The notes beneath the pieces were generated by a model. It had not been told where the DNA came from. It saw only the letters and a list, made by a program, of their open reading frames with translations, and did not search any database. Position numbers and translations under genes: made by a program. From NCBI GenBank assembly GCA_943736015.1, contig OX031065.1, positions 50,570,992 to 50,634,991 of the forward strand: DNA of 64,000 nucleotides, given 5' to 3'. How positions within the stretch are numbered: position 1 is the stretch's first letter; each line of letters begins with the position of its first letter. This DNA comes from Tridacna crocea. Taxonomy: Eukaryota; Mollusca; Bivalvia; Cardiida; Cardiidae. This document shows, one piece after another, positions 1 through 64,000 of the stretch.

Positions 1-45
1 ATCAAACTGCACAAAATATGCAGTCTGATCATTGATTTACAATAG
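1..45. repeat. family B foldback fragment
   Basis: Dyad actgcacaaaatatgcagt with flanking gatca arms, the core of family B, cut by the window edge. Confidence 0.7.
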
Positions 46-183
46 CCGGTTCGCTGAGATATTGGCCTGTCATGATCTTGAAATTACAATTACTTCTTCC
101 ATATCTCTAGAATGATTCTTTGTGAATTTTATTCGGTGTTCTAAGGGTTCAGATCAGCTGGGCTTGTATTAACCCGCCTTCCT

Positions 184-289
184 AAAACCATTCGGTTTAG
201 CCAATCAGAAGTTGTGTTACTTACAAATTTACAAAATCTTGAAGAATAGGACAAAGAATATTCTCAAGAATGGTTGGTGAATACGGGCC
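184..289. mobile_element. family C foldback, right half
   Basis: Contains ggtttagccaatcagaagt and ends aagaatggttggtgaatacgggcc followed by CAG, the usual family C duplication. The left arm is lost. It lies in tbx20 intron 5, 22 bp from the exon 5 donor. Confidence 0.8.
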
Positions 290-311
290 CAGCAGATGTA
301 CAATTACTTAC

Positions 312-479
312 AAGCTGGTTTTGATACGCTGTGACGGCGATAAACGTCGTTTCTGGAAATATGAAAGTTTTAAATTCCTCCGCGTCCAGAGATGTTATTG
401 AAGGGAGATTTGGCGTTGAATCTTTTTTCTTCACTATATGTATTCGGGGTTGGTATTTGTGCATGGAATTCAGTATTAT
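312..479 (-). CDS. tbx20: tbx20 coding exon 5 (last in window)
   Basis: 168 bases, phase 0 at both ends, between ctctttcag and CAGCTT|gtaagtaa. It encodes [40 protein letters not shown] and [16 protein letters not shown]. The next expected residues (ITKLKIDSNPFAKGFR-like) are not in the window. A family C foldback element ends 22 bases past the donor, at 289. Confidence 0.95.
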
Positions 480-3400
480 CTGAAAGAGAAAAGGGGATAT
501 ACTGGAATCAGCCTGTCTTTCCGTGTGTCCGTCTGTGTGTCCGTCTGTGTACTAAGTACTAGCAATTGCCTGTTTCTGTCAAAGCGCTGGCGGGGGTATT
601 AAGTAGCATTGAATGACAGCTCTGGTTCTCCAAGATTTTCTGACAGTGAAAGTAATAGAATTTCTGATTGGCTAAACCATTTGGTTTAGCCAATCAGCAG
701 TTCTGTTACTTTCACTTTGACAAAGTTCTGAATAATAAGACTAAGAATGTTCGTAAGAATGGTTGGTGAATACACACCCTGGCAGAAGACTTTTTGAAGC
801 TGAATACGCTTGCATTTGACCTACTTTCTGATAGTGATAAACTCAAATGAATAAACAGTAACTTGCGATTGGTCGAAATGGTGAACATATTTATTTAGCG
901 GATCCTTGCAGGCCAATTAGAGGGCACCTTTATGATACCAATGTTCATTGTTCTTCTTGTCATAGTAGACCAAAAAAGACTTTTCGTTATTTATGTTAGT
1001 GTACCTCATACAACCTGTATTTTTGGAATAGATATTTCTTTTTCATCATGCATCTAACCATTGTGGTAAACGAAGAAATTGCTTAATACGAGACAGTGCT
1101 AGTCTCACATATGCTCCAGCCAGAACTTATACTCATACAAATAACAGACATTTGGATATTCAAGATTGCAGTCAACCTTCTTCATTTGTCATCTCATTTT
1201 CTCAAAGACGAACAACCGCATTTCAGACCCTTTCTATGTTTTTAGTCTTTCTAATAAATGGTTCACGGCAGTTAGTGAGGTTTTCAAATGCTTTTTGAGA
1301 GAGATGAAATCCGTTTACCTGACTGTTTTTATCCAACATGTTGTTGGTCAATTTTAGCTTTTCAAACGACACTGTTTGCTTCATGAGTTGTTCACCGGAA
1401 TATGGTGAATCGGGATGGACATAGAATCTGTAAGACGTAAAGAAAGATACATATGAACTTACCCCTCGCCACACTGTTTCTATTTTTTATGACCCCGAAA
1501 TTTTAACATTTAGGAAAAGGAGAAACGGCTGGTGAAATAGAGTTTATTTCATCAGTCTGTGGTTAATATTGGGTAATATTTGCCGAAAAAGGGAAAGGTA
1601 TGCGAAAATAACGAGTGCCGTACGGCACGAGTTATTTTCGCGGACCTTTCCCTTTTGAGGCAAATATTTCCCCAAATTAACCACAAGCTGATGAAATAAA
1701 TTATGTACTATATTTCCCCTGATTATTTTGTAAACGAATGCCACTTTTAACACTTTTAACAGTTGAACAAAAAAAAAGTAGTTCCATATTTTCGGCTGGA
1801 GAAAAATATTTACTGTGACAGGGAAGTAATTATCCCAAGCTTAAATTACGACATTTCTTTACCCATAACATTTCTAAAAGTAGACACATGAAATATAATA
1901 TTAGCATTTTCTGCTCTTTTCACCGTGTTTTAACTTTTTGAAACAAAGAGCCTTCGATTGAGTTACGTTAGATTTGATTTGATTTACTGTAAAAAATATC
2001 CACTTTCTTCTGTACACAGATACGGCCTGTGTTCAATACTCTGATTAAATACCGAAATTAAATGTCTCTATCGGTAAAAAAAAAGTGACCATTTACATGT
2101 CGTTTATCTTGAAATTGCAAAAGACAATGTGGCAAATTGTACACATAATTTTATGCAAAAACAGAAACAATAGAATTCGATTTGATGGTTGCCATACGTA
2201 TCGTTAAAAACATACATGCAGTTTTAAGGGCCAATTTACAATAGTTAAACATAAGTAAAATAAAGCTTGCCAAAGAGTTTGTATTCATTTCTCTTTGGGT
2301 CCTTTGTGGATCAGTGGTAAAGTGTAGGACTCGTGACCTGGAGGTACCAGGTTCGAGTCTCGCTGGCTCCTCTGGGATTTTCCACAGGAGTGCCCTTGTG
2401 CAAAACACTTCAGATCCTAGCCTAGTACTGGTGAAACCCAGGAAACATGAATATGTGAACTGCCGCCGTGATATGACTGAAATACTATTGAAAGCGGCGT
2501 AAAACACCATTCAAACAAAATCATTCCTCTTTACTTTACTGATAACTGAGCTGTGCTCTGATAAAAGGGAGCTTAGTGCATCTCTGCTATGCATTATTCC
2601 AATCAAATCATTGCATAATTATGGAATTATGTCAAACTACGGGCAAAATCATCAAACTGAATTAGCCTTTGACATGCAGAAAATTTAAAGACAGCTAAAA
2701 GTTTCTACCCATGTACGCCTGCGCGGACTGCGCAGGCGGACATGGGTAGATACTTTTCGCAAATGCATTAAGCTTCCGTATTCAAGGAGAATGGCTCGGT
2801 TTGATGTTGATTTATAAGATAAAGTTACCTTGTGGGTAAAGGTGGATCAGCTTTCCCAGCGACAAGCCAAGACGAGCGATGGTAAGCGTATCTGTACCTC
2901 TTGTTGTCCACCGGAACTATATCCATGAGAACGCTGTACTTGGTATCAATGTCAAGGCCGGTGAAGGACACGCGTACAGTTGGAAACATCCGTCTGAAAG
3001 TAGGACAGGAAACTGATTCTGATTTCTTCTATACAAAACTAGTTCATTTTGCCCAACACGAAAAAATGTATTGCTCATTGTATACTCAGCGTCAATGAAA
3101 AGTCACCAGGTACTAAAGTTGGATAATTTTCCACCTTGCTACAAGAAAGTTACTTTCAATTGCGTCTTTGACCAACTTAAATTTTTGACATTAGAGTGCC
3201 CTTATGCCTTTGTGCTTCACGTTGAAACTGTAATAATGTGCCAGAAAAAATATACAGCTATTTCAGGAATTATGCCCTTTCATCAGTCCAGAGAAAACTT
3301 TAATTGACTGCCTAGTGCCTTTTCATTGTCGCTGCGTATATCATATGAGTCAAGCTGTATGAAGTGGATGATAAATGCATTTGCGAAAAGTATCGACCCA

Positions 3401-6400
3401 GGTCAGCCTGCGCAGAACGCGCAGACTGACCTAGACCGAAACATTTCGCTAAAGGTCAATTTTCTGTATAAACAAGCAACCGTCCACTTAGCCTATTACC
3501 ACACAATCCCTCTTTTGACACCCCTGAAAAAGAAGCCTTTAGAAAACATCGTGGGAAAAGGAGAAAATGCATTTTCTCCTTTTCCCACGATGTTTTCTAC
3601 CCTTTACAAAACAACTTTCAATTTTTCAGTCACTTTTAGTTTGTCGTCTGCAAATGTTTTCAGTTTGGACAAACCTAAAATTTTGTCGTTTGGTAATGAG
3701 TAAAAAAAGAAAGAAATTGCTCTAAACGAGTTCAACGAGAAATTAATTTCACTTTTTTTTTTTATACAAATTTATGACTTTTACATAGTTATATGAACCC
3801 TGTTCTGAATAAAGGGAATATAATAAGCTTTGTTAAAAAATCTGTTATTACAATAAAACTTTTCGAGTACTCTTCAGACACCTCTCGTTCTCTGTAAAAT
3901 TCTGAAAGTATTTAGTCGTTTTCCGGAGAAGTGTTTGGCTAATACGGCTTTTGTCATGATGACTTAAAGGGCCTTTTCTCATTTTCATTTTTTTATTTAT
4001 TTATTTATCTCAAACATATAAAGTCTACAAAACACATTTTTCTCTCCTAACGCAAAGCAACTAAACGGCTTCATGCAGTAAATGATGTTTAACCAGTTTA
4101 TTTTTAAAAGATCAGATATGACGTCATCATGCTAACAAATTTGAAACGATTCAACAAAATTGACGCGTGTTATAAATCAAGTGAAATTTCCACAAACCTT
4201 TGAAAATTCGTATGCGAAATTTAAATAAAATTTAAGAGGCTTTGTAGCCGATTAAAGAAACACCACTGTTTATTTTTTCTTCAAATTTGTCTTTCTTCTT
4301 TACTAGTTTGCTGGCTATCGCCTAATTCAGCAATGAAATATTTTTGAAGTTAGGCGAGATTGTAGAAATCTGAAAAGGGTCCCTTAACCCTTTACCCCAT
4401 AAAGCATTTCTATGGTATCTCTAATTGACCCTAAATAACAGCAAGGATGAAACCGTTTTTTATGTGTATATGACACCTTTTGATAGTACAGAAAAAATTG
4501 TGACAAAAGTGAAATTGCTCGTGACGAGCAATTTCACCTTTTGCCACAATGTTTTCCAAAGGCTCCTACAAGCAATGCGTAGAGATGAGTATCTATGGAG
4601 TAAAGGATTAATAAGATGGAAAAAAAATAAGAGCTATATAAAATATAATTGTTCTTGAATTTTCTACCACTAAAGGCCTAGCGATATTTTCCCTTTACAA
4701 CATATATACCCATTAGCAAGACATGTAGCCCTGATTTTGACAGGGTTAATGTGTTAACCCTTTCAGCGTTATTGAGCGAAATAAGGGTCTTTTGCGGGCA
4801 GCATGGATCAAGATCAGACTGCACAGAACGTGCAGTCTGATCTTAGATCTATACCGTCCGCCAGCTTCATCAAGCTTATAAAGTATAAATCTTTCTTCGT
4901 CTAATTGGGTAGTACTTTCTGCAGTCGACAGGAGTCGAGTTTACATATTTGTCGGTGAGAGAGTAAAAATTGACACCGTGTATGGAATCTCTGGTAAAAC
5001 TCCACTTTCGGGGGGGGAAACAAGAAACGGTTAGCAGCCTATTAGCATACCGCCATTTTTTCTCGGTGATACATTCGTGATGGATTCATTGATATGAGGA
5101 CTTGTGAATAAAAACAAATTAAGATTGCCGGAATACACAAAACAGACGCCCTTAATTCGCTTCTATCAAATCATTCAATAACTATTCTCCTTCACATTAG
5201 GGAGATATCCAATCCGCAATTTAAACGGCTCTTTTTCCCTTGGGGCTTGCTCTTAGCACGATGTGTGTGAAAGAGAGCGAGAGAGAAAGAGATAAAAATT
5301 GCATGGCTCCTTTGAGTACCAATAGGCGAAGAAAATGTAAGCAGATTTTGTGGACGGCCGTATATCAAGATCAGACTGCACGTTACGTGAAGTCTGGGCC
5401 CGTATTCACCAACCATTCTTGAGGATATTCTTAGTCTTATTCTCCAAGGTTTTTCTTTTGTAAGTAACATAACATCTGATTGGCTAAACCGAATGGTTTA
5501 GCCAATCAGAAGTTGTGTTACTTACAAATGTAGAAAACTCTGGAGAATAAAACAAAGAACGTTCTTAAGAACGGTTGGTGAATACAGGCCCTGAACTTGA
5601 TCTACGCCGTCCTTTTCTGAATTTGAGTCTTGAAAATAAAAATCCATTATTTCAAGTGGGAATGTAATATTGAACTACAAGAAAAAGTCAATCTGTTTAC
5701 TTATCGACAGAAGAGTTTGCACCACAACTATTCACCTGTTACGACTTTCCACCACCGTGTGGACGAAAACTTGGTTGGAAAAAGGAGAAACTGCTTGTGA
5801 AACCATCATGTTTTCCCTTTTCCCACAATGGTTTCGACTTTTTAAATGTTCCATCAATTTAATGATACTTTTCTCTTCTTCAAATGCTATTCGTATGGAT
5901 AAGTACAAACCTTGTCGTCTTGTATGGAGTATAGATAGTGAAATAATTCAGTCAAAGAAAAGAACTCGTTTTGTCCATTTCTCAGATTTGCATATTTGCC
6001 CATATCTCATTTTTAGAGTGTAGATCTAAACCAGCACGTTATGTGCAGTCTGATCTTGATCAAAGGCATCTCAGTGCTATAAGGTTTAACTCTTAACCAA
6101 ACGACAAAATTTTTGACATGTCCAAAATGAAAGGATTTGCAGACGACAAATTAAATGTAACTGAAATAATTATTTTTGTTTTGGATGCGGAAGAAAACTT
6201 TGTGGGAAAATGAGAATATGCTGTTACCAGTATTTTTTTTCTTTTTCCAACAATGTTTTCAAAAGGTTTCTTATACAGTTGTGTCCTTCTTTCGTTTTCT
6301 GAGAACGTTTGCAGTTGTTCCGGAATAAATTATGTCTTGCATAGGAGTATCAAGAAAGGGAAAGTTTACCCTCTGTCAAACACTTCCGTTTTAACTCTTT

Positions 6401-9400
6401 ACCAAACGACAAAATTTTAGACTGGTCCAAATTGAAAGCATTTGCTGACGACAAAATAAGGGTGACTGAAAAATTGAAATTTGTTCAGGGTAGGGTAGAA
6501 AACACTGTGGGAAAAGGAGAAAATGCTGGTTACCAGCATTTTCTCCTTTTCCCACAGTGTTTTCAAAAGGCTTCTTTCTCAGGGGCGTCAAAAGTAGGGA
6601 TTGTGTGGTAATGGGTTAACCCTCTTACCACACAATCCTGACTTTAAATACCCCTGTGAAAGAGGCCTTTAAAAAAATTGTGGGAAAAGGAGAAAAGGCT
6701 GGTAACCAGCGTTTTCTCCTTTTCCCACAATGTTTTCCTCCCTTTCTAAAACAAGTTTCAATTCTTTAGTCACATTCATTTTGTCGTCTGCGAATGCTTT
6801 CAATTTGGACCTGTCTAAAATTTTGTAGTTTGTTAAAGGGTCTAAGTACATGATAGATAGCAGGATTTGAGAATTTCACTAGAAAAGGGATAAAATGCTG
6901 GATTCTAACATTTTTTCCTTTTTCAACAATGTTTTCTATTCTTCTAAAGTCAAATTTCAATTTTTGAGTCACGTTTATTCTGTCGTCTGCAAATGCTTCC
7001 AATTTGGACATGCCTCAACATTTGTCATTTGGTAAAGAGTTATTTTTAAAGCAGCAATCTCTGTGCTGTGACATCGAGAGCGGCACCAGAATTGGCAGGA
7101 AAAACTCCGTCAGAGATTAGCTGTGGAATGTTACCGAGGAATCATATTTTATCGCACCCATTTATCACCTCTGCTCACAAATCGCAAGATTTCGGCTATG
7201 ATTGCGACACTCGAGGGGAAACCGTGTGACGGGAAATGCTAGAACTTTCATCATAAATTTGGAGAATGACAGTAGAGGATTCCAAATGGTAAATGATGGG
7301 TCAACTTCGCTGGAACACAATGGCTCTTATCTGGTAGTTTATCTAGCAAGGAAACAAGTTTCGGGAAACATTTTTGTTAGCCTCGCGTATGAGAAGAAAA
7401 AGAGAGAAGACTTTCGCTTTTGGGATGAACAGGGGCTGATGGATAGAGGTATCGTTTTACTGTCGTATAGCCGTGTCTTAGAGTTAGACTGAACTTTCGG
7501 GAAATCTGCCCATATAGCCATTGCACAACAAGACGATGGCGAAATATTTTCGGTTGTTTAACCCTGTACCCAACGAAAATATTTCAGACTGGTCCAAAAT
7601 GAATGCACTTGCAGACGACAAAAATAAACGTAACTCAAAAGTCTAGAAATTTATTTTCAGCAGGGCAGAAAACATTGTGAGAAAAGGAGAAAATGCTGGT
7701 TACCAGCATTTTCTCCTTTTTCCTCAATGTTTTCGAATGATACCTATTTCAGGGTCGTAATAATCAGGAAATGTTTGGTTAATGGTTAACCGGATATACA
7801 ATGCCAAACACCACCAATCTATGTGATGCTGTAATGAAAAAAATTCTCCATTTTGGAAAATTGATAAACTTAATATGTCGTTCTTTATATACTAGCGAGA
7901 AAAAATAAATATGGTATTTTCTATTATCAATGTCTTTTCCTTACCGCTTACATTTTCCCCTACCCCTCTCAATAACAAGGTCTTCTGGTACTAAAATATT
8001 TGTATTGCATTTTTATCATATTCCTGAACTGGTAAACAGCCTCATATGGAAAACAATACATTTTTTTCAAGTCAAAGTTTCATTTATAATCATTTTTTAA
8101 AACACGTGCATTCATCATGTTGAAACTTTTATCGAACAGTCTCCTTTTCTAACAAAAATGAAGAAGAAAAACATCTGAAAACATTGTTGGGCCGCATTTT
8201 TTCTTTTCACACATCATTTTTTAGCCTTCCAATGTCAAATGCTATCATTTTGGCTACGTTTAAGCTGTAATGTGACAATTATTTTTAGAAAATCTGAAAA
8301 AACATCACCTTCTGATAATGCATTAAGACAAACCGACGCCAAGACTGACTTTTCGAATGAAACGAATATATTGATAATTCGAGCAAAGTAATAATCCATA
8401 CTCGTATTCGATTTAACGAGGTTTTCAAATACCAAAGACAACACTGAAATCTTTCATGGATAGTGTAGATTAAGATCAGATTGCACAGAACGTGCAGTTT
8501 GATCTTTGATCTACACTTTCCATTGCTTTATTCTAGATTATGGCCCAACTGTATCTTGTTCTTGCTGAAAAAATGTCTTTGAAAATACAATCTATTTGTG
8601 ACCTGTCATGCGAAAAGGGACCATCTGGGAATTCTGCACATCAGTTAGATGAAAACAGAACAACAATAGTGAAGGTCAATTTAAGTTGTGGTTCAAAAAT
8701 GATGGTATAACAAGGTAGAATGGCCTCTTTTCATACAGAAAATGTCATTAAAGCGAAAAATGTCAACCCTGGTCAGACTGCGCGATTAGCGCAGTCTGAC
8801 CAGGGTTGACACTTTTCGCAGTTCCTGAAACGTTCCTTTTTGCGTCATGGGTCACATTTATTCAAAACAGAAAACGTCGAAATATTTTTATATTGCTACT
8901 GATACCCCTGTTCAGTCCTATCAACAACAACAACAACAACAACGAATTATCCGAGACAGGGATTTCTCAAAGATGTATTGTAATGGATGACCGGTGTGAC
9001 GGTAAAATTTGTTTTTGGCAAGAAAAAATCTTGGAGGAGTGAGATATTTGTCTGTAATAGGTTGTCATTAATCATCGAAAACAGACAGTATTGTTAATGT
9101 GTTTCTTTATGCAGTGATTCTGACAAATTGGCAGGTTGTGCCTTCTTTATTTCACTGAGAATTACTGGTACTTGTGCGTCGTTCATTCCAACTGCTTTTA
9201 TGCTGGGAGCTGTCCGAAAAGAAACTATACTATTCAACTTTTGCTTGGGATCAAAACCAAAATATTGTTTATTTTTTCGAATGGGCAAATCCGTTTTTTT
9301 TTTTCGCTTTCCACGATGTTTGAAAGAACTTTATTCTGTTTATTTGATATTGATTTCCTTTACTATGACCATAGATGAAATGAACTTGTTTTTGTTTCAA

Positions 9401-12400
9401 TAAATTTAATTTGGAAAAAAATATTCATTTTTTGTTTTGATCCCTAGCAAAAGTTGAGTAGTATAGTAACACAAATGATACGGAATGCAAACTGTCATCA
9501 TCAGTATTATTATACCCCCGCAAAACGAATATTTTGGGGTCATACTGTAATCAGCCTGTCTGTCCGTGGGTCTGTCCATCCGTCCGTGTGTCCGTCTGTG
9601 TACAAAATACTAGTAATTGCCTGTTTCTGCCAAAGAGCTGGCGGGGGTATTATGTCACATTCAGTGATAGCTCTAACGTTAGTTATTATTATTGTCATTA
9701 TTATCATTATTATACCCCCCGCAAAACCAATGTTTTTCGGGGGGTATGCTGGCATCAGCCTGTCCATCCGTGTGTGTGACTGTGTACAAAATACAAGTAA
9801 TTGCCTGTTTCTGTCAAAGCGCTGGCTGGGGTATTATGTCACATTCAGTGACAGCTCAAGTTATCATAATCTTGTAAAATATTTCTATATAGCACTGCGG
9901 TTAGTTTCAATAAGATTGTAAATTTATTACAAAACACATTTTTCTCTGCTAACGTAAAGCAACTAAACGGTTACATGCAGTAAATGATGCAAATTTGGTG
10001 TTCAAATATTTGATAGATCGCTTTGCAATCAGTAGCCTCAGTTTATTTTTATAAGATCAGATATGACGTCATCATACTTAGTTGCATGTGCGCCCCATTA
10101 CAATAAAGCAATAAAACTCTTTAACCAAAATATCCTGTGTTCTAAAAAAAACTTTTTGAAAGAGAAAAGTCTTTGAAAACACTGTGGGGTGAGGAGAAAA
10201 TGCTGGTTGCTAGCAGTTTCTCCTACCCACCCATTTCTCATATTCCCACAATGTTTTCTTCCATGTCTAGGACAATTTTTTTCATATCGGTCAAATTCAG
10301 TTAGTCGTCTGCAACTGCTTTGCAAGCTGGAAAATATAACACTTTGTTTAGTAGATTGGGATCTAACTTAGATTCACAAAAAAATAGGCAACTACAGCAG
10401 ATAAGTGATGAAGTTAACCCATTTCCACAAAATTCCTACTTCTGACAACTCTGAGGAAGAAGCCTTTAGAAAACATTGTGGGAAAAGGAGAAAATGCTGG
10501 TAACCAGCATTTTCTCCTTTTCTCACAATGTTTCTACCCTTCACAAAACAATTTTCAAATGTTCAGTCACTTTTATGTTGTCGTCTCCGAATGATCTCGA
10601 TTTGACTTTGTCGTGTGGTAATGAGTTAAATTTACAAGAAAAAAATATTCTCTTTTCTTTTTTGTGGGGGGGGGGGGGCGCTTTAAATCTTTCCTTTCTA
10701 TTGGAAATCCGGAAATACGAATTTATTTCACGAAGTATTATGTTAGTATATTTTATTATATTAAGTATGATGTTGCATGTATCGAATTTTATTATAATAT
10801 CTGACAATGAGCTGTATGCTTTAAGTCGAAAATAATATGTTATGTTATGCCATGGTGTGTTATGTTATGTTGTGTTATGTTATGTTATGTTTGGCATCCA
10901 TTGAAATACAACATACGTAATTACGTTTTCAAATCAACCAGGAAGAATATTTTTGTCGCAAATGATGAAGAAAATTAACTTTGAATTTTTCAAACCCGTT
11001 TTTAGAACATTTTTCCTCCTAATGAAATAGGCGACGACATTACATATTTTTTTTTTTTAATTTATAATTTGGAAAGGCGATCTGAGACATCACGCTTTCC
11101 CAAACAAATTTTTTCCGACCCCCGATAAAAAAGATTTATGAAAACCTTGTGAGAAAATGGAAACGTGGAAAAATGTTGGTAATCACAGAACTCCAGATAG
11201 AGGGAGTAATTTTGATTTCAAAATTGAAAATATTAAATATCCTCCACTAAACCCTATGTTATGGCTACTCATTAGAATCGTCTCATCGAGACGATTCTAA
11301 TGAGTACCCACAACATAGGGTTTGGCAGATAAATGATGGATTTAGAATACCATCACTCCTTCTTATCTGGAGCTCTGAAAATTATCAGCACTTTCTCCTC
11401 TACCCGCGATGTTTTTTTCCCTTTTATCGACAAATCGGGGTATTTCAGAACCACTGTATGATTATGTAAAAATGTTAGCTTTGCAATGTTTTTAAGCATT
11501 GACGATGCCATCTGCTGTGCACTTGCGCAATAATCTTAAAATCTGCAAAACAAAAAAAGAACGATGAATGTTGGCGAGCGATCATTATCCTGGTCGCACC
11601 TGGCCATCGCCCTAACCCTTCACAAAACGACAATATTTTAGGCTCGATCAAAATTCAAAACCTCTGAAGACGACAAATTTAAATACGGCTCATATCGTGT
11701 GATCCGTCTTAACTCATCACCAAACGAAAATATTCTAGGCTTGTCCAAATCGAAAGCATTTGCAGACGATAAAATAAAAGTGACTGAAAATTTGAAATAT
11801 GTTTTGTGAAGGGTAGAAAACATTGTAGGGGAAAAAGGAGAAAATGCTGGTTACCAGCATTTTCTCCTTTTTCCCACAATGTTTACCAAAGGCTTCTTTC
11901 TCAGGGTCGTCAAAAGTAGGGCTTGTGTGGTATAGAGCTAAAAGCAGTCGAAAAAATACTGGGAAAAGGAGAAAATGCTGGTAACCAGCATTTTTGTCAT
12001 TTACCTAAATATTTTTTGACCCATTACCACACAATCCCTACTTTTGACGACCCTGAGAAAAAAGCCTTTAGAAAACATTGTTTTCTACCGTTCACAAAAC
12101 AAATTTCAAATTTCAGTCACTTTTCTTATGTCGTCTGCAAATGCTTTCAATTTGGACAAGCCTAAAATATTGTCACTTGGTAATGAGTTAAGCAGTCTTC
12201 GTACGATTTAGAAAAAAAAACACGACATTGTTTGATAAAGAAGTAAAGCTAGAAGTCTAATATTAGAATGAAATTTAAGTCGACGTACAATATGCGAACT
12301 GCAATAAGCAGTCGTGCATTTAATTAACCAAATGAAACCTAAATACCGTAAAACACATATCCCCTGGGTTTTACACGCAACCTAAGATGCAGATGTGGTC

Positions 12401-15400
12401 AAAGAAAGATCGGTATGCGGTGCAGTCTGATCCTGGTCCGATCTGTATTTATTTTATTCATAGGCGATCGTTAAATCTTTATTTTTTTTTTGCCCATGAA
12501 TTCTCGATATTTAGGTAAAAACAAGTAGAAGCTAATTATTTTCCGTTGATTCATATCGTCGGTTTACTTCAAAAACCTCGTAACTACAGTTTGTTTCAAA
12601 CTTAAGGTAAACCGACGATGTGGCTGGCATTTTGAATGGTTAGCAAAATGATACTCAAATGCCATACACCAATATTCGTCGCGTACTGTATGTAATCTTT
12701 GAATTAATGATATAACGTTGATTTACAACGAGGTCAATCCAAGATCAGTCTACTTTTTAAGCGCTGTCTGTTTTTGGTTTTAGTATGACAAAACGTAACC
12801 AAAATGTCATTAAAACCATATCTATTGCACAGAAGCGCCGACGTCCGTTATAAAGGTCTTTGACAAGGATCGGCTAACTATATAGGTTCTGTCTCCTTTC
12901 ACAAAATCTGCTGTTGACGTAAAGTGCCGTCTCGAATTGGCCATCGCGGACTGCGCAAGCTGATCCGAGACGACACCTTACACAAAAGTCCGAAAGCGCC
13001 TTTTCGCATGTTGCAGACCATTTTGTCTCTTCTTTGACTGTTTAAGGAGGCAGTGGTTAAAACTGGCTTTCGCAAGTTGAAAAAAGAATATTAGTACTTA
13101 AAAGGAAATGACGTCACTTTGTTCCCTACATAAATCATTCTTGACATATTTAGCTTTTTTTAAACAACCTTTGGACGTATTTTTGGCAAAAGAAAATCTA
13201 AACCAAAATGGCCGCTATTTTGTCAGTAAATATACTAGATATTTATCGGCAATCAGTGTCTTCGAAACGTGTTATCATTGTCTCTTCTAAATAGGCAGAC
13301 GCTTTAACGGACAATTCAGAGAAAAATAGCATGTAACTTCCCACATTTAGACACATTTTCAATCTTAAACTGTCAATCAGAGTGAAATTTACAGCTTTCG
13401 GGTCGATGAGCTGCCTACGACGTCACTAAATCAGCGGAATCGAGGCCGCAGGGTAACCCGAAAATAAGCACGTGGTAGGTGAAAATAGACGGGTTTGAAA
13501 TTACTCTCCGTAACACCCAACAATAAGCGTGTCGAAATGGTCGAGATTGGCCATGATATGCTGGTCAGCTCGGACGAGAAAATGACCACTTTCTTAACCC
13601 TTCAGGCTGTAAAGCGTGACTGAAAGACTTTTCGCGGACAGTGTAGATCAAGATCAGACTGCACAGAACGTGCAGTCTGATCTTGGATCTGCACTGTCCG
13701 ATAAAGACATATCTATAACCAGAAATCACCACTAAAATAACATTTCGGGTTTTACCATGACCTTAAAAGTTTAATTTCACTCATCTAGCAGGATAAGGGT
13801 GAACGCTCTACCAGACGAACAAATTCTAGACTCTTTCATATTTAGGCACTTTGCAGACGACAAAAAATGTATAATAATATCGTGGAGGGATTGGTCTTGC
13901 AGAGGGTGAAGAACAATGAGGAAAAAGGGAAAATGGTATTTACCAACATTTTCTCCTTTTTCCTTGAGGTTTTCATAAGCGTTTGTTCCTGGGTTGTTAA
14001 GTACAGGGTTATAGATAATGGCTTAACTCATTAACAAACGACAAAATTTTAGACTTGTCCAAATCGAAAGCATTTGCAGACGACAAAATAAAAGTGATTG
14101 AAAATTTGAAATTTGTTTTGTGAAGGATAGAAAACACTGTGGGAAAAGGAGAAAATGCTGGTTACCAGCATTTTCTCCTTTTCCCACAATGTTTTCTATA
14201 TAAAGGCTTCTTTCTCAGGGTCGTCGAAAGTAGGGATTGTATGGCAATGGCTTAATTACACCTTTTTTAACAAAATGGCGATCGAAAAAAGATACGGTAA
14301 TAAAGTGGGCAGATTGCTCTAGGGTTCAGTTTTGGAAAATTGGGGTGAAAGTTTTAGCAAGTTTATCTATCGACCTTCGGACCCCTTAATTTCTATTTCG
14401 ATTCTTTCGTTTCAGCCTGAAAAATAAGAGTATCTACTTTATGATAATTCTTTATTCCAACGTCGATTTTTTATTTTGGTCTGTAAATGAGAACCTGAAA
14501 ATAACTTCCATGTTGAACATTCGCTAGTAGAATTAGTTAAGGTAGTGGATCTGTAATACTTCTAGTACAGCATGGCATAAAATTTCTTGACAGTTGATAA
14601 AGACAGATTTTCACATATATAATACTTTTGCACATTTTAACCGATCAGAAATTCCTTTCATTTCTATCATGAAATTATTTGTTGATATTCTTTTTAGTTT
14701 CCAGAAAAGGGAGGTAATTATTATATCCATTTGTAATGAAAATATACTGGTTTTAGATTTACAAATGATAATTCTAGGAAGGAGAAAAAGGAAAAAGTGG
14801 CTCGGTGAAAGTAGTACAACAATGCTCATTTTTATCATAGCGAATTTTGTAGGATAGTATTATAGTTGAAATAGCTCTTTCCTATTACGGGTCCACTATG
14901 TTAAGTTAACATTCTTAACTCATGACCAAACGACAATATTTTAGGCTTATCCAAATCGAAAGCATTTGCAGACGACAAAATAAAAGTGACTGAAAATTTG
15001 ATTTTTTTTTTTTTTTTTTTTTTTGTGAATGGTAGAAAACATTGTGGAAAAAAGAGAAAATGCTGGTTACGATCATTTTCTCCTTTTCCCACAATGTTTT
15101 CAAAGGCTTTCAAAGGCTTCTTTCTCAGGGGAATCAAAAGTAGGAACTGTATGGTAATGGATTAAATAGTGAATGGTTTCCGTGAAATCACGATCTAGAT
15201 GGATTTGCTTCAAGATTCACAGGTCTACCCGAATTACTATTGATATCATAGAAACCGGAGATAAACAAAAACAAATAAGACATCCTTATCCCTTTCGAAA
15301 AGTATACAGAAACGAAGCTAAAATGGCGGATGAATATGAGATAAAGATTACTGAAAACATCCAAACATATGCGAAAGAGAAACAGGCTTAACTCGTTGAG

Positions 15401-18400
15401 TTTTATCTCAGACTGCAAAAAAAAATGGCGTCCATGTTGGTTGGACTACCTTTTTTACATGTATTCAAAAGTAGTCCCCTGCTGAAAATAGTGTGCTTAA
15501 ATAATGCAGGAGTGCTGCTGAAACGGCGGATGGATTTTACATAAACATGGCCGAAAAAATTCGAAACTATCCGTTAACAAATCCAGAGATGTTTTGTCAG
15601 GACTATTTATCACGTTAAGATAGCCTTTTACGCTTTCGTTGCATAGGCGAAAACTGTGTTTTTGCGGACGGGATAGATCAAAATCAGACTGCACAGAATG
15701 TTCAGTCTGATCTTGAATCTATACCGTCCGCGTGTTCAGTCAAGCCTGTAAAAAAACTTTCTCAGTTTCAGAGGATTGTATTTCTAGCTGTACAAAGAGA
15801 CTATATCTTCGGCGCTGATAGAGTTAAAATTGGTGCCCACGCAGTTTGAAAATGACCACTTACAGGCTGGCCGAACTATATCTGGCCACTCGGCATAAAA
15901 GTGTCCATTGTCAAGGTTAATTACGAATTTTCATTGCCAGTAATTGGGACTGAAAGATTGGACAATGGGATGAGTGGTCACTGTGGTGTTAGATGCACCC
16001 CTGACCATCAACAATATTGGTACCCAGCGGACAATGCAGAAACGCCGTAACTTTCTCGAATGACTGTTGGGTTTTTTTGTTGTTGTTGTTGCTGCTGTTT
16101 CATTTGTTATTGGTGTTTTTTTGTTGCTGCTGTCCTTGTTACTAATATTTATAAACATCAGGCTAGTAACCCGTAATCAAACAATTCCATGTTCTAACTC
16201 CCTGAGGAAATGGACTTTTGGAAACATTATTGGATAAAGAAAGATTTGCTGGTAACCATGATTCCATCACTTAGTAACGATAAAAGAGAACAAAGGGATA
16301 CACGAGTTAAAGATACCAGCTCGACGGCAGTTTTCTCTAATGTGAAATCGGGACCTATATTTGGCAAATTAAGACCACGATTGTATACTCGCGTGTTATT
16401 TAGGCAGAATATGTCACAAACATCGAACAGGCTTTGTGGAGGATGGAACTTTATGTTATTTCTATACCTAACTACAACGCGAACATTTGTTACCCATTAC
16501 GCAAAAGGAGTCATCTGGAAATTCTGTAGATCAATTAGATTAAAACAGATCAACGATAGTGCAGGTTTGTTTGAGTTGACAAGTCAAAAATGATTGTATA
16601 ACAAGGTACAATGACCACTGTTCATACAGAAAATATCATTAAAGCAAAAAGTGTCAACTCTGGTCAGACCAGGGTTGACACTTTTCGCAGTTCCCAGAAG
16701 GTCCCTTTTTGCGTGATGGTCACATTTAGTTGCACAACGCATGTTAATAGCCTGAATGTTTTACAAGTTACACGATCTTAAGACGATATATATATATATT
16801 CAATTCCGGATTTTCAACTCTTCTACAAATCGTTTTCCACCCAAAATTAAGTTTTTTTTTTTTAAGTAGACCACATCTTTGCATATTTAGGTAACAAAAC
16901 TTTTAAATGTACCACTGATATCACACAAAGTCTGTGATTCACCTACACTTCTATATATGTTTTTATCAGCGAAATGTATCTACGCCAGTTAGAAATACAA
17001 GTAAAACAACATGTGATTGCTGCTTTCTTTCGAGTCCTTTCAAATGATGGTTTATTGTAATTTTTGTTAAACATCACTGTTGTTTAACAGTCACCTATAT
17101 TAAGCAACCAATATATTTTAATTTCAGAATTTACGTATTCTAAATGAAATTGACCTTTGTGATACAGCAACTTGTCTTTATGGGTTAGAATGTTAGCATA
17201 GTTTGTTCTCTAATGGGGTGGGGGGGGGGGGGGGGAGAGGGAGGGCAGTTTCAGACCGTTTGGCGATCCTATGATATAAAGATAGCATACAGCAGTCACA
17301 GAACATCGACAAATAAAAGAGTGCCTAGGCCAAGAAATCGATTCGAAGTACCAATGGTTGTTTTATATGTTTGTTTATCATTCATCACTACATTTTGTAT
17401 TTCAACATTAAATACACCAATACTTATTACCAGTTTTGTTGACCATCACATTCTAATATTCATTGATTAGTCAATACTCAATAGCATAATGAATGTTTTA
17501 GGTAGCACATTACTGCACGCAGCTCTGTATCTTTAATTGACAGAACGTGTGTCAGTCGGACGATACGTGTTTACGATCAGATTTTGTTTGTATTGTTTAA
17601 AAGGTTTCTGTTGAAAACCCCAAGGAGTAAATTACCCCCAAAACGGGTACTCGCCCCTGGGGTTGAGGTCGGCGTGGACAGACCGGTCCCCACTGTCTGT
17701 GGTGAAAATTACAGTATAGGGCTCGAAAAGGTAATGAAGATGGTCAGTTAATTACAGGACCTGGCTGAAGTTTCCACTGACCACTTGAATAACATGGGAT
17801 GATGATTTATGAACGCATTGCTATAACCTTTTATCAATGACACCACAAAACCTCTCCTTAATGCTGTCCCAAACAGTCCAGAAATTTAACTTACTCGTGG
17901 AAGAAAGATTTGAAAAAAAAAATCTTGAGGGAAAAGGGAAACAAATATTTTCTCTTTTTCCCAAAGTTCCGTTTCTAGCATGACATAGACAAATAACTTT
18001 ATATGAGCCAAAACTAATTTGACCTCTATCAATGTGTTCGATTCTAACGAGTGGAAAATTCTGTCGTTCAGTAAAGAGCTAATACTTTTTCGGTCAGCTA
18101 GGAAAACGAGATTTTATCGAGGTCTAAAGATACAATTACATTGCATCATTTGTTACCAGATTTTCTCTCCTTTTCTCACAATATTTTCAACAGCCTTTTC
18201 CCTAAGGGTCGTTAAGCCATAGATAGGTCTAGTAGAGGGTTAAATTCTGTCAAACCAGCCTGCGTTTATACACTGCCTTTAACCCTTTACCTCATATGCC
18301 AATTTTAGGCTCCTTCAATTCAACAGAAAATAAACATATGATGTCAAAAACATGGACAAATGGGGAAACAATTATCCGATTGAGTGAAAAACATTGTGGG

Positions 18401-21400
18401 AAAAGGAGAAATTGCTCGTTACGAGCAATTTCTCCTTTTCCCACAATGTTTTCAAAAGCTGTCTTTTGTTGATGTGTCAAAATGAGTATGTATGGAGTAA
18501 AGGGTTAATTTGTATGTGTTCAAAAATTTTGTAAAGAATAAGTTGTCCACGTATAACAATAGGATAACCAGGGCCATATTCTCCAGCCATTCTATATTGC
18601 ATTCACAGCCTTTTTATATATAGTTTTGAAAAATAACGTAATTTCTGATTGGCTAAACCAAATGGTTTAGCCAATCAAGAATTACGTTACTTTGAAAAGT
18701 AAACAGATTATTTTCAGAATTGGTCAAAGAATGATCGAAAGAATGGTGTACATAGTACATAGGGCCCAGGACTTTATCTGTCTGTTATAAAAATCCTAGA
18801 TGGAAAGATAGCACTGAACGAGCACAGAACTGAAATGAAAACTATTTTAAACATAATACAAGTTTCAGAGAATAATTGCTACACTGAAATAAGAAGATTA
18901 TCAATCGTGCATTTTTACAACTACAATTCCGCCCTACAATTCCAATAGGTTGCTTAAAAAAGCTTTTTCTGATTCTGATTAATACTTTTAATTAATTGAT
19001 ACGGTAAAACCGTTGCACATTTGAATGGCCTGACATTTACTTTGTTTCAAACACTTCGGAAGACTTGCCATGTTTTCTCTTAATATGCCTGTAGGACCAC
19101 ACATGCAGATACAAGAGATTCCAAAAAAGAAAAAAAAAGATGCATACAATTGGCAGATTTTCAAACATGTCTAGAAGTGTTGTTTATTCTTTATTTACTG
19201 ATTATGTTGTGATTCCTGTGAAGCCTTAGTCGTTACGAACAAACGATGAGCCCAGAAAAAAACGTTTTAGGCTTTCCTCTCAGTTCTGCATGGTCGCCAT
19301 GTTGTGTAGTTTACGTATAACATATTTTGTCTCTAATATTAACCCATTAACAAACGACAATATTTTAGACTGGTCCAAATTGAAAGCATTTGCTGACGAC
19401 AAAATAAAAGTGACTGAAAATTTGAAATTTGTTTTTTGAAGGGTAGAAAACATTGTGGGAAAAGGAGAAAATGCTGGTTACCAGCATTTTCTCCTTTTCC
19501 CACAATGTTTTCTAAAGGCTTCTTTCTCCGGGGCGTCAAAAGTAAGGAATGTGTGGTAATGGGTTAACTGTAGTTGACAATCTATTTTATCTATTTACAT
19601 GCAGTGCTGTAGTAATTATCTTAATATTTTCGTCGAGAAATATATTGTTTAAAGTAACATTATAGAAACGAATATGTGCAACGAAGAGAAAATCGAGAAC
19701 AGAACGTCCTGACGTTACCATTTTTTTTTTCTTTTTTATCAATGGAGTACTGTTGATATACTTTTTTTTAAAGAAAGATTGAAATAGAAAAAATATATGA
19801 ATTGCTTTAGGCAATACCAAAGTTAAGATCGACATATGCAGAGAGAGAGAGAGAGATACAGTCAGACAGCGAGAGTTACCGAAAGAATTGAGTTTGCGAT
19901 TAAAGCACAAGTCCAGGGCCTGTATTCACCAACCATTCTTAAGAACGTATTTTGTCTTATTCTTCAGAATTTTCTACATTTGTAAGTAACACAACTTCTT
20001 ATTGGCGAAACCGAATGGTTTAGCCAATCAGAAGTTGTGTTACATTACAAATTTACAAAACCTTGGAGAATAAGATTAAGTATATTCCCAAGAATGTTTG
20101 GTGAATATGGGCCTTGGTTATTCCAAACTTGGCCTTGCAAAAATATCTAATTAATCAGTAATCAGTTCATCTATTTTTCTGTACTGTCTGTCAAGCTATT
20201 TCCTCTACGTTGGGTTTTTGTGCTTTTCATTTTGATAAAGTTGAACTAAGCAAACTACAAAATATGTAAAAATGGATTCGCCAAAAATGTATTTCACTCT
20301 TCTTTAAATTTTCTTTTCCTATGAGAAGATACATAGCCCATGTCTGGATTGTCCATGCATTTATTGTTTGCAGTTGTCAATCAGAAATTATATAATAATG
20401 GTCACAATAGAGAAGGAAAAAGAAAGAATATGAACCAAATGATTTCTGAAATTAAATGTCTAAACCCTCAAAATCTACATGAAAAAATAAAAATGAAAAA
20501 TGCAGGATGCATCAATAAAAGAATTTTTTTCAAATAGTTGTGCAACAATTTTATAAATCATAATGTCGGAAAAAAATCTGCGAAAAAAGTCACGTGACCA
20601 AGCTTTATACTTGTAGTCAACATATTTAACTCTGAAGCTGTTAAATAGGTCACAAAGACCTTTTGCAGACAGTGTAGATTAAGATCAGACTGCACAGAAT
20701 GCCCGATAAGGAGATGCTTTTTTTCCCTAAAATAAAAATGACAATGATTTTGTTATAAGTAATAAGGCCACCTGCCCATAATACAAAAAAATACATGTAG
20801 AAACAAACATACAGAGTAGATGAGTTACATCTTGATATTAAAAAAAAACTGCACCTTTTAACATGTTTTCAAACAAAGCCTAATTGTAACGATCCGGGGG
20901 AAGAAGTTTCTTGAAAAGCACAATGAGAAACGGAGAAAACGCTTTTGGAGAAAAGTACATTTGAAATAGCAAAATCTTTGTTTTTACCACCAGCTTGAAA
21001 GTTTGATTTCACTTATTTAGCTGGATAATAGTTAGATATATTATTTAAATTATTATCATTCTTTATGTCAAGATTTGTAACTTTTTGTACTTTAATTCCA
21101 CTCTCGACACGTGAAGCGTGCCCTCAATTAATATGATATAAATAACCACTCAAGATTATATGATACTTCAGTCGAAATTCTCTTTCATTTTTAATAAAGC
21201 CACCTCGCTCCCCCACTCTAAAATGATTGACTGTAATAACATGCATTGCACGCCTCTCTCCCTTCTAAAGTTCACTTAATTTAAAGCAAATTACACTGCG
21301 CGTATTTGCATTCGCGCCACCGAACCACTTCGAACCCACAAAAGGCCCTCGAAATCATTCAATGGTGGAAACTCTTTGCCTAAACAGCGTCGATCAAAGA

Positions 21401-24400
21401 TATCTTGTTTTATAGTTTCACGGACATTTAGGTTTCAACAATGGACGTGGGGCTGAATAAATTGGGACTTGATTTTAAGTAAATATGGGGCTAAAATTCA
21501 GTCTCGGTCTCTCTCTCTCTCCTGTCGCCCTTTAGACGGTTAGTATCAATCTTGTTTTTTAACGAAATTAGTCTTATACAGTATTATAGAAAAAGAGGTA
21601 AACCTGTGCAGTGTTTGCTAACTCTCTAAATAATGATAACAATAGATTAATTTTAAGTTATACAAGAGACTTCTTAACGTCACTCTCTTTGGTCACATTA
21701 GTGCTAAACATTAAAGTAAGTCTTTGCGATAAATGTTGGAAACAGTTTCTTTTTCCTCCTTTTACTCGTATAAACAATAAATAAATATAATGTTGCAATG
21801 CAATTTGATTTCAGTATTTTTCATCATTTCAAAGTCACATCAAACTGAGTAATTACATAGAAGAGAACTTCTATAAAAAAAATATTTAAAAAAAAAAACT
21901 TTTTAATAATAAATTTATTGGTAAAAGTTAATAACTTTCTATGTACAGACGAAGCTTTGACTTACCTGACTGAAGGTTTTGTAAAAAAAAAAATACTATG
22001 GAAGCTGCCGGATATGACAATCATTTTTAACCATACATGTATTTTTCAATATCACTTAAAAGAACTTCTTGATTTTTTTTTTTAGCTGTAAGTTATTCCA
22101 GCCTCTTGTATAGGAACGAAATCAGCCTCTGCTGTAAGAAATCGATTAACCCTTAGGCTGCTAAGCTCGACTCACTGACCATTAGCGGACAGTGTAGATT
22201 CAAGATCAGACTGCACAGAACGTGCAGTCTGATCTTGGATCTACACTGTCGGAGAAGGATAAATAATTCATCAAAACAAAACTTGAAATATGAATATTTG
22301 GGTTTTCACTATAGAAATAAAAACAAAAATCTAGTGGGTTTTTTTTGCAGGGTAAGGGGTAACACAGATATAAGGTGAAGGGTATGACGGGGCAGAGATC
22401 AAGAGAAAGCGAGGATATACGCCTATAAGAACTGTCCATTTTGATGACCTATGAGTTGAGGGTTTGACATTCAGAAAGCCAGGGTGAGGTCGTAAATTTG
22501 ACTTGTTTAAGTCGTGTTTGTAACTCAAGAATGGGAAAATGGTCTCGTCACATAGTCGACCTTAACTCTTTACCGTAAGGCAAAATTCTAGACTTATTGA
22601 CACGTTAATACATTACCACACAATCCCTACTTTTGATGCCCCCGAGAAAGAAGCCTTTAGAAAACATTGTGGGAAAAAGAGAAAATGCTGGTAACCAGCA
22701 TTTTCTCCTTTTCCCACAATGTTTTCTACCCTTCACAAAACAAATTTCAAATTTTCAGTCACTTTTATTTTGTCCTCTGCAAATGCTTTCGATTTGGACA
22801 AACCTAAAATTTTGTTGTTTGGTAATGATTTAATACATTTACAGAGGACAAATTACTCACAAATTATCTAAAATGGCGGGTTTTGTATCTGAAAACAGAT
22901 AAAGCATTATTGGAAAAAGAGGAAAATGCTGGTTGCAAGCATTCTTCTCTTTTTCCAAACAATGTTTCAAAAGACTTTATCGCTAGGATCATTAAAACCC
23001 GACTTCATTTGGTAAAGGTCTGAAAAGAATCAGTAAGAATATTTCAGTCGAAGATATTTGTATTTTGCCCAAAAGCTTTGAATTGCAGTAACAGATCTAC
23101 TTGTGTCAAGCAAGCGCCTGAGAGACAAATAAAAAATGGTTTCTTAAATACAAGTGTTTGCTTCGTAAAATTTAGTATAGTCATCGATTTACTTCAAGAA
23201 CCTCGTAACTACAGCTTGTTTCAAGCAGTAATTAGGAGGTTTTGGAAGTAAACCGACGATATCTCAACATAGTTGCCTTCTCTCGGAACATCATGTTCTT
23301 GCTTAGACAGGATGCTCGTCTCTAAGATCGAGTTCGCCGAGTCTATATTCCATTTCTATGTGTTAAGTCCAAATGATAAAAGCTGTCAACTGCTTACTTT
23401 TCCTGAAGTCGTTTAATGATTTCAGATTTGTATTGAGAGTATTATGCATGTGTTCAGAATTGTAGTATATGGAATTAACAATTTAAAACTTTATGCTCAC
23501 ATAATGTGTGGTCTCATATTTTTTTTATCTACATCGTCCTGTAATGCATTCTATATGACTACCATAATAGACCTTTATAACATAACTCGGACACATAACT
23601 CTCCTTGTTTTCAATGTGATACAGCCATTACGAATTTTCTTGTGTGAGATATAAAAAAAATAGTGCTGTATTTGGTCAACACGCTTGATTTCTAAAACAT
23701 TGCTATCTCGGTTTCTGAAGGAAATTAGCGGTAAAAGTTCTTGTCATGATAAAGTTGTTAATTTAATCATTGTTAGACTCAAACAAAAATCAATATTATG
23801 CAAGTTTCTTCGGAATTAATTTCGTTCGTAATGTCAAAGTAAGTACACAGGCTTCATGTAAATTTCACTACACATGATACATGTATGCCGCTCGTTTAAC
23901 ATATTTGGACTATAATTCTTGTTAATCAGTAATGTGATTTAAAAAAAAAATGACACTCGCTGGACTTTGAGGTAAAAAATTATTAAACCTGTCCACACAA
24001 AATGTTATTAAGCTCGCCAAAGGTTCGCTTAATAACATTTTTTTGTAGACTCGTTTGATAATTTTTTATCTCGAAAACCAACTCATGTCAGATCGTATAT
24101 AGACTATCTCTTTTTTCAAACCGAATCAATGATTATTTACTGTCTACAAAAAAAGTCTTATAAATAAATTCAATGGACAGTTAAATGGAAAGTTAAACAA
24201 AAAACAATGATGCATAAAAATTTAAATGGGTAGAACGTTCTGGACAGAATGTGATTTTTTTTTTTCTCAGGTTTATATAGACCAGACACTAATTTAAACA
24301 TTGTAATGGACGAAAGTTAATTTTTTTACAAATATACACAATGCTTCTCGTATATCATTAACTGAACTTACCTTCCTGTTTTGGTTATAATCATTTCCGT

Positions 24401-27400
24401 CCCAAGTTCGTGGAATTTATCCCAGAGGTCTTTAGTTTCCAGACGACAGTGAACGTCTGCTAGTTCTTTACAACACGCAGGTGACGTTGTTGTACTGACG
24501 ACGTCAACGTCATCTGATTCTACGTCATCACATTTTATTGGGGCGCTGGGAGTGTCGCCTTTCCGGGGACTAGATAAGTCCTCGCTGGATGGGGATTTCT
24601 GGGAACTTGGGGCTGTTGCAGACTCTACAAGTCGCTCTGAAAAAGAGATAAAAACAAACTTATTAAATGCCTTTTTTCGCGTGTTGTACGCCATATCATT
24701 GAACAATCTGGATCAGAGTTGTTGTTTTTTTTTTTTCTTTTAACGCGTGCAAATTGTATCGTCTGTTCCACAAATAAAAAAAGAAATAATAGGGTAAAAT
24801 ACTATAGGGAAAAAAAGGAAATGAAAATACCAGTGACTGTAATAGGTATTGATGCATTCATTAATAAAGACATGTTCTATACCATATAGGCCTAACACCT
24901 CTTAGTTATCGAATTATTTTAACCTCTATCATGATAAATAAGTGGTACGAAACTTTCAAGCCGATAGTAATACCTGTCAGTGTAGATCAAGATCAGATTG
25001 CACAAAACTTGCAGTCTGATCTTGATCTATACTGTCTGAGGAGGAGATGTATTTTTTTCAAAATAAAACTTTGAAATGGTAATACATGTAGTCTACTGAT
25101 GTTTTTACTATCGAATTATAAATCTCATCCTAGTTGTGTAGGGTTAATTAACCCTTTACCACACAATCCCGACTTTTGACGACCCTGAGAATGAAAGCCC
25201 TTTGAAAACATTGTGGGAAAAGGCAAAAATGCTGGTAACCAGCATTTTCTCCTTTTCCCACAATGTTTTCAACCCTTTCCAGATCAAATTTCAATTTTTG
25301 AGTCACATTTATTTTGTCGTCTGCAAATGCTTTCAATTTGGACTAGTCCAAAATTTTGTCGTTTGGGAAAGAGCTATGCCGAGATAAGGGTTAAGTCTCG
25401 TACATTTACCCCAGAAGTCTCGGACGCAAAGGTCTGTTCGTTCTTCCAGAAAACGCAAATTTAGCTTAGACATATAAATTCAATGTTACTGGGGAAAGCA
25501 GCCAGTGGCTTGGAAAGAAAATTGTGCGAAATACTGGGAAAAAGAAACTCCAGGAACGCATGGATAGGTGCACTGGCCGCCGCGATATATCTGAAATAAT
25601 GTTGAAAAGGGCATTAAACACCATACAATCAATCGATGTTACTGTAGTTATGCAAACAAGATTTGTAAAAAATCATTTACGTGCTTCTAGTTTATTGATA
25701 AAAATTATTTATTTGCATGGGTTTTGTTTTAATGATCAATTCTTTTCCCATCAGATAATTTGATTGCGGCGATTTAGTAGATTGGAGTCGTTTACATGGC
25801 AAATTGCTTTGGAAGATTGTAACGTTAGATAATAACGGATGCCCTTGTTTTACTTCTTTTCAAACGTGTTTGCAAGTGGATCCCCTTTATCTCGACCCAA
25901 AGAAAATGGGATTGGAAACATTGTGGCTAAAAGAGAAAATGCTGGTAATGAGCATTGTCTCCTTTTAAAAATTTTATTTTGATTTTCTGTAAAAATTCAA
26001 AATTCAATTATAAAATGACCCCCGATAAAAAAGGTTTTTGAAAATGTTGTGGGAAAAAAGGAAAATGCCGGTGTAATGCAAAGAAATTCCTCTGCATTAC
26101 ACCGGCAACCAGTATTTGCCATTTTTATAGCGCCAAGGCTGGTAACCAGCATTTTCTCCTTCTATAACAAAAACTGGTAACCAGCATTTTCTCCTTCTAT
26201 AACAATGTTTTCTGATATTCATCAACAAATTTTGTCAACTAAGCAACATTTATTTATTGTCTGCAAGTTCTTTCAATTCGGGCAAGTTTGATTATCTTTG
26301 CAAACTTTATATGCCAACATCTAAGGGTGTAGAAAAAGAAAATAATTAAAAAAGAAAAATTCTTCAAGTAATTCATACACGAGTAATAATTGTACTTCAA
26401 ACAATAATTCAAATAATTCATATTTCTCGTAAAAGTAACACGCTCGTAAAAAATGGTAAATGATGATGATGATTATGATGATAATGGAAACAGATAGGAA
26501 AAAAATATATAAAAAAAAACGTTTCAAACTTATTTACCAAGAAATTATTCATATAGCCTCACCTCATATTTGACGTCTTTGATATAAAAAATTAAGATGG
26601 CAAATTGACTTGATTTGGCAGTTTTGTACCATGTTCAGGAATCATTCTAAATCGTATATTTAGTTTCGTTCTAAATCGTGAAAACAATTCAACGGCTGAT
26701 TGATTGAGCAAGGCAGAGGCTGCGTTACATTTAATTTTTGGGGAAAAATCTTGAGAATTAGACAAAATTTCTCCTTTATTATTGGCAAGAATTATTACAT
26801 AATCCTTTATCAAACGACAAAATTTTTGGCTTGTCCAAATTGAAAGCACTTGCTAACGACAAAATAGAAGTGACTGAAAATTTGAAATTTGTTTTGTGAA
26901 GGGTAGAAAACTTTGTGGGAAAAGGAGAAAATGCTGGTTACCAGCATTTTCTCCTTTTCCCACAATGTTTTCTAAAGGCTTATTTCCCAGGGTTGACAAA
27001 AGTAGGGATTGTGTGGTAATGGATTAATATAGGGCCTCGTTTTGGTATAAACACTAATGTTTTAGAAGATGTTTTTGACAAAAAAATGAAGCGAACTATT
27101 TAAACAACCTTTTTTGTACTCACGGAATATTGTCCGCTAACTTTTTTTAGGATTAAAATTGTCTTTACACGCAATACTGAAGTTTAAGTATTCGTGCAAG
27201 ATAAACTGTGGTCTTAGAGATTTCTTCATGTCTGTTTTGTTTTAGATAATGAATGAGAGGCGCTCTGGCATAAAGGTACCACCTTGCTTCTTCGCAATTG
27301 CATTTTAAAAACAAGTGGCCGCATGATATAGATCCAGTTTGTTTACAAATCGTCTGAATCGTGAGTTAGAGTGGTCTGTTAACATGCAGAAAATTTAAGA

Positions 27401-30009
27401 GTAGCAAAAAGTATCGACTCACATCAGCTTGCGCGGACTGCGCAGACTGATATGCGTCGACACTGTTTGCAGATGAGTTAAACCCCTCTTTAATAGAGCA
27501 GGGCTCAGATTATACTTTCTCACAGTAAGACAATTATTATTGTAAAAGATGAAACATAATTCTCCCATTTCTTGATTTAGCTTTGTCTTTTTTCGATGAC
27601 CTTTACGTACTTCAGGTATATACATAACGTGACAGACGACCATTTCTAAAACGTAGGGAGGGGGAAAAGAACCGTGGCGTTGCAAATTATTTTGTCATAA
27701 AAGATTACATGTGATATTTTCGTCTGTTGGTTGTTCTTTAAAATCAGGTTCGAAGCATTTGCATTTAGCATCATGACTTCATTAGAGTCTGTAACAATGC
27801 ATGAGATCGGGTCACTAAACGGCTTTTAACCCATTACCAAACGACAATATTTTAGACTGGTCCAAATTGAAACCATTTGCAGACGACAAAATTAAAGTGA
27901 CTGAAAATTTGAAATTTCAGAAGGATAGAAAACATTGTGGGAAAAGGAGAAAATGCTGGTTACCAGCATTTTCTCCTTTTCCCACAATGTTTTCCAAAGG
28001 CTTCTTTCTCAGGGGCGTCAAAAGTAGGGATTGTGTGGTAATGGGTTGAATAAGCCATGCTTTAAAAAGAGAAGGCTTGATGTATCTGTAAAAAGTATGG
28101 CGACCCAGGTCAGCCTGTGCGGTCCGCAGAAAATTGTTTTAAAAAATGTCCAAAGAAAAAACAAAGACTCTGAAATAGACTCTGAAGCGTTGGCTGACAG
28201 GAGTCGATCCTTTTTGCTATTGTTAAATTGTCAAAAGACCTGTTTACCATTTAAATTTTCTGGGTGTCAAAAGACCTGTTTACCCCATGGTTCATTCAAT
28301 CAATACCATTTAACCCATTACCACACAATACCTACTATTGACGCCCCTGAAGAAGAAGCCTTTAGAAAACATTGTGGGAAAAGGAGAAAATGCTGGTAAC
28401 CAGCATTTTCTCCTTTTCCCACAATGTTTTCTACCCTTCACAAAACAAATTTTCAAATTTTCAGTGACTTTTACTTTGTCTCCTGCAAATGTTTTCAATT
28501 TGGACAAACCTAAAATTTTGTCGTTTGGTAATGAGTTAAAAGAATCAATCATTTGAACTCTATATATCGTGTGCCAGTGCTTTTAACTCATTACCAGACG
28601 ACAAAATTTTACGTTTGTCCAAATCGAAAGCATTTGCAGACGACAATATAAAAGTGACTGAAGATTTGAAATAACCCGCATTTCTTCTTTTCCAACAATG
28701 TATTCTAAATGTTTCTTTCTCTGGGTCATCAAAAGTAGGGATTTTGTGGTAATGGGTTAAACTGATCACATTCAAGAAATAGTCCTCGGATGTCGACTAA
28801 TATATATTTGTTGTTGTTGTTGTTGTTGTTGCAGCAACTGTTGCTGTTGTTGTTATAGAATGATCACAAATATAAACAATTCATTCAAAATCCATTTCAG
28901 AGAATTTTTTTTTTGGTGGGGAGAGAACAGCAAAAGATAGTAATTTTTCATTGAATATTCGGCCTAGAAAAACTGTGTTAGTTAACCCTTTATCAAACAA
29001 TCCCTGGTTTTTACGACCCTTGGATAGAAGCCCTTTTAAAAACATTGTAGAAAAAGGAGAAAATGCTGGTAACCAATATTTTCTCCTTTTCCCACAATGT
29101 TTTCTACCCGGCTGGAAACAAAATTCAATTTTTGAGTTAGGTTTTTTTTTTTTTGACTGTCTGAATAAAAAAAGAAAAGAAGCTCTTAATTCTTTACCAA
29201 ACGACTTAATTTCGGACTGGTACAAATTGCAACCACTTGCAGAGGACAAAAAAAAAAACCTAACTCAAAAATTCATTGCAATTCTTTCCCGTATATTTCT
29301 AAATACAAGATTTGAAACGACAGCTAAAGTGGGTTTTTTTTGTATGGTAAGGCAGATATTGTAAGAAAATACAAAATCGCTTTAGACGAAATAGACACTG
29401 TTATTATCAGTTATTATTATCTGAGAAAAAAAATCAATGAATAAACAAAATAGATAAATGGATAAATAAATGAATTAATAAATGGATGAATGAATAAATA
29501 AATGCATAGATAAATGCATAAATAAATGAATTAATATATGGATAAATGAATAAATAAATGCATAGATAAATCCATAAATAAATAAATAATTAAATAATTA
29601 AATATATAAATAAATAATTAATTAATTAAATGAATAAATAAGGTATAATTATGTATATATAGATATTGATACCTAGTAAATAAGTAAGACAAGAAAAAAA
29701 ATAGTAACGTTTCTTACCAAGCGGGGCTAGAGGTACAGTCTCGCGGCTCTTTTTTGCCGGCGGTGGAGATTCACACAAAGTTCCTCTCGGCGAGAGGCAG
29801 TCCTCATGCTCGTCTGAACTGTGTCCAGATGTATAGTTTCTAGGATGGGCCTGCATTTTAGCCAATGTCCTTTTTCCTATCAAAGCATCTATAGAGAACG
29901 CCGTGGCTTTTGATGAAAGTTGGCACGCTTGTTTGGAATAGTTTAACGGGCTGCAATGTCCCTGGTAACTACCTACAGATGAGTTCGAATCTTCACTGGT
30001 GGGTTCCAT
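312..30009 (-). CDS. tbx20: tbx20-type T-box transcription factor gene (5 exons, 3' end outside window)
   Basis: This is a sequence-specific nuclear transcription factor of the T-box family. Five exons, 29718-30009, 24372-24636, 2829-2993, 1319-1427 and 312-479, join in frame to 333 codons, and every junction has GT donor and AG acceptor bases. The T-box begins near residue 163 ([17 protein letters not shown]) and continues through [58 protein letters not shown] and [18 protein letters not shown]. The KKKD...[11 protein letters not shown] stretch and [16 protein letters not shown] match TBX20/H15-midline better than TBX15/18/22 or TBX2/3, as I remember those families. The N-terminus carries an eh1-like FSIDALIG (residues 38-45), a candidate Groucho contact, and a basic PPAKKSRE. 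Intron positions match those known for vertebrate T-box genes. Introns are 5.1, 21.4, 1.4 and 0.8 kb. The end of the T-box and the C-terminus lie left of the window. Family known roles, heart and midline patterning, are inferred, not visible. Confidence 0.93.
496..625. repeat. family J repeat fragment
   Basis: Shares tactggaatcagcctgtc, repeated ccgtctgtgt, actagcaattgcctgtttctg and gctggcgggggtatta with the two copies at 9.5-9.9 kb. It joins directly to a family C half-element. Confidence 0.75.
628..778. mobile_element. family C foldback (left arm shortened)
   Basis: Centre gattggctaaaccatttggtttagccaatc, arms ttactttcac/gtgaaagtaa, right end ggttggtgaatacacacc followed by CTG. In tbx20 intron 4. 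Confidence 0.8.
1319..1427 (-). CDS. tbx20: tbx20 coding exon 4
   Basis: 109 bases between cttacag|A and AACAGTCAG|gtaaac. It encodes 36 residues, [20 protein letters not shown] followed by [16 protein letters not shown], the T-box middle. The first base completes the Arg codon left by exon 3. Phe replaces the usual Leu/Val before YVHPDSP, a conservative change. Confidence 0.96.
1525..1830. mobile_element. family L foldback element
   Basis: Long palindrome: tttatttcatcagtctgtgg, aaagggaaaggtatgcgaaa and the centre gtgccgtacggcac have complements to 1710. Homologous to 42525-42835 in inverted orientation. In tbx20 intron 3, about 100 bp upstream of exon 4's acceptor on the coding strand. Confidence 0.75.
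2290..2515 (+). mobile_element. tRNA-derived SINE
   Basis: tRNA-like head with A-box region ggatcagtggtaaagtg and B-box-like ggttcgagtct, then a ccacaggagtgcccttgtgc middle. The tail ccgtgatatgactgaaatac, gaaagcggcgtaaaacacc resembles the 3' domain of mollusc V-SINE/MetaSINE elements, as remembered. In tbx20 intron 3, opposite strand. Confidence 0.8.
2678..2770. repeat. family E GC-core palindrome
   Basis: tctacccatgtacgcctgcg, centre gcggactgc, and a complementary right arm ending catgggtaga. About 60 bp from the exon 3 donor of tbx20. Confidence 0.75.
2829..2993 (-). CDS. tbx20: tbx20 coding exon 3 (T-box core)
   Basis: Found by reading the minus strand between exons 2 and 4. It translates [20 protein letters not shown], then [20 protein letters not shown] and [14 protein letters not shown]. 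Acceptor ctttcag|A and donor CACAAG|gtaactt bound 165 bases. The DNA-contacting RMFPT and the [10 protein letters not shown] core are intact. DIDTKYS replaces the commoner DPDAKYI. A SINE and a GC-core palindrome flank it within 330 bp on the low-coordinate side. Confidence 0.96.
3382..3452. repeat. family E GC-core palindrome
   Basis: gcgaaaagtatcgacccagg, tcagcctgcgcagaacgcgcagactgacc; imperfect inverted repeat around gaac. Confidence 0.75.
3488..3704. mobile_element. family A foldback
   Basis: Typical ends (ctattaccacacaatccc ... tttggtaatgagta). The inner loop GCTGGTAACCAGC is deleted, leaving aaaatgcattttctcc. Outer arms carry a mirrored change, catcgtggg/cccacgatg. In tbx20 intron 2. 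Confidence 0.9.
3960..4384. mobile_element. family K element, divergent
   Basis: Ends aaagggcctttt and aaaagggtccctt form short inverted termini. Interior gaggctttgtagccgattaaagaaacacc matches 61.4-61.9 kb, and acgcaaagcaactaaacgg matches 9.9-10.1 kb. Confidence 0.6.
4384..4612. mobile_element. family A foldback, GCTCG loop subfamily
   Basis: TTAACCCTTTACCcc ... gagtaaaggattaat ends, with core gaaattgctcgtgacgagcaatttc. The interior matches the copy at 18.28-18.51 kb. Confidence 0.85.
4754..4865. mobile_element. family B foldback
   Basis: ttaaccctttcagcg end, then gatcaagatcagactgcac / gtgcagtctgatcttagatc dyad with ccgtccg. The right end is not resolved. Confidence 0.75.
5360..5620. mobile_element. 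family B core disrupted by a family C insertion
   Basis: Left B arm atatcaagatcagactgcac...aagtctg (to 5396) and right B remnant ctgaacttgatctacgccgtcc (from 5591) rejoin as a B dyad when 5397-5593 is removed. Confidence 0.75.
5397..5590. mobile_element. family C foldback with CTG target duplication
   Basis: Complete copy, ggcccgtattcaccaacc ... ggttggtgaatacaggcc. Centre gattggctaaaccgaatggtttagccaatc as a palindrome. CTG at 5394-5396 and 5591-5593. Confidence 0.88.
6026..6088. repeat. family B half-copy
   Basis: cagcacgttatgtgcagtctgatcttgatc, then aggcatctcagtgctataag, meeting the TTAA of the next family A copy. Confidence 0.6.
6085..6295. mobile_element. family A foldback, divergent
   Basis: ttaactcttaaccaaacgac, atttgcagacgacaaatt and gaaaactttgtgggaaaatg. 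The right arm is degraded. Confidence 0.75.
6390..6619. mobile_element. family A foldback
   Basis: Complete copy TTAACtctttaccaaacgac ... gtgtggtaatggGTTAA with a perfect gggaaaaggagaaaatgctgg palindrome. Shares its right TTAA with the next copy. Confidence 0.92.
6616..6843. mobile_element. family A foldback, abutting the previous copy
   Basis: Starts in the same TTAA (6616-6619). Opposite orientation: ccctcttaccacacaatcc first. Core loop ggctggtaaccagcg. Confidence 0.9.
6875..7042. mobile_element. family A foldback, partial
   Basis: Core aaaatgctggattctaacat and right part gtcgtctgcaaatgcttcc, catttggtaaagagttat. The left end is lost. Confidence 0.75.
7043..7556. other. intronic stretch without recognised repeat
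   Basis: Unique-looking DNA in tbx20 intron 2. A plus-strand open frame of 96 codons (7202-7492) has no recognisable domain and no splice or Kozak support. As the least repetitive block nearby it is a fair place to look for a conserved element. Confidence 0.35.
7557..7791. mobile_element. family A foldback
   Basis: tttaaccctgtacccaacg ... tttggttaatggttaac, core gaaaatgctggttaccagc. Confidence 0.88.
8458..8522. repeat. family B core palindrome
   Basis: tagtgtagattaagatcaga / ttgatctttgatctacactt around ttgcacagaacgtgcag. Confidence 0.75.
8600..8862. mobile_element. family E long foldback
   Basis: Ends tgacctgtcatgcgaaaagg and tttttgcgtcatgggtcac are inverted. Central gtcaaccctggtcagactgc has a mirrored arm. 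Homologous to 16490-16730. Confidence 0.75.
8925..8944. repeat. (AAC)n microsatellite
   Basis: caacaacaacaacaacaac, about six units. Confidence 0.8.
9505..9865 (+). repeat. family J, two direct copies
   Basis: Units at about 9511-9675 and 9711-9862. Each begins tatacccccgcaaaac, has cagcctgtc and ccgtgtgt blocks, then gtaattgcctgtttctg and gctgg(c/g)ggggtattatgtcac. A fragment lies at 0.5 kb. Confidence 0.8.
9925..10085. repeat. family K-related fragment
   Basis: acaaaacacatttttctct, gcaactaaacggttacatgc and gatcagatatgacgtcatca recur at 4.03-4.13 kb. Confidence 0.6.
10106..10340. mobile_element. family A foldback, divergent
   Basis: gaaaacactgtggggtgagg, aaatgctggttgctagcag and ttcccacaatgttttcttcc with an inserted acccaccca block. 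Confidence 0.65.
10413..10629. mobile_element. family A foldback
   Basis: TTAACCCatttccacaaaat ... gtggtaatgaGTTAA; core palindrome intact. Confidence 0.9.
10837..10892. repeat. (TTATG)n-like microsatellite
   Basis: Runs of gttatgttatg with variant gttgtg units. Confidence 0.8.
11206..11377. repeat. palindrome with ATAGGGTTT arms
   Basis: ctccagatagaggg ... aaaccctatgttatggctac, tcattagaatcgtctc / gagacgattctaatgagta, then caacatagggtttggcag and ttatctggag. A further single foldback element of about 170 bp. Confidence 0.75.
11611..11690. repeat. family A fragment
   Basis: aacccttcacaaaacgacaa, cctctgaagacgacaaattt; left end only. Confidence 0.65.
11708..11942. mobile_element. family A foldback
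   Basis: TTAACtcatcaccaaacga ... gcttgtgtggtatagagctaa. The core has an extra G/A pair, aggggaaaaaggagaaaatg. Confidence 0.9.
11943..12191. mobile_element. family A foldback, with degraded second copy on its left
   Basis: Left part aatactgggaaaaggagaaa, tgctggtaaccagcattttt, then a full-type end cattaccacacaatcccta to cacttggtaatgaGTTAA. Looks like one copy inserted in another. Confidence 0.8.
12543..12622. repeat. family M palindrome
   Basis: atcgtcggtttacttcaaaa, cctcgtaactacagtttgtt, then ggtaaaccgacgat closes the dyad. Related copy at 23185-23262. Confidence 0.7.
12912..12985. repeat. family D GC-core palindrome
   Basis: gacgtaaagtgccgtctcg / cgagacgacaccttac around gcggactgcgc. Confidence 0.75.
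13594..13797. mobile_element. family B foldback
   Basis: TTAACCCttcaggctgtaaa, perfect dyad gtagatcaagatcagactgc / gcagtctgatcttggatct, tail catctagcaggataaggg. Confidence 0.85.
13797..14026. mobile_element. family A foldback
   Basis: gaacgctctaccagacgaac ... acagggttatagataatggc; imperfect core gaaaaagggaaaatggtatt. Shares TTAA with the next copy. Confidence 0.8.
14023..14255. mobile_element. family A foldback
   Basis: TTAACtcattaacaaacgac ... gtatggcaatggcTTAA; core perfect. Confidence 0.92.
14536..14903. mobile_element. family F element
   Basis: TTAAGGTAGTGGATCtgtaata at left and tattacgggtccactatgTTAA at right, inverted termini of about 20 bp flanked by TTAA. Interior cagaaaagggaggtaattat recurs at 49.2 and 58.4 kb. 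Confidence 0.85.
14915..15165. mobile_element. family A foldback with poly-T expansion
   Basis: cTTAACtcatgaccaaacgac ... gtatggtaatggaTTAA. The usual tttgaaatttgttttgtgaa is replaced by a run of about 24 T (15001-15024), and tttcaaaggc is duplicated. Confidence 0.9.
15636..15735. repeat. family B foldback
   Basis: gcggacgggatagatcaaaa / ttgaatctataccgtccgc around gactgcacagaatgttcagtc. Confidence 0.75.
16167..16275. repeat. family A fragment
   Basis: taacccgtaatcaaacaatt, ccctgaggaaatggactttt, tttgctggtaaccatgatt; left half. Confidence 0.6.
16490..16730. mobile_element. family E long foldback, central deletion
   Basis: Matches 8600-8862 along ggtacaatgaccactgttca and tcattaaagcaaaaagtgtc. 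The GC loop is gone, leaving ctggtcagaccagggttgac. Confidence 0.7.
16731..18278. other. intronic stretch, mostly unassigned
   Basis: Holds a G-rich run at 17215-17247 and two degraded family A cores (about 17918-17960 and 18150-18240). No exon seen. A poly-T tract lies at 16852. Confidence 0.4.
18279..18508. mobile_element. family A foldback, GCTCG loop subfamily
   Basis: TTAACCCtttacctcatatg ... tatggagtaaaggGTTAA; core gaaattgctcgttacgagc as a perfect palindrome. Confidence 0.92.
18572..18766. mobile_element. family C foldback with CAG target duplication
   Basis: ggccatattctccagcc ... gtacatagggcc. Centre gattggctaaaccaaatggtttagccaatc as a palindrome. CAG at 18569-18571 and 18767-18769. 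Confidence 0.85.
19339..19567. mobile_element. family A foldback
   Basis: TTAACCCattaacaaacgac ... gtgtggtaatggGTTAA; perfect core. Confidence 0.93.
19917..20113. mobile_element. family C foldback
   Basis: ggcctgtattcaccaacc ... ggtgaatatgggcc; flanks CAG and TTG, so the duplication is eroded or mismatched. Confidence 0.85.
20114..22145. other. intronic stretch, AT-rich, little recognised
   Basis: Contains a family B remnant near 20626-20730 in which the right arm is deleted after actgcacaga. A (CT)n run lies at 21510-21522. No coding exon seen. Confidence 0.4.
22146..22335. mobile_element. family B foldback
   Basis: TTAACCCttaggctgctaag, tagattcaagatcagactgc / gcagtctgatcttggatcta, then gggttttcactatagaaata. 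Confidence 0.85.
22562..22833. mobile_element. family A foldback preceded by a short family A end
   Basis: 22562-22603 is a broken end (cttaactctttaccgtaagg). The full copy runs GTTAAtacattaccacacaa ... gtttggtaatgatTTAA. Confidence 0.88.
22830..23026. mobile_element. family A foldback, divergent, sharing TTAA
   Basis: ttaatacatttacagaggac ... cttcatttggtaaaggtct. Core ggaaaaagaggaaaatgctg, gcaagcattcttctctttttcc. Confidence 0.75.
23185..23262. repeat. family M palindrome
   Basis: catcgatttacttcaagaac, cctcgtaactacagcttg, ggaggttttggaagtaaaccgacgat in part; the arm order mirrors the left side. Confidence 0.7.
23970..24110. mobile_element. foldback with AATGTTATTAAG arms
   Basis: acaaaatgttattaagctcg / ggttcgcttaataacatttt, then actcgtttgataattttt and aaccaactcatgtcagatcg. 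A relative sits at 52870-52985. About 260 bp from tbx20 exon 2's donor side. Confidence 0.65.
24372..24636 (-). CDS. tbx20: tbx20 coding exon 2 (start of T-box)
   Basis: Acceptor tttttcag|AGCGA completes the split Glu codon. The exon encodes a Ser/Pro and Asp-rich linker ([20 protein letters not shown]), then [18 protein letters not shown] and [13 protein letters not shown], the first strand of the T-box. It ends GGAAG|gtaagttc with a split Arg codon (AG|A). The linker is poorly conserved; the last 30 residues are diagnostic. Confidence 0.95.
24975..25148. mobile_element. family B foldback
   Basis: cagtgtagatcaagatcaga / tctgatcttgatctatactg; its end gggTTAA meets the TTAA of the next family A copy. 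In tbx20 intron 1. Confidence 0.82.
25148..25394. mobile_element. family A foldback
   Basis: TTAACCCtttaccacacaat ... cgtttgggaaagagctatgc; left arm has one mismatch (ggcaaaaatg against cattttctcc). Confidence 0.88.
25490..25655 (+). mobile_element. SINE, 3' part
   Basis: agcagccagtggcttggaaa, aaactccaggaacgcatgga, ccgccgcgatatatctgaaa, ggcattaaacaccatac. Same middle and tail as 33.0-33.35 kb; the tRNA head is missing. Confidence 0.78.
25890..26300. mobile_element. two overlapping degraded family A copies
   Basis: Cores at about 25917-25966 and 26045-26210. The second carries a new palindrome, tgccggtgtaatgcaaagaa / ctctgcattacaccggca, and two direct copies of ctggtaaccagcattttctcc. Confidence 0.7.
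26798..27026. mobile_element. family A foldback
   Basis: taatcctttatcaaacgac ... gtgtggtaatggaTTAA; perfect core. Confidence 0.92.
27395..27480. repeat. family E GC-core palindrome
   Basis: tatcgactcacatcagcttg / gactgatatgcgtcgaca around cgcggactgcgc. Confidence 0.72.
27826..28049. mobile_element. family A foldback
   Basis: TTAACCCattaccaaacgac ... gtgtggtaatgggttga; perfect core. Confidence 0.92.
28309..28539. mobile_element. family A foldback
   Basis: tTTAACCCattaccacacaa ... gtttggtaatgaGTTAA; perfect core. Close to a consensus copy. Confidence 0.93.
28582..28760. mobile_element. family A foldback, left arm deleted
   Basis: TTAACtcattaccagacgac ... tttgtggtaatggGTTAA, but the core goes straight from gatttgaaataacccgcatt to cttttccaacaatg. 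Confidence 0.85.
28806..28855. repeat. (TTG)n microsatellite
   Basis: Interrupted ttg/gca repeats. Confidence 0.85.
28982..29270. mobile_element. two family A fragments
   Basis: 28982-29150 has TTAACCCtttatcaaacaat and a core with loop tggtaaccaat. 29186-29270 has ttaattctttaccaaacgac and acttgcagaggacaaaa. Confidence 0.75.
29430..29645. repeat. (AATAAATG)n-like AT-rich array
   Basis: About 210 bp of aataaatg / gataaat / aattaat units just 3' of tbx20 exon 1 on the coding strand. Confidence 0.85.
29718..30009 (-). CDS. tbx20: tbx20 coding exon 1
   Basis: Starts at ATG 30009-30007 in a good Kozak context (aaaATGG) and encodes 97 residues plus one base. It holds a Ser-rich start, the eh1-like [10 protein letters not shown], an acidic/Ser stretch (SSDEHEDC) and the basic PPAKKSRE. 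It ends CTTG|gtaagaaa, phase 1. The upstream in-frame TTG could extend the frame by three codons, but ATG is preferred. No T-box residues are present here, so assignment rests on splicing to exon 2 and on the FSIxALIG motif shared by several T-box N-termini. Confidence 0.88.
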
Positions 30010-31540
30010 TTTAAACAACGTATCTATTTTTGTTGTTAAGAGATAATGTTGAACGTCTATTTAAGTTCCGCACTTTTTGGCAAAAGCACAAGTTTCTTAA
30101 ACTTTCTCCAGATCCATTTTTCAGCATAACTCAGTATACATGTGTGAGGAATTTCTCCATTTTCTTTCACTTGAAGATATTTGAAACCACTCAAAGCAGA
30201 CAATAAACTGTCGACGATTAAAGGAAACTTAAATAAAGATCACTCTCCAGAAATGACCATTCAAACTAATACCCTCAAGTTCTGTGCTAGGAATCCGTTC
30301 GTACTAAAACAATCATTTCAATATGAGGGTTTATATATGTATATGAAAAATGCTTAATTAATACGTACAGTTCGTTACATTATGAAGACATTTAACAAGA
30401 CAAGGAGAATAGCTTCATGCTAAGTTGTATATCTTGGCATTCATCTCAATTTTCATTCTGTAAGTCCGCACCTCTTTGTGTGAAGACCTCCTATTGGTTT
30501 ATCGACTCGCGTCATAAACCAATCAAAAGGCGTTACAGCCACATGCTCTCTATATCGGATTGGTTGACGGGAAGGGGGAAAGATAGTATCATTCGCACTC
30601 CTGGGGGATCTGGCTGGTAGAGATTATTGAAATAAAGTCCCGTCACCGCCTTGTTTGCCGAATCCAGTTTACACCACTGGCAAATTTTCGATCTTTCAAA
30701 TTAATCAACAAAAGAACATGAAATCACAGAAAAAGAGAATTCTGACTAACAGTTAGACCTTGGTCAAAATTAAAAAATCTCTTTTCAGACCGATAGTTTT
30801 TTTGTAAGATCTCAGTTCATTGCAAACGTTCCTGATGGAAAAAAAAATATCAGTAAACATATCTTCGCAGAAAATGAATTTAATCTAATCAATTTCTTTT
30901 TGTCACCAACAATAACAAATAGACCCCCAGATATGAATGGGCTTTTTCAGATGTTTGTAGTCTCATCACGCTCTAAAAATGGGTTACTACTGAAAAATGT
31001 AAGTCGATAGCTGGCAAATCATCAGTAAATAAAAGAACACAAAAAGTAAGATTTTTTTTATTAGTATTTCCTTATTTGGCTTTGTAGTCTCGTTGTGATT
31101 GTATTTTTTTTATTTCGCACCAGAGTTCCGAAAAGACTAGTGAAAATGTCACATGATCAATATCACTCGTTGATTGCCAGTATTCGTATTCAAAACAATA
31201 TAATGACGTCATCTGAAATGTATTATGACACCTGCTCTGATATTTCGGCATTTACTGAGTCTTTTAATATTTGCACACAATAGTATATAATATATAATAT
31301 AGATCTATATACTCTAAAGATTTAATCGGTATTTTACTCTAAATTTTGACTAACAGTATAGGCACGATTTATGCAGAATTAAAAAAGATTTCTAACAAAG
31401 TATAGAAAAAAATCTTATAAATGTAGCTGCGATCTACACCGTCCGTTAAAAAATACTTCTATGCCAAATATTCCCGAACTGATCCAAGGACATTTGGGCT
31501 CATATTTGCAAAAAAAGAAACCGCTTTGAAATATCATTCT
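30010..31540. other. tbx20 5' flank
   Basis: Contains the probable 5' UTR and promoter region. Apart from the CCAAT segment near 30.5 kb nothing was recognised. It is poorer in foldback copies than any other 1.5-kb block nearby. Confidence 0.45.
30480..30580 (-). promoter_or_regulatory. CCAAT-rich inverted-repeat segment upstream of tbx20
   Basis: About 480-570 bp upstream of the tbx20 ATG are three CCAAT/ATTGG boxes (ctattggttta, ataaaccaatc, cggattggttg). Two form an inverted repeat around tcgactcgcgtc. It could be a proximal promoter or a remnant of a CCAAT-bearing foldback element. No TATA box or transcription start was identified. Confidence 0.3.
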
Positions 31541-31544
31541 ATTT

Positions 31545-31630
31545 CTAAATTTCAGGACTCGCCATCTGATTGGCTGAGACAAAACGTCTCAGCCAATCGG
31601 ATTACGAGTCCTGGAATTTTAGAAATCAGA
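31545..31630. repeat. foldback palindrome with CCAAT arms
   Basis: tttctaaatttcaggactcg, tgattggctgagac / gtctcagccaatcgg, cgagtcctggaattttagaaa. Arms of about 38 bp. Confidence 0.8.
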
Positions 31631-31879
31631 CTGGTCCTTGTTTATTGCTCTACGTTTCTGCAAATCAAACAGGCGAAGTCGTCAATCAAATAATTTGGTG
31701 AGTTGACATTTTATGCTTTAATTAAATATTGCAGGTCTATGCGTGACTAGTCTGTAACTATATATTTTTTTCACGAGGTAGTTTATTAGCAAATGATTAT
31801 TGGTTACTTAGTCAGTGATGCATTGAAGTCGCTTATTGCAGTGGCAAAATATATAAGCTATGAATTTGCAAAAGGGAGT

Positions 31880-32496
31880 TTAAAGGCCCAGAAGTGAACA
31901 AAATTGAACAAAGTAGATCCTAAAATGCATTTATAATTCAATAATACCACTTTAGAGATATCAACGACATTGAATACGTTTGACCGCTATTGGTGCTTAA
32001 AAGGTGGTTACTTAGATTTTTCACATCTTACCAAATTAAAAATGAAATAATCAAGAATCATATAATTACCCCCGATTTTTTTTTTTTTTTTTTTTTGTAT
32101 TCCCTTAAAAGGGTACGTAGCCTCTTTACGTATTTTTAGATTTCGCGCCAAAAATAAATGGAATGTGGGAATGTCAAGTGACTGGCACGTGACTAATGAC
32201 GCTAAAATTCCATAATATAAGAAACATGTAAATATTTTCCATAATGTATTCTTCGGACGCTATGTTTGAAGCTTCGTCTGTGTATTTCAGGTGTCTAAAT
32301 GACCGAGTTGCTCATGTAAAAATAGGCCGTGTTTCTGGTCGGTGTCGACCTGGGCCCTATAGTAAATCTCCAATTTCTCTTTTGTCGGCTGTTTTTGGAC
32401 TACTGGGGTTTTATGAATGAAAATTAAAAGGCTTTGGGAGTATAAGGCTGTATTTTTGTATTTTTGTAAAATTTTCGTCCGAAAAACTAAAGGGCC
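31880..32496 (+). mobile_element. family K element, full length
   Basis: Ends taaaggcccagaag and aaactaaagggcca are short inverted termini. Interior agatttttcacatcttacca, gatttcgcgccaaaaataaa, tggcacgtgactaatgac and tcttcggacgctatgtttga recurs inverted at 61.38-61.92 kb. Confidence 0.78.
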
Positions 32497-32500
32497 ATCT

Positions 32501-32728
32501 TTAACTCATTACCACACAATCCCTACTTTTGACGCCCCTGAGAAAGTAGCCTTTTGAAAATACTGTGGGAAAAGAAGAAAATGCTGGTAACCAGCATTTT
32601 CTCCTTTTCCCACAGTATTTTCTATCCTTCCCAGAACAAATTTCAATTTTTCAGTCACGTTTATTTTGTCGTCTGCAAATGCTTTCAATTTGACCCGTCT
32701 AAAATTTTGTCGTTTGGTAATGGGTTAA
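32501..32728. mobile_element. family A foldback
   Basis: TTAACtcattaccacacaat ... gtttggtaatggGTTAA. Outer arms carry the mirrored tactgtggg/cccacagta; one inner mismatch (gaagaaaa). Confidence 0.92.
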
Positions 32729-32746
32729 ATGTATCTCCGTGATGCG

Positions 32747-32896
32747 TTAACTCTTTACCAAACGACAAAATTTTAGACGGGTCCAAACTGAAGGCACTTG
32801 CAGACGACAAAATAAAAGTAACTCAAAAACTGACATTTTGTTTCTAGCAGGGTAGAAAACATTGTGGGAAAAGAAGAAAATGCTGGTTACCAGCAC
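32747..32896. mobile_element. family A foldback, truncated
   Basis: TTAACtctttaccaaacgac up to aaatgctggttaccagc, then unrelated DNA. The right arm is missing. Confidence 0.82.
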
Positions 32897-33031
32897 ACGA
32901 CTTTATTCTCTTGCAGAAGGCAATTTCGAAAACATCGAGATAAGTAGAGAATTTGCGCGTAATAATCGTCTTTTTTTTCTTCATGATGTATCTTGGTGCA
33001 TCTTTGAGTTGCTTCTGAACCCCTAAATATT

Positions 33032-33352
33032 GGTCGAGCCCCGGTAGCTCAGGCAGTAGCGTGCAGAACTTGAGAACACTGGGTCCAGGGTTGGATCCCT
33101 GGCTAAAACCCCTGGCTCGGCTAATTTCTTTTCGAGGATTAATGATAGTCACTGCCACAGGATTCATTCCTCTCCCACCGCAGACCATTGTATAGACGAT
33201 AATCATGTGGGAAAGCAACTAGTGGCTTGGAAAGAAAATTGTGCGAAGTACTGGTAAAAGAAACTCCAGGAAAGCATTGATAGGTGCACTGGTCGCCGCG
33301 AAATAACTGAAATAATGTTGAAAACGGCGTTAAACATTATCCATCAACCTAA
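33032..33352 (+). mobile_element. tRNA-derived SINE, near full length
   Basis: Head ccggtagctcaggcagtagc and gggttggatccctgg (A and B box-like). Middle gcaactagtggcttggaaag, aaactccaggaaagcattga. Tail gccgcgaaataactgaaata, aacggcgttaaac. Confidence 0.85.
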
Positions 33353-33373
33353 AAAAAATATCCTTATCCTTTT

Positions 33374-33600
33374 TCACCCTTTCCCAAACAAGCCCTGGTT
33401 TTTACGTGTCTGCAGTAAAAGTCTTTTGAAAACACTGTGGGAAAAGGAGAAATTGCTCGTAACGAGCAATTTCTCCTTTTTCCACAGTGTTTTGTACCCT
33501 TTTTGAGAACTTTGTGCCATTTTCTCAAAATCACAAATTGTCGTCTGCAAACTCTTTCAGTTTGGAAGAGTCCAAAATTTGTCGTTTGGGAAAGGGTTAA
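33374..33600. mobile_element. family A foldback, GCTCG loop subfamily
   Basis: accctttcccaaacaagccc ... tttgggaaagggTTAA. Core gaaattgctcgtaacgagcaatttc; outer arms aacactgtgg / ccacagtgtt. Confidence 0.9.
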
Positions 33601-33616
33601 AAGTCAATTGAAACTA

Positions 33617-33845
33617 TTAACCCATTACCACACAATCCCTACTTTTGACGGCCCTGAGAAAGAAGCCTTTAGAAAACAATGTGGGAAAAGGAGAAAATGC
33701 TGGTAACCAGCATTTTCTCCTTTTCCCACAATGTTTTCTACCCTTCACAAAACAGATTTCAAATCTTCAGTCACTTTTATTTTGTAGTCTGCAAATGCTT
33801 TCAATTTTGACCAGTCTAAAATATTGTCGTTTGGTAATGGGTTAA
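33617..33845. mobile_element. family A foldback
   Basis: TTAACCCattaccacacaat ... gtttggtaatggGTTAA; perfect core. Confidence 0.93.
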
Positions 33846-34019
33846 GCCGATAGTTAACACCCAAATTTTGCTTTTTGAAAGGTATTGATTTAGAAAAAAA
33901 AAACATGTACTTATTGGACAGTGTAGATCAAGATCAGACTGCACGGACGTGCAGTCTGATCTTGATCTACACTGTCCGCAAATGGTCATTAAGTTGCACT
34001 TAGAAGCCTGAGAGTTAAA
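33842..34019. mobile_element. family B foldback, sharing TTAA with previous copy
   Basis: gttaagccgatagttaacac ... agtgtagatcaagatcagac / gtctgatcttgatctacact ... agcctgagagttaa. Reverse orientation. Confidence 0.85.
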
Positions 34020-34067
34020 TAAGCAATAGTAAAGAGCTTACTATAAAGAATCTAAGTCTCTTTTCAC

Positions 34068-34278
34068 CCCGTATCTTGCTAAATAACTAAAATGAAATTT
34101 TCAATTCTATATAGTGAACACCTTTACATTACTTTTCAAAGGCATTTTTTGGGGAATAACATCTCCGTATCGGACTTTGGGGATCCAAGATCAGACGGCA
34201 CTTTATGTGCCGTCTGATCTTGATCTATATTGTCCACAAAAGGTCAATCAGTCGTGCTTACTTGCCTAAGGATTAATA
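34068..34278. mobile_element. family B foldback with mirrored substitutions
   Basis: Core gatcagacggcactttatgtgccgtctgatc: GGC for the usual TGC, changed on both arms. Ends gcttacttgcctaaggattaa. Confidence 0.82.
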
Positions 34279-34295
34279 GGAAAAATCTCACCATG

Positions 34296-34356
34296 TCAGA
34301 CAGTTCAGATCAAAGATCAGTATGTTCACAATCTGATCTTGACTTGCTCTGTCTAT
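34296..34356. repeat. family B core, short
   Basis: agacagttcagatcaaagat ... atcttgacttgctctgtct around agtatgttcacaatct. Confidence 0.65.
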
Positions 34357-34573
34357 AACGCCTATCGAGTTCCTCTAAGCAGCGTAGCATTCGGCATACC
34401 TCGGGTGATGGTACGGAATCGGCCGAGTTGTGCCGAATGAGCAGCGTAGGCGTGTAAATTTGCGTCGCCACTTACAGTTACCAGTACTCTAAGGGAGGTA
34501 ACTCGAAACGCGCTTATTTCATTTGATTTTTTTAACACAAACAAGTCTTCTCTTTGTCAAGTTTGCTGTAATG

Positions 34574-34790
34574 TTAAACCCTAGGCTGATGGATGGGACT
34601 CACTGACCTTTTGGAGAATGGGTAGATCAAGATCAGACTGCACAAAACGTGCAGTCTGACCTTGGACCTACTCTGTCCGATAACGAGATAATACTCCCCA
34701 AAACATAACTCTGAACTGGCAATACAGTATTTAGGGTTTACTTTCGAAATGAAAATTTCATTTAAGTTATTTAGCAGAATATGAGCAAAT
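34574..34790. mobile_element. family B foldback
   Basis: TTAAACCCtaggctgatgga, agatcaagatcagactgcac / gtgcagtctgaccttggac, then gggtttactttcgaaatgaa and tttagcagaatatgag. Confidence 0.85.
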
Positions 34791-35111
34791 ATATAGTGTA
34801 TGCAATACCCCTTTCACTTCCATTTTATTTTCTATTCTTTAATAAACTTCCCGAAATCCTATCGTTCCATCTAGCTTTCTTTACCACAATATTACCCAAT
34901 TCTACTTTTCTCTGCTTGGTTTGAAATGTCTTATCCCCAATCTGACTTCTTACCCCTTCCTGTTTATATTATGTTTCCATTTAATTTATTGCCCTCAACA
35001 ATGTTCTTCTTCGACAAACAACAATTTTAGAGTGTGAGCTGTGATAACGATTCTTAACTTTCTTCTTTCCTTTTTTTGCTTCCCTTCTGTCTCATATCGC
35101 CGGAAGTTCAT

Positions 35112-35343
35112 GAATCCTTTACCCAGAAATCCCTGGTTTTAACGACCCTGAGATAGAAGCCTTTTGTAAACATTTTGGGAAAAGGAGAAAATGCTGGTAA
35201 CCAGCATTTTCTCCTTTTCCCACAATGTTTTATACCCTGCTTGAAACAAATTTCAATTTTTAACGGTTACGTGTATAAATTTTGTCTTCTGCAATTGCTT
35301 TGAAATTGGACTAGTCTAAAATATGTCGTTGGGGAAAGGTTTA
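35112..35343. mobile_element. family A foldback
   Basis: aatcctttacccagaaatcc ... gtcgttggggaaaggtTTAA. Core perfect apart from the outer cattttggg/cccacaatg. Confidence 0.88.
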
Positions 35344-35814
35344 ACTTTATTGTGCAATATATTTGTATACTTCCCCATATTGTATTGTGTATTACTCAGG
35401 TGAAATACAGAGATGTTGTGCTCTGTGTTGTGTTCCGTATTGCACAAAGAGCGTTTCGTATCTTATATCTAGCCAGAATTCTTTTAATTTGACCCGGAAG
35501 CACTACGCCGTATTCTTACTCTAGGGGTCAAGCTAGCTGGTTACTGTATATTGAGTAGCAGGGGTGAAAGTTTGTGCGATATGCTGAGACAGAAACAATT
35601 TGAATAATGATGCGCTCCCAATAGAGTAGAGGGGATATTTATAAGAATCCTCTCAAAGACGGCGATAGTCCAAGTGTAATTAGCTAGAAAGTCCACTTTT
35701 AATCTGTCCTTGATCCTTTCCTGCATATGGAAACTTTATGAACTACATGCTGCAAAAATTAACCCGCTCCTTTCGCTGTAATATGATTAGCGATATCAGT
35801 AACTTTATCAAAAA

Positions 35815-36064
35815 AAAAATCCATCCTTTTAACGAACCTGAGAAAGAAGGCTTATGAAAATTATTTTTAAAAAATTAATGCAGGACAAGGAGAAAATGCT
35901 GTCGACCAGTTTTGGTCGACAGCATTTTCTCCTTTTTCTACATTCCCTTTTTTTTTTATAAACTTGTAAACGAATTTCATTTAAAGAAAACTCCATTTAA
36001 ATTGCCGCCGCAAATGCTTTCGATTTGAATGCGTCTAGAAAATGTTTGTCGTGATGTAAATTTT
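35815..36064. mobile_element. family A foldback with enlarged palindromic loop
   Basis: Core gagaaaatgctgtcgaccag ttttggtcgacagcattttctcc: a GTCGACC extension present on both arms. Flanks degraded. Confidence 0.8.
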
Positions 36065-36069
36065 TAAGA

Positions 36070-36358
36070 CCTTACGAAACGACAAAGTTCTAGGTTGGAC
36101 AGAGCTGTAACCATCTGAAGACAGCAAATGGCAGAAAGCTAAAGTTATGGATTTGTAAATGTAGTTCAAAAGCTAAAGTTATGGATTTGTAAATGTAGTT
36201 CAAAAGACACATTCGGAAGAGAAAAAATAGTCCTTGCACCCTCCTGCGCAAGGGCTTTCAAGTAATGCAAGTGATGCTATGTTTTGTCGGCTCCTGTGGT
36301 AAAGAGTATACGGGCTTTTTTTTCTCAGGGTCGTTAAAAAGGGATTGTTTGGTAAGAA
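36070..36358. repeat. family A remnant with internal direct repeat
   Basis: ccttacgaaacgacaaagtt ... gggattgtttggtaag; the interior holds two direct copies of caaaagctaaagttatggatttgtaaatgtagtt-type sequence (about 36133-36205). Confidence 0.65.
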
Positions 36359-36592
36359 GCATCCTTTACCAAACCAACCGGATTTTTGACGCCGCTAGGA
36401 CAAACAAAGGCATTTGAAAACATTGTGGGGAAAGGAGAAAATGCTGGTAACCAGCATTTTCTCCTTTTCCCGCAATGTTTTCTATCATTTCTGAAATATT
36501 CTACATAGTATATTGGCCATGTTTAATTTGTCGTCTGCTAATGCTTTGGATTTGGACGTGTCCAAAATTTTGCCGTTTGGTAAAGCGTTAAA
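36359..36592. mobile_element. family A foldback
   Basis: atcctttaccaaaccaaccg ... gtttggtaaagcGTTAA. Outer arm cattgtggggaa / ttcccgcaatg. Confidence 0.88.
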
Positions 36593-37129
36593 CAGACGTA
36601 TGTGATTCGACTTTCACATCCCCCTCTATCAAATAAGAAGCATGGCGTATATCAAACGACACAATTGAGGCGTTTAAAATTGACAGATTAAAGGAAAAAT
36701 AAGTAAGAAAATCCAGGCTGCTTCCACAGTGTCTATAAAACCCAATCCTTTTCGAGCCATTTTCTATCGAACTCATAAATATTCATGGCGGTTCACGCGA
36801 TATTTCCATACTATATAGATCATTTAAAAACCTAGACCATAATTCTAACAGCTCCGATCATTTTTCCACATTTTGATAAGTTTACTGCGCATTTATAAGG
36901 CTTCATAAAACCGCCTAATTCGGGCTTCGTAGACCCCCGTATTCAGGCGAAATAAGCTAAGTAATGATCCACAGGCAGAGCATTATAGTTTTTCCGTTCG
37001 TAATAGATATGTATAACACGAAATTATTCAAGCAATCACTCGCTCTCGTGGAATTAGGCAGGGAGATGTGGCGCCTTTTAGAGCCAAAACGGCTTTGTCT
37101 TGTGATGAGTTCAAATTTTTATGGCAAGA

Positions 37130-37995
37130 GGCCAGATTGTTTTATATGATAAAGGCCTTGACACTTTCCGATCCATAATTGCAATTCTAAGTTTGTTTCT
37201 GGGCTTTCTGTCTGCTATTCTTAGCAAGTCTAAAATTCGTCTTGCTTGCAACACGGCCACTAACACGCGAAAAGGGGGCATCCGGACATGTGTGTATATT
37301 GAAATAGGGCTTGCAAAAGGCGAAAAAGGGGGCATTCGGGCATTTGCGTAAAGTGTCGTCTCGGATCAGCCTGCGCTGTCCGCGCAGGCTAATCCGAGAC
37401 GACACTTTACGTCTATACATTAGATTTCGTGCTACAATAGACTTGCACAAAACAGAAAATTGTATAAAAACGGAAAGTGTCTTTTCGGATTAGCCTGCGC
37501 GGACTGCGCAGGCTAATCCAGAACGACACTTTACGCAAATTCCGAATGTCTTTTTTCGCGTGTTGCAGGCCTTATATAGGAAATTCTTCAAAACTAGAAC
37601 TCATTTGAGAATGGTTAGTTTATTCGTGCCTCTGTAACAATATATCGTATGGCTTACAAGACGTGAAAAGAGGCTTTCGGATATTTGCGTAAAGTGTCGT
37701 CTTGCGCACTCTATGCAGGCTAATCTGAGACGGCACTTTCCATTTTTTATGCAATTTTCTATTTTGTGCAAGTCCACTGAAGCACAAAATCTAATGTAGT
37801 CGTAAAGTACCGTCTCGGATCAGCCTGCGCGGACTGCGCAGGCTGATCCGAGACGACACTTTACGCAAATATCCAAAAGCCTCTTTTCGCCTCTTGCAAG
37901 CCATTATATTGTTACCGAGGCATGTATTTACTAACCATCCTCAAATAAGTTCTATTTTGATGAATTTTCTAAATTTCATTATAGGCTTAACCACA
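37130..37995. repeat. nest of family D GC-core palindromes
   Basis: Palindromes at about 37346-37412, 37465-37545, 37680-37745 and 37800-37872, each gtaaagt(g)(c)cgtctcgga, tcagcctgcgcggactgcgc, with mirrored arms. Two outer arms (about 37565-37665 and 37890-37990) are inverted copies: gcaggccttatata... and ...gcaagccattatattg. Confidence 0.8.
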
Positions 37996-38561
37996 GGCCT
38001 TTGAATTTCCATTGATCCATCACAGAATAATAACATTTTTCGTTATCGATCATTGAACACATATAAAAGCATATTGGTGCATCGCCGATATGTATTACGG
38101 AATAGTGAAATTTTCAACACCGTTACTATAAATAGCATAGTGGCAACTCTTTGCTGTATATATTTATATAGAATAAATAAATAGAGTCTATTTATAGTAA
38201 CGGTGTCCGACAATGAAACATTCTTTAATCCCGTGATAGACCAATGAAAAATTCTTTATCCCTGATAGACCAATGGAATTGAAGAGGCATGGGGCTTCAC
38301 AAAGATTTCTGACTGGGTAAACCAGAGCCATGCTCTTGAAAAAAAAGAGGGTTTAATGCATCGACAAACAGTGTCGACCCAGGTAACACTTTGCAGTTCG
38401 CACAGGCTAACGCAGGTCGAACGTGTCTGTCTTGCGTAATTCTTTTATATATCAAAGGGCCAGTTTCCCTCTAGATTTATTTGATTGTTTGACAAAATTG
38501 TTTTTATGGATACCTGTTATAATCATGTGATAATTGGCTTAGTATGATGCAATGAGGTTCA

Positions 38562-38737
38562 TTAACCCATGGTGTGCTAAGTACGACTCTCTGACCTTAT
38601 TGCGAATAGTGTAGATCAAGATCAGACTGCACAGAACGTCCTTCTCCTTAAAATATAACTTTAATATAGCACATTTAATTTGGGTTTCATGCTATCAAAT
38701 CGAGGATATTATTCAAGTTATACCGCAGAATATGGGT
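38562..38737. mobile_element. family B foldback, right arm deleted
   Basis: TTAACCCatggtgtgctaag, tagatcaagatcagactgca, cagaacg then directly tccttctccttaaaatataa; ends atatgggttaa. Confidence 0.8.
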
Positions 38738-38756
38738 TAAGAGAAACTCTGTAAAT

Positions 38757-38836
38757 AATTGTGGACAGGAACACAGGCTGCCGCAATATGACTGAAATTA
38801 TGTTGAAAGTGGCGTTAAATACGATGCAAATAATGG
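38757..38836 (+). mobile_element. SINE 3' tail fragment
   Basis: ggctgccgcaatatgactga, aattatgttgaaagtggcgt taaatac; the conserved tail only. Confidence 0.72.
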
Positions 38837-39023
38837 AAACAAAACATAATTGTAAATAGGGGGTATTGCTTATAAGCATCGTGGCAAAACAAGCTCATGA
38901 TGGGTAAATTCCTTTGGTGCAACACTACTTAATTAGTCTGCTATAAGGCAAAATGTGATATCTGCAGGTGGTTATTTGTGTAAGTGAATTTGGATATCTG
39001 TTGTTGAAATTAAAGTTGTCATA

Positions 39024-39235
39024 ACCATTTAGCTGTTAAGCGGGACTCACTGACCTTTTGCGGACAGCTTAGATCAAAGATCAGACTGCACAAAACGTGC
39101 AGTCTGATCTTTGATCTAAACTGCCCGATGAGGTGATATTTTTCCCCGAAACATAACTTAAAAATCGTAATATTTTGGGGGTTTTTTTATGTCGAATTGA
39201 AAATTCTATTTTAGTTTTATAGCAGGATAAGACAT
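39024..39235. mobile_element. family B foldback
   Basis: catttagctgttaagcggga, tagatcaaagatcagactgc / gcagtctgatctttgatcta with the extra A mirrored on both arms. Confidence 0.88.
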
Positions 39236-39462
39236 GACCCTTTCACAAACGACAAACTTTTGGACTAGACCGAATTGAAAGCATTTGCAGACGACAATTC
39301 ATCTCTTGCTGAATAGATCATTTCTGTCTATGATAGGGTAGAAAACATTGTGGGAAAAGGAGAAAATGCTGGTTACCAGCATTTTCTCCTTTTCCCACAA
39401 TGTTTTCAAAAGGCAACTATTCCAGACCCGTAAAAAACAGGGATTGTTTGGGAAAGGGTTAA
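39236..39462. mobile_element. family A foldback
   Basis: accctttcacaaacgacaaa ... gtttgggaaagggTTAA; perfect core. Closest relative is at 52636-52863. Confidence 0.92.
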
Positions 39463-39738
39463 GCATTTAGGGTGCAATTTTGCCGTCGATGAACTGAAAG
39501 AGGGAATAGTGTAGCAGAAATAGATTTCAGAAGTTTATCATTTGACAATAATACAGCATTTTCATTACACTAAATATCTTTACAAAGTACAAGGGAGATA
39601 ACTCCAATTTTCCATCATTGTCATTTCCACAAAATTATCAACTGTGTTATCTCCCTTTAAAAATGTAGGAAGAGGCGCAAAGCTTTACCATGTATCACAC
39701 GTTCGATGGTAAAGGAAAACCTGCGTAGAGTAGTTCTT

Positions 39739-39976
39739 TTAACCCTTTGCCAAACAATCCCTGGTTTTTACGGCCCTGACATAGAAGCCTTTTGAAAACA
39801 TTGTGGGAAAAGGAGAAAATGCTGGTAACCAGCATTTTCTCCTTTTCCCACAATGTTATCTACCCGTATCTACCCTACCGGAAACAAATTTCAATTCGTG
39901 AGTTACGTTTATTTCGTCGTCTGCAAATGCTTTCAGTTTGGACCAGTCTAAAATCTTGACGTTTGGTAAGGAGTTA
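39739..39976. mobile_element. family A foldback
   Basis: TTAACCCtttgccaaacaat ... gtttggtaaggaGTTAA; perfect core, small atctacccgt duplication on the right. Confidence 0.92.
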
Positions 39977-40554
39977 AGGAAGCCTTAAAGGCCCAGTAAA
40001 AGCCAAAATATCAAGGCAGGTCTCATAATACATTTAATTTAATGATCATGCCATTAAAAAGTATGAAAAATATTGTGAAAATAACAGTTTGCGATTGCGT
40101 GGTCGGGTCATATGTTAGTCGCTTGGAAAAAAAAAATGTTTAAATCAGTGCAAAAGTAAACAAAGACACAGCTACCTGGCAGGTTTTAACCCAGTTTTGA
40201 AATTAATTCTTTAATTTGTTGGCAACTGAAACTCGGATCAACCATACAATGATAGATTGCTATCTTTACAATAATTTCCATACTTTTGAATTGTATGATA
40301 TAGATTCAAATGCATTTAAACACCCGCTTTGTTTACTTTTGGACTTTACTGTAACTTTAAACTCTAAATGGTGAACTGCGTGAGAAAAACAATGTCAAAA
40401 TTGAAAAAGTACCCATTTGCCAAAGTTTTGAAATATAACTTTTATTTATAATGTAAACCATTCAGTTTTGTACGTTTTCCAAGTGCCTGTTTGGTCAACA
40501 TGGGAGAATCTGATTTCGATTAAATTACAACTGAATAATGAATAGAGGATATTT

Positions 40555-40710
40555 GGGGGTTTTTTTCCGGAAAAAACATCGAAACTTATTTAATCGAGTG
40601 AACATCATGGCTAATATTTTCACGAGTGACGAAGCCACGATTGAAAATATGACCGATAGTGTTCACGAGATGAAATAAATTTCGACCTTTAACCGGAAAA
40701 ACAAATATTA
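40555..40710. mobile_element. family Q foldback
   Basis: tttttccggaaaaaacatcg, acttatttaatcgagtgaac / gttcacgagatgaaataaat, aaccggaaaaac. A diverged relative is at 61945-62045. Confidence 0.65.
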
Positions 40711-41173
40711 TATTTATTTCATGCTTTTAACCCTTTATGGGGGGAACTTTATCAAAATCCAGTACACTTCTTTTCACGTAACCCCCTCTGCATAGCAACG
40801 CATTACAATATTACGTCAAACGCGAGAAATGTAAGGTGAATGACGTCATATTTACATCTGGATGTGAGTCACACGTATTTTACCGAGGTAACTAGAATAT
40901 AAAAATCGGTATTTTCACTAGTCTAACCATGAAATATCGAAAAATATTTCACCGAGATTTCTCGATAACTTACTGGAAAGCATGAAATAAAGATTAATAT
41001 GCCATATCAAAATACAAATGAGCAGCACTCTGGCAAATAGAGGTTTAATACATCTCTCTGGTACATATACATAAATATAGCAAGCAAGGTATTGCATAAT
41101 TACGGATCCATCATGTGAAACAAACCGACTGAATAATAAAATAGAACGGTAATTGATCTAGTAATTTAAATAC

Positions 41174-41402
41174 TTAACTCATTACCAGACGACAAAATTT
41201 TAGACCTGTCAGAATTGAAAGCATTTGCAGACGACAAAATAAAACCGACTGAAAATTTGAAATTTGTTTTGTGAAGGGCAGAAAACATGGTGGGAAAAGG
41301 AGAAAATGCTGGTTACCAGCATTTTCTCCTTTTCTCACAATGTTTTCTAAACGCTTCTTTCTCAGGGTCGTCAAAAGTAGGGATTGTGTGGTAATGGGTT
41401 AA
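41174..41402. mobile_element. family A foldback
   Basis: TTAACtcattaccagacgac ... gtgtggtaatggGTTAA; two core mismatches (catggtggg). Confidence 0.92.
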
Positions 41403-41444
41403 AGCAAAAAACGTTTCGACTCATGCCAGCCTGCAAAAATTCGC

Positions 41445-41550
41445 AGGAAAGAAAGTTTGCTTCAGGCGGGTTTCAAACTCATAACCACCATGTCACGTGA
41501 CCGTCGCATACACTGACCCAGCCGAGCTCCTTTTGCTAGAAAATAGCTGA
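41445..41550 (-). mobile_element. SINE head fragment
   Basis: ggaaagaaagtttgcttcag, tttcaaactcataaccacca, tacactgacccagccgagct aligns to the tRNA-like head of the SINE at 57.6-57.9 kb. Confidence 0.65.
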
Positions 41551-41674
41551 ATATCCCACCAGCTGGACGAAGTGATATTTCAACCCAATCAGTTGTTACA
41601 CAGCACAAATATTTGACTTATACCAATATTGTTACAAAAGGGTAACATCTGTCTTTGGCTGAATACCGTATGTA

Positions 41675-41908
41675 AAACCCTTCTCCAAACTCTCCCTTTC
41701 TTTAAACGAGCCTAGGAAAGGAAGTATTCGAAAACATTATGGGAAAATGACAAAATGCTGACAATCAGCATTTACGCCAATTTTTTTCCCGCATTTTTTT
41801 TTTTAACTTTTCAAGGGCTGTTTCAATTATTTGTGTCATGTTGTATTTGTCTGTAAATGCTTCAAATTTGGACAAGTCTCGAAATTTGTCATCCTGTAAA
41901 GGGTTTAG
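41675..41908. mobile_element. family A foldback, divergent
   Basis: cccttctccaaactctccct, gaaaacattatgggaaaatg, aaatgctgacaatcagcatt, catcctgtaaagggttta. Confidence 0.7.
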
Positions 41909-41984
41909 GGACCAGTAAGGTTTGACACGTGGATAACACGAAATATAATCCTTAACCTGCCATAGACGTGAAAGGAAGCTTTCA

Positions 41985-42157
41985 AACCGATAGCAGAGAC
42001 CCAAACTTTGCTATTTCAAAATTAATTTTGGATGAAATATATGTCTCCCAATCGGACAGTGTAGATTCAAGATCAGACTGCACGTTCTGTGCGGTCTGAT
42101 CTTGATCTACACTGTCCGCAGAAGGTCAGTGAATCGCGCTTAGCTGCCTAAGGGTTA
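41985..42157. mobile_element. family B foldback
   Basis: cggacagtgtagattcaaga ... cttgatctacactgtccgca around actgcacgttctgtgcggt; ends ctgcctaagggTTAA. Confidence 0.85.
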
Positions 42158-42221
42158 ATAACTTATGAAAACTTATGAATAAATATGAAAAGTAAATGTG
42201 TATTGCGTTGGCAAGAAGGGG

Positions 42222-42455
42222 CTGAACTCTTCAACAAACGACAAAAAAATTAGACTGGTCTACATTGAAAGGATTTGCAGACGACAAATTAAACGTAACT
42301 AAAAAAACAATGATTTTTGTTTTGGATAGGGAAGAAAAGATTGTGGGAAAAGGAGAAAATGCTGTTTACCAGCATTTTCTCCTTTTCCCACAATGTTTTC
42401 AAAAGGCTTCTTACACTAGGGTGTTAAAAGTCGTGATTGTATGGTAAAGAGTTAT
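42222..42455. mobile_element. family A foldback
   Basis: actcttcaacaaacgacaaa ... gtatggtaaagagtta; core loop gctgtttaccagc. Confidence 0.88.
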
Positions 42456-42524
42456 ATTATATTTCATGTGTCTATTTTTAGAAATGTTATGGGTAAAGAA
42501 ATGACGTCATTTAAGCTGGTGGGG

Positions 42525-42835
42525 GGGGGGGAATTATTTCCCCGTCACAGTGAATTTTTTCATCCCGCCGAAAACGTGGTCAATTGACTTGAGATTATTA
42601 GTTTCAAAAGTAGCATTCGTTGACAAAATAATCAGAGGAAATATATAATTTATTTCATCAGCTTGTGGTTAATATAGGGAAATATTTGCCTCAAAAGGGA
42701 AAGGTCCGCGAAAACAACTCGTGCCTTAAGAGTAAGGTACGAGTTATTTTCGCATACCTTTCCCTTTTTCGGCAAATATTTCCCCATATTAACCACAAGC
42801 TGATGAAATAAACTCTATGTAATGCATCCATGATG
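42525..42835. mobile_element. family L foldback
   Basis: tttatttcatcagcttgtgg, aaatatttgcctcaaaaggg, gaaaacaactcgtgccttaa / gtacgagttattttcgcata, then mirrored to aagctgatgaaataaa. Confidence 0.8.
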
Positions 42836-42944
42836 CTTTATACCAAGTAAGTCATCACGTGATTACGGAGGTATAAAATCCACTTTGTATAACAACCAAC
42901 TGAATCATAAAATAGAATGGTCCTTGGACATACAGAAAAATGAC

Positions 42945-43020
42945 CTGTAGCAAAAAGTCTTGACCAAGGTCAGCCTGCGCAGAGAGCGCAAGCAGACCTG
43001 GCCGATATAATTTTGCAGTC
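42945..43020. repeat. family E GC-core palindrome, partial
   Basis: agtcttgaccaaggtcagcc, tgcgcagagagcgcaagcag; the right arm is weak. Confidence 0.65.
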
Positions 43021-43157
43021 GCACTAGGCATATACTACTCAACATTTGCTAGGGATCACCCGAAAAGATTCACTCTAAATATATATGTGGCATGTATGGT
43101 TTTACAATATGTTACATTGCCACACTGAGCAATAAAATGACCAGTGTCAATGGATCT

Positions 43158-43384
43158 TTAAGCCTTTACCTCACAATGCCGACTGTTAAAGACACTGAGA
43201 AAGAAGCCTTTGGAAAACATCGTTGGAAAATGAGAAAATGCTGGATACAAGCTTTTTCTCCTTTTCCAACGATGTTTTCTACCCTATGACAGACACCATA
43301 GAGCACGTTGCATATAGATTTTAGTCAGCAAATGCTTTCAACTTGGACAGATCTAGAATTTTACAGTATGGTAAAGAGTTTATG
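43158..43384. mobile_element. family A foldback
   Basis: tttaagcctttacctcacaa ... gtatggtaaagagttt. Mirrored arm change catcgttgg / ccaacgatg. Confidence 0.85.
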
Positions 43385-43454
43385 TAAACTGTTGTAACTT
43401 ATAAACCCATACACAAATATGTAAGTGATCTCTATCAAAGTTTGAGTAGTATAC

Positions 43455-43685
43455 TTTAACCTATTACCAAACAATCCCTACTTTTGACGTCCCTGAGAAA
43501 GAAGCCTTGAGAAAACATTGTGGGAAAAGGAGAAAATGCTGGTCACCAGCATTTTCTCCTTTTCCCACAATGTTTTCTACCCTTCACAAAACAAATTTCA
43601 AATTTTCAGTCAGTTTTATTTTGTCGTCTGCAAATGCTTTCGATTTGGACAAGCCTAAAATATTGTTGTTTTGGTAATGAGTTAA
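43455..43685. mobile_element. family A foldback
   Basis: tTTAACCtattaccaaacaat ... tttggtaatgaGTTAA; core loop gctggtcaccagc. Confidence 0.92.
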
Positions 43686-44289
43686 CGAGAGTACGGCTTA
43701 ACTGATTTCCGTGTCAGAATATCAAAGTTTTCAGTTCAGTTTTTGTAATAGGCACTCGGTCTCCATGTCTTTAACTTTTGCACCTTTCACACCTTGTCGA
43801 ATACGGGTTGAAAATCAAATGTAGATCGGCAGTTGAGGCCCTTTTACTTTTCAATAATTTACACAAATTGACAGGTAAAAAGCAGCATGGCCATTTTTTC
43901 TTAAAAAGCCTAAACACTGTAGAAAATTACTTTCGATTCTTTATTCAACTCTATAAAAGAAAGCAGTGAACTTAAGATATATCTTTACATATGGTCATAA
44001 AAAATCAAAGCGTTGAGAACACTGAAGTGGTATGTGTCAAGGAAGTCATAGTGTTGAACTAACAATTTGAAATAAAAAGAGAAATATTATTCAAATATTG
44101 ACTTGAAAGTCAGCCTACTAAGCAAATAAATACTAAGCAAATAAATAGTTTTTAGTTGAAGGGAGAGCACTTATGACAAAGACAGGATTATTAGTGTATT
44201 GGTGGCATCTTTTTGATCAGAAGGAGTAGTCAGGTGTAACGTCCGTTGACAGTAGGATCCATGATGGGTAGAGAGAGACGCCAGGTAAA

Positions 44290-44435
44290 TATAACCAGCA
44301 TTCTCTTCTTTTTTCCACAATGTTTTCTGCCCTTCCCAAAACATATTTCAATCCTTCAGTCACTTTTGTTTTGTTGACTGCAAATGCCTTCACCTTGGAC
44401 CATTCTTAAATTTCATCATTTAGTAAAGAGTTCAA
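44290..44435. mobile_element. family A foldback, right half
   Basis: ataaccagcattctcttctt, tccacaatgttttctgccct ... tcatttagtaaagagttc. Confidence 0.75.
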
Positions 44436-44625
44436 AACATAAGCAGACGACAATTTATATGTAGTTCAAACGGTGGAATATGTCTTTGATAGGGTAGAAA
44501 ACATTGCGGGTAAAGAAGAAAATGCTGGTTACCAGCATTTTCTTCTTTACCCGCAATGTTTTGAAAAAGGCTTCTTCCTCAGGATCGTTAAAACTCTGGA
44601 TTGTGTGGTAAACGAATGAACTGCA
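44436..44625. mobile_element. family A foldback with mirrored arm variants
   Basis: Core gcgggtaaagaagaaaatgc / gcattttcttctttacccgc: GGTAAAGAAG replaces GGAAAAGGAG on both arms. Right end gtgtggtaaacgaatgaa. Confidence 0.85.
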
Positions 44626-44637
44626 TGTGACTGTTTC

Positions 44638-44835
44638 TTTAACCCTTTCCCAACCGACGAATTTTGGACTCTTCCAAACCGAAAGAGTTTGCAGACGACT
44701 ATTTTAGATTAGGAGAAAATGGCAGAAAGTTCTCAAAAAAGGAACGTTACGAGCAATTTCTCCTTTTCCCACACTGTTTTCAAAAGACATTTACTGTAGA
44801 TACGTAAAAACCAAGGCTTGTTTGGGAAAGGGTTA
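44638..44835. mobile_element. family A foldback, GCTCG subfamily, left arm deleted
   Basis: TTAACCCtttcccaaccgac ... tttgggaaaggGTTAA with gttacgagcaatttctcc but no left arm. Confidence 0.85.
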
Positions 44836-45024
44836 ATCTATACAGTATAAGCATACATAATACCTTTGCCAATACCTCGCTCAATTTCAGGATAAGCCAA
44901 AACTACCAAAATTATGTTCTAGCATTTCTTGTAGAACAGTCAACATTTTGTTCTGTCGTATGGGGTTAAAAAAACTCATACACAAGTTTTGTCAGTGCTA
45001 ACTCTTATTTTTGAACAGCTGCTT

Positions 45025-45028
<4 letters not shown>

Positions 45029-45076
<48 letters not shown>
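45029..45076. repeat. (GA)n microsatellite
   Basis: About 23 uninterrupted AG units. Confidence 0.95.
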
Positions 45077-45078
<2 letters not shown>

Positions 45079-45149
45079 CACATCCAGTGGTAAATACTCA
45101 AAAACTGGAAATGCAAACGTCATTCTTGAAGGAAAAAAATCCAACATAT

Positions 45150-45255
45150 CGGACAATGTAGATCTCAGATCGGAATGCATGTTCCGTGCAGTCTGATCTT
45201 AATCGACAATGTCCGCAAAATTGAGAAGACTCGCGCTGAGCAGAACATGGGTTAA
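45150..45255. mobile_element. family B foldback in GalNAc-T 3' region
   Basis: cggacaatgtagatctcaga ... tgatcttaatcgacaatgtc, ending gcagaacatgggTTAAC about 20 bp past the GalNAc-T-like stop codon. Confidence 0.8.
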
Positions 45256-45273
45256 CGTCGATTTGGACACAAA

Positions 45274-45913
45274 CTATATCCTTTGCCACTCCCATTGTTG
45301 TCTGACGTCACTGGTACACTCCTTCATTGCTAAAGCGTTTGCCTCCACGACGGTCAAGCATGACGCGGTGGCTACGTTGTATAATGTTTTATCGTTTCTA
45401 TATTGCCAAACGGCTTCTTTTATAAACTTGTAAGCTGGCGACTTTGCAATTTCTATTGGAATGGGCTGACCTGGCTTCTTATTCAACTTCGTGAGAAGTA
45501 TCGTTCCCTGTGTGGAACGTATTTGGTCGTGTTCGGTTAATATGAAGTATCTGTTGCCGATCTGGTTGCAACTACCAGTGCGAAGTTTATACGATTTGTC
45601 TTTCAGTTTGTCACAGTATAAACATTTATTTATTTTTTTACTTCGGATATTTCCTTTTGCCTTTATATCACCGAGAAGATAGACGTCAGAAAACGTCTTC
45701 ACCATGTCAACAAAATACTGAAATGGCTTGCAATTGTTGTCTCTACGAATTCTGTGGCGGTCTGTAAGATCTCCGATGTCATAAGTACTATGATTACCGA
45801 TGACGTCACGAACGAGACTTTTATACGGATCGTCCAACCAGACTTCCGCCGTCCTTAGTGAATTCGCCACAAGAAAATCAGCAGATGTGTTTACGTGTCC
45901 CCAAGGCGTAATC
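45274..45913 (-). CDS. GalNAc-transferase-like exon 2 (C-terminal GT segment and lectin domain)
   Basis: Acceptor tcgtttcag|G at 45913 completes Arg 398. The exon reads ITPWGHVNTSADFLVANSLR, then TAEVWLDDPYKSLVRDV, DIGDLTDRHRIRRDNNCKPF and a roughly 130-residue ricin-B-like lectin region. Lectin features seen are NKCLYCDKL, GSCN, ASCLTV and the final QQWEW (QxW). It stops at TAG 45276-45274. A family B foldback begins about 20 bp past the stop, so the 3' UTR probably contains it. No AATAAA was found close by. Confidence 0.94.
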
Positions 45914-48900
45914 CTGAAACGAGAGAGAAGAAATGCTTAACCCATACCTGAAGTAACTTTTCCTGGTCCTTTCATTTGCTGCAAGAAGCGTTGGAAATTT
46001 GGTATCTCGCAAGACTAAGGCAGCTTATATCCTGTGTCCGTATGAAATTCACCAATCATTCTTAAGAACATTCTTTGTCTCACTCTTCAAGATTTTCTAA
46101 CTGTGAAAGTAACAGAACTTCTGATTGGCCAATCAGATGTCCTGTTATTTTCACATTGACAAAATTTTGAAGAATAGGACTAAGAATGTACTTGAGAATG
46201 GTTGGTGAATACGGACCCTGGATAACATTAACGTGTTTTGATAAGAAAAACTGGATAGGACACCCGGTTAAGGTAAGACCTGTGTAATGGAAAACAGCTA
46301 TTTCCACTAAAATATCATCATGCAAAATTAGCTATAATAAAAAATGAGTATTATTGAACTACTTTCACCTTTTCATTTTTTCCATTTTTTCCTCCTTTGA
46401 ATTACCATTTATAAATCTAAAACCGCTATATTCTAAATTGAAAAAGAGATAATAATTACCTCCCTTTTTAGAAAACAAACATAAGTATCAAAAAATAGTT
46501 TTAAGATAGACATAAACAGAATTTCTGATCCGTTAGAAATGTGCAAATATATTATTTCTGCATAAATCCTTATGTATCCGTATTTAACAACCAATTAGAA
46601 ATTTTGCCAAATGTTCACCGGAAGTGCATTACACAGGTCTTACCTTAAACTTCTAAGGGAACGGCATAAAAGATACTGGGATGTGAATATTGGACCTCTG
46701 TTTTGTCTCAGTATGAAGTAAATTATGAAATTCAACCTCACGAGAAACTGTCTCCTTTTCCTCGCTGTTTTTCACTTTTGTTGAAAAGTAACTTATTGGG
46801 TTATTGGGCAACAACAATCTTGGTAGAGGTCCACTAGGAGATGCTACATACCAATTATAAAAGCCCTGCACATTCCAGTTGTAGAGAAGAAGAATTTTAG
46901 TTTTTCTTCCTGTTCTCATGTTCGAACTTGTGACCACCGGGCCGGTGCCAGTTTTGACCCCGGGGGTCATATGAACTAACTTGGAAGAGGCCTACAAGGA
47001 CCTCTATGTTCGAACATCGGAACAAAGAAGGAAAACTTTAGAATCTTCTTTTCTGAAATGGAAGGCGTACAGCTTTGATATTTGTGATGGAGTGAACTTG
47101 TACAGTACAACCTGTATTCAGAGACCACTCAAGGGAAGTACTGAAATTGGTCTCTTACAGCAGGTGGTCTTTAAATACGGGTTATATTAGGTTAATGTAA
47201 GAAAGGTTATTGTATCAGAACAATGGTCTCTTAAACCATGTGGTCTCTTAATACAGGTGGTCTCTAGCACAGGTTAAACTGTACTTAAATCGGTAGTCCA
47301 ACTGAGCACAACATGTTCAGGGAGTTCAAATTGAGTCACCTGGGGTCATAAACTAGGTTATTTGGTCAAATTAAAAAAATACATTGTGGGCACTCTAGAG
47401 CCTACATTTATTGCTCTTATGATCTGGTCAGAATGTTTTTCTTGATAATATCTCGGTTGAGTTTGGATTTGGATCACCTGGGGTCATTAACTAGGTCACT
47501 AGGTCAAAGTAAAAACATACCTTGCGGGCTCTGTAGAGGCAATGTTTATTGTTCAGTTGAGTTGAAAATTGGTCAAAATGTTTCTCTTGTTGAACTCTAA
47601 GACGAGTTTGAAATTGGGTCAACTTGGGTCTTAATCTAGGTCACATAGCAAATTAAAGGAATACTTTGAGGGCACTCTAGAGGCCACATTTCTTGCTCAA
47701 TTGACTTGGAAATTGGTCAGGATATTTATCTAGATGAAATGTCGGATGAATTTAAAATTGGGTCACCTTGGGTCATAAACTAGGTTATTTGGTCAAATTA
47801 CAAAAATACATTGTGGGCACTCTAGAGGCTACATTTATTGCTCTTAATATGATCTGGTCAGAATGTTTTTCTTGATAAAATCTCGGTTGAGTTTGGATTT
47901 GGATCACGTGGGGTCATTAACTAAGTCTCTAGGTCAAAGTAAAGAAATATCTTGTGGGCACTCTAGAGGCAATATCTTTTGTTCAGTTGAGTTGAAAATT
48001 GGTCAAAATGTTTCTCTTGATAAAATATGAGATGAGTTTAAAATTGGATCACCTTGGGTTTTTATTTGGGTCACAAAGCAAGTTAAAGGAATCCCTTAAT
48101 GGCATTTCTTTTTCCTTGTTTGCTCAACTGACTTTGAACTTGAAAATAGGTCAGGACGTTTATCCAGATGAAATATTGGACCAGTTTGAAATTGGGTCGC
48201 CCGGGCTAATAAACTGGGTTTTTTGGTCAAATTTAAAAAATGCCTAGTGGGCACTCTGGATGCCATATTTACAGCTCAAAAGACCGTAAATTTGGTCAGA
48301 TTGCTTAACTTGATAAAATCTCGGATGAATTTGGATTTGAGTCACTCGGAACCAAAAACTAGGTCACTAGATCAAATTAAAGAAATACCTTGTGGGCACT
48401 CTAAAGGCCACATTTCTTTGAATAATTGGCTCAAAAATAGATCATGATTTTTGTTTTGGTGAATCTGACATGAACCTGAATTTGGGCCAAATGGGGTCAT
48501 AAACTAGATCACTGGGTCAAATTAAAGAAATTCCTTGTGGGCACTCTAGAGGCCACATTTATTGTTAAATTGATTTGAAAATTGATTGAAAATATTTAAC
48601 TTGATGAAATATGAGATATGTTCAAAACTGGGTTATCTAGGTAACTTTGTCAAATTGAATAAATACCTTTAGGGCACTCTAGAAGTCACATTTCTCGCTT
48701 GGTTGACCTGAAAATTGGTCAAAATGTTTGTCTTGATGAAATATTAGATGAGTTTGAAATTGGGTCACCTGGGGTAATGTCACTCGGTCAAATTAAAGTA
48801 GTACCTTGTGGGCAATCTAGAGGCCACATTTATTGCTCAAATGACCTAAAATTGGGTCATGATGATTGTCTTGATACATTTTTGATGAGTTTCAAATTGG

Positions 48901-51900
48901 GTCATGTGGGATGATAAATTAGACCACTAAGTCTACCGATGGAAATTCCTTATGAACGCTTTAGAGGCCACATGTTAAGGTCAGTTGACCTGACAATAGG
49001 TATGAAATTGAATTATGCACGTGAAGTGAAATTTGCCTATTGAATCAGATGAGTGATCCAGGGCCATGACGGCCCTCATATTTCTTATATTCCATTCGTT
49101 GAAAATTGCTCGTCAAAGCTAGGGAGCGTATGAAGAATTTTATTATTACAATGTTTTGAAAAACATTTAATCTTACCCTGCCACACAGTGCTGTAACAGT
49201 CTCTGCATACAGCGTTTAAGGTAGTAGATCCCTAATACCCCTAGTGCTGAATCGCATAACGTTTTCTTGATAGTTGATAAATACGGATTTATACACTATA
49301 ATAGTTTTGCACAATTTTAACGGACCAGAAATTTCCTTATGCCTATATTGAAATTATTTGTAGATATTTTTGTTAATCTTCAGAAAAGGGAGGTAATTAC
49401 TATCTCTCTTTGTAATGAAAAAATAGTGGTTCTAGATTTATAAATGATAATTCTAGAAAAGACAAAAAGGGAAAAGTGGTTTATTTAAAGCAGTACAATA
49501 ACTCTCTTTTTTAATCATAGCAAATTTTGTGGGATAATATCATTGTGGAAATAGCTATTTTCTATTAGGGGTCTACTACGTTAATTGTAATGTTTTCGAA
49601 TTGCATTTGTACATGTTTAAGGCTTGGAAAAGTGTGGAGGGAGTTCAGACCAGTATGATCTCCGATTACACTTACTACAAAAGTGAACAACCAGTGTGAA
49701 ACAGCAGTATGCCGTCGAAGCGTTCAGTTTCTTTCAATATCAAGCTGAGGTTTAACATGAGCAGAAAAATTATTCAATCGGAATGCAAAAGAATCCGGCA
49801 GGAATTTAACTGTTATCCTTCTGAATAACTAGAATGAAATTTTCATTTCGATAGAAAAAAAACTAAAATCAAAGTTTTGTTCGGGGGAATAATTTCTCCC
49901 TCTCAGACAGTGTAGACCAAGATCAGACTGCACGTTCTGTGCAGTCTGATCTTGATCTACGCTGTCTGCAAAAGGTCAGTTAGTCGCGCTTAGTAGCTTA
50001 AGGGTTAAGATCGTAGAGTATCGACTGTTGAAATCATCAGCGTTTTCAACGTACAAAGTCAGTAAAATAACTGGAGTGAAAACCAAGACGAACATCAGAA
50101 GATTAATCAGAAAACTGATCATTTATTTAATACCCGAACAGAATAAACCTGTCGTTCACAAGTTTTTAACTTGAAAATTTAACACGTTTTAATTATTTAT
50201 AATACAATGCTTCGTTTTTCAATTTTTTGCTCTGTCTTGCTTCATGCTTTCTATTCTAATTAATTCTTATTCTTTAGTTTACTGTAACCTAAAAGAATTT
50301 AAATCATTTTAGTTATTTTCGCGACGGTATTCCGCCCGATCGATTTTTTTGGTAATAGAAAAGTATTTGGTTTCTCTTGATTCAAATTCATTGAAAAACA
50401 CACCCCAGTGTAAATCTTACTTGTGAATCTAATACTCGACAGGTCAGTTCTGTTTAAAACAAGTGGCTTCTTTAAAAAAGAAGGCATGAGAGGTCGACAT
50501 CATTATTTTCTAATAATTTTTATACCTTTAGGTTAAATATATCTAGGTACATGTAAAGAAACAAGCAAGACAATAAACGGGTAGTTGAAATCTGTTCAGT
50601 TGTAAATACACATTCATCAAAGTGGATGGCAAAAACAGGATTCCGTATCATCCGTCCTTGTAATTTATGTAAGTCACATGACCTTCTTCCCACGTTTTAA
50701 GGTCACGTGAGTTTTTCCGCTGTGTTCGTTTCTATTTTTAACGAAATTCTTTTTCTTTTTCTTCTTTTTGTTTAAGATTTAAGACTGTAATACAAAAATT
50801 AAAATTGTTGGAAAGGGAATATGCAATTAAATCCTTACAATTTTGTTGAAATTCGCAATATAGAAACAAACCACATCTATTTCCTATTTCAGTTTTTAGA
50901 CTTCGATTTCTTTATAAAATCATGACGAAACAGACTGTGTATCGGAACAATTCCCCTACAAAGATTGGATTTAGACAGCAATTTCTGAGGCAGTCTGCCT
51001 TTTAAACTCAACACTGTTGGAGAGGTCTGATGACCTCTCCAATAATATCGTAACTTTTAGCGAAAAAATCATCCGCTTGGGTTCAGGTGTCGATGCGCCA
51101 TAAAAAAAAAACCTTTCATGCATTCATTTCATTACGTTCAGGATAGTTTAGGATAGTTAGGCGGCCAGACCGCTTTCTTATATGTAATACACATTACGAA
51201 TTTTCTGTACGAATTGGTTAATCTATAGATGGTTTTGCATCTTCTGAGCAATGATTTACAGATGGTTTTGCATCTTCCGAACTATAACTTACAGATGTTT
51301 TTGCATCTTCCGAGCTATAACTTACAGGTGGTTTTGCATCTTCCGGGTTATCATTTACAGAGGGTTTTGCATCTTCTAAGCTATAATTTAGTAGATGGTT
51401 TTCATCTTCTGAGCTATAATTCAATAGATGGTTTTGCATCTTCTGACCTATTATTTACAGATGGCTTTGCATCTTCTGAGCTATAATTTACAGATGGCTT
51501 TGCATCTTCTGAGCTATATTTTTACAGATGGTTTTGCATCTTCTGAGCTATAATTTACAGATGGTTTTGCATCTTCTAACCTATGATTTACAGAAGGTTT
51601 TGCATCTTCTGAGCTTTAATTTACAGATGGTTCTGCATCTTCTGAGCTATAATTTGATAGATGGTTTTGCATCTTCTGAGCTATAATTCGATAGATAGTT
51701 TTGCATCTTCTGAGCTATAATTTGAGAGATGGTTCTGGATCGTCTGAGCTATAAATTAATAGACTTTTTGCCTTTTCTGAGCTATAATTCGAGAGATGGT
51801 TTTGCATCTTCTGAGCTATAATTTACAGATGATTTTGCATCTTCTGAGCTATAATTAAATAGGTGGTTTTGCATTTTCTGAGCTATAATTTACAGATGGT

Positions 51901-54900
51901 TTTGCATCTCATGCGCTATTATTTACAGATGGATTTGCATCTTCTGAGCTATAATTTAATAGCAGGCTTTGCATCTTCTGAGCTATATTTTAATAGACGG
52001 TTTTGCATCTTCTGAGCTATAATTTATAGATGGTTTGCGTCTTCTCAGCATAATTTGAGAGATGGTTTTGCATCTTCTGACCTATAGTTTACAGAAGGTT
52101 TTGCATTTTCTGAGCTATAATTAAATAGACGGTTTTGCATCTTCTGAGCTATAATTTAATAATTTGACAGATGGTTTTGCATCCTCTGACCTATATTTTT
52201 AATGGACGGTTTTGCATCTTCTGAGCTATATTTTAATAGACGGTTTTGCATTTTCTGAGCTATAATTTAATAGACGGTTTTGCATCTTCTGAGCTATATT
52301 TAACAGAAGGTTTTGCATCTTCTGCGCTATAATTTGAGAGATGGTTCTGCATCGTCTCAGCTATAATTTACAAATGGTTTTGCATCTTCTGAGCAATAAT
52401 TTAATAGACGGTTTTGCATCTTCTGAGCTATAATTTAATAGAAGGTTTTGCATCTTCTGAGCTATAATTTTATAGACGGTTTTGCATCTTCTGAGCTATA
52501 ATTTAATAGACGGTTTTACATCTTCTGAGCTATTACTTACAGATGGTTTTGCATCTTCTGAGCTATAATTTGTGAAATATCGTTTATGTTATAAACAGAA
52601 TCTAGCGTTCGTTGGCGTTTGAGATAAAATTCTATTTAACCCTTTCCCAAACGACAAACTTTTGGACTAGACCAAATTGAAAGCATTTGCAGACAACAAT
52701 TCAACTCTTGCTGAAAAGATGATTTCTGTCTATGATAGGGTAGAAAACATTGTGGGAAAAGGAGAAAATGCTGGTTACCAGCATTTTCTCCTTTTCCCAC
52801 AATGTTTTCAAAAGGCTACTATTCCAGACCCGTAAAAACCAGGGATTGTTTGGGAAAGGGTTAACTGTTCTAGATGAAATGTTATCATGCTCACCAAAGG
52901 CTCAATTTATAACATTTTGCATAGACTCGTTCGATAAAATTTTATCTCAGACACCAACTGATGTAAGATCCTTTATACGTGAAACAATGGGGTCCAGTTT
53001 GACTCCTGGCACCCATAGACTATAAGGGCGGCAACATGCCAAAAGGGACATGCGGACATTTCGTATGTTGCAAGCCAATTATAGTATAGTCAAGGGATTT
53101 AACTCTATTCAGCCCCGTTACTCGCCCCCGATTACTAAAAAAGCATTGTATCTTTTATTTACTTTTACTAACAGTTATTCTCCTTATTCTTTCAACAACT
53201 GAGAGCTGAATATTTTTCTACCAGATAAACACAACTGATTGCCAGTTGCTAATGCAGTCTGGCTGCTACAATCCAACTTTCAAGATATAAGATACACTTT
53301 AGATACGATGAAACACAGTATTAGCGGCAAACACCCATTATACATGTTTTAAAATATCACTGACCTGTAATCCTTGTGTTCAACAAAGTCGAACCGTCTC
53401 AGAATTCGTGGATTTTTTTATCAAGATACAAATTTCAAAGAGCTGCCGACATCTTGTGTCATGTGACATTGTTTGGAACAAGAAGTTTGATTGGTTGATA
53501 TGTACTGCCTATCGTGCATTCAACCATTGAAATTTCGTACAGCTGCTCACACCTTTTGTCATGTGACACTGTTTAGAACGAGAAATTTCATTGGTTTATA
53601 TGCGCGACCGGCAGTATCGAATGTACGAACTCTTCGTCAATGGCGAAGATTTTTGAGGGAGTTTACAAGTTCGAAGGACTGTAGCAGCCAGACTGCATTA
53701 GTTACGGACAAACAGTTGTGTTTTTGTGGTAGACAAACGATTTAGCTATCAGTTGTCCAAAGAATAAGGAGATTACCTGTTAGCGTTGTGTGTGTGTTTT
53801 TTTTTGTAATCGTGGGCGAGCAACCGGATGCATACAGTTAAATCCCTTGATTTACTCTTATAGTCTTCGTGTGACAGGAGTCAAACTACGGATCCCTATG
53901 CCTGAAAACTCAATTCGTGTCAGGTCCTTTTTATGACGTTACGATTTTTCATGAATTATAGATCAGAAGATTCAAAACCATGCATAAATACAACACCGCA
54001 AAATCATTGTGGTTGAATGATGTGAAGCTTTGGCTAGGCATTGCTTTTTCAGATATCTATTATTTCTGTGTGGATAGCGCATATACTATACAAAATAATA
54101 ATGATATCAAATGTAAAAAAGGCAATTGATAGTTATCAATACTCTGTTTGTGGACACATGTAGCAGATGAAATATTTCGATCCTGGATTAAGAGTATTTA
54201 TTTATGTAATGACAGATGTTTTGTTCAGTAAAAGGTAAAGTTCAAAAGAAATGTAATGCTATTTAGCCCTTCAGCAGTTGCACACATGAACCTAGCTTAT
54301 TGACTATATTGAATGAATATCGGTGATTCCGATTTTCAATGTCAGTAACATAATCCAACTCTTTCCCTGATAAATACCTTTATAACACACACTGCAAGGT
54401 GTCTTCGGTAAACACTAATGGTGAAATTTCAGCTTCTTTTTCGTTTAGGACAGACTCAAATAGTGCATCAGGAAAATAGTTTAACCCTTTCCTAAATGGT
54501 CCAAATTGAAAGCATTTGCAGACAACAAAATAAATGTTACTCAAAAAATAAATTTGTTTCCAGCTGGAAATGAGCAATTTCACCTTTTTTCACAATGTTT
54601 TCTATGGAATCTAATTCGTAAAATCCCTTAATAGCCACATTTCAGTTGTTGTCTGCAGCTTCTTTGAATTTGGGACGGTCTCAAAATGGTATATTAGGGA
54701 ATGGGTTAAACATGGTTTAATTCTTAGCCACACGACAAAAATTTAGACTTGTCCAAAGTGAAAGCGTTTGCAGACGACAAAATAATAGTGACTCAAAAAT
54801 TGAAAACATTGTGGAACAAGGATAAAATGCTGGTTACCAGCATTTTCTCCTTTTCCCACAATATTTTCAGAAGGCTTCTCATGGTAGTAAAAACCAGGGA

Positions 54901-56518
54901 TTTTGGTAAAGGGCTAAGGCGAAAATTAAGGAAATTTTTTGCATGTAAAAAGGAAGCTAAAACTCCCTATCATTGGCGTACATATCTTAAATGGCTCAGT
55001 AATTTAAAAGCGCCATCTTGCTGTTCAAAATTATATGCTGAAAAGCTCATAAACTCAGAATCCGAAAACTTGAAGTCTAACGACTTGAAAAGTGTCTTCA
55101 TGGCTTTTTACCTTAATAGACGTTAAACATTATTATACTGCAAAGAAATTTCTCGTGATCTGATTGGATAATATGCCCCGAACATATAATTATGTCATGT
55201 ACACTGGCAAGCCAACGTAAAAGCATTTCCCCTTTCGGGAGCCCCGTATAAATGACTACACTATCAACATAAAATCCAAAATCGCGGGGTCGATCATGAT
55301 TAACATCAAAATTATGCGCCAAGCTGCATGTTTTAGCATGTATTACCAAGGAATTGACGTCATTGAAACCTTGGTAATACGTGCTATATAAAACGTGCAG
55401 CATGGCGCATAATCTTGATTTTAATCTTGATCGACGCCGACATTTTGGATCTTGTGTTGATATTGCTGTCATGTATACGGGGGCTCCCTAAAGGGACTCT
55501 AATTTGGTTTTGCCTGTGTACATAATATATATGTTACGGGCATATTATCCAATCAGATCACGAGAAATTCCTTTGCGGTATAATGATACAAACTGCTTGG
55601 GCGCACCTTACTCTACGACAAGACACAAATCACATACAAAAACTTTGAATGCAATTATTTCCCTTTGTAAGGACCAGAACTTGAAGCAACCATGTTGAAT
55701 ATCTAGCGATTTAATCTAGCATAGATGTTGAACATCGAGTGGTTGAGGGAAGAGGTAGTTATATATCCAAAATTTCCGCTAACGATAATTATATTATTTT
55801 CGCATCTGAAAATTTTTTTCAAAATTTTTTCGTGCACCAAACGAAAGAAAAAAAGGAAAATGATATGCTGTTTTACGCTTACGAGAATATCCTGGTTTAC
55901 ATCCTATTCAGGCGACAAAATTTTACACTGTTACAAATTGAAAGCGTTAGCAGACGAAAAAATCAAAATGGCTCAAAAAGTGGAATTTGTTTTGGGACAG
56001 GTAGAAAAAATTGTGGGAAAAGGAGAAAATGCTGGTTACCAACATTTTCTCCTTTTCCCACAATGTTTTCAAAAGGCTTATTTCACAAAGGCGTGAAAAC
56101 CAGGGATATTTGTAGATAGTGTTATGTGACACGGAGAGATCGCCTATTACCAACGATTTTTCCTTTTCCCAAAATATTTTCAAAAGGAAAGTGATTGATT
56201 TACGGACTGACCATTACTGACCACATACAAGTGTGTGTGTGGGGGGGGGGGGGGTGCTTAAAAGTCAGCTTTCTGCCCCCACTAAATAATTATAATTACG
56301 ATGCCCCGTCAGGCATTTCTAAAGTGAAATCCGTCTATTGATCACCATAATTCCACGTGTTACTGGGTAACATTTGGTCTTTGACTTAGCCAAGTATTGA
56401 CCAAAAGTGTACAAAAGGAAATTTACTTCCTTGCCATATGACATCGTCTAACACTAACGTTAAGCCATCCTTAATTAGATATGTAGTTCGCATTTCAGTC
56501 CAAATCAACCGATGATGG

Positions 56519-56550
<32 letters not shown>

Positions 56551-59500
56551 TTGTAAATGAGCATGAGTTAAAGCACCTGTAGTGCCGATGGTAGTAGCAG
56601 TAACAATGAAGACTATAATGATAACAATAAAAAGAAACCATTGATTTTCATGCAAATCAACTAAACCTTTTGTGGATGTGACACTTTTTAGTGCTTTATG
56701 GATCGTGTACACCAAGATCAGACTGCATAGAACATGCAGTCAGAATTCTAATCACAGGAACCTAAGACATAAAAATAAAATAGCCTGAGTCCATATTCCC
56801 CAACCTTCCCTTTCTGCATCTTAATTCTAATTCTAGGATTAGAAAGTGACAAAACATCTGATTGGTGAAACCATTTAGTATCTACGATTAGAAAGTAACA
56901 AAATATCTGATTGAAACCATTTAGTATAGCCAATCAAAACATGTGTAACTTTCAAATTTGGAAAACTCTTGAGACTAAGACTAAAAAGAGGTTCTTAGCT
57001 TTTAGGCTGCTCAGCGGAAATCAGGCAGCTTTTGTGGACGGTGTCGATAGGAATCAGTTTGCACAGAACGTGGTCTGATCTTGGATCTACAATTGTTTGG
57101 TTTTTGTTTTTTGATGAACTCTACTTTTCGCTAATATCAATCGCTATATACAAAATACTGTATTATATACAAAATCGCTATATTCTGGTTTAGCTTTAAA
57201 GGACGTGTCACGACTATAACTACCTTATATTTCAGACAGTGTAGATCAAGATCAGACTCTACAAAACGTTCAGTCTGATCTTTGATATAAACCATCCGGT
57301 CTCCTGACACACCACAGATAAAAGCAACCATGAAATCGCAATTATCTGGCTTTTATTCTATAATGAAAATGACGGCTTGGCCTTTATGGGGCTTTCACCG
57401 GTTACCAAACAATCCGGCTCTCTAAGGACCCTGAGGAAGAAGCCTTTTGAAAACATTATGGGAAAAGAAGAAAATGCTGGTAACCAGCATTTTCTTCTTT
57501 TCCCAGAATGTTTTCTTACCTTTCATAGATAAATACCTTCATTAGAATCACACTGAAAATGTTTTCAATTGCTTTGAATTTGAACGAGTAAACATTTTGT
57601 TCACGTGGTAAAGCGTTAAGGGTAATCATTGCGGGTTGGTTGGTTGTACTGGGGTTTAACGCCACTTTAACAGCTAAGGTCATATCTTGCGGTCGGTGAC
57701 GCACATGTGTTTCCTGGCTTTCTCACACCGGTACTTACACTACTTCCTTTTCAAAGCCACAGACTACTTTTCTCACATGCTTCAGCAGAGGTGAGAGGCA
57801 ATAATACGCCGGAAAGAAAGTTCGCCTCAACCGGATATCGAACTCACAACCACCAGGTCATGAGTCCGACACGCTCACCACTGAACCACCCGGGCTGGCT
57901 GGTAAACACTGCAGGCACAGACCTTAGATTTAAGGTTTCAACCGAAAGTGGCCCTTTTATTTCTCTGTCTGACTAAGAGCCAGTAATATTTATATAGTAA
58001 ATAAATAGAATTATATTTTGGCCTGAAGCTACAAGATGTTATACATCCTATTTGTTTGACATAATTGTTAAATGTAGCCTTTGGAAAAATGACCAACGTT
58101 GTACAAATGAATCTAATGGGAAAATTTTGATGTTAAATTGATATTTGTTTTAAATAGTTCCTTAGTGAAATCTCTGTTTATGGTACTAGTTAAAACTGTC
58201 TTATCGGGACAATTCGCGAGAACATCAATAATAACTGATTTAGTTGAATATATTTTCTGCACTAACTATTCAAGCCGATCTTAGTCATCACTTTGAGCAG
58301 ATGCATTTAACTATCCTTTTACATATCATGAGTCATTTATAAAGCCAGTCATTTGACGATAGTGGGAGTGAAGGCTGGTTTCCTAGGCTGCTAGGCTTAT
58401 GCGTGTAGCGTAATGACCTTTAGGTAGTAGACCCATAACGCTTCTTACGCCACATGATATATATATATATATTTTGTGGATAGTTGATAAATACGGATTT
58501 ATACAGATATAATACTTTTGCACATTTTTAAACGACCAGAAATTTCTTTGATATATATCTTGACAATTATTTGTAGATATCTTTGTTAGTTTCCAGAAAA
58601 GGGAGGTAATTATCACTTTATAATGCGAATATAGTGATTTTAGAATTATAAATGATAACTCTAAGAAAGAAAAAAAGGAAAAAGTGGTTCGGATAAAGTA
58701 GTAAAGTCATATAAAATCATACTCATTTTAAATTATAGCAAATTGTTTAAGATAATATTATGGTAGAAATAGATGTTTTCTATTACGGGATCCACTACCT
58801 TAAGTTTTATAGTTATCGTGCATGAAACACGATCATGTAAAACTATGTATACCGTGATAACTAAACTAATTCAATCAGACCAAGGTCAAAATTACTTTAC
58901 CTATACATGTGAGCCACCTTAGAACATGGAACAAGCTCAATTCGACCCCCACACATCCAAACTTTTATTGACAGCTCCATTTGCTCCGAACCCCACTGTC
59001 TCATCCCAGGATCGAACCCGCCGAGCTGCATAAAGAAATCTTTCCTCATTACCGCCATCATTCCCTGCACAGTACCCATAGGCATTGGTGCCACGCTGCC
59101 GTTCCTTGCAGTTTTTATTCGAGAGCTAAATGGAGCCCACATTTGACCTAAAGTTAGGGTGTCGAAAAAAGGGAACTGCTCATCGAAAATGCGTCTTACG
59201 TCAAATTTGAATGTATCTTGATCCACTCCACCCACATGTGAACATATCAGAGCCTTAGGGACGTCTTGTAATCGAGCAATGAGCGGCTCTAACCAGCCCG
59301 GAGCAACTTCCATATGTCCGTCCATCACTATAAAGTACTCGGCTGTCGTTGCTTCAATCCCTTTCTGACGGGCAAGCATTAAACCAAGTGGAGAGGAATT
59401 CTGTACAAGCTTAAGTTTCTCCACATTTGCAACATGTATTGCTATTTTCGCTTTCAACTCTGGATCTTTTGAACCATCGTCCACAAGTACAATTTCCTTG

Positions 59501-60093
59501 AGCAAGTCTTTTGGTGAGTTGCCAAGCACACTATACACTGTTCTCAACACCACACTGGGCCACTCGTCACGATAGATAATAACGACGCTAGCAGGTTCCA
59601 TGTTGTCAGGATATTTTATTCGTTTACAAGCCTCCGGTCTTGGGTCCTCTACCTTCCGTTGTAAACTGACCAGATCACTCATAAATGTATCAAAGCCATG
59701 AAACTTCCGCCTTCGTTGAAATTCTGTTCTGTTCAGAAAACTTTTCACATCATCTGACAAAATCACAGCGCTCCCATTTTCTCCGGGTCCATACCTGGTA
59801 CCAGTACCAACATCAGGTTTGTCCTCTGTTGTCGACTCCCCATATCTCTGTGATGTCTCGCTATAATCTCCCGGATTAGTTAAATTCTCTTGGGTATCAT
59901 CCGAAGTTTCGTCTTTATTATTATCATGTTTTTCACTATCATCACTTTGTTCAACAATACCGTTTTCAAAATCCACTACCCTAACTTTGGAAAGACTATC
60001 ACCCTGAGAAGATCGTAAAACATTTAACAGTATAACGACAGTTAGGATGTAGACCACAAGAAGTCCAACGAAAGCTTTGTTTACCCGAACCAT
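45274..60093 (-). CDS. polypeptide N-acetylgalactosaminyltransferase-like protein (two exons, complete, 610 aa)
   Basis: A predicted type II Golgi enzyme that would transfer GalNAc from UDP-GalNAc to Ser/Thr (mucin-type O-glycosylation; GT27). Exons 58901-60093 and 45274-45913 join AG|G (Arg 398), giving 610 residues plus TAG. Residues 7-26 form a membrane anchor. An acidic Ser/Thr-rich stem with several Asn-X-Ser/Thr sites runs to about residue 120. The GT-A domain shows SVVIIYRDEWPS (169-180), VLVDDGSKD (202-210), the metal motif DGH (258-260), WGSEQMELS (367-375), CGGRIELVPC (381-390) and VAHMYR (393-398). CKPFQYFVDMV (from 459) and a C-terminal ricin-type lectin domain ending QQWEWQRI follow. 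Several family-typical positions differ: FHNE is YRDE, GGL is QGM, WGGEN is WGSEQ and VGH is VAH. The orthology group among GALNTs is unclear and activity uncertain. A single 12,987-bp intron is unusual, since animal GALNT genes usually have many. Confidence 0.92.
46035..46217. mobile_element. family C foldback with CTG target duplication
   Basis: tgtccgtatgaaattcacc ... ggttggtgaatacggacc; CTG at 46032-46034 and 46218-46220. In the GalNAc-T-like intron, 120 bp from exon 2's acceptor. Confidence 0.85.
46218..47280. other. intronic stretch without recognised repeat
   Basis: AT-rich. Near 47.1-47.28 kb a ggtctcttaatacagg-type short direct repeat (4-5 units around tggtctctt) is visible. No exon on either strand. 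Confidence 0.4.
47280..49010 (+). repeat. tandem array T1, ~142-bp unit, about 12 copies
   Basis: gtgggcactctagaggccac recurs near 47388, 47526, 47668, 47815, 47956, 48093, 48249, 48393, 48539, 48672, 48810 and 48950, each followed by attgctcaattga and ggtcaaaatgtt, then gaaattgggtcacctggggt. Units differ by 10-25% by eye. No conserved reading frame. Confidence 0.9.
49216..49583. mobile_element. family F element
   Basis: TTAAGGTAGTAGATCcctaa ... attaggggtctactacgTTAA; interior cagaaaagggaggtaattac. Confidence 0.87.
49812..50007. mobile_element. family B foldback
   Basis: cagacagtgtagaccaagat ... atcttgatctacgctgtctg around actgcacgttctgtgcagt; ends agtagcttaagggTTAA. Confidence 0.87.
50008..51214. 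other. intronic stretch, unassigned
   Basis: Short dyad at 50672-50712 (gtcacatgacc ... ggtcacgtgag) and a (TTTTTC)n patch. Otherwise nothing recognised. Confidence 0.4.
51215..52575. repeat. minisatellite T2, 33-35 bp unit, about 38 copies
   Basis: Unit ggttttgcatcttctgagc, tataattt(acagat / aatagac). The first ~220 bp keep an 11-codon period, so the minus strand reads as repeated SSEDAKPSVN-like peptides (51218-51439). Later units are 34-35 bp and break frame. Lies in the GalNAc-T-like intron. Confidence 0.95.
52636..52863. mobile_element. family A foldback
   Basis: TTAACCCtttcccaaacgac ... gtttgggaaaggGTTAA; perfect core. Confidence 0.93.
52870..53905. mobile_element. nested inverted-repeat element G
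   Basis: Outer arms tccagtttgactcctg... (about 52992-53026) and ...gacaggagtcaaactacgga (about 53862-53902). Inner arms tcaagggatttaactctatt (53089) and acagttaaatcccttga (53853) with ttactcgcccccgattac / gtaatcgtgggcgagcaac. Two direct repeats of about 75 bp (53418-53495; 53527-53604) share tgtcatgtgacactgttt. Confidence 0.75.
53484..54385 (+). repeat. ~900-bp interspersed duplication, copy 1
   Basis: From ttggttgatatgtactgcct to gataaatacctttataac, matching 62846-63750 almost base for base. A shared open frame of 60-80 codons has no recognised domain. Confidence 0.9.
54480..54709. mobile_element. family A foldback, left arm deleted
   Basis: TTAACCCtttcctaaatggt, agcatttgcagacaacaaaa, gagcaatttcacctttttt ... 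aatgggTTAA. Confidence 0.82.
54720..54918. mobile_element. family A foldback
   Basis: tagccacacgacaaaaattt ... ttttggtaaagggctaa; core aacaaggataaaatgctgg. Confidence 0.85.
55130..55585. mobile_element. long inverted-repeat element (~455 bp)
   Basis: Arms of about 220 bp: gaaatttctcgtgatctgat ... tgcatgttttagcatgtatt and the inverse aatacgtgctatataaaacg ... atcagatcacgagaaattcc. Centre accaaggaattgacgtcatt, gaaaccttggt. Single copy here; arms about 80% alike. Confidence 0.85.
55905..56125. mobile_element. family A foldback, with a fragment after it
   Basis: caggcgacaaaattttacac ... accagggatatttgtagata; core loop gctggttaccaac. A second core fragment lies at 56146-56190. Confidence 0.85.
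56231..56255. repeat. (TG)n and poly-G tract
   Basis: gtgtgtgtg followed by 13-14 G. Confidence 0.8.
56511..56551. repeat. (GAT)n microsatellite
   Basis: About 13 gat units. Confidence 0.92.
56695..56755. repeat. family B core fragment
   Basis: tgtacaccaagatcagactg, catagaacatgcagtcaga; the right arm ends early. Confidence 0.65.
56788..56996. mobile_element. family C foldback with internal duplication
   Basis: agtccatattccccaacc, then two direct copies of aaagtgacaaaacatctgat-like sequence with gaaaccatttagtat. CTG at the left flank; the right end runs into a family B start (agcttttaggctgctc). Confidence 0.75.
56997..57090. repeat. family B foldback, degraded
   Basis: ttttaggctgctcagcggaa, tgcacagaacgtggtctgatc. 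Confidence 0.6.
57235..57300. repeat. family B core
   Basis: cagacagtgtagatcaagat, cagactctacaaaacgttcagtctg in part, ctttgatataaaccatccg. Confidence 0.7.
57395..57619. mobile_element. family A foldback with mirrored arm variant
   Basis: ccggttaccaaacaatccgg ... cgtggtaaagcGTTAA. Core gggaaaagaagaaaatgctg / cagcattttcttcttttccc: GAAG on both arms. Confidence 0.87.
57625..57915 (-). mobile_element. tRNA-derived SINE
   Basis: Reverse complement has cccgggtggttcagtggtga (A box), gtggttgtgagttcgatatc (B box), a middle with ctctgctgaagc, and tail aagatatgaccttagctgtt, aaagtggcgttaaaccc. Confidence 0.82.
58416..58803. mobile_element. family F element
   Basis: tttaggtagtagacccataa ... ttctattacgggatccactaccTTAA; interior cagaaaagggaggtaattat. 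Lies about 100 bp from the GalNAc-T-like exon 1 donor. Confidence 0.87.
58901..60093 (-). CDS. GalNAc-transferase-like exon 1 (anchor, stem, GT-A domain)
   Basis: One uninterrupted 1,193-base exon encodes 397 residues plus two bases. The ATG at 60093 has G at -3 and G at +4, a good context, and is followed at once by VNKAFVGLLVVYILTVVILL, a typical signal anchor. Donor ATGTATAG|gtaaag ends the exon. The exon includes all residues expected to bind the nucleotide sugar and metal (DD at 205-206, DGH at 258-260, His 395). Confidence 0.95.
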
Positions 60094-60244
60094 GACCGTC
60101 AGTAAAATAACGTTCCACGTGATACAATCAGTTATTACGTCCCGTATTTACCTTCCAGCGTGTGACACTGAGGCCAGGTTTTCGTTCAGTCTAAGATTAT
60201 TCCTCCCGATAGTGCAAACACTTACCGAGTTGAACGTGACTATT

Positions 60245-60485
60245 GGATCTTTTGGGCAAGAAAGGATCCTACGTGGCTCCGGATGAAAGTGTAGGATTCG
60301 CAACCCAGAGGATCCGGGTGCGATCGACATTCGAGAAGGCACTGAGACTTAATTTGGAGTTTCGTTAGGCAAAACACTTGAAAGCCTACGCCTAGTGCTT
60401 TTGAAATACAGGATACATATATACGTAAGCGAGCTGCAGCCGTAATAAAATTTGAAGTGAAAGCGGCGTAAAACATATCAGTCGA
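60245..60485 (+). mobile_element. tRNA-derived SINE upstream of the GalNAc-T-like gene
   Basis: ggctccggatgaaagtgtag, ggatccgggtgcgatcgaca (degraded boxes), gcaaaacacttgaaagccta, gaagtgaaagcggcgtaaaac. Same subfamily as 2.3 kb. Starts about 150 bp upstream of the GalNAc-T-like ATG. Confidence 0.78.
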
Positions 60486-60545
60486 TAGATAGATCGATCG
60501 ATCAGTCAGTCAGTAAATCAATCAATCTATCATTCAATCAATGAA
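60485..60545. repeat. (GATA/ATCA)n patch
   Basis: gatagatagatcgatcgatc, cagtcagtcag, atcaatcaat runs at the SINE 3' end. Confidence 0.75.
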
Positions 60546-60549
60546 AAGT

Positions 60550-60680
60550 TAAAGTTAACCAGCATTTTTACTTTTTCCCACATATTTCCCATCCTGTAGA
60601 CACCATCATCTGTTACTTGTCTGCAAATGCTTAGAATTTGGACAGGGTTGAAAATTTGTCGCCCGGAAATGAGTCAAGCA
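60550..60680. repeat. family A right-half fragment
   Basis: aaccagcatttttacttttt, tgtctgcaaatgcttagaat, tcgcccggaaatgagtcaa. Confidence 0.68.
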
Positions 60681-60712
60681 GATTCAATGTTAGAGTTCGT
60701 TGAGTTGATTAC

Positions 60713-60947
60713 TTAACTCTTTACCAAACGACAAAATTTTGGACTGGACCAAATCGAAAGTATTTGCAGACGACAAAATTAACGTTACTCAAAAATTGAA
60801 ATTTCCTCTGGGAGGGTAGAAAACATAGTGGGAAAAGGAGAAAATGCTGATTACCAGTATTTTCTCTTTTTCCCGCGATGTTTTCAAAGGGCTTCTCTTT
60901 CGTGAATCGTGAAAACCACTTAAAACCAGGGACTGTATTGGAAAAGG
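60713..60947. mobile_element. family A foldback
   Basis: TTAACtctttaccaaacgac ... gggactgtattggaaaagg; core slightly imperfect (gctgattaccagt). Confidence 0.87.
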
Positions 60948-61072
60948 CGATGCAGCTTGAACAAAACACTAATATCTTCCGAACCAGTCAGAGGCCATAA
61001 ATGTAAAATCTAAGTTACGAACTTTCATTAACTTACATGTATTTCCAATTTCACTTTTTGATTGATGGTAGC

Positions 61073-61300
61073 TTAACCCTTGCCCAAACGACAAATTTTG
61101 GACTCTTTCAAACTGAAAGAGTTTGCAGCCGACAATTTTAGATTTTGAGAAAATGGTAGCAAGTTCTCAAAAAGGGTAGAAAACACTGTGGGAAAAGGAG
61201 AAATTGCTCGTTACGAGCAATTTCTCCTTTGCCCACAGTGTTTTCAAAAGACTTTTACTGCAGACACGTAAAAACCAGGGCTTGTTTGGGAAAGGGTTAA
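61073..61300. mobile_element. family A foldback, GCTCG loop subfamily
   Basis: TTAACCCttgcccaaacgac ... gtttgggaaaggGTTAA; core gaaattgctcgttacgagc; mirrored cactgtggg / cccacagtg. Confidence 0.92.
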
Positions 61301-61377
61301 ATAATGCGTCAAAAGCCTTAAGAAATTTTGTTGTGAGCCGATGCAGTATATGTAAGTTCTTAAAAAGTGTAGATGTT

Positions 61378-61923
61378 TAAAGGTGGCCCTTCAGATTCTG
61401 GGACGAAAATTTTACAAAAGTACAAAAAAAAATCATCCATATACTCCCAAACCCCTATAATTTTTTTCATAAAACTCCAGTAGTCCAAAACCATCCGACG
61501 ACAAGAGAAAATGGAGATTTACTACAGTCCAGTTCGACACCGACGGGAAACACGGTCTTTTTTTACATGAGCAACTTGCTCATTTACATACTGGAAATAC
61601 ACAGGCGAACCTTCAAACATAGCGTCCGAAGAAGACATAATGGAAAATAACTACATATTTGTTATGTAATAGAATTTAAGCGTCAATAGTCACGTGCCAG
61701 TCACTTAACATTCCAACAGTGCTTGTTTTGATTTTTGGCGCGAAATCTAAAAACAGTTTAAGGGGCTATGTAGCCTTTTAAGGAAACACCACCAAAAAGG
61801 CTTTATTGTATTTTTATGATTCTTAATTATTGATGATTTGTAGTCTATTTTCATATAAATCTCAGTAATATAAATATTTTTTAATTTGGTGAGATGTGAA
61901 AAATCTAAATACCCACCTTTAAG
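61378..61923 (-). mobile_element. family K element
   Basis: Inverse of 31.88-32.50 kb: aggtggcccttcagattctg, catgagcaacttgctcattt, tcaaacatagcgtccgaaga, tttttggcgcgaaatctaaa, atttttcacatctcacc when reversed. Confidence 0.8.
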
Positions 61924-61944
61924 AAAATGGAGATGGAATAAATG

Positions 61945-62045
61945 GAATATTTGTTCTTTTTTTCGGTGAAAGATCGAAATTTATTTCATCTCATGATCAC
62001 CATCGGCAATATTTTCATTCGTGGCTGCGCCACTCGTGAAACAAG
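61945..62045. repeat. family Q foldback, partial
   Basis: gaaagatcgaaatttatttc, atctcatgatcaccatcggc, attcgtggctgcgccactcg. Confidence 0.6.
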
Positions 62046-62084
62046 AGATGTTTGTAAAACATGTATGCCCCCCTAATGGCATCC

Positions 62085-62845
62085 AATGTGATTATAAACT
62101 CTTACGTTCAAAGTATAAAAACGAACAAAGGGTAATTACTCAAAAATTATTAATGATAAATTAACAATTCTTGGGCAATGTACTTCCCATTTATGTGAAC
62201 TATCAACTTTTAAAGTTTCATGATTTTACCTCACATACTTTTTGAGTTATGCTCCGGAAAAAAAATAAGTACGAAAATCAACAAAGGGCAGTAATTGCAA
62301 AAATATAATGGGCAGAGTTATGGTTCTTGTGCAATGCACTTCTCCTGAATAAGATCTATCCACATATAAAGTTTCAAGATGATACCTGAAAAACCTTTTG
62401 AGTTATGCTCTGGACAAAAATTAAGTATGAAAATCAAAAAAGGGCAAAAGCTCCAAAAATATAATACACTGCACTTCTCCTTAATGAGATCTATCCACCT
62501 ATGTAGTTTCAAGATGATACCTGAAATAGTTTTTGAGTTATGCTCCAGACAAAAATTAAGTATGAACATCAACAAAGGGCAATAACTCCAAAAATATGAT
62601 GGGCAGAGTTATGGTACTTGTGCACTGCACTTCTCCTTAATGAGATCTATCCACCTATGTAGTTTCAAGATGATACCTGAAATACTTTTTGAGTTATGCT
62701 CCAGACAAAAATTAACTATGAAAATCAACAATGGGCAATAACTCCAAAAATATGATGGGCAGAGTTATGGTACTTGTGCACTCCATTTCTCCTTAGTAAG
62801 ATCTATCCACCTATGAGGTTTTAAGATAATACCTGAAATACTTTT
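62085..62845 (+). repeat. tandem array T3, ~156-bp unit, about 5 copies
   Basis: gatgggcagagttatggtac, cactgcacttctccttaatg, atctatccacctatgtagtt, tgagttatgctccagacaaa, aatcaacaaagggcaataac recur with period about 156. One unit (near 62455) lacks the gggcagagttatgg segment. Confidence 0.9.
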
Positions 62846-63750
62846 TGGTTGATATGTACTGCCTGTCGTGCATTCAACCATTGAAATTTCGTACAGCTGC
62901 TCACACCTTTTGTCATGTGACACTGTTTAGAACGAGAAATTTCATTGGTTTATATGCGCGACCGGCAGTATCGAACGTACGAACTCTTGTCAATGGCGAA
63001 GATTTTTTAGCGAGTTTACAAGTTCGAAGGACTGTAGCAGCTAGACTGCATTAGTTACGGACAAACAGTCGTGTTTTTCTGGTAGACAAATGATTTAGCT
63101 ATCAGTTGTCCAAAGAATAAGGAGACTACCTGTTAGCGTTGAAAAGATACGTGGGTTTTTTTTTTGTAATCGTGGGCGAGCAACCGGATGCATACAGTTA
63201 AATCCCTTGATTTTACTCCTATAGTCTTCGTGTGACAGGAGTCAAACTACGGATCCATATGCCTGAAACATCAACTGGTGTCAGGTCCTTTTTATCACAT
63301 TACGATTTTTCATAAATAATAGATCAGAAGACTCAAAACCATACGTAAATACAACATTGCAAAATCATTGTGGTTGAATGATATGAAGCTTTGGCTAGGC
63401 ATTGCCTTTTCAGATATCTGTTATTTCTGTGTGGATAGCGCATGCATATACTATACAAAATAATAATGATATCAAATGTAAAAAGGCAATGGATAGCTAT
63501 CAATACTTTGTTTGTGGACACATGCAGCAGATGAAATATTTCGATCCTGGATTAAGAGTATTTATTTACGTAATGACAGATGTTTTGTTCAGTTAAAGGT
63601 AAAGTTCAAAAGAAATGTAATGCTATATAGCCCTTCAGCAATTGCACACATGAGCATAACTTATTGACTATATTGAATATCGGCGATTCAGATTTTCAAT
63701 GTCAGTAACACATCAAACTCTTTTCCTCATAAAAACCTTTACAAGAAGAT
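62846..63750 (+). repeat. ~900-bp interspersed duplication, copy 2
   Basis: Begins abruptly inside T3 at ttggttgatatgtactgcct and ends near ataaaaacctttacaag. Differs from copy 1 by scattered substitutions and small indels. Confidence 0.9.
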
Positions 63751-63869
63751 ATTGATGCATAACATCAATGGCGCCGCAAATCAGTTGTTTCTAGAATAAG
63801 GCATATTATAGCATTTCAAATTGACCGAAGTAATTTTTTCAGAACTCGGTGAGAAATGAACTTTATTAC

Positions 63870-64000
63870 GTTTAAAGGCTACGTAGCCCCTTAAGCTATA
63901 TTTAGATTTCGCGCCAAATACAAAAAAAAGGCATCATGGGAATGTTTAGTGACCTAACCAATGACTTTTGAATTCCATAACATAACAAACATGTAATTAT
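63870..64000 (+). mobile_element. family K element, cut by the window end
   Basis: aaaggctacgtagcccctta, gatttcgcgccaaatacaaa, gggaatgtttagtgacc, ccataacataacaaacatgt; same orientation as 31.9-32.5 kb. Confidence 0.72.

Follow-up and report, generated by a model that had tools for sequence, protein, structure and literature searches.

The central palindromes of repeat family A in Tridacna crocea are probably best explained by template switching, acting at a low rate after insertion, together with inheritance. An earlier, sequence-only reading of the window (the whole stretch of 64,000 nt analysed here) had proposed that one arm of such palindromes is copied onto the other. This proposal is supported, and template switching is the best fit of the mechanisms named there, because mirrored changes (those carried by both arms of a copy) recur in unrelated subfamilies and the centre base changes chiefly to its own complement; but most changes affect one arm only, and several mirrored variants are inherited.

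Family A is a TTAA-flanked MITE of 229 bp and very high copy number, the core of which is a central palindrome of 33+1+33 nt; the genome contains 37,512 exact matches to a 53-nt oriented stretch, any centre base being allowed. A typical full-length element, delimited by the repeat families and a 229-position profile, lies at 33617..33845 on the forward strand (229 bp, central palindrome 33670-33740); when 40 of 2,616 candidates were scored, 39 more genomic places matched it at 95-97 percent identity. TTAA is present at both ends in 105 of 164 full-length copies, at the left end only in 32 and at the right end only in 20, and no direct duplication longer than TTAA was found at the ends of these 164 copies. 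Comparison of a nested insertion (L007:1501-1729) with ungapped empty-site relatives, 12 of 659 matches being listed, supports TTAA as the target-site duplication. Besides piggyBac, other TTAA superfamilies exist, e.g. Kolobok. The left end reads TTAACCC in 94 of the 164 copies, and the right end reads GAGTTAA in 62 and GGGTTAA in 51; the terminal motif of piggyBac-like MITEs is CC[C/T]T according to the excerpt of PMC2872659. No Rfam family matched inside the window at gathering scores.

The mirrored examples listed in the sequence-only reading, in both families A and B, are present in the sequence. Consensus arms (33+1+33 nt) are found in the copy at 27928..27994 on the reverse strand, whose computed fold as single-stranded DNA is a hairpin. 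Mirrored T9C (CATCG/CGATG) marks the copy at 3540..3599, in which the apex is symmetrically lost and the arms are identical, and mirrored G20A (GAAG on both arms) the copy at 57449..57515. T9C is mirrored together with G12T (GTTGG/CCAAC) at 43213..43279, a copy with a T centre when oriented, and T11C, A15T and G20A are all mirrored at 44498..44562, with GGTAAAGAAG on both arms. The copy at 32556..32622 has shared T8C and mirrored C6T, with ACTGTGG on both arms and GAAG on the left arm only. The copies at 33429..33493 and 61179..61245 have the set of mirrored T8C, A26T and G31C in common, and A26T and G31C are mirrored at 18388..18452, where the apex is GCTCGTTACGAGC. ACTGTGG is thus on both arms in the copies at 32.56, 33.43 and 61.18 kb, and GCTCGT/ACGAGC is seen near 4.5, 18.4, 33.4 and 61.2 kb; the palindrome at 4490..4556, of subfamily A2, has the GCTCGT apex and one-arm differences. 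In a diverged palindrome at 35877..35944 the hairpin apex is extended by GTCGACC.

In family B, both arms have GGC for TGC at 34182..34225, as read from the sequence, and an extra A at 39061..39127, and at 33916..33977 (reverse strand) both have the short (ATCAAG) form around a spacer whose orientation may be reversed with respect to the flanks. The spacer of family B is longer than that of family A. Twenty family B copies with readable loops among 70 matches keep the orientation of the loop relative to the flanks, save this one possible inversion at 33.9 kb; as a second test, family B gives neither strong support nor strong refutation. A third family, with GGTTTAGCC arms, is represented by nine copies.

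The claim that arms stay matched within a copy proved overstated, although mirrored changes do exceed chance. For the 48 window copies, eight of which have identical arms, arm divergence is 0.106 within and 0.149 between copies; the corresponding values in the sample of 346 copies are 0.131 and 0.167. The 346 de-duplicated copies, 29 of which had been chosen for their similarity to a window copy (these 29 also enter the arm divergences above and the T-centre clustering, A2 and age counts below), carry 1,455 one-arm mismatches and, leaving aside the five main subfamily variants, 111 mirrored changes. Re-dealing the right arms among these copies gave 41.0 +- 6.0 mirrored changes in 500 shuffles, with a maximum of 61, and reading the arms one to three positions out of register gave 41-54. 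In the 145 copies with at most two arm mismatches, 25 mirrored changes were observed vs 2.2 +- 1.6 expected. One copy per tandem array was kept in the de-duplicated counts; L001, which overlaps the window, and copies in which fewer than 20 arm positions were paired were left out, and L050-L057, picked for mirrored changes, were dropped from all sample counts. In the arrays L040, L049 and L039 each unit, about 1.6-1.7 kb long, contains a single copy of family A. Apparent one-arm subfamilies G10C, A15G and A24C (left arm) were artefacts of the arrays L040 and L049, and so were most of the copies with mirrored T30A.

Single arm positions were then counted genome-wide in copies sharing one identical 35-nt context. 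Both arms are changed in 273 copies at position 24 and in 191 copies at position 25, vs 16 copies, eight of them of the same type, in an out-of-register control with the same base (left 24 with right 25). At position 25, 86 changes are complementary among 100 listed of the 191 (39 C, 35 T and 12 G), and one-arm changes of A25 comprise 28 T, 32 G and 40 C among 100 listed of 1,067. The excess is weaker at position 29, with 54 complementary among 100 listed of 235 vs about 40 expected from the margins. At position 24 it consists almost wholly of one allele, A24C, which makes up 88 among 100 listed of 273; the other two alleles make up five, or about 14 genome-wide if the list is typical, which is near the control (eight). 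The tallied places are the first in contig order and not a random draw. The predominance of A24C reflects either uneven arm copying or an A24C clone. The shuffles, the register shifts and the same-base control reject chance as the source of the mirrored changes.

The mirrored variants are of mixed origin, some being inherited (subfamilies, the A25T clade) and others recurrent (A25C). Flank placement was managed for eight mirrored copies. The three placed A25C copies come from three subfamilies that lie 22-30 percent apart. Two of them have closest relatives in the sample, at flank distances of 6 and 8 percent, that carry the consensus at this site on both arms; the third has no near relative there. 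Both placed A25G copies are in different subfamilies as well, and the three placed A25T copies form one clade. In 23 copies of subfamily A2, the majority arms depart from those of A at four sites, each of them mirrored; these copies were chosen for having at least five of the eight arm letters concerned, which favours the mirrored form. GCTCGT and its partner variants mark a subfamily with different flanks, and ACTGTGG is common to 24 copies with flanks closer than random in a tally that includes array copies. The sequence-only reading had named as refuting outcomes an arm-to-arm divergence equal to that between copies, or the tracing of each mirrored variant to one young source copy; the data go partly this way, several of the variants it listed being inherited and most arm changes lying on a single arm.

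If all mirrored variants and T centres came from source elements already bearing them, with no events after insertion, the mirrored A2 sites (subject to the selection just described), the common flanks of the carriers of A2 variants, the A25T clade and the predominance of A24C would be as observed. Such descent alone is nevertheless unlikely, given the placement of A25C and A25G in different subfamilies and the lack of clustering of T-centre copies (see below). Mirrored sources would still need an origin, and in a tally that included array copies and was superseded by the later de-duplicated counts, one-arm forms of G14C (four and three copies) were rarer than mirrored ones (22).

Recurrence in several subfamilies would also result if another copy, in either orientation, overwrote the core by ectopic gene conversion, bringing in mirrored variants and flipped centres. 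Potential donors are very many, pairing of the core would be possible in either orientation, and an oppositely oriented donor would bring a T centre, so that flips do not oppose this explanation. The core is also less diverged than the flanks (0.036 vs 0.062 in 94 pairs of nearest neighbours, i.e. about half). However, the triple mirrored haplotype at 44.5 kb (T11C, A15T, G20A) has one place in the genome among matches within three mismatches, none of which is a both-arm donor, and we consider such conversion slightly less probable than descent alone. Among related places, T11C, A15T and G20A occur together on one arm of C2:18747891, the other arm having A15T alone, and C6:16089103 carries T11C and A15T on just one of its arms.

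The centre base provides evidence on inversion of the spacer. Oriented by the flank, it is A in 33,447 copies genome-wide, T in 2,929, G in 794 and C in 342. In 264 unselected copies oriented by flanks, from which the 29 similarity-picked copies were dropped, there are 205 A, 43 T, 12 G and four C, and the next A (position 90), taken as a control in the same copies, shows nine T and ten G. T-centre copies are unclustered: the nearest flank neighbour has T in two of 40 cases (null mean 4.0), and all 12 T-centre copies with a neighbour within 15 percent have an A-centre neighbour. Since T is in excess over G and C and its carriers are unclustered, the excess of A-to-T changes is best read as spacer inversion, which template switching is known to produce; with a spacer of one base this is an argument from counts.

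When copies are ranked by divergence, T is not in excess in the lowest fifth (two T and three G or C among 53 copies) and makes up about 20 percent, with no trend, in the four older fifths. The low initial share points to events after insertion and argues against a reset of symmetry at transposition, in which a single-stranded or hairpin intermediate would be copied from one arm. Mirrored clades such as A25T and mirrored subfamily steps would be expected from such a reset; we know of no single-stranded or hairpin intermediate for cut-and-paste TTAA elements, and we regard the reset as the least probable of the alternatives.

Selection for the hairpin, by which elements with matched arms transpose better and amplified lineages show paired changes, would agree with the mirrored pairs of subfamily differences (with the same reservation about the choice of A2 copies) and with the lower divergence of the core. 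Against it, one-arm changes are the rule among copies, and T for A at the centre brings no gain to the hairpin, yet T is in excess and unclustered. The earlier suggestion that selection keeps a hairpin may apply to source elements, but selection alone does not account for the flips, and as the full explanation it is very improbable, barely ahead of the reset.

Under template switching, the two arms would mostly decay independently after insertion. At a low rate, synthesis through the palindrome would switch template between the arms: a new strand folding back to copy itself would make one arm a perfect mirror of the other, and a switch to the opposite strand and back would invert the spacer, in family A a change of its single base from A to T. 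Transposition of a copy would hand on the mirrored changes it had acquired, and some of these would come to mark clades and whole subfamilies. We infer replication template switching as the physical process, with flips and arm copying as its two likely products, both arising mainly after insertion. That arms become mirrors is suggested by the in-register excess and the recurrence of A25C, across copies rather than at one locus.

Template switching would predict more mirrored changes in older than in younger copies with matched arms, and an end to flips once arms decay. Among copies with at most two mismatches, mirrored changes were found in five of 88 young vs six of 26 old ones (p=0.02), an outcome favoured by the inclusion in the young group of copies chosen for their resemblance to a consensus-like one. 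Several results weigh against template switching: T is not in excess in the least diverged fifth and its share is flat thereafter, the excess at position 24 is almost confined to A24C, and mirrored events are few among close relatives (flank distance below 12 percent, 111 copies), with nine pair counts, corresponding to three changes, vs 142 one-arm changes. No association of T centres with mirrored changes was found in single copies with at most four mismatches (4/21 vs 19/135, p=0.52), nor in oriented A25C mirrored copies (T:A 2:9 vs 2929:33447 genome-wide, p=0.22), so a single process behind both is not shown. A simple two-rate estimate from the sample gives rt of about 0.16 for flips and ct of about 0.2 for arm copying.

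Short-range template switching has mostly been studied event by event, in single genes or reporter assays. An example is the study of Saccharomyces in PMC8604942, the excerpt of which describes quasipalindrome mutagenesis, in which switches of template from one short inverted repeat to the other lead to arm homogenisation and to spacer inversion; the inversion was mostly in already perfect repeats (9/10 genes), and events recurred at the same repeat. Family A likewise shows arm homogenisation and spacer inversion; the yeast repeats, as given in that excerpt, are single ones in coding genes, whereas family A offers tens of thousands of dispersed mobile copies of one palindrome in a 1.05-Gb genome, which allows counts and an in-genome control. 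The excerpt of PMC8794818 traces compensatory changes in the RNA stems of rRNA genes to template switching, with loop inversion and compensatory change in six cases and loop inversion only in 69. Paired changes in both halves and loop inversions from one event are features similar to those of family A, which, unlike rRNA genes, is a non-coding element.

Coral CMITEs, as described in the excerpt of PMC2872659, are piggyBac-related MITEs that are flanked by TTAA and conserved in their internal region, and family A resembles them in TTAA duplication, short ends, an interior more conserved than the ends, and tandem arrays. The word "palindrome" is absent from the same excerpt, whereas the conserved part of family A is a palindrome of 67 nt. 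The open-licence literature matches listed, mostly judged by title and the start of the abstract, included no study of arm copying across MITE copies. For fish Angel elements, with hairpin models of MITE amplification, arms are said to be more alike within than between copies; in family A the contrast is modest, and the evidence points to a process acting after insertion.

The mechanism is already known, and the value of family A is a replicated natural record of it within one genome. We tentatively suggest that the palindrome may act as a recorder of germline template switching, with a flip rate of the same order as the substitution rate of one site, which would stop by itself as the arms decay (the T plateau near 20 percent), with mirrored changes seeding subfamilies and the core evolving in paired steps without selection for the hairpin. 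The single-base spacer reports flips once a copy is oriented, and neighbouring positions serve as controls. The family could thereby make the rate of template switching in the germline, its dependence on arm matching and the share of 'compensatory' changes that it produces measurable in one genome.

The window comes from a genome of 1.05 Gb that includes 18 large contigs. Family A elements are 229 bp long, start with TTAACCC and end with GGGTTAA or GAGTTAA. TTAA borders both ends of 105 of the 164 full-length copies whose flanks were long enough, and no direct duplication exceeds TTAA; empty-site relatives of the one nested copy inspected align ungapped once a single TTAA is kept. These features identify family A as a TTAA-flanked MITE, which is likely driven by a putative piggyBac-type transposase. 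The middle of the element is a palindrome consisting of the arm GAAAACATTGTGGGAAAAGGAGAAAATGCTGGT, a single centre base and the mirrored arm, and is predicted to form a hairpin over its whole length in single-stranded DNA. In 19 placed 10-kb stretches we found 166 family A matches with at least 20 paired arm positions, 68 of them full length (counts preceding the removal of array copies); scaled from these stretches, the genome would contain hundreds of thousands of copies. Three copies from different genome places (L023, L028 and L030, each at 1501–1729) share exactly the same 229-bp sequence, which points to recent activity. Three sampled 10-kb loci (L039, L040 and L049) contain tandem arrays with a unit of about 1.6–1.7 kb and one family A copy per unit; in the L040 and L049 arrays the left arm is altered and the right one matches the consensus exactly or nearly so.

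The window also contains two tandem arrays (51234–52609 and 47487–48913), one with a 33–34-nt step and one with units near 143 nt, and an AT-rich stretch resembling a simple repeat (29417–29660). Two open frames on the minus strand (58897–60147 and 45274–45936) match glycosyltransferase family 2 and the ricin-type lectin domain, which, like the genome size, is compatible with an animal, possibly a bivalve.

Arms were analysed in a sample of about 350 kb, drawn from the window, from 29 loci chosen for their similarity and from the 19 placed stretches. After orientation by profile and removal of overlaps and array duplicates, 455 copies were retained, 346 of them with enough of both arms. The sequence-only reading had proposed that arms vary among copies but stay matched within a copy, through copying of one arm onto the other or selection on the hairpin; its examples of mirrored changes, that is, complementary changes at the same position of both arms, are present in the window. 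With five main subfamily variants left out, the 346 copies contain 111 mirrored changes (in 83 copies), compared to 41.0 ± 6.0 when right arms were re-dealt and 41–54 when arms were shifted out of register; restricted to copies with no more than two mismatches, the numbers are 25 and 2.2 ± 1.6. The same 346 copies have 1,455 one-arm mismatches. Therefore mirroring is real, but the majority of arm changes are unmirrored, and the claim of matched arms holds only in part. In the divergence comparison suggested by that reading, arms differ less within copies than between them, both in the sample (0.131 vs 0.167) and in the window (0.106 vs 0.149), and flanks differ by 0.346 between copies. In two copies (window 3540–3599 and L020:2764–2956) the palindrome apex has been lost symmetrically, leaving identical arms.

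Genome-wide, we counted copies altered at the same position of both arms in a fixed 35-nt context, with neighbouring positions of the same base as the control. Position 24 was altered on both arms in 273 copies and position 25 in 191, whereas the control (left 24 and right 25) yielded 16 copies, eight of them with the same type of change. Among the matches listed, the first 100 in contig order for each position, the changes were complementary in 93 at position 24 (88 C, 3 T, 2 G), in 86 at position 25 (39 C, 35 T, 12 G), and in 54 at position 29 (235 copies), where about 40 are expected from the margins. One-arm changes at position 25, counted on the left side only, numbered 1,067 (40 C, 32 G and 28 T among 100 matches listed). 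Hence mirrored changes occur at some percent of the one-arm rate, unevenly across positions and bases. The A to C change dominating position 24 (A24C) may represent one clone.

Mirrored variants are both inherited and made anew. The A2 subfamily (GCTCGT apex; 23 copies chosen by at least five of eight diagnostic arm letters) carries four arm differences from A, all of them mirrored; its two majority arms are identical, and its carriers have flanks in common. Eight further mirrored copies were placed by their flanks: three A25T copies form a single clade (0.9–2.6 percent apart), whereas three A25C copies differ from one another by 22–30 percent and two A25G copies by about 30 percent. The nearest sampled relatives of two A25C copies, with flanks 6 and 8 percent away, have the consensus at this site on both arms; the sample contained no near relative of the third. 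Among matches within three mismatches, the haplotype with three mirrored changes at 44.5 kb of the window occurs at a single genome place, and mirrored A15T and G20A are common to two copies; one copy combines an arm bearing all three changes with an arm bearing A15T alone, and in another T11C and A15T are confined to one arm. Judging from the arm sequences, these copies look like steps of arm copying. When copies are compared with near relatives, few changes are mirrored (3 distinct vs 142 one-arm). Among copies with matched arms, mirrored changes are found in 6 of 26 old copies and 5 of 88 young ones, the latter including similarity-picked copies (p = 0.02), which fits copying after insertion and would also be expected for old sublineages.

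In 94 nearest-neighbour pairs, divergence of the core is roughly half that of the flanks (0.036 vs 0.062; 0.039 vs 0.076 at A/T sites between A/T neighbours). Arm copying as measured would account for about 10 percent, less than this difference; base composition, constraint at the level of the source elements or further, undetected copying could be responsible.

The centre base is A in 205, T in 43, G in 12 and C in 4 of 264 oriented copies, none similarity-picked, in which the neighbouring A (position 90) reads T in 9 copies and G in 10. Damage to the loop is expected to favour A to G. Genome-wide, copies with an orientation-fixing flank have A in 33,447 cases, T in 2,929, G in 794 and C in 342, and approximately 2,100–2,450 of these 37,512 would be flips of the centre from A to T if the ratio of T to G produced by point mutation is 0.6 to 1.04. 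Copies with a T centre show no clustering: their closest neighbour by flank also has T in 2 of 40 cases (null 4.0), and all 12 neighbours within 15 percent are A-centred. By fifths of flank divergence, youngest first, T is found in 2/53, 11/53, 10/53, 10/53 and 10/52 copies, the excess being absent from the youngest fifth and at a plateau in later ones. Spacer inversion predicts such a change, specific for the complement and arising repeatedly among unrelated copies. The window has other palindromes, a long imperfect one of another family, with arms of about 80 nt, in two copies of seemingly opposite orientation (1543–1700 and 42649–42812) and a family with TGGCTAAACC arms (645–716, 5457–5528, 18630–18693 and 19986–20043), whose 4-nt spacers, ATTT, GAAT or AAAT in unoriented copies, are a lead for further spacer inversions.

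The mechanism is most likely short-range switching of template from one arm to the other, a process described in yeast (PMC8604942) and for rRNA stems (PMC8794818). A switch to the opposite strand and back inverts the spacer, here one base, A in the element orientation. Nine of the ten inversions described in the yeast study had no arm change (PMC8604942); likewise, T centres are not associated with mirrored changes within the sampled copies, nor with mirrored A25C among oriented A25C copies (2 T, 9 A). The excess of mirrored changes per one-arm change in the sample is 0.044–0.051, and a two-rate estimate puts flips (rt about 0.16) at the same order as arm copying (ct about 0.2), both values being rough because flank divergence reflects subfamily differences as well as age, and inherited changes are included in the estimate for copying. 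In family A, template switching between the arms may give rise both to arm copying and to centre flips.
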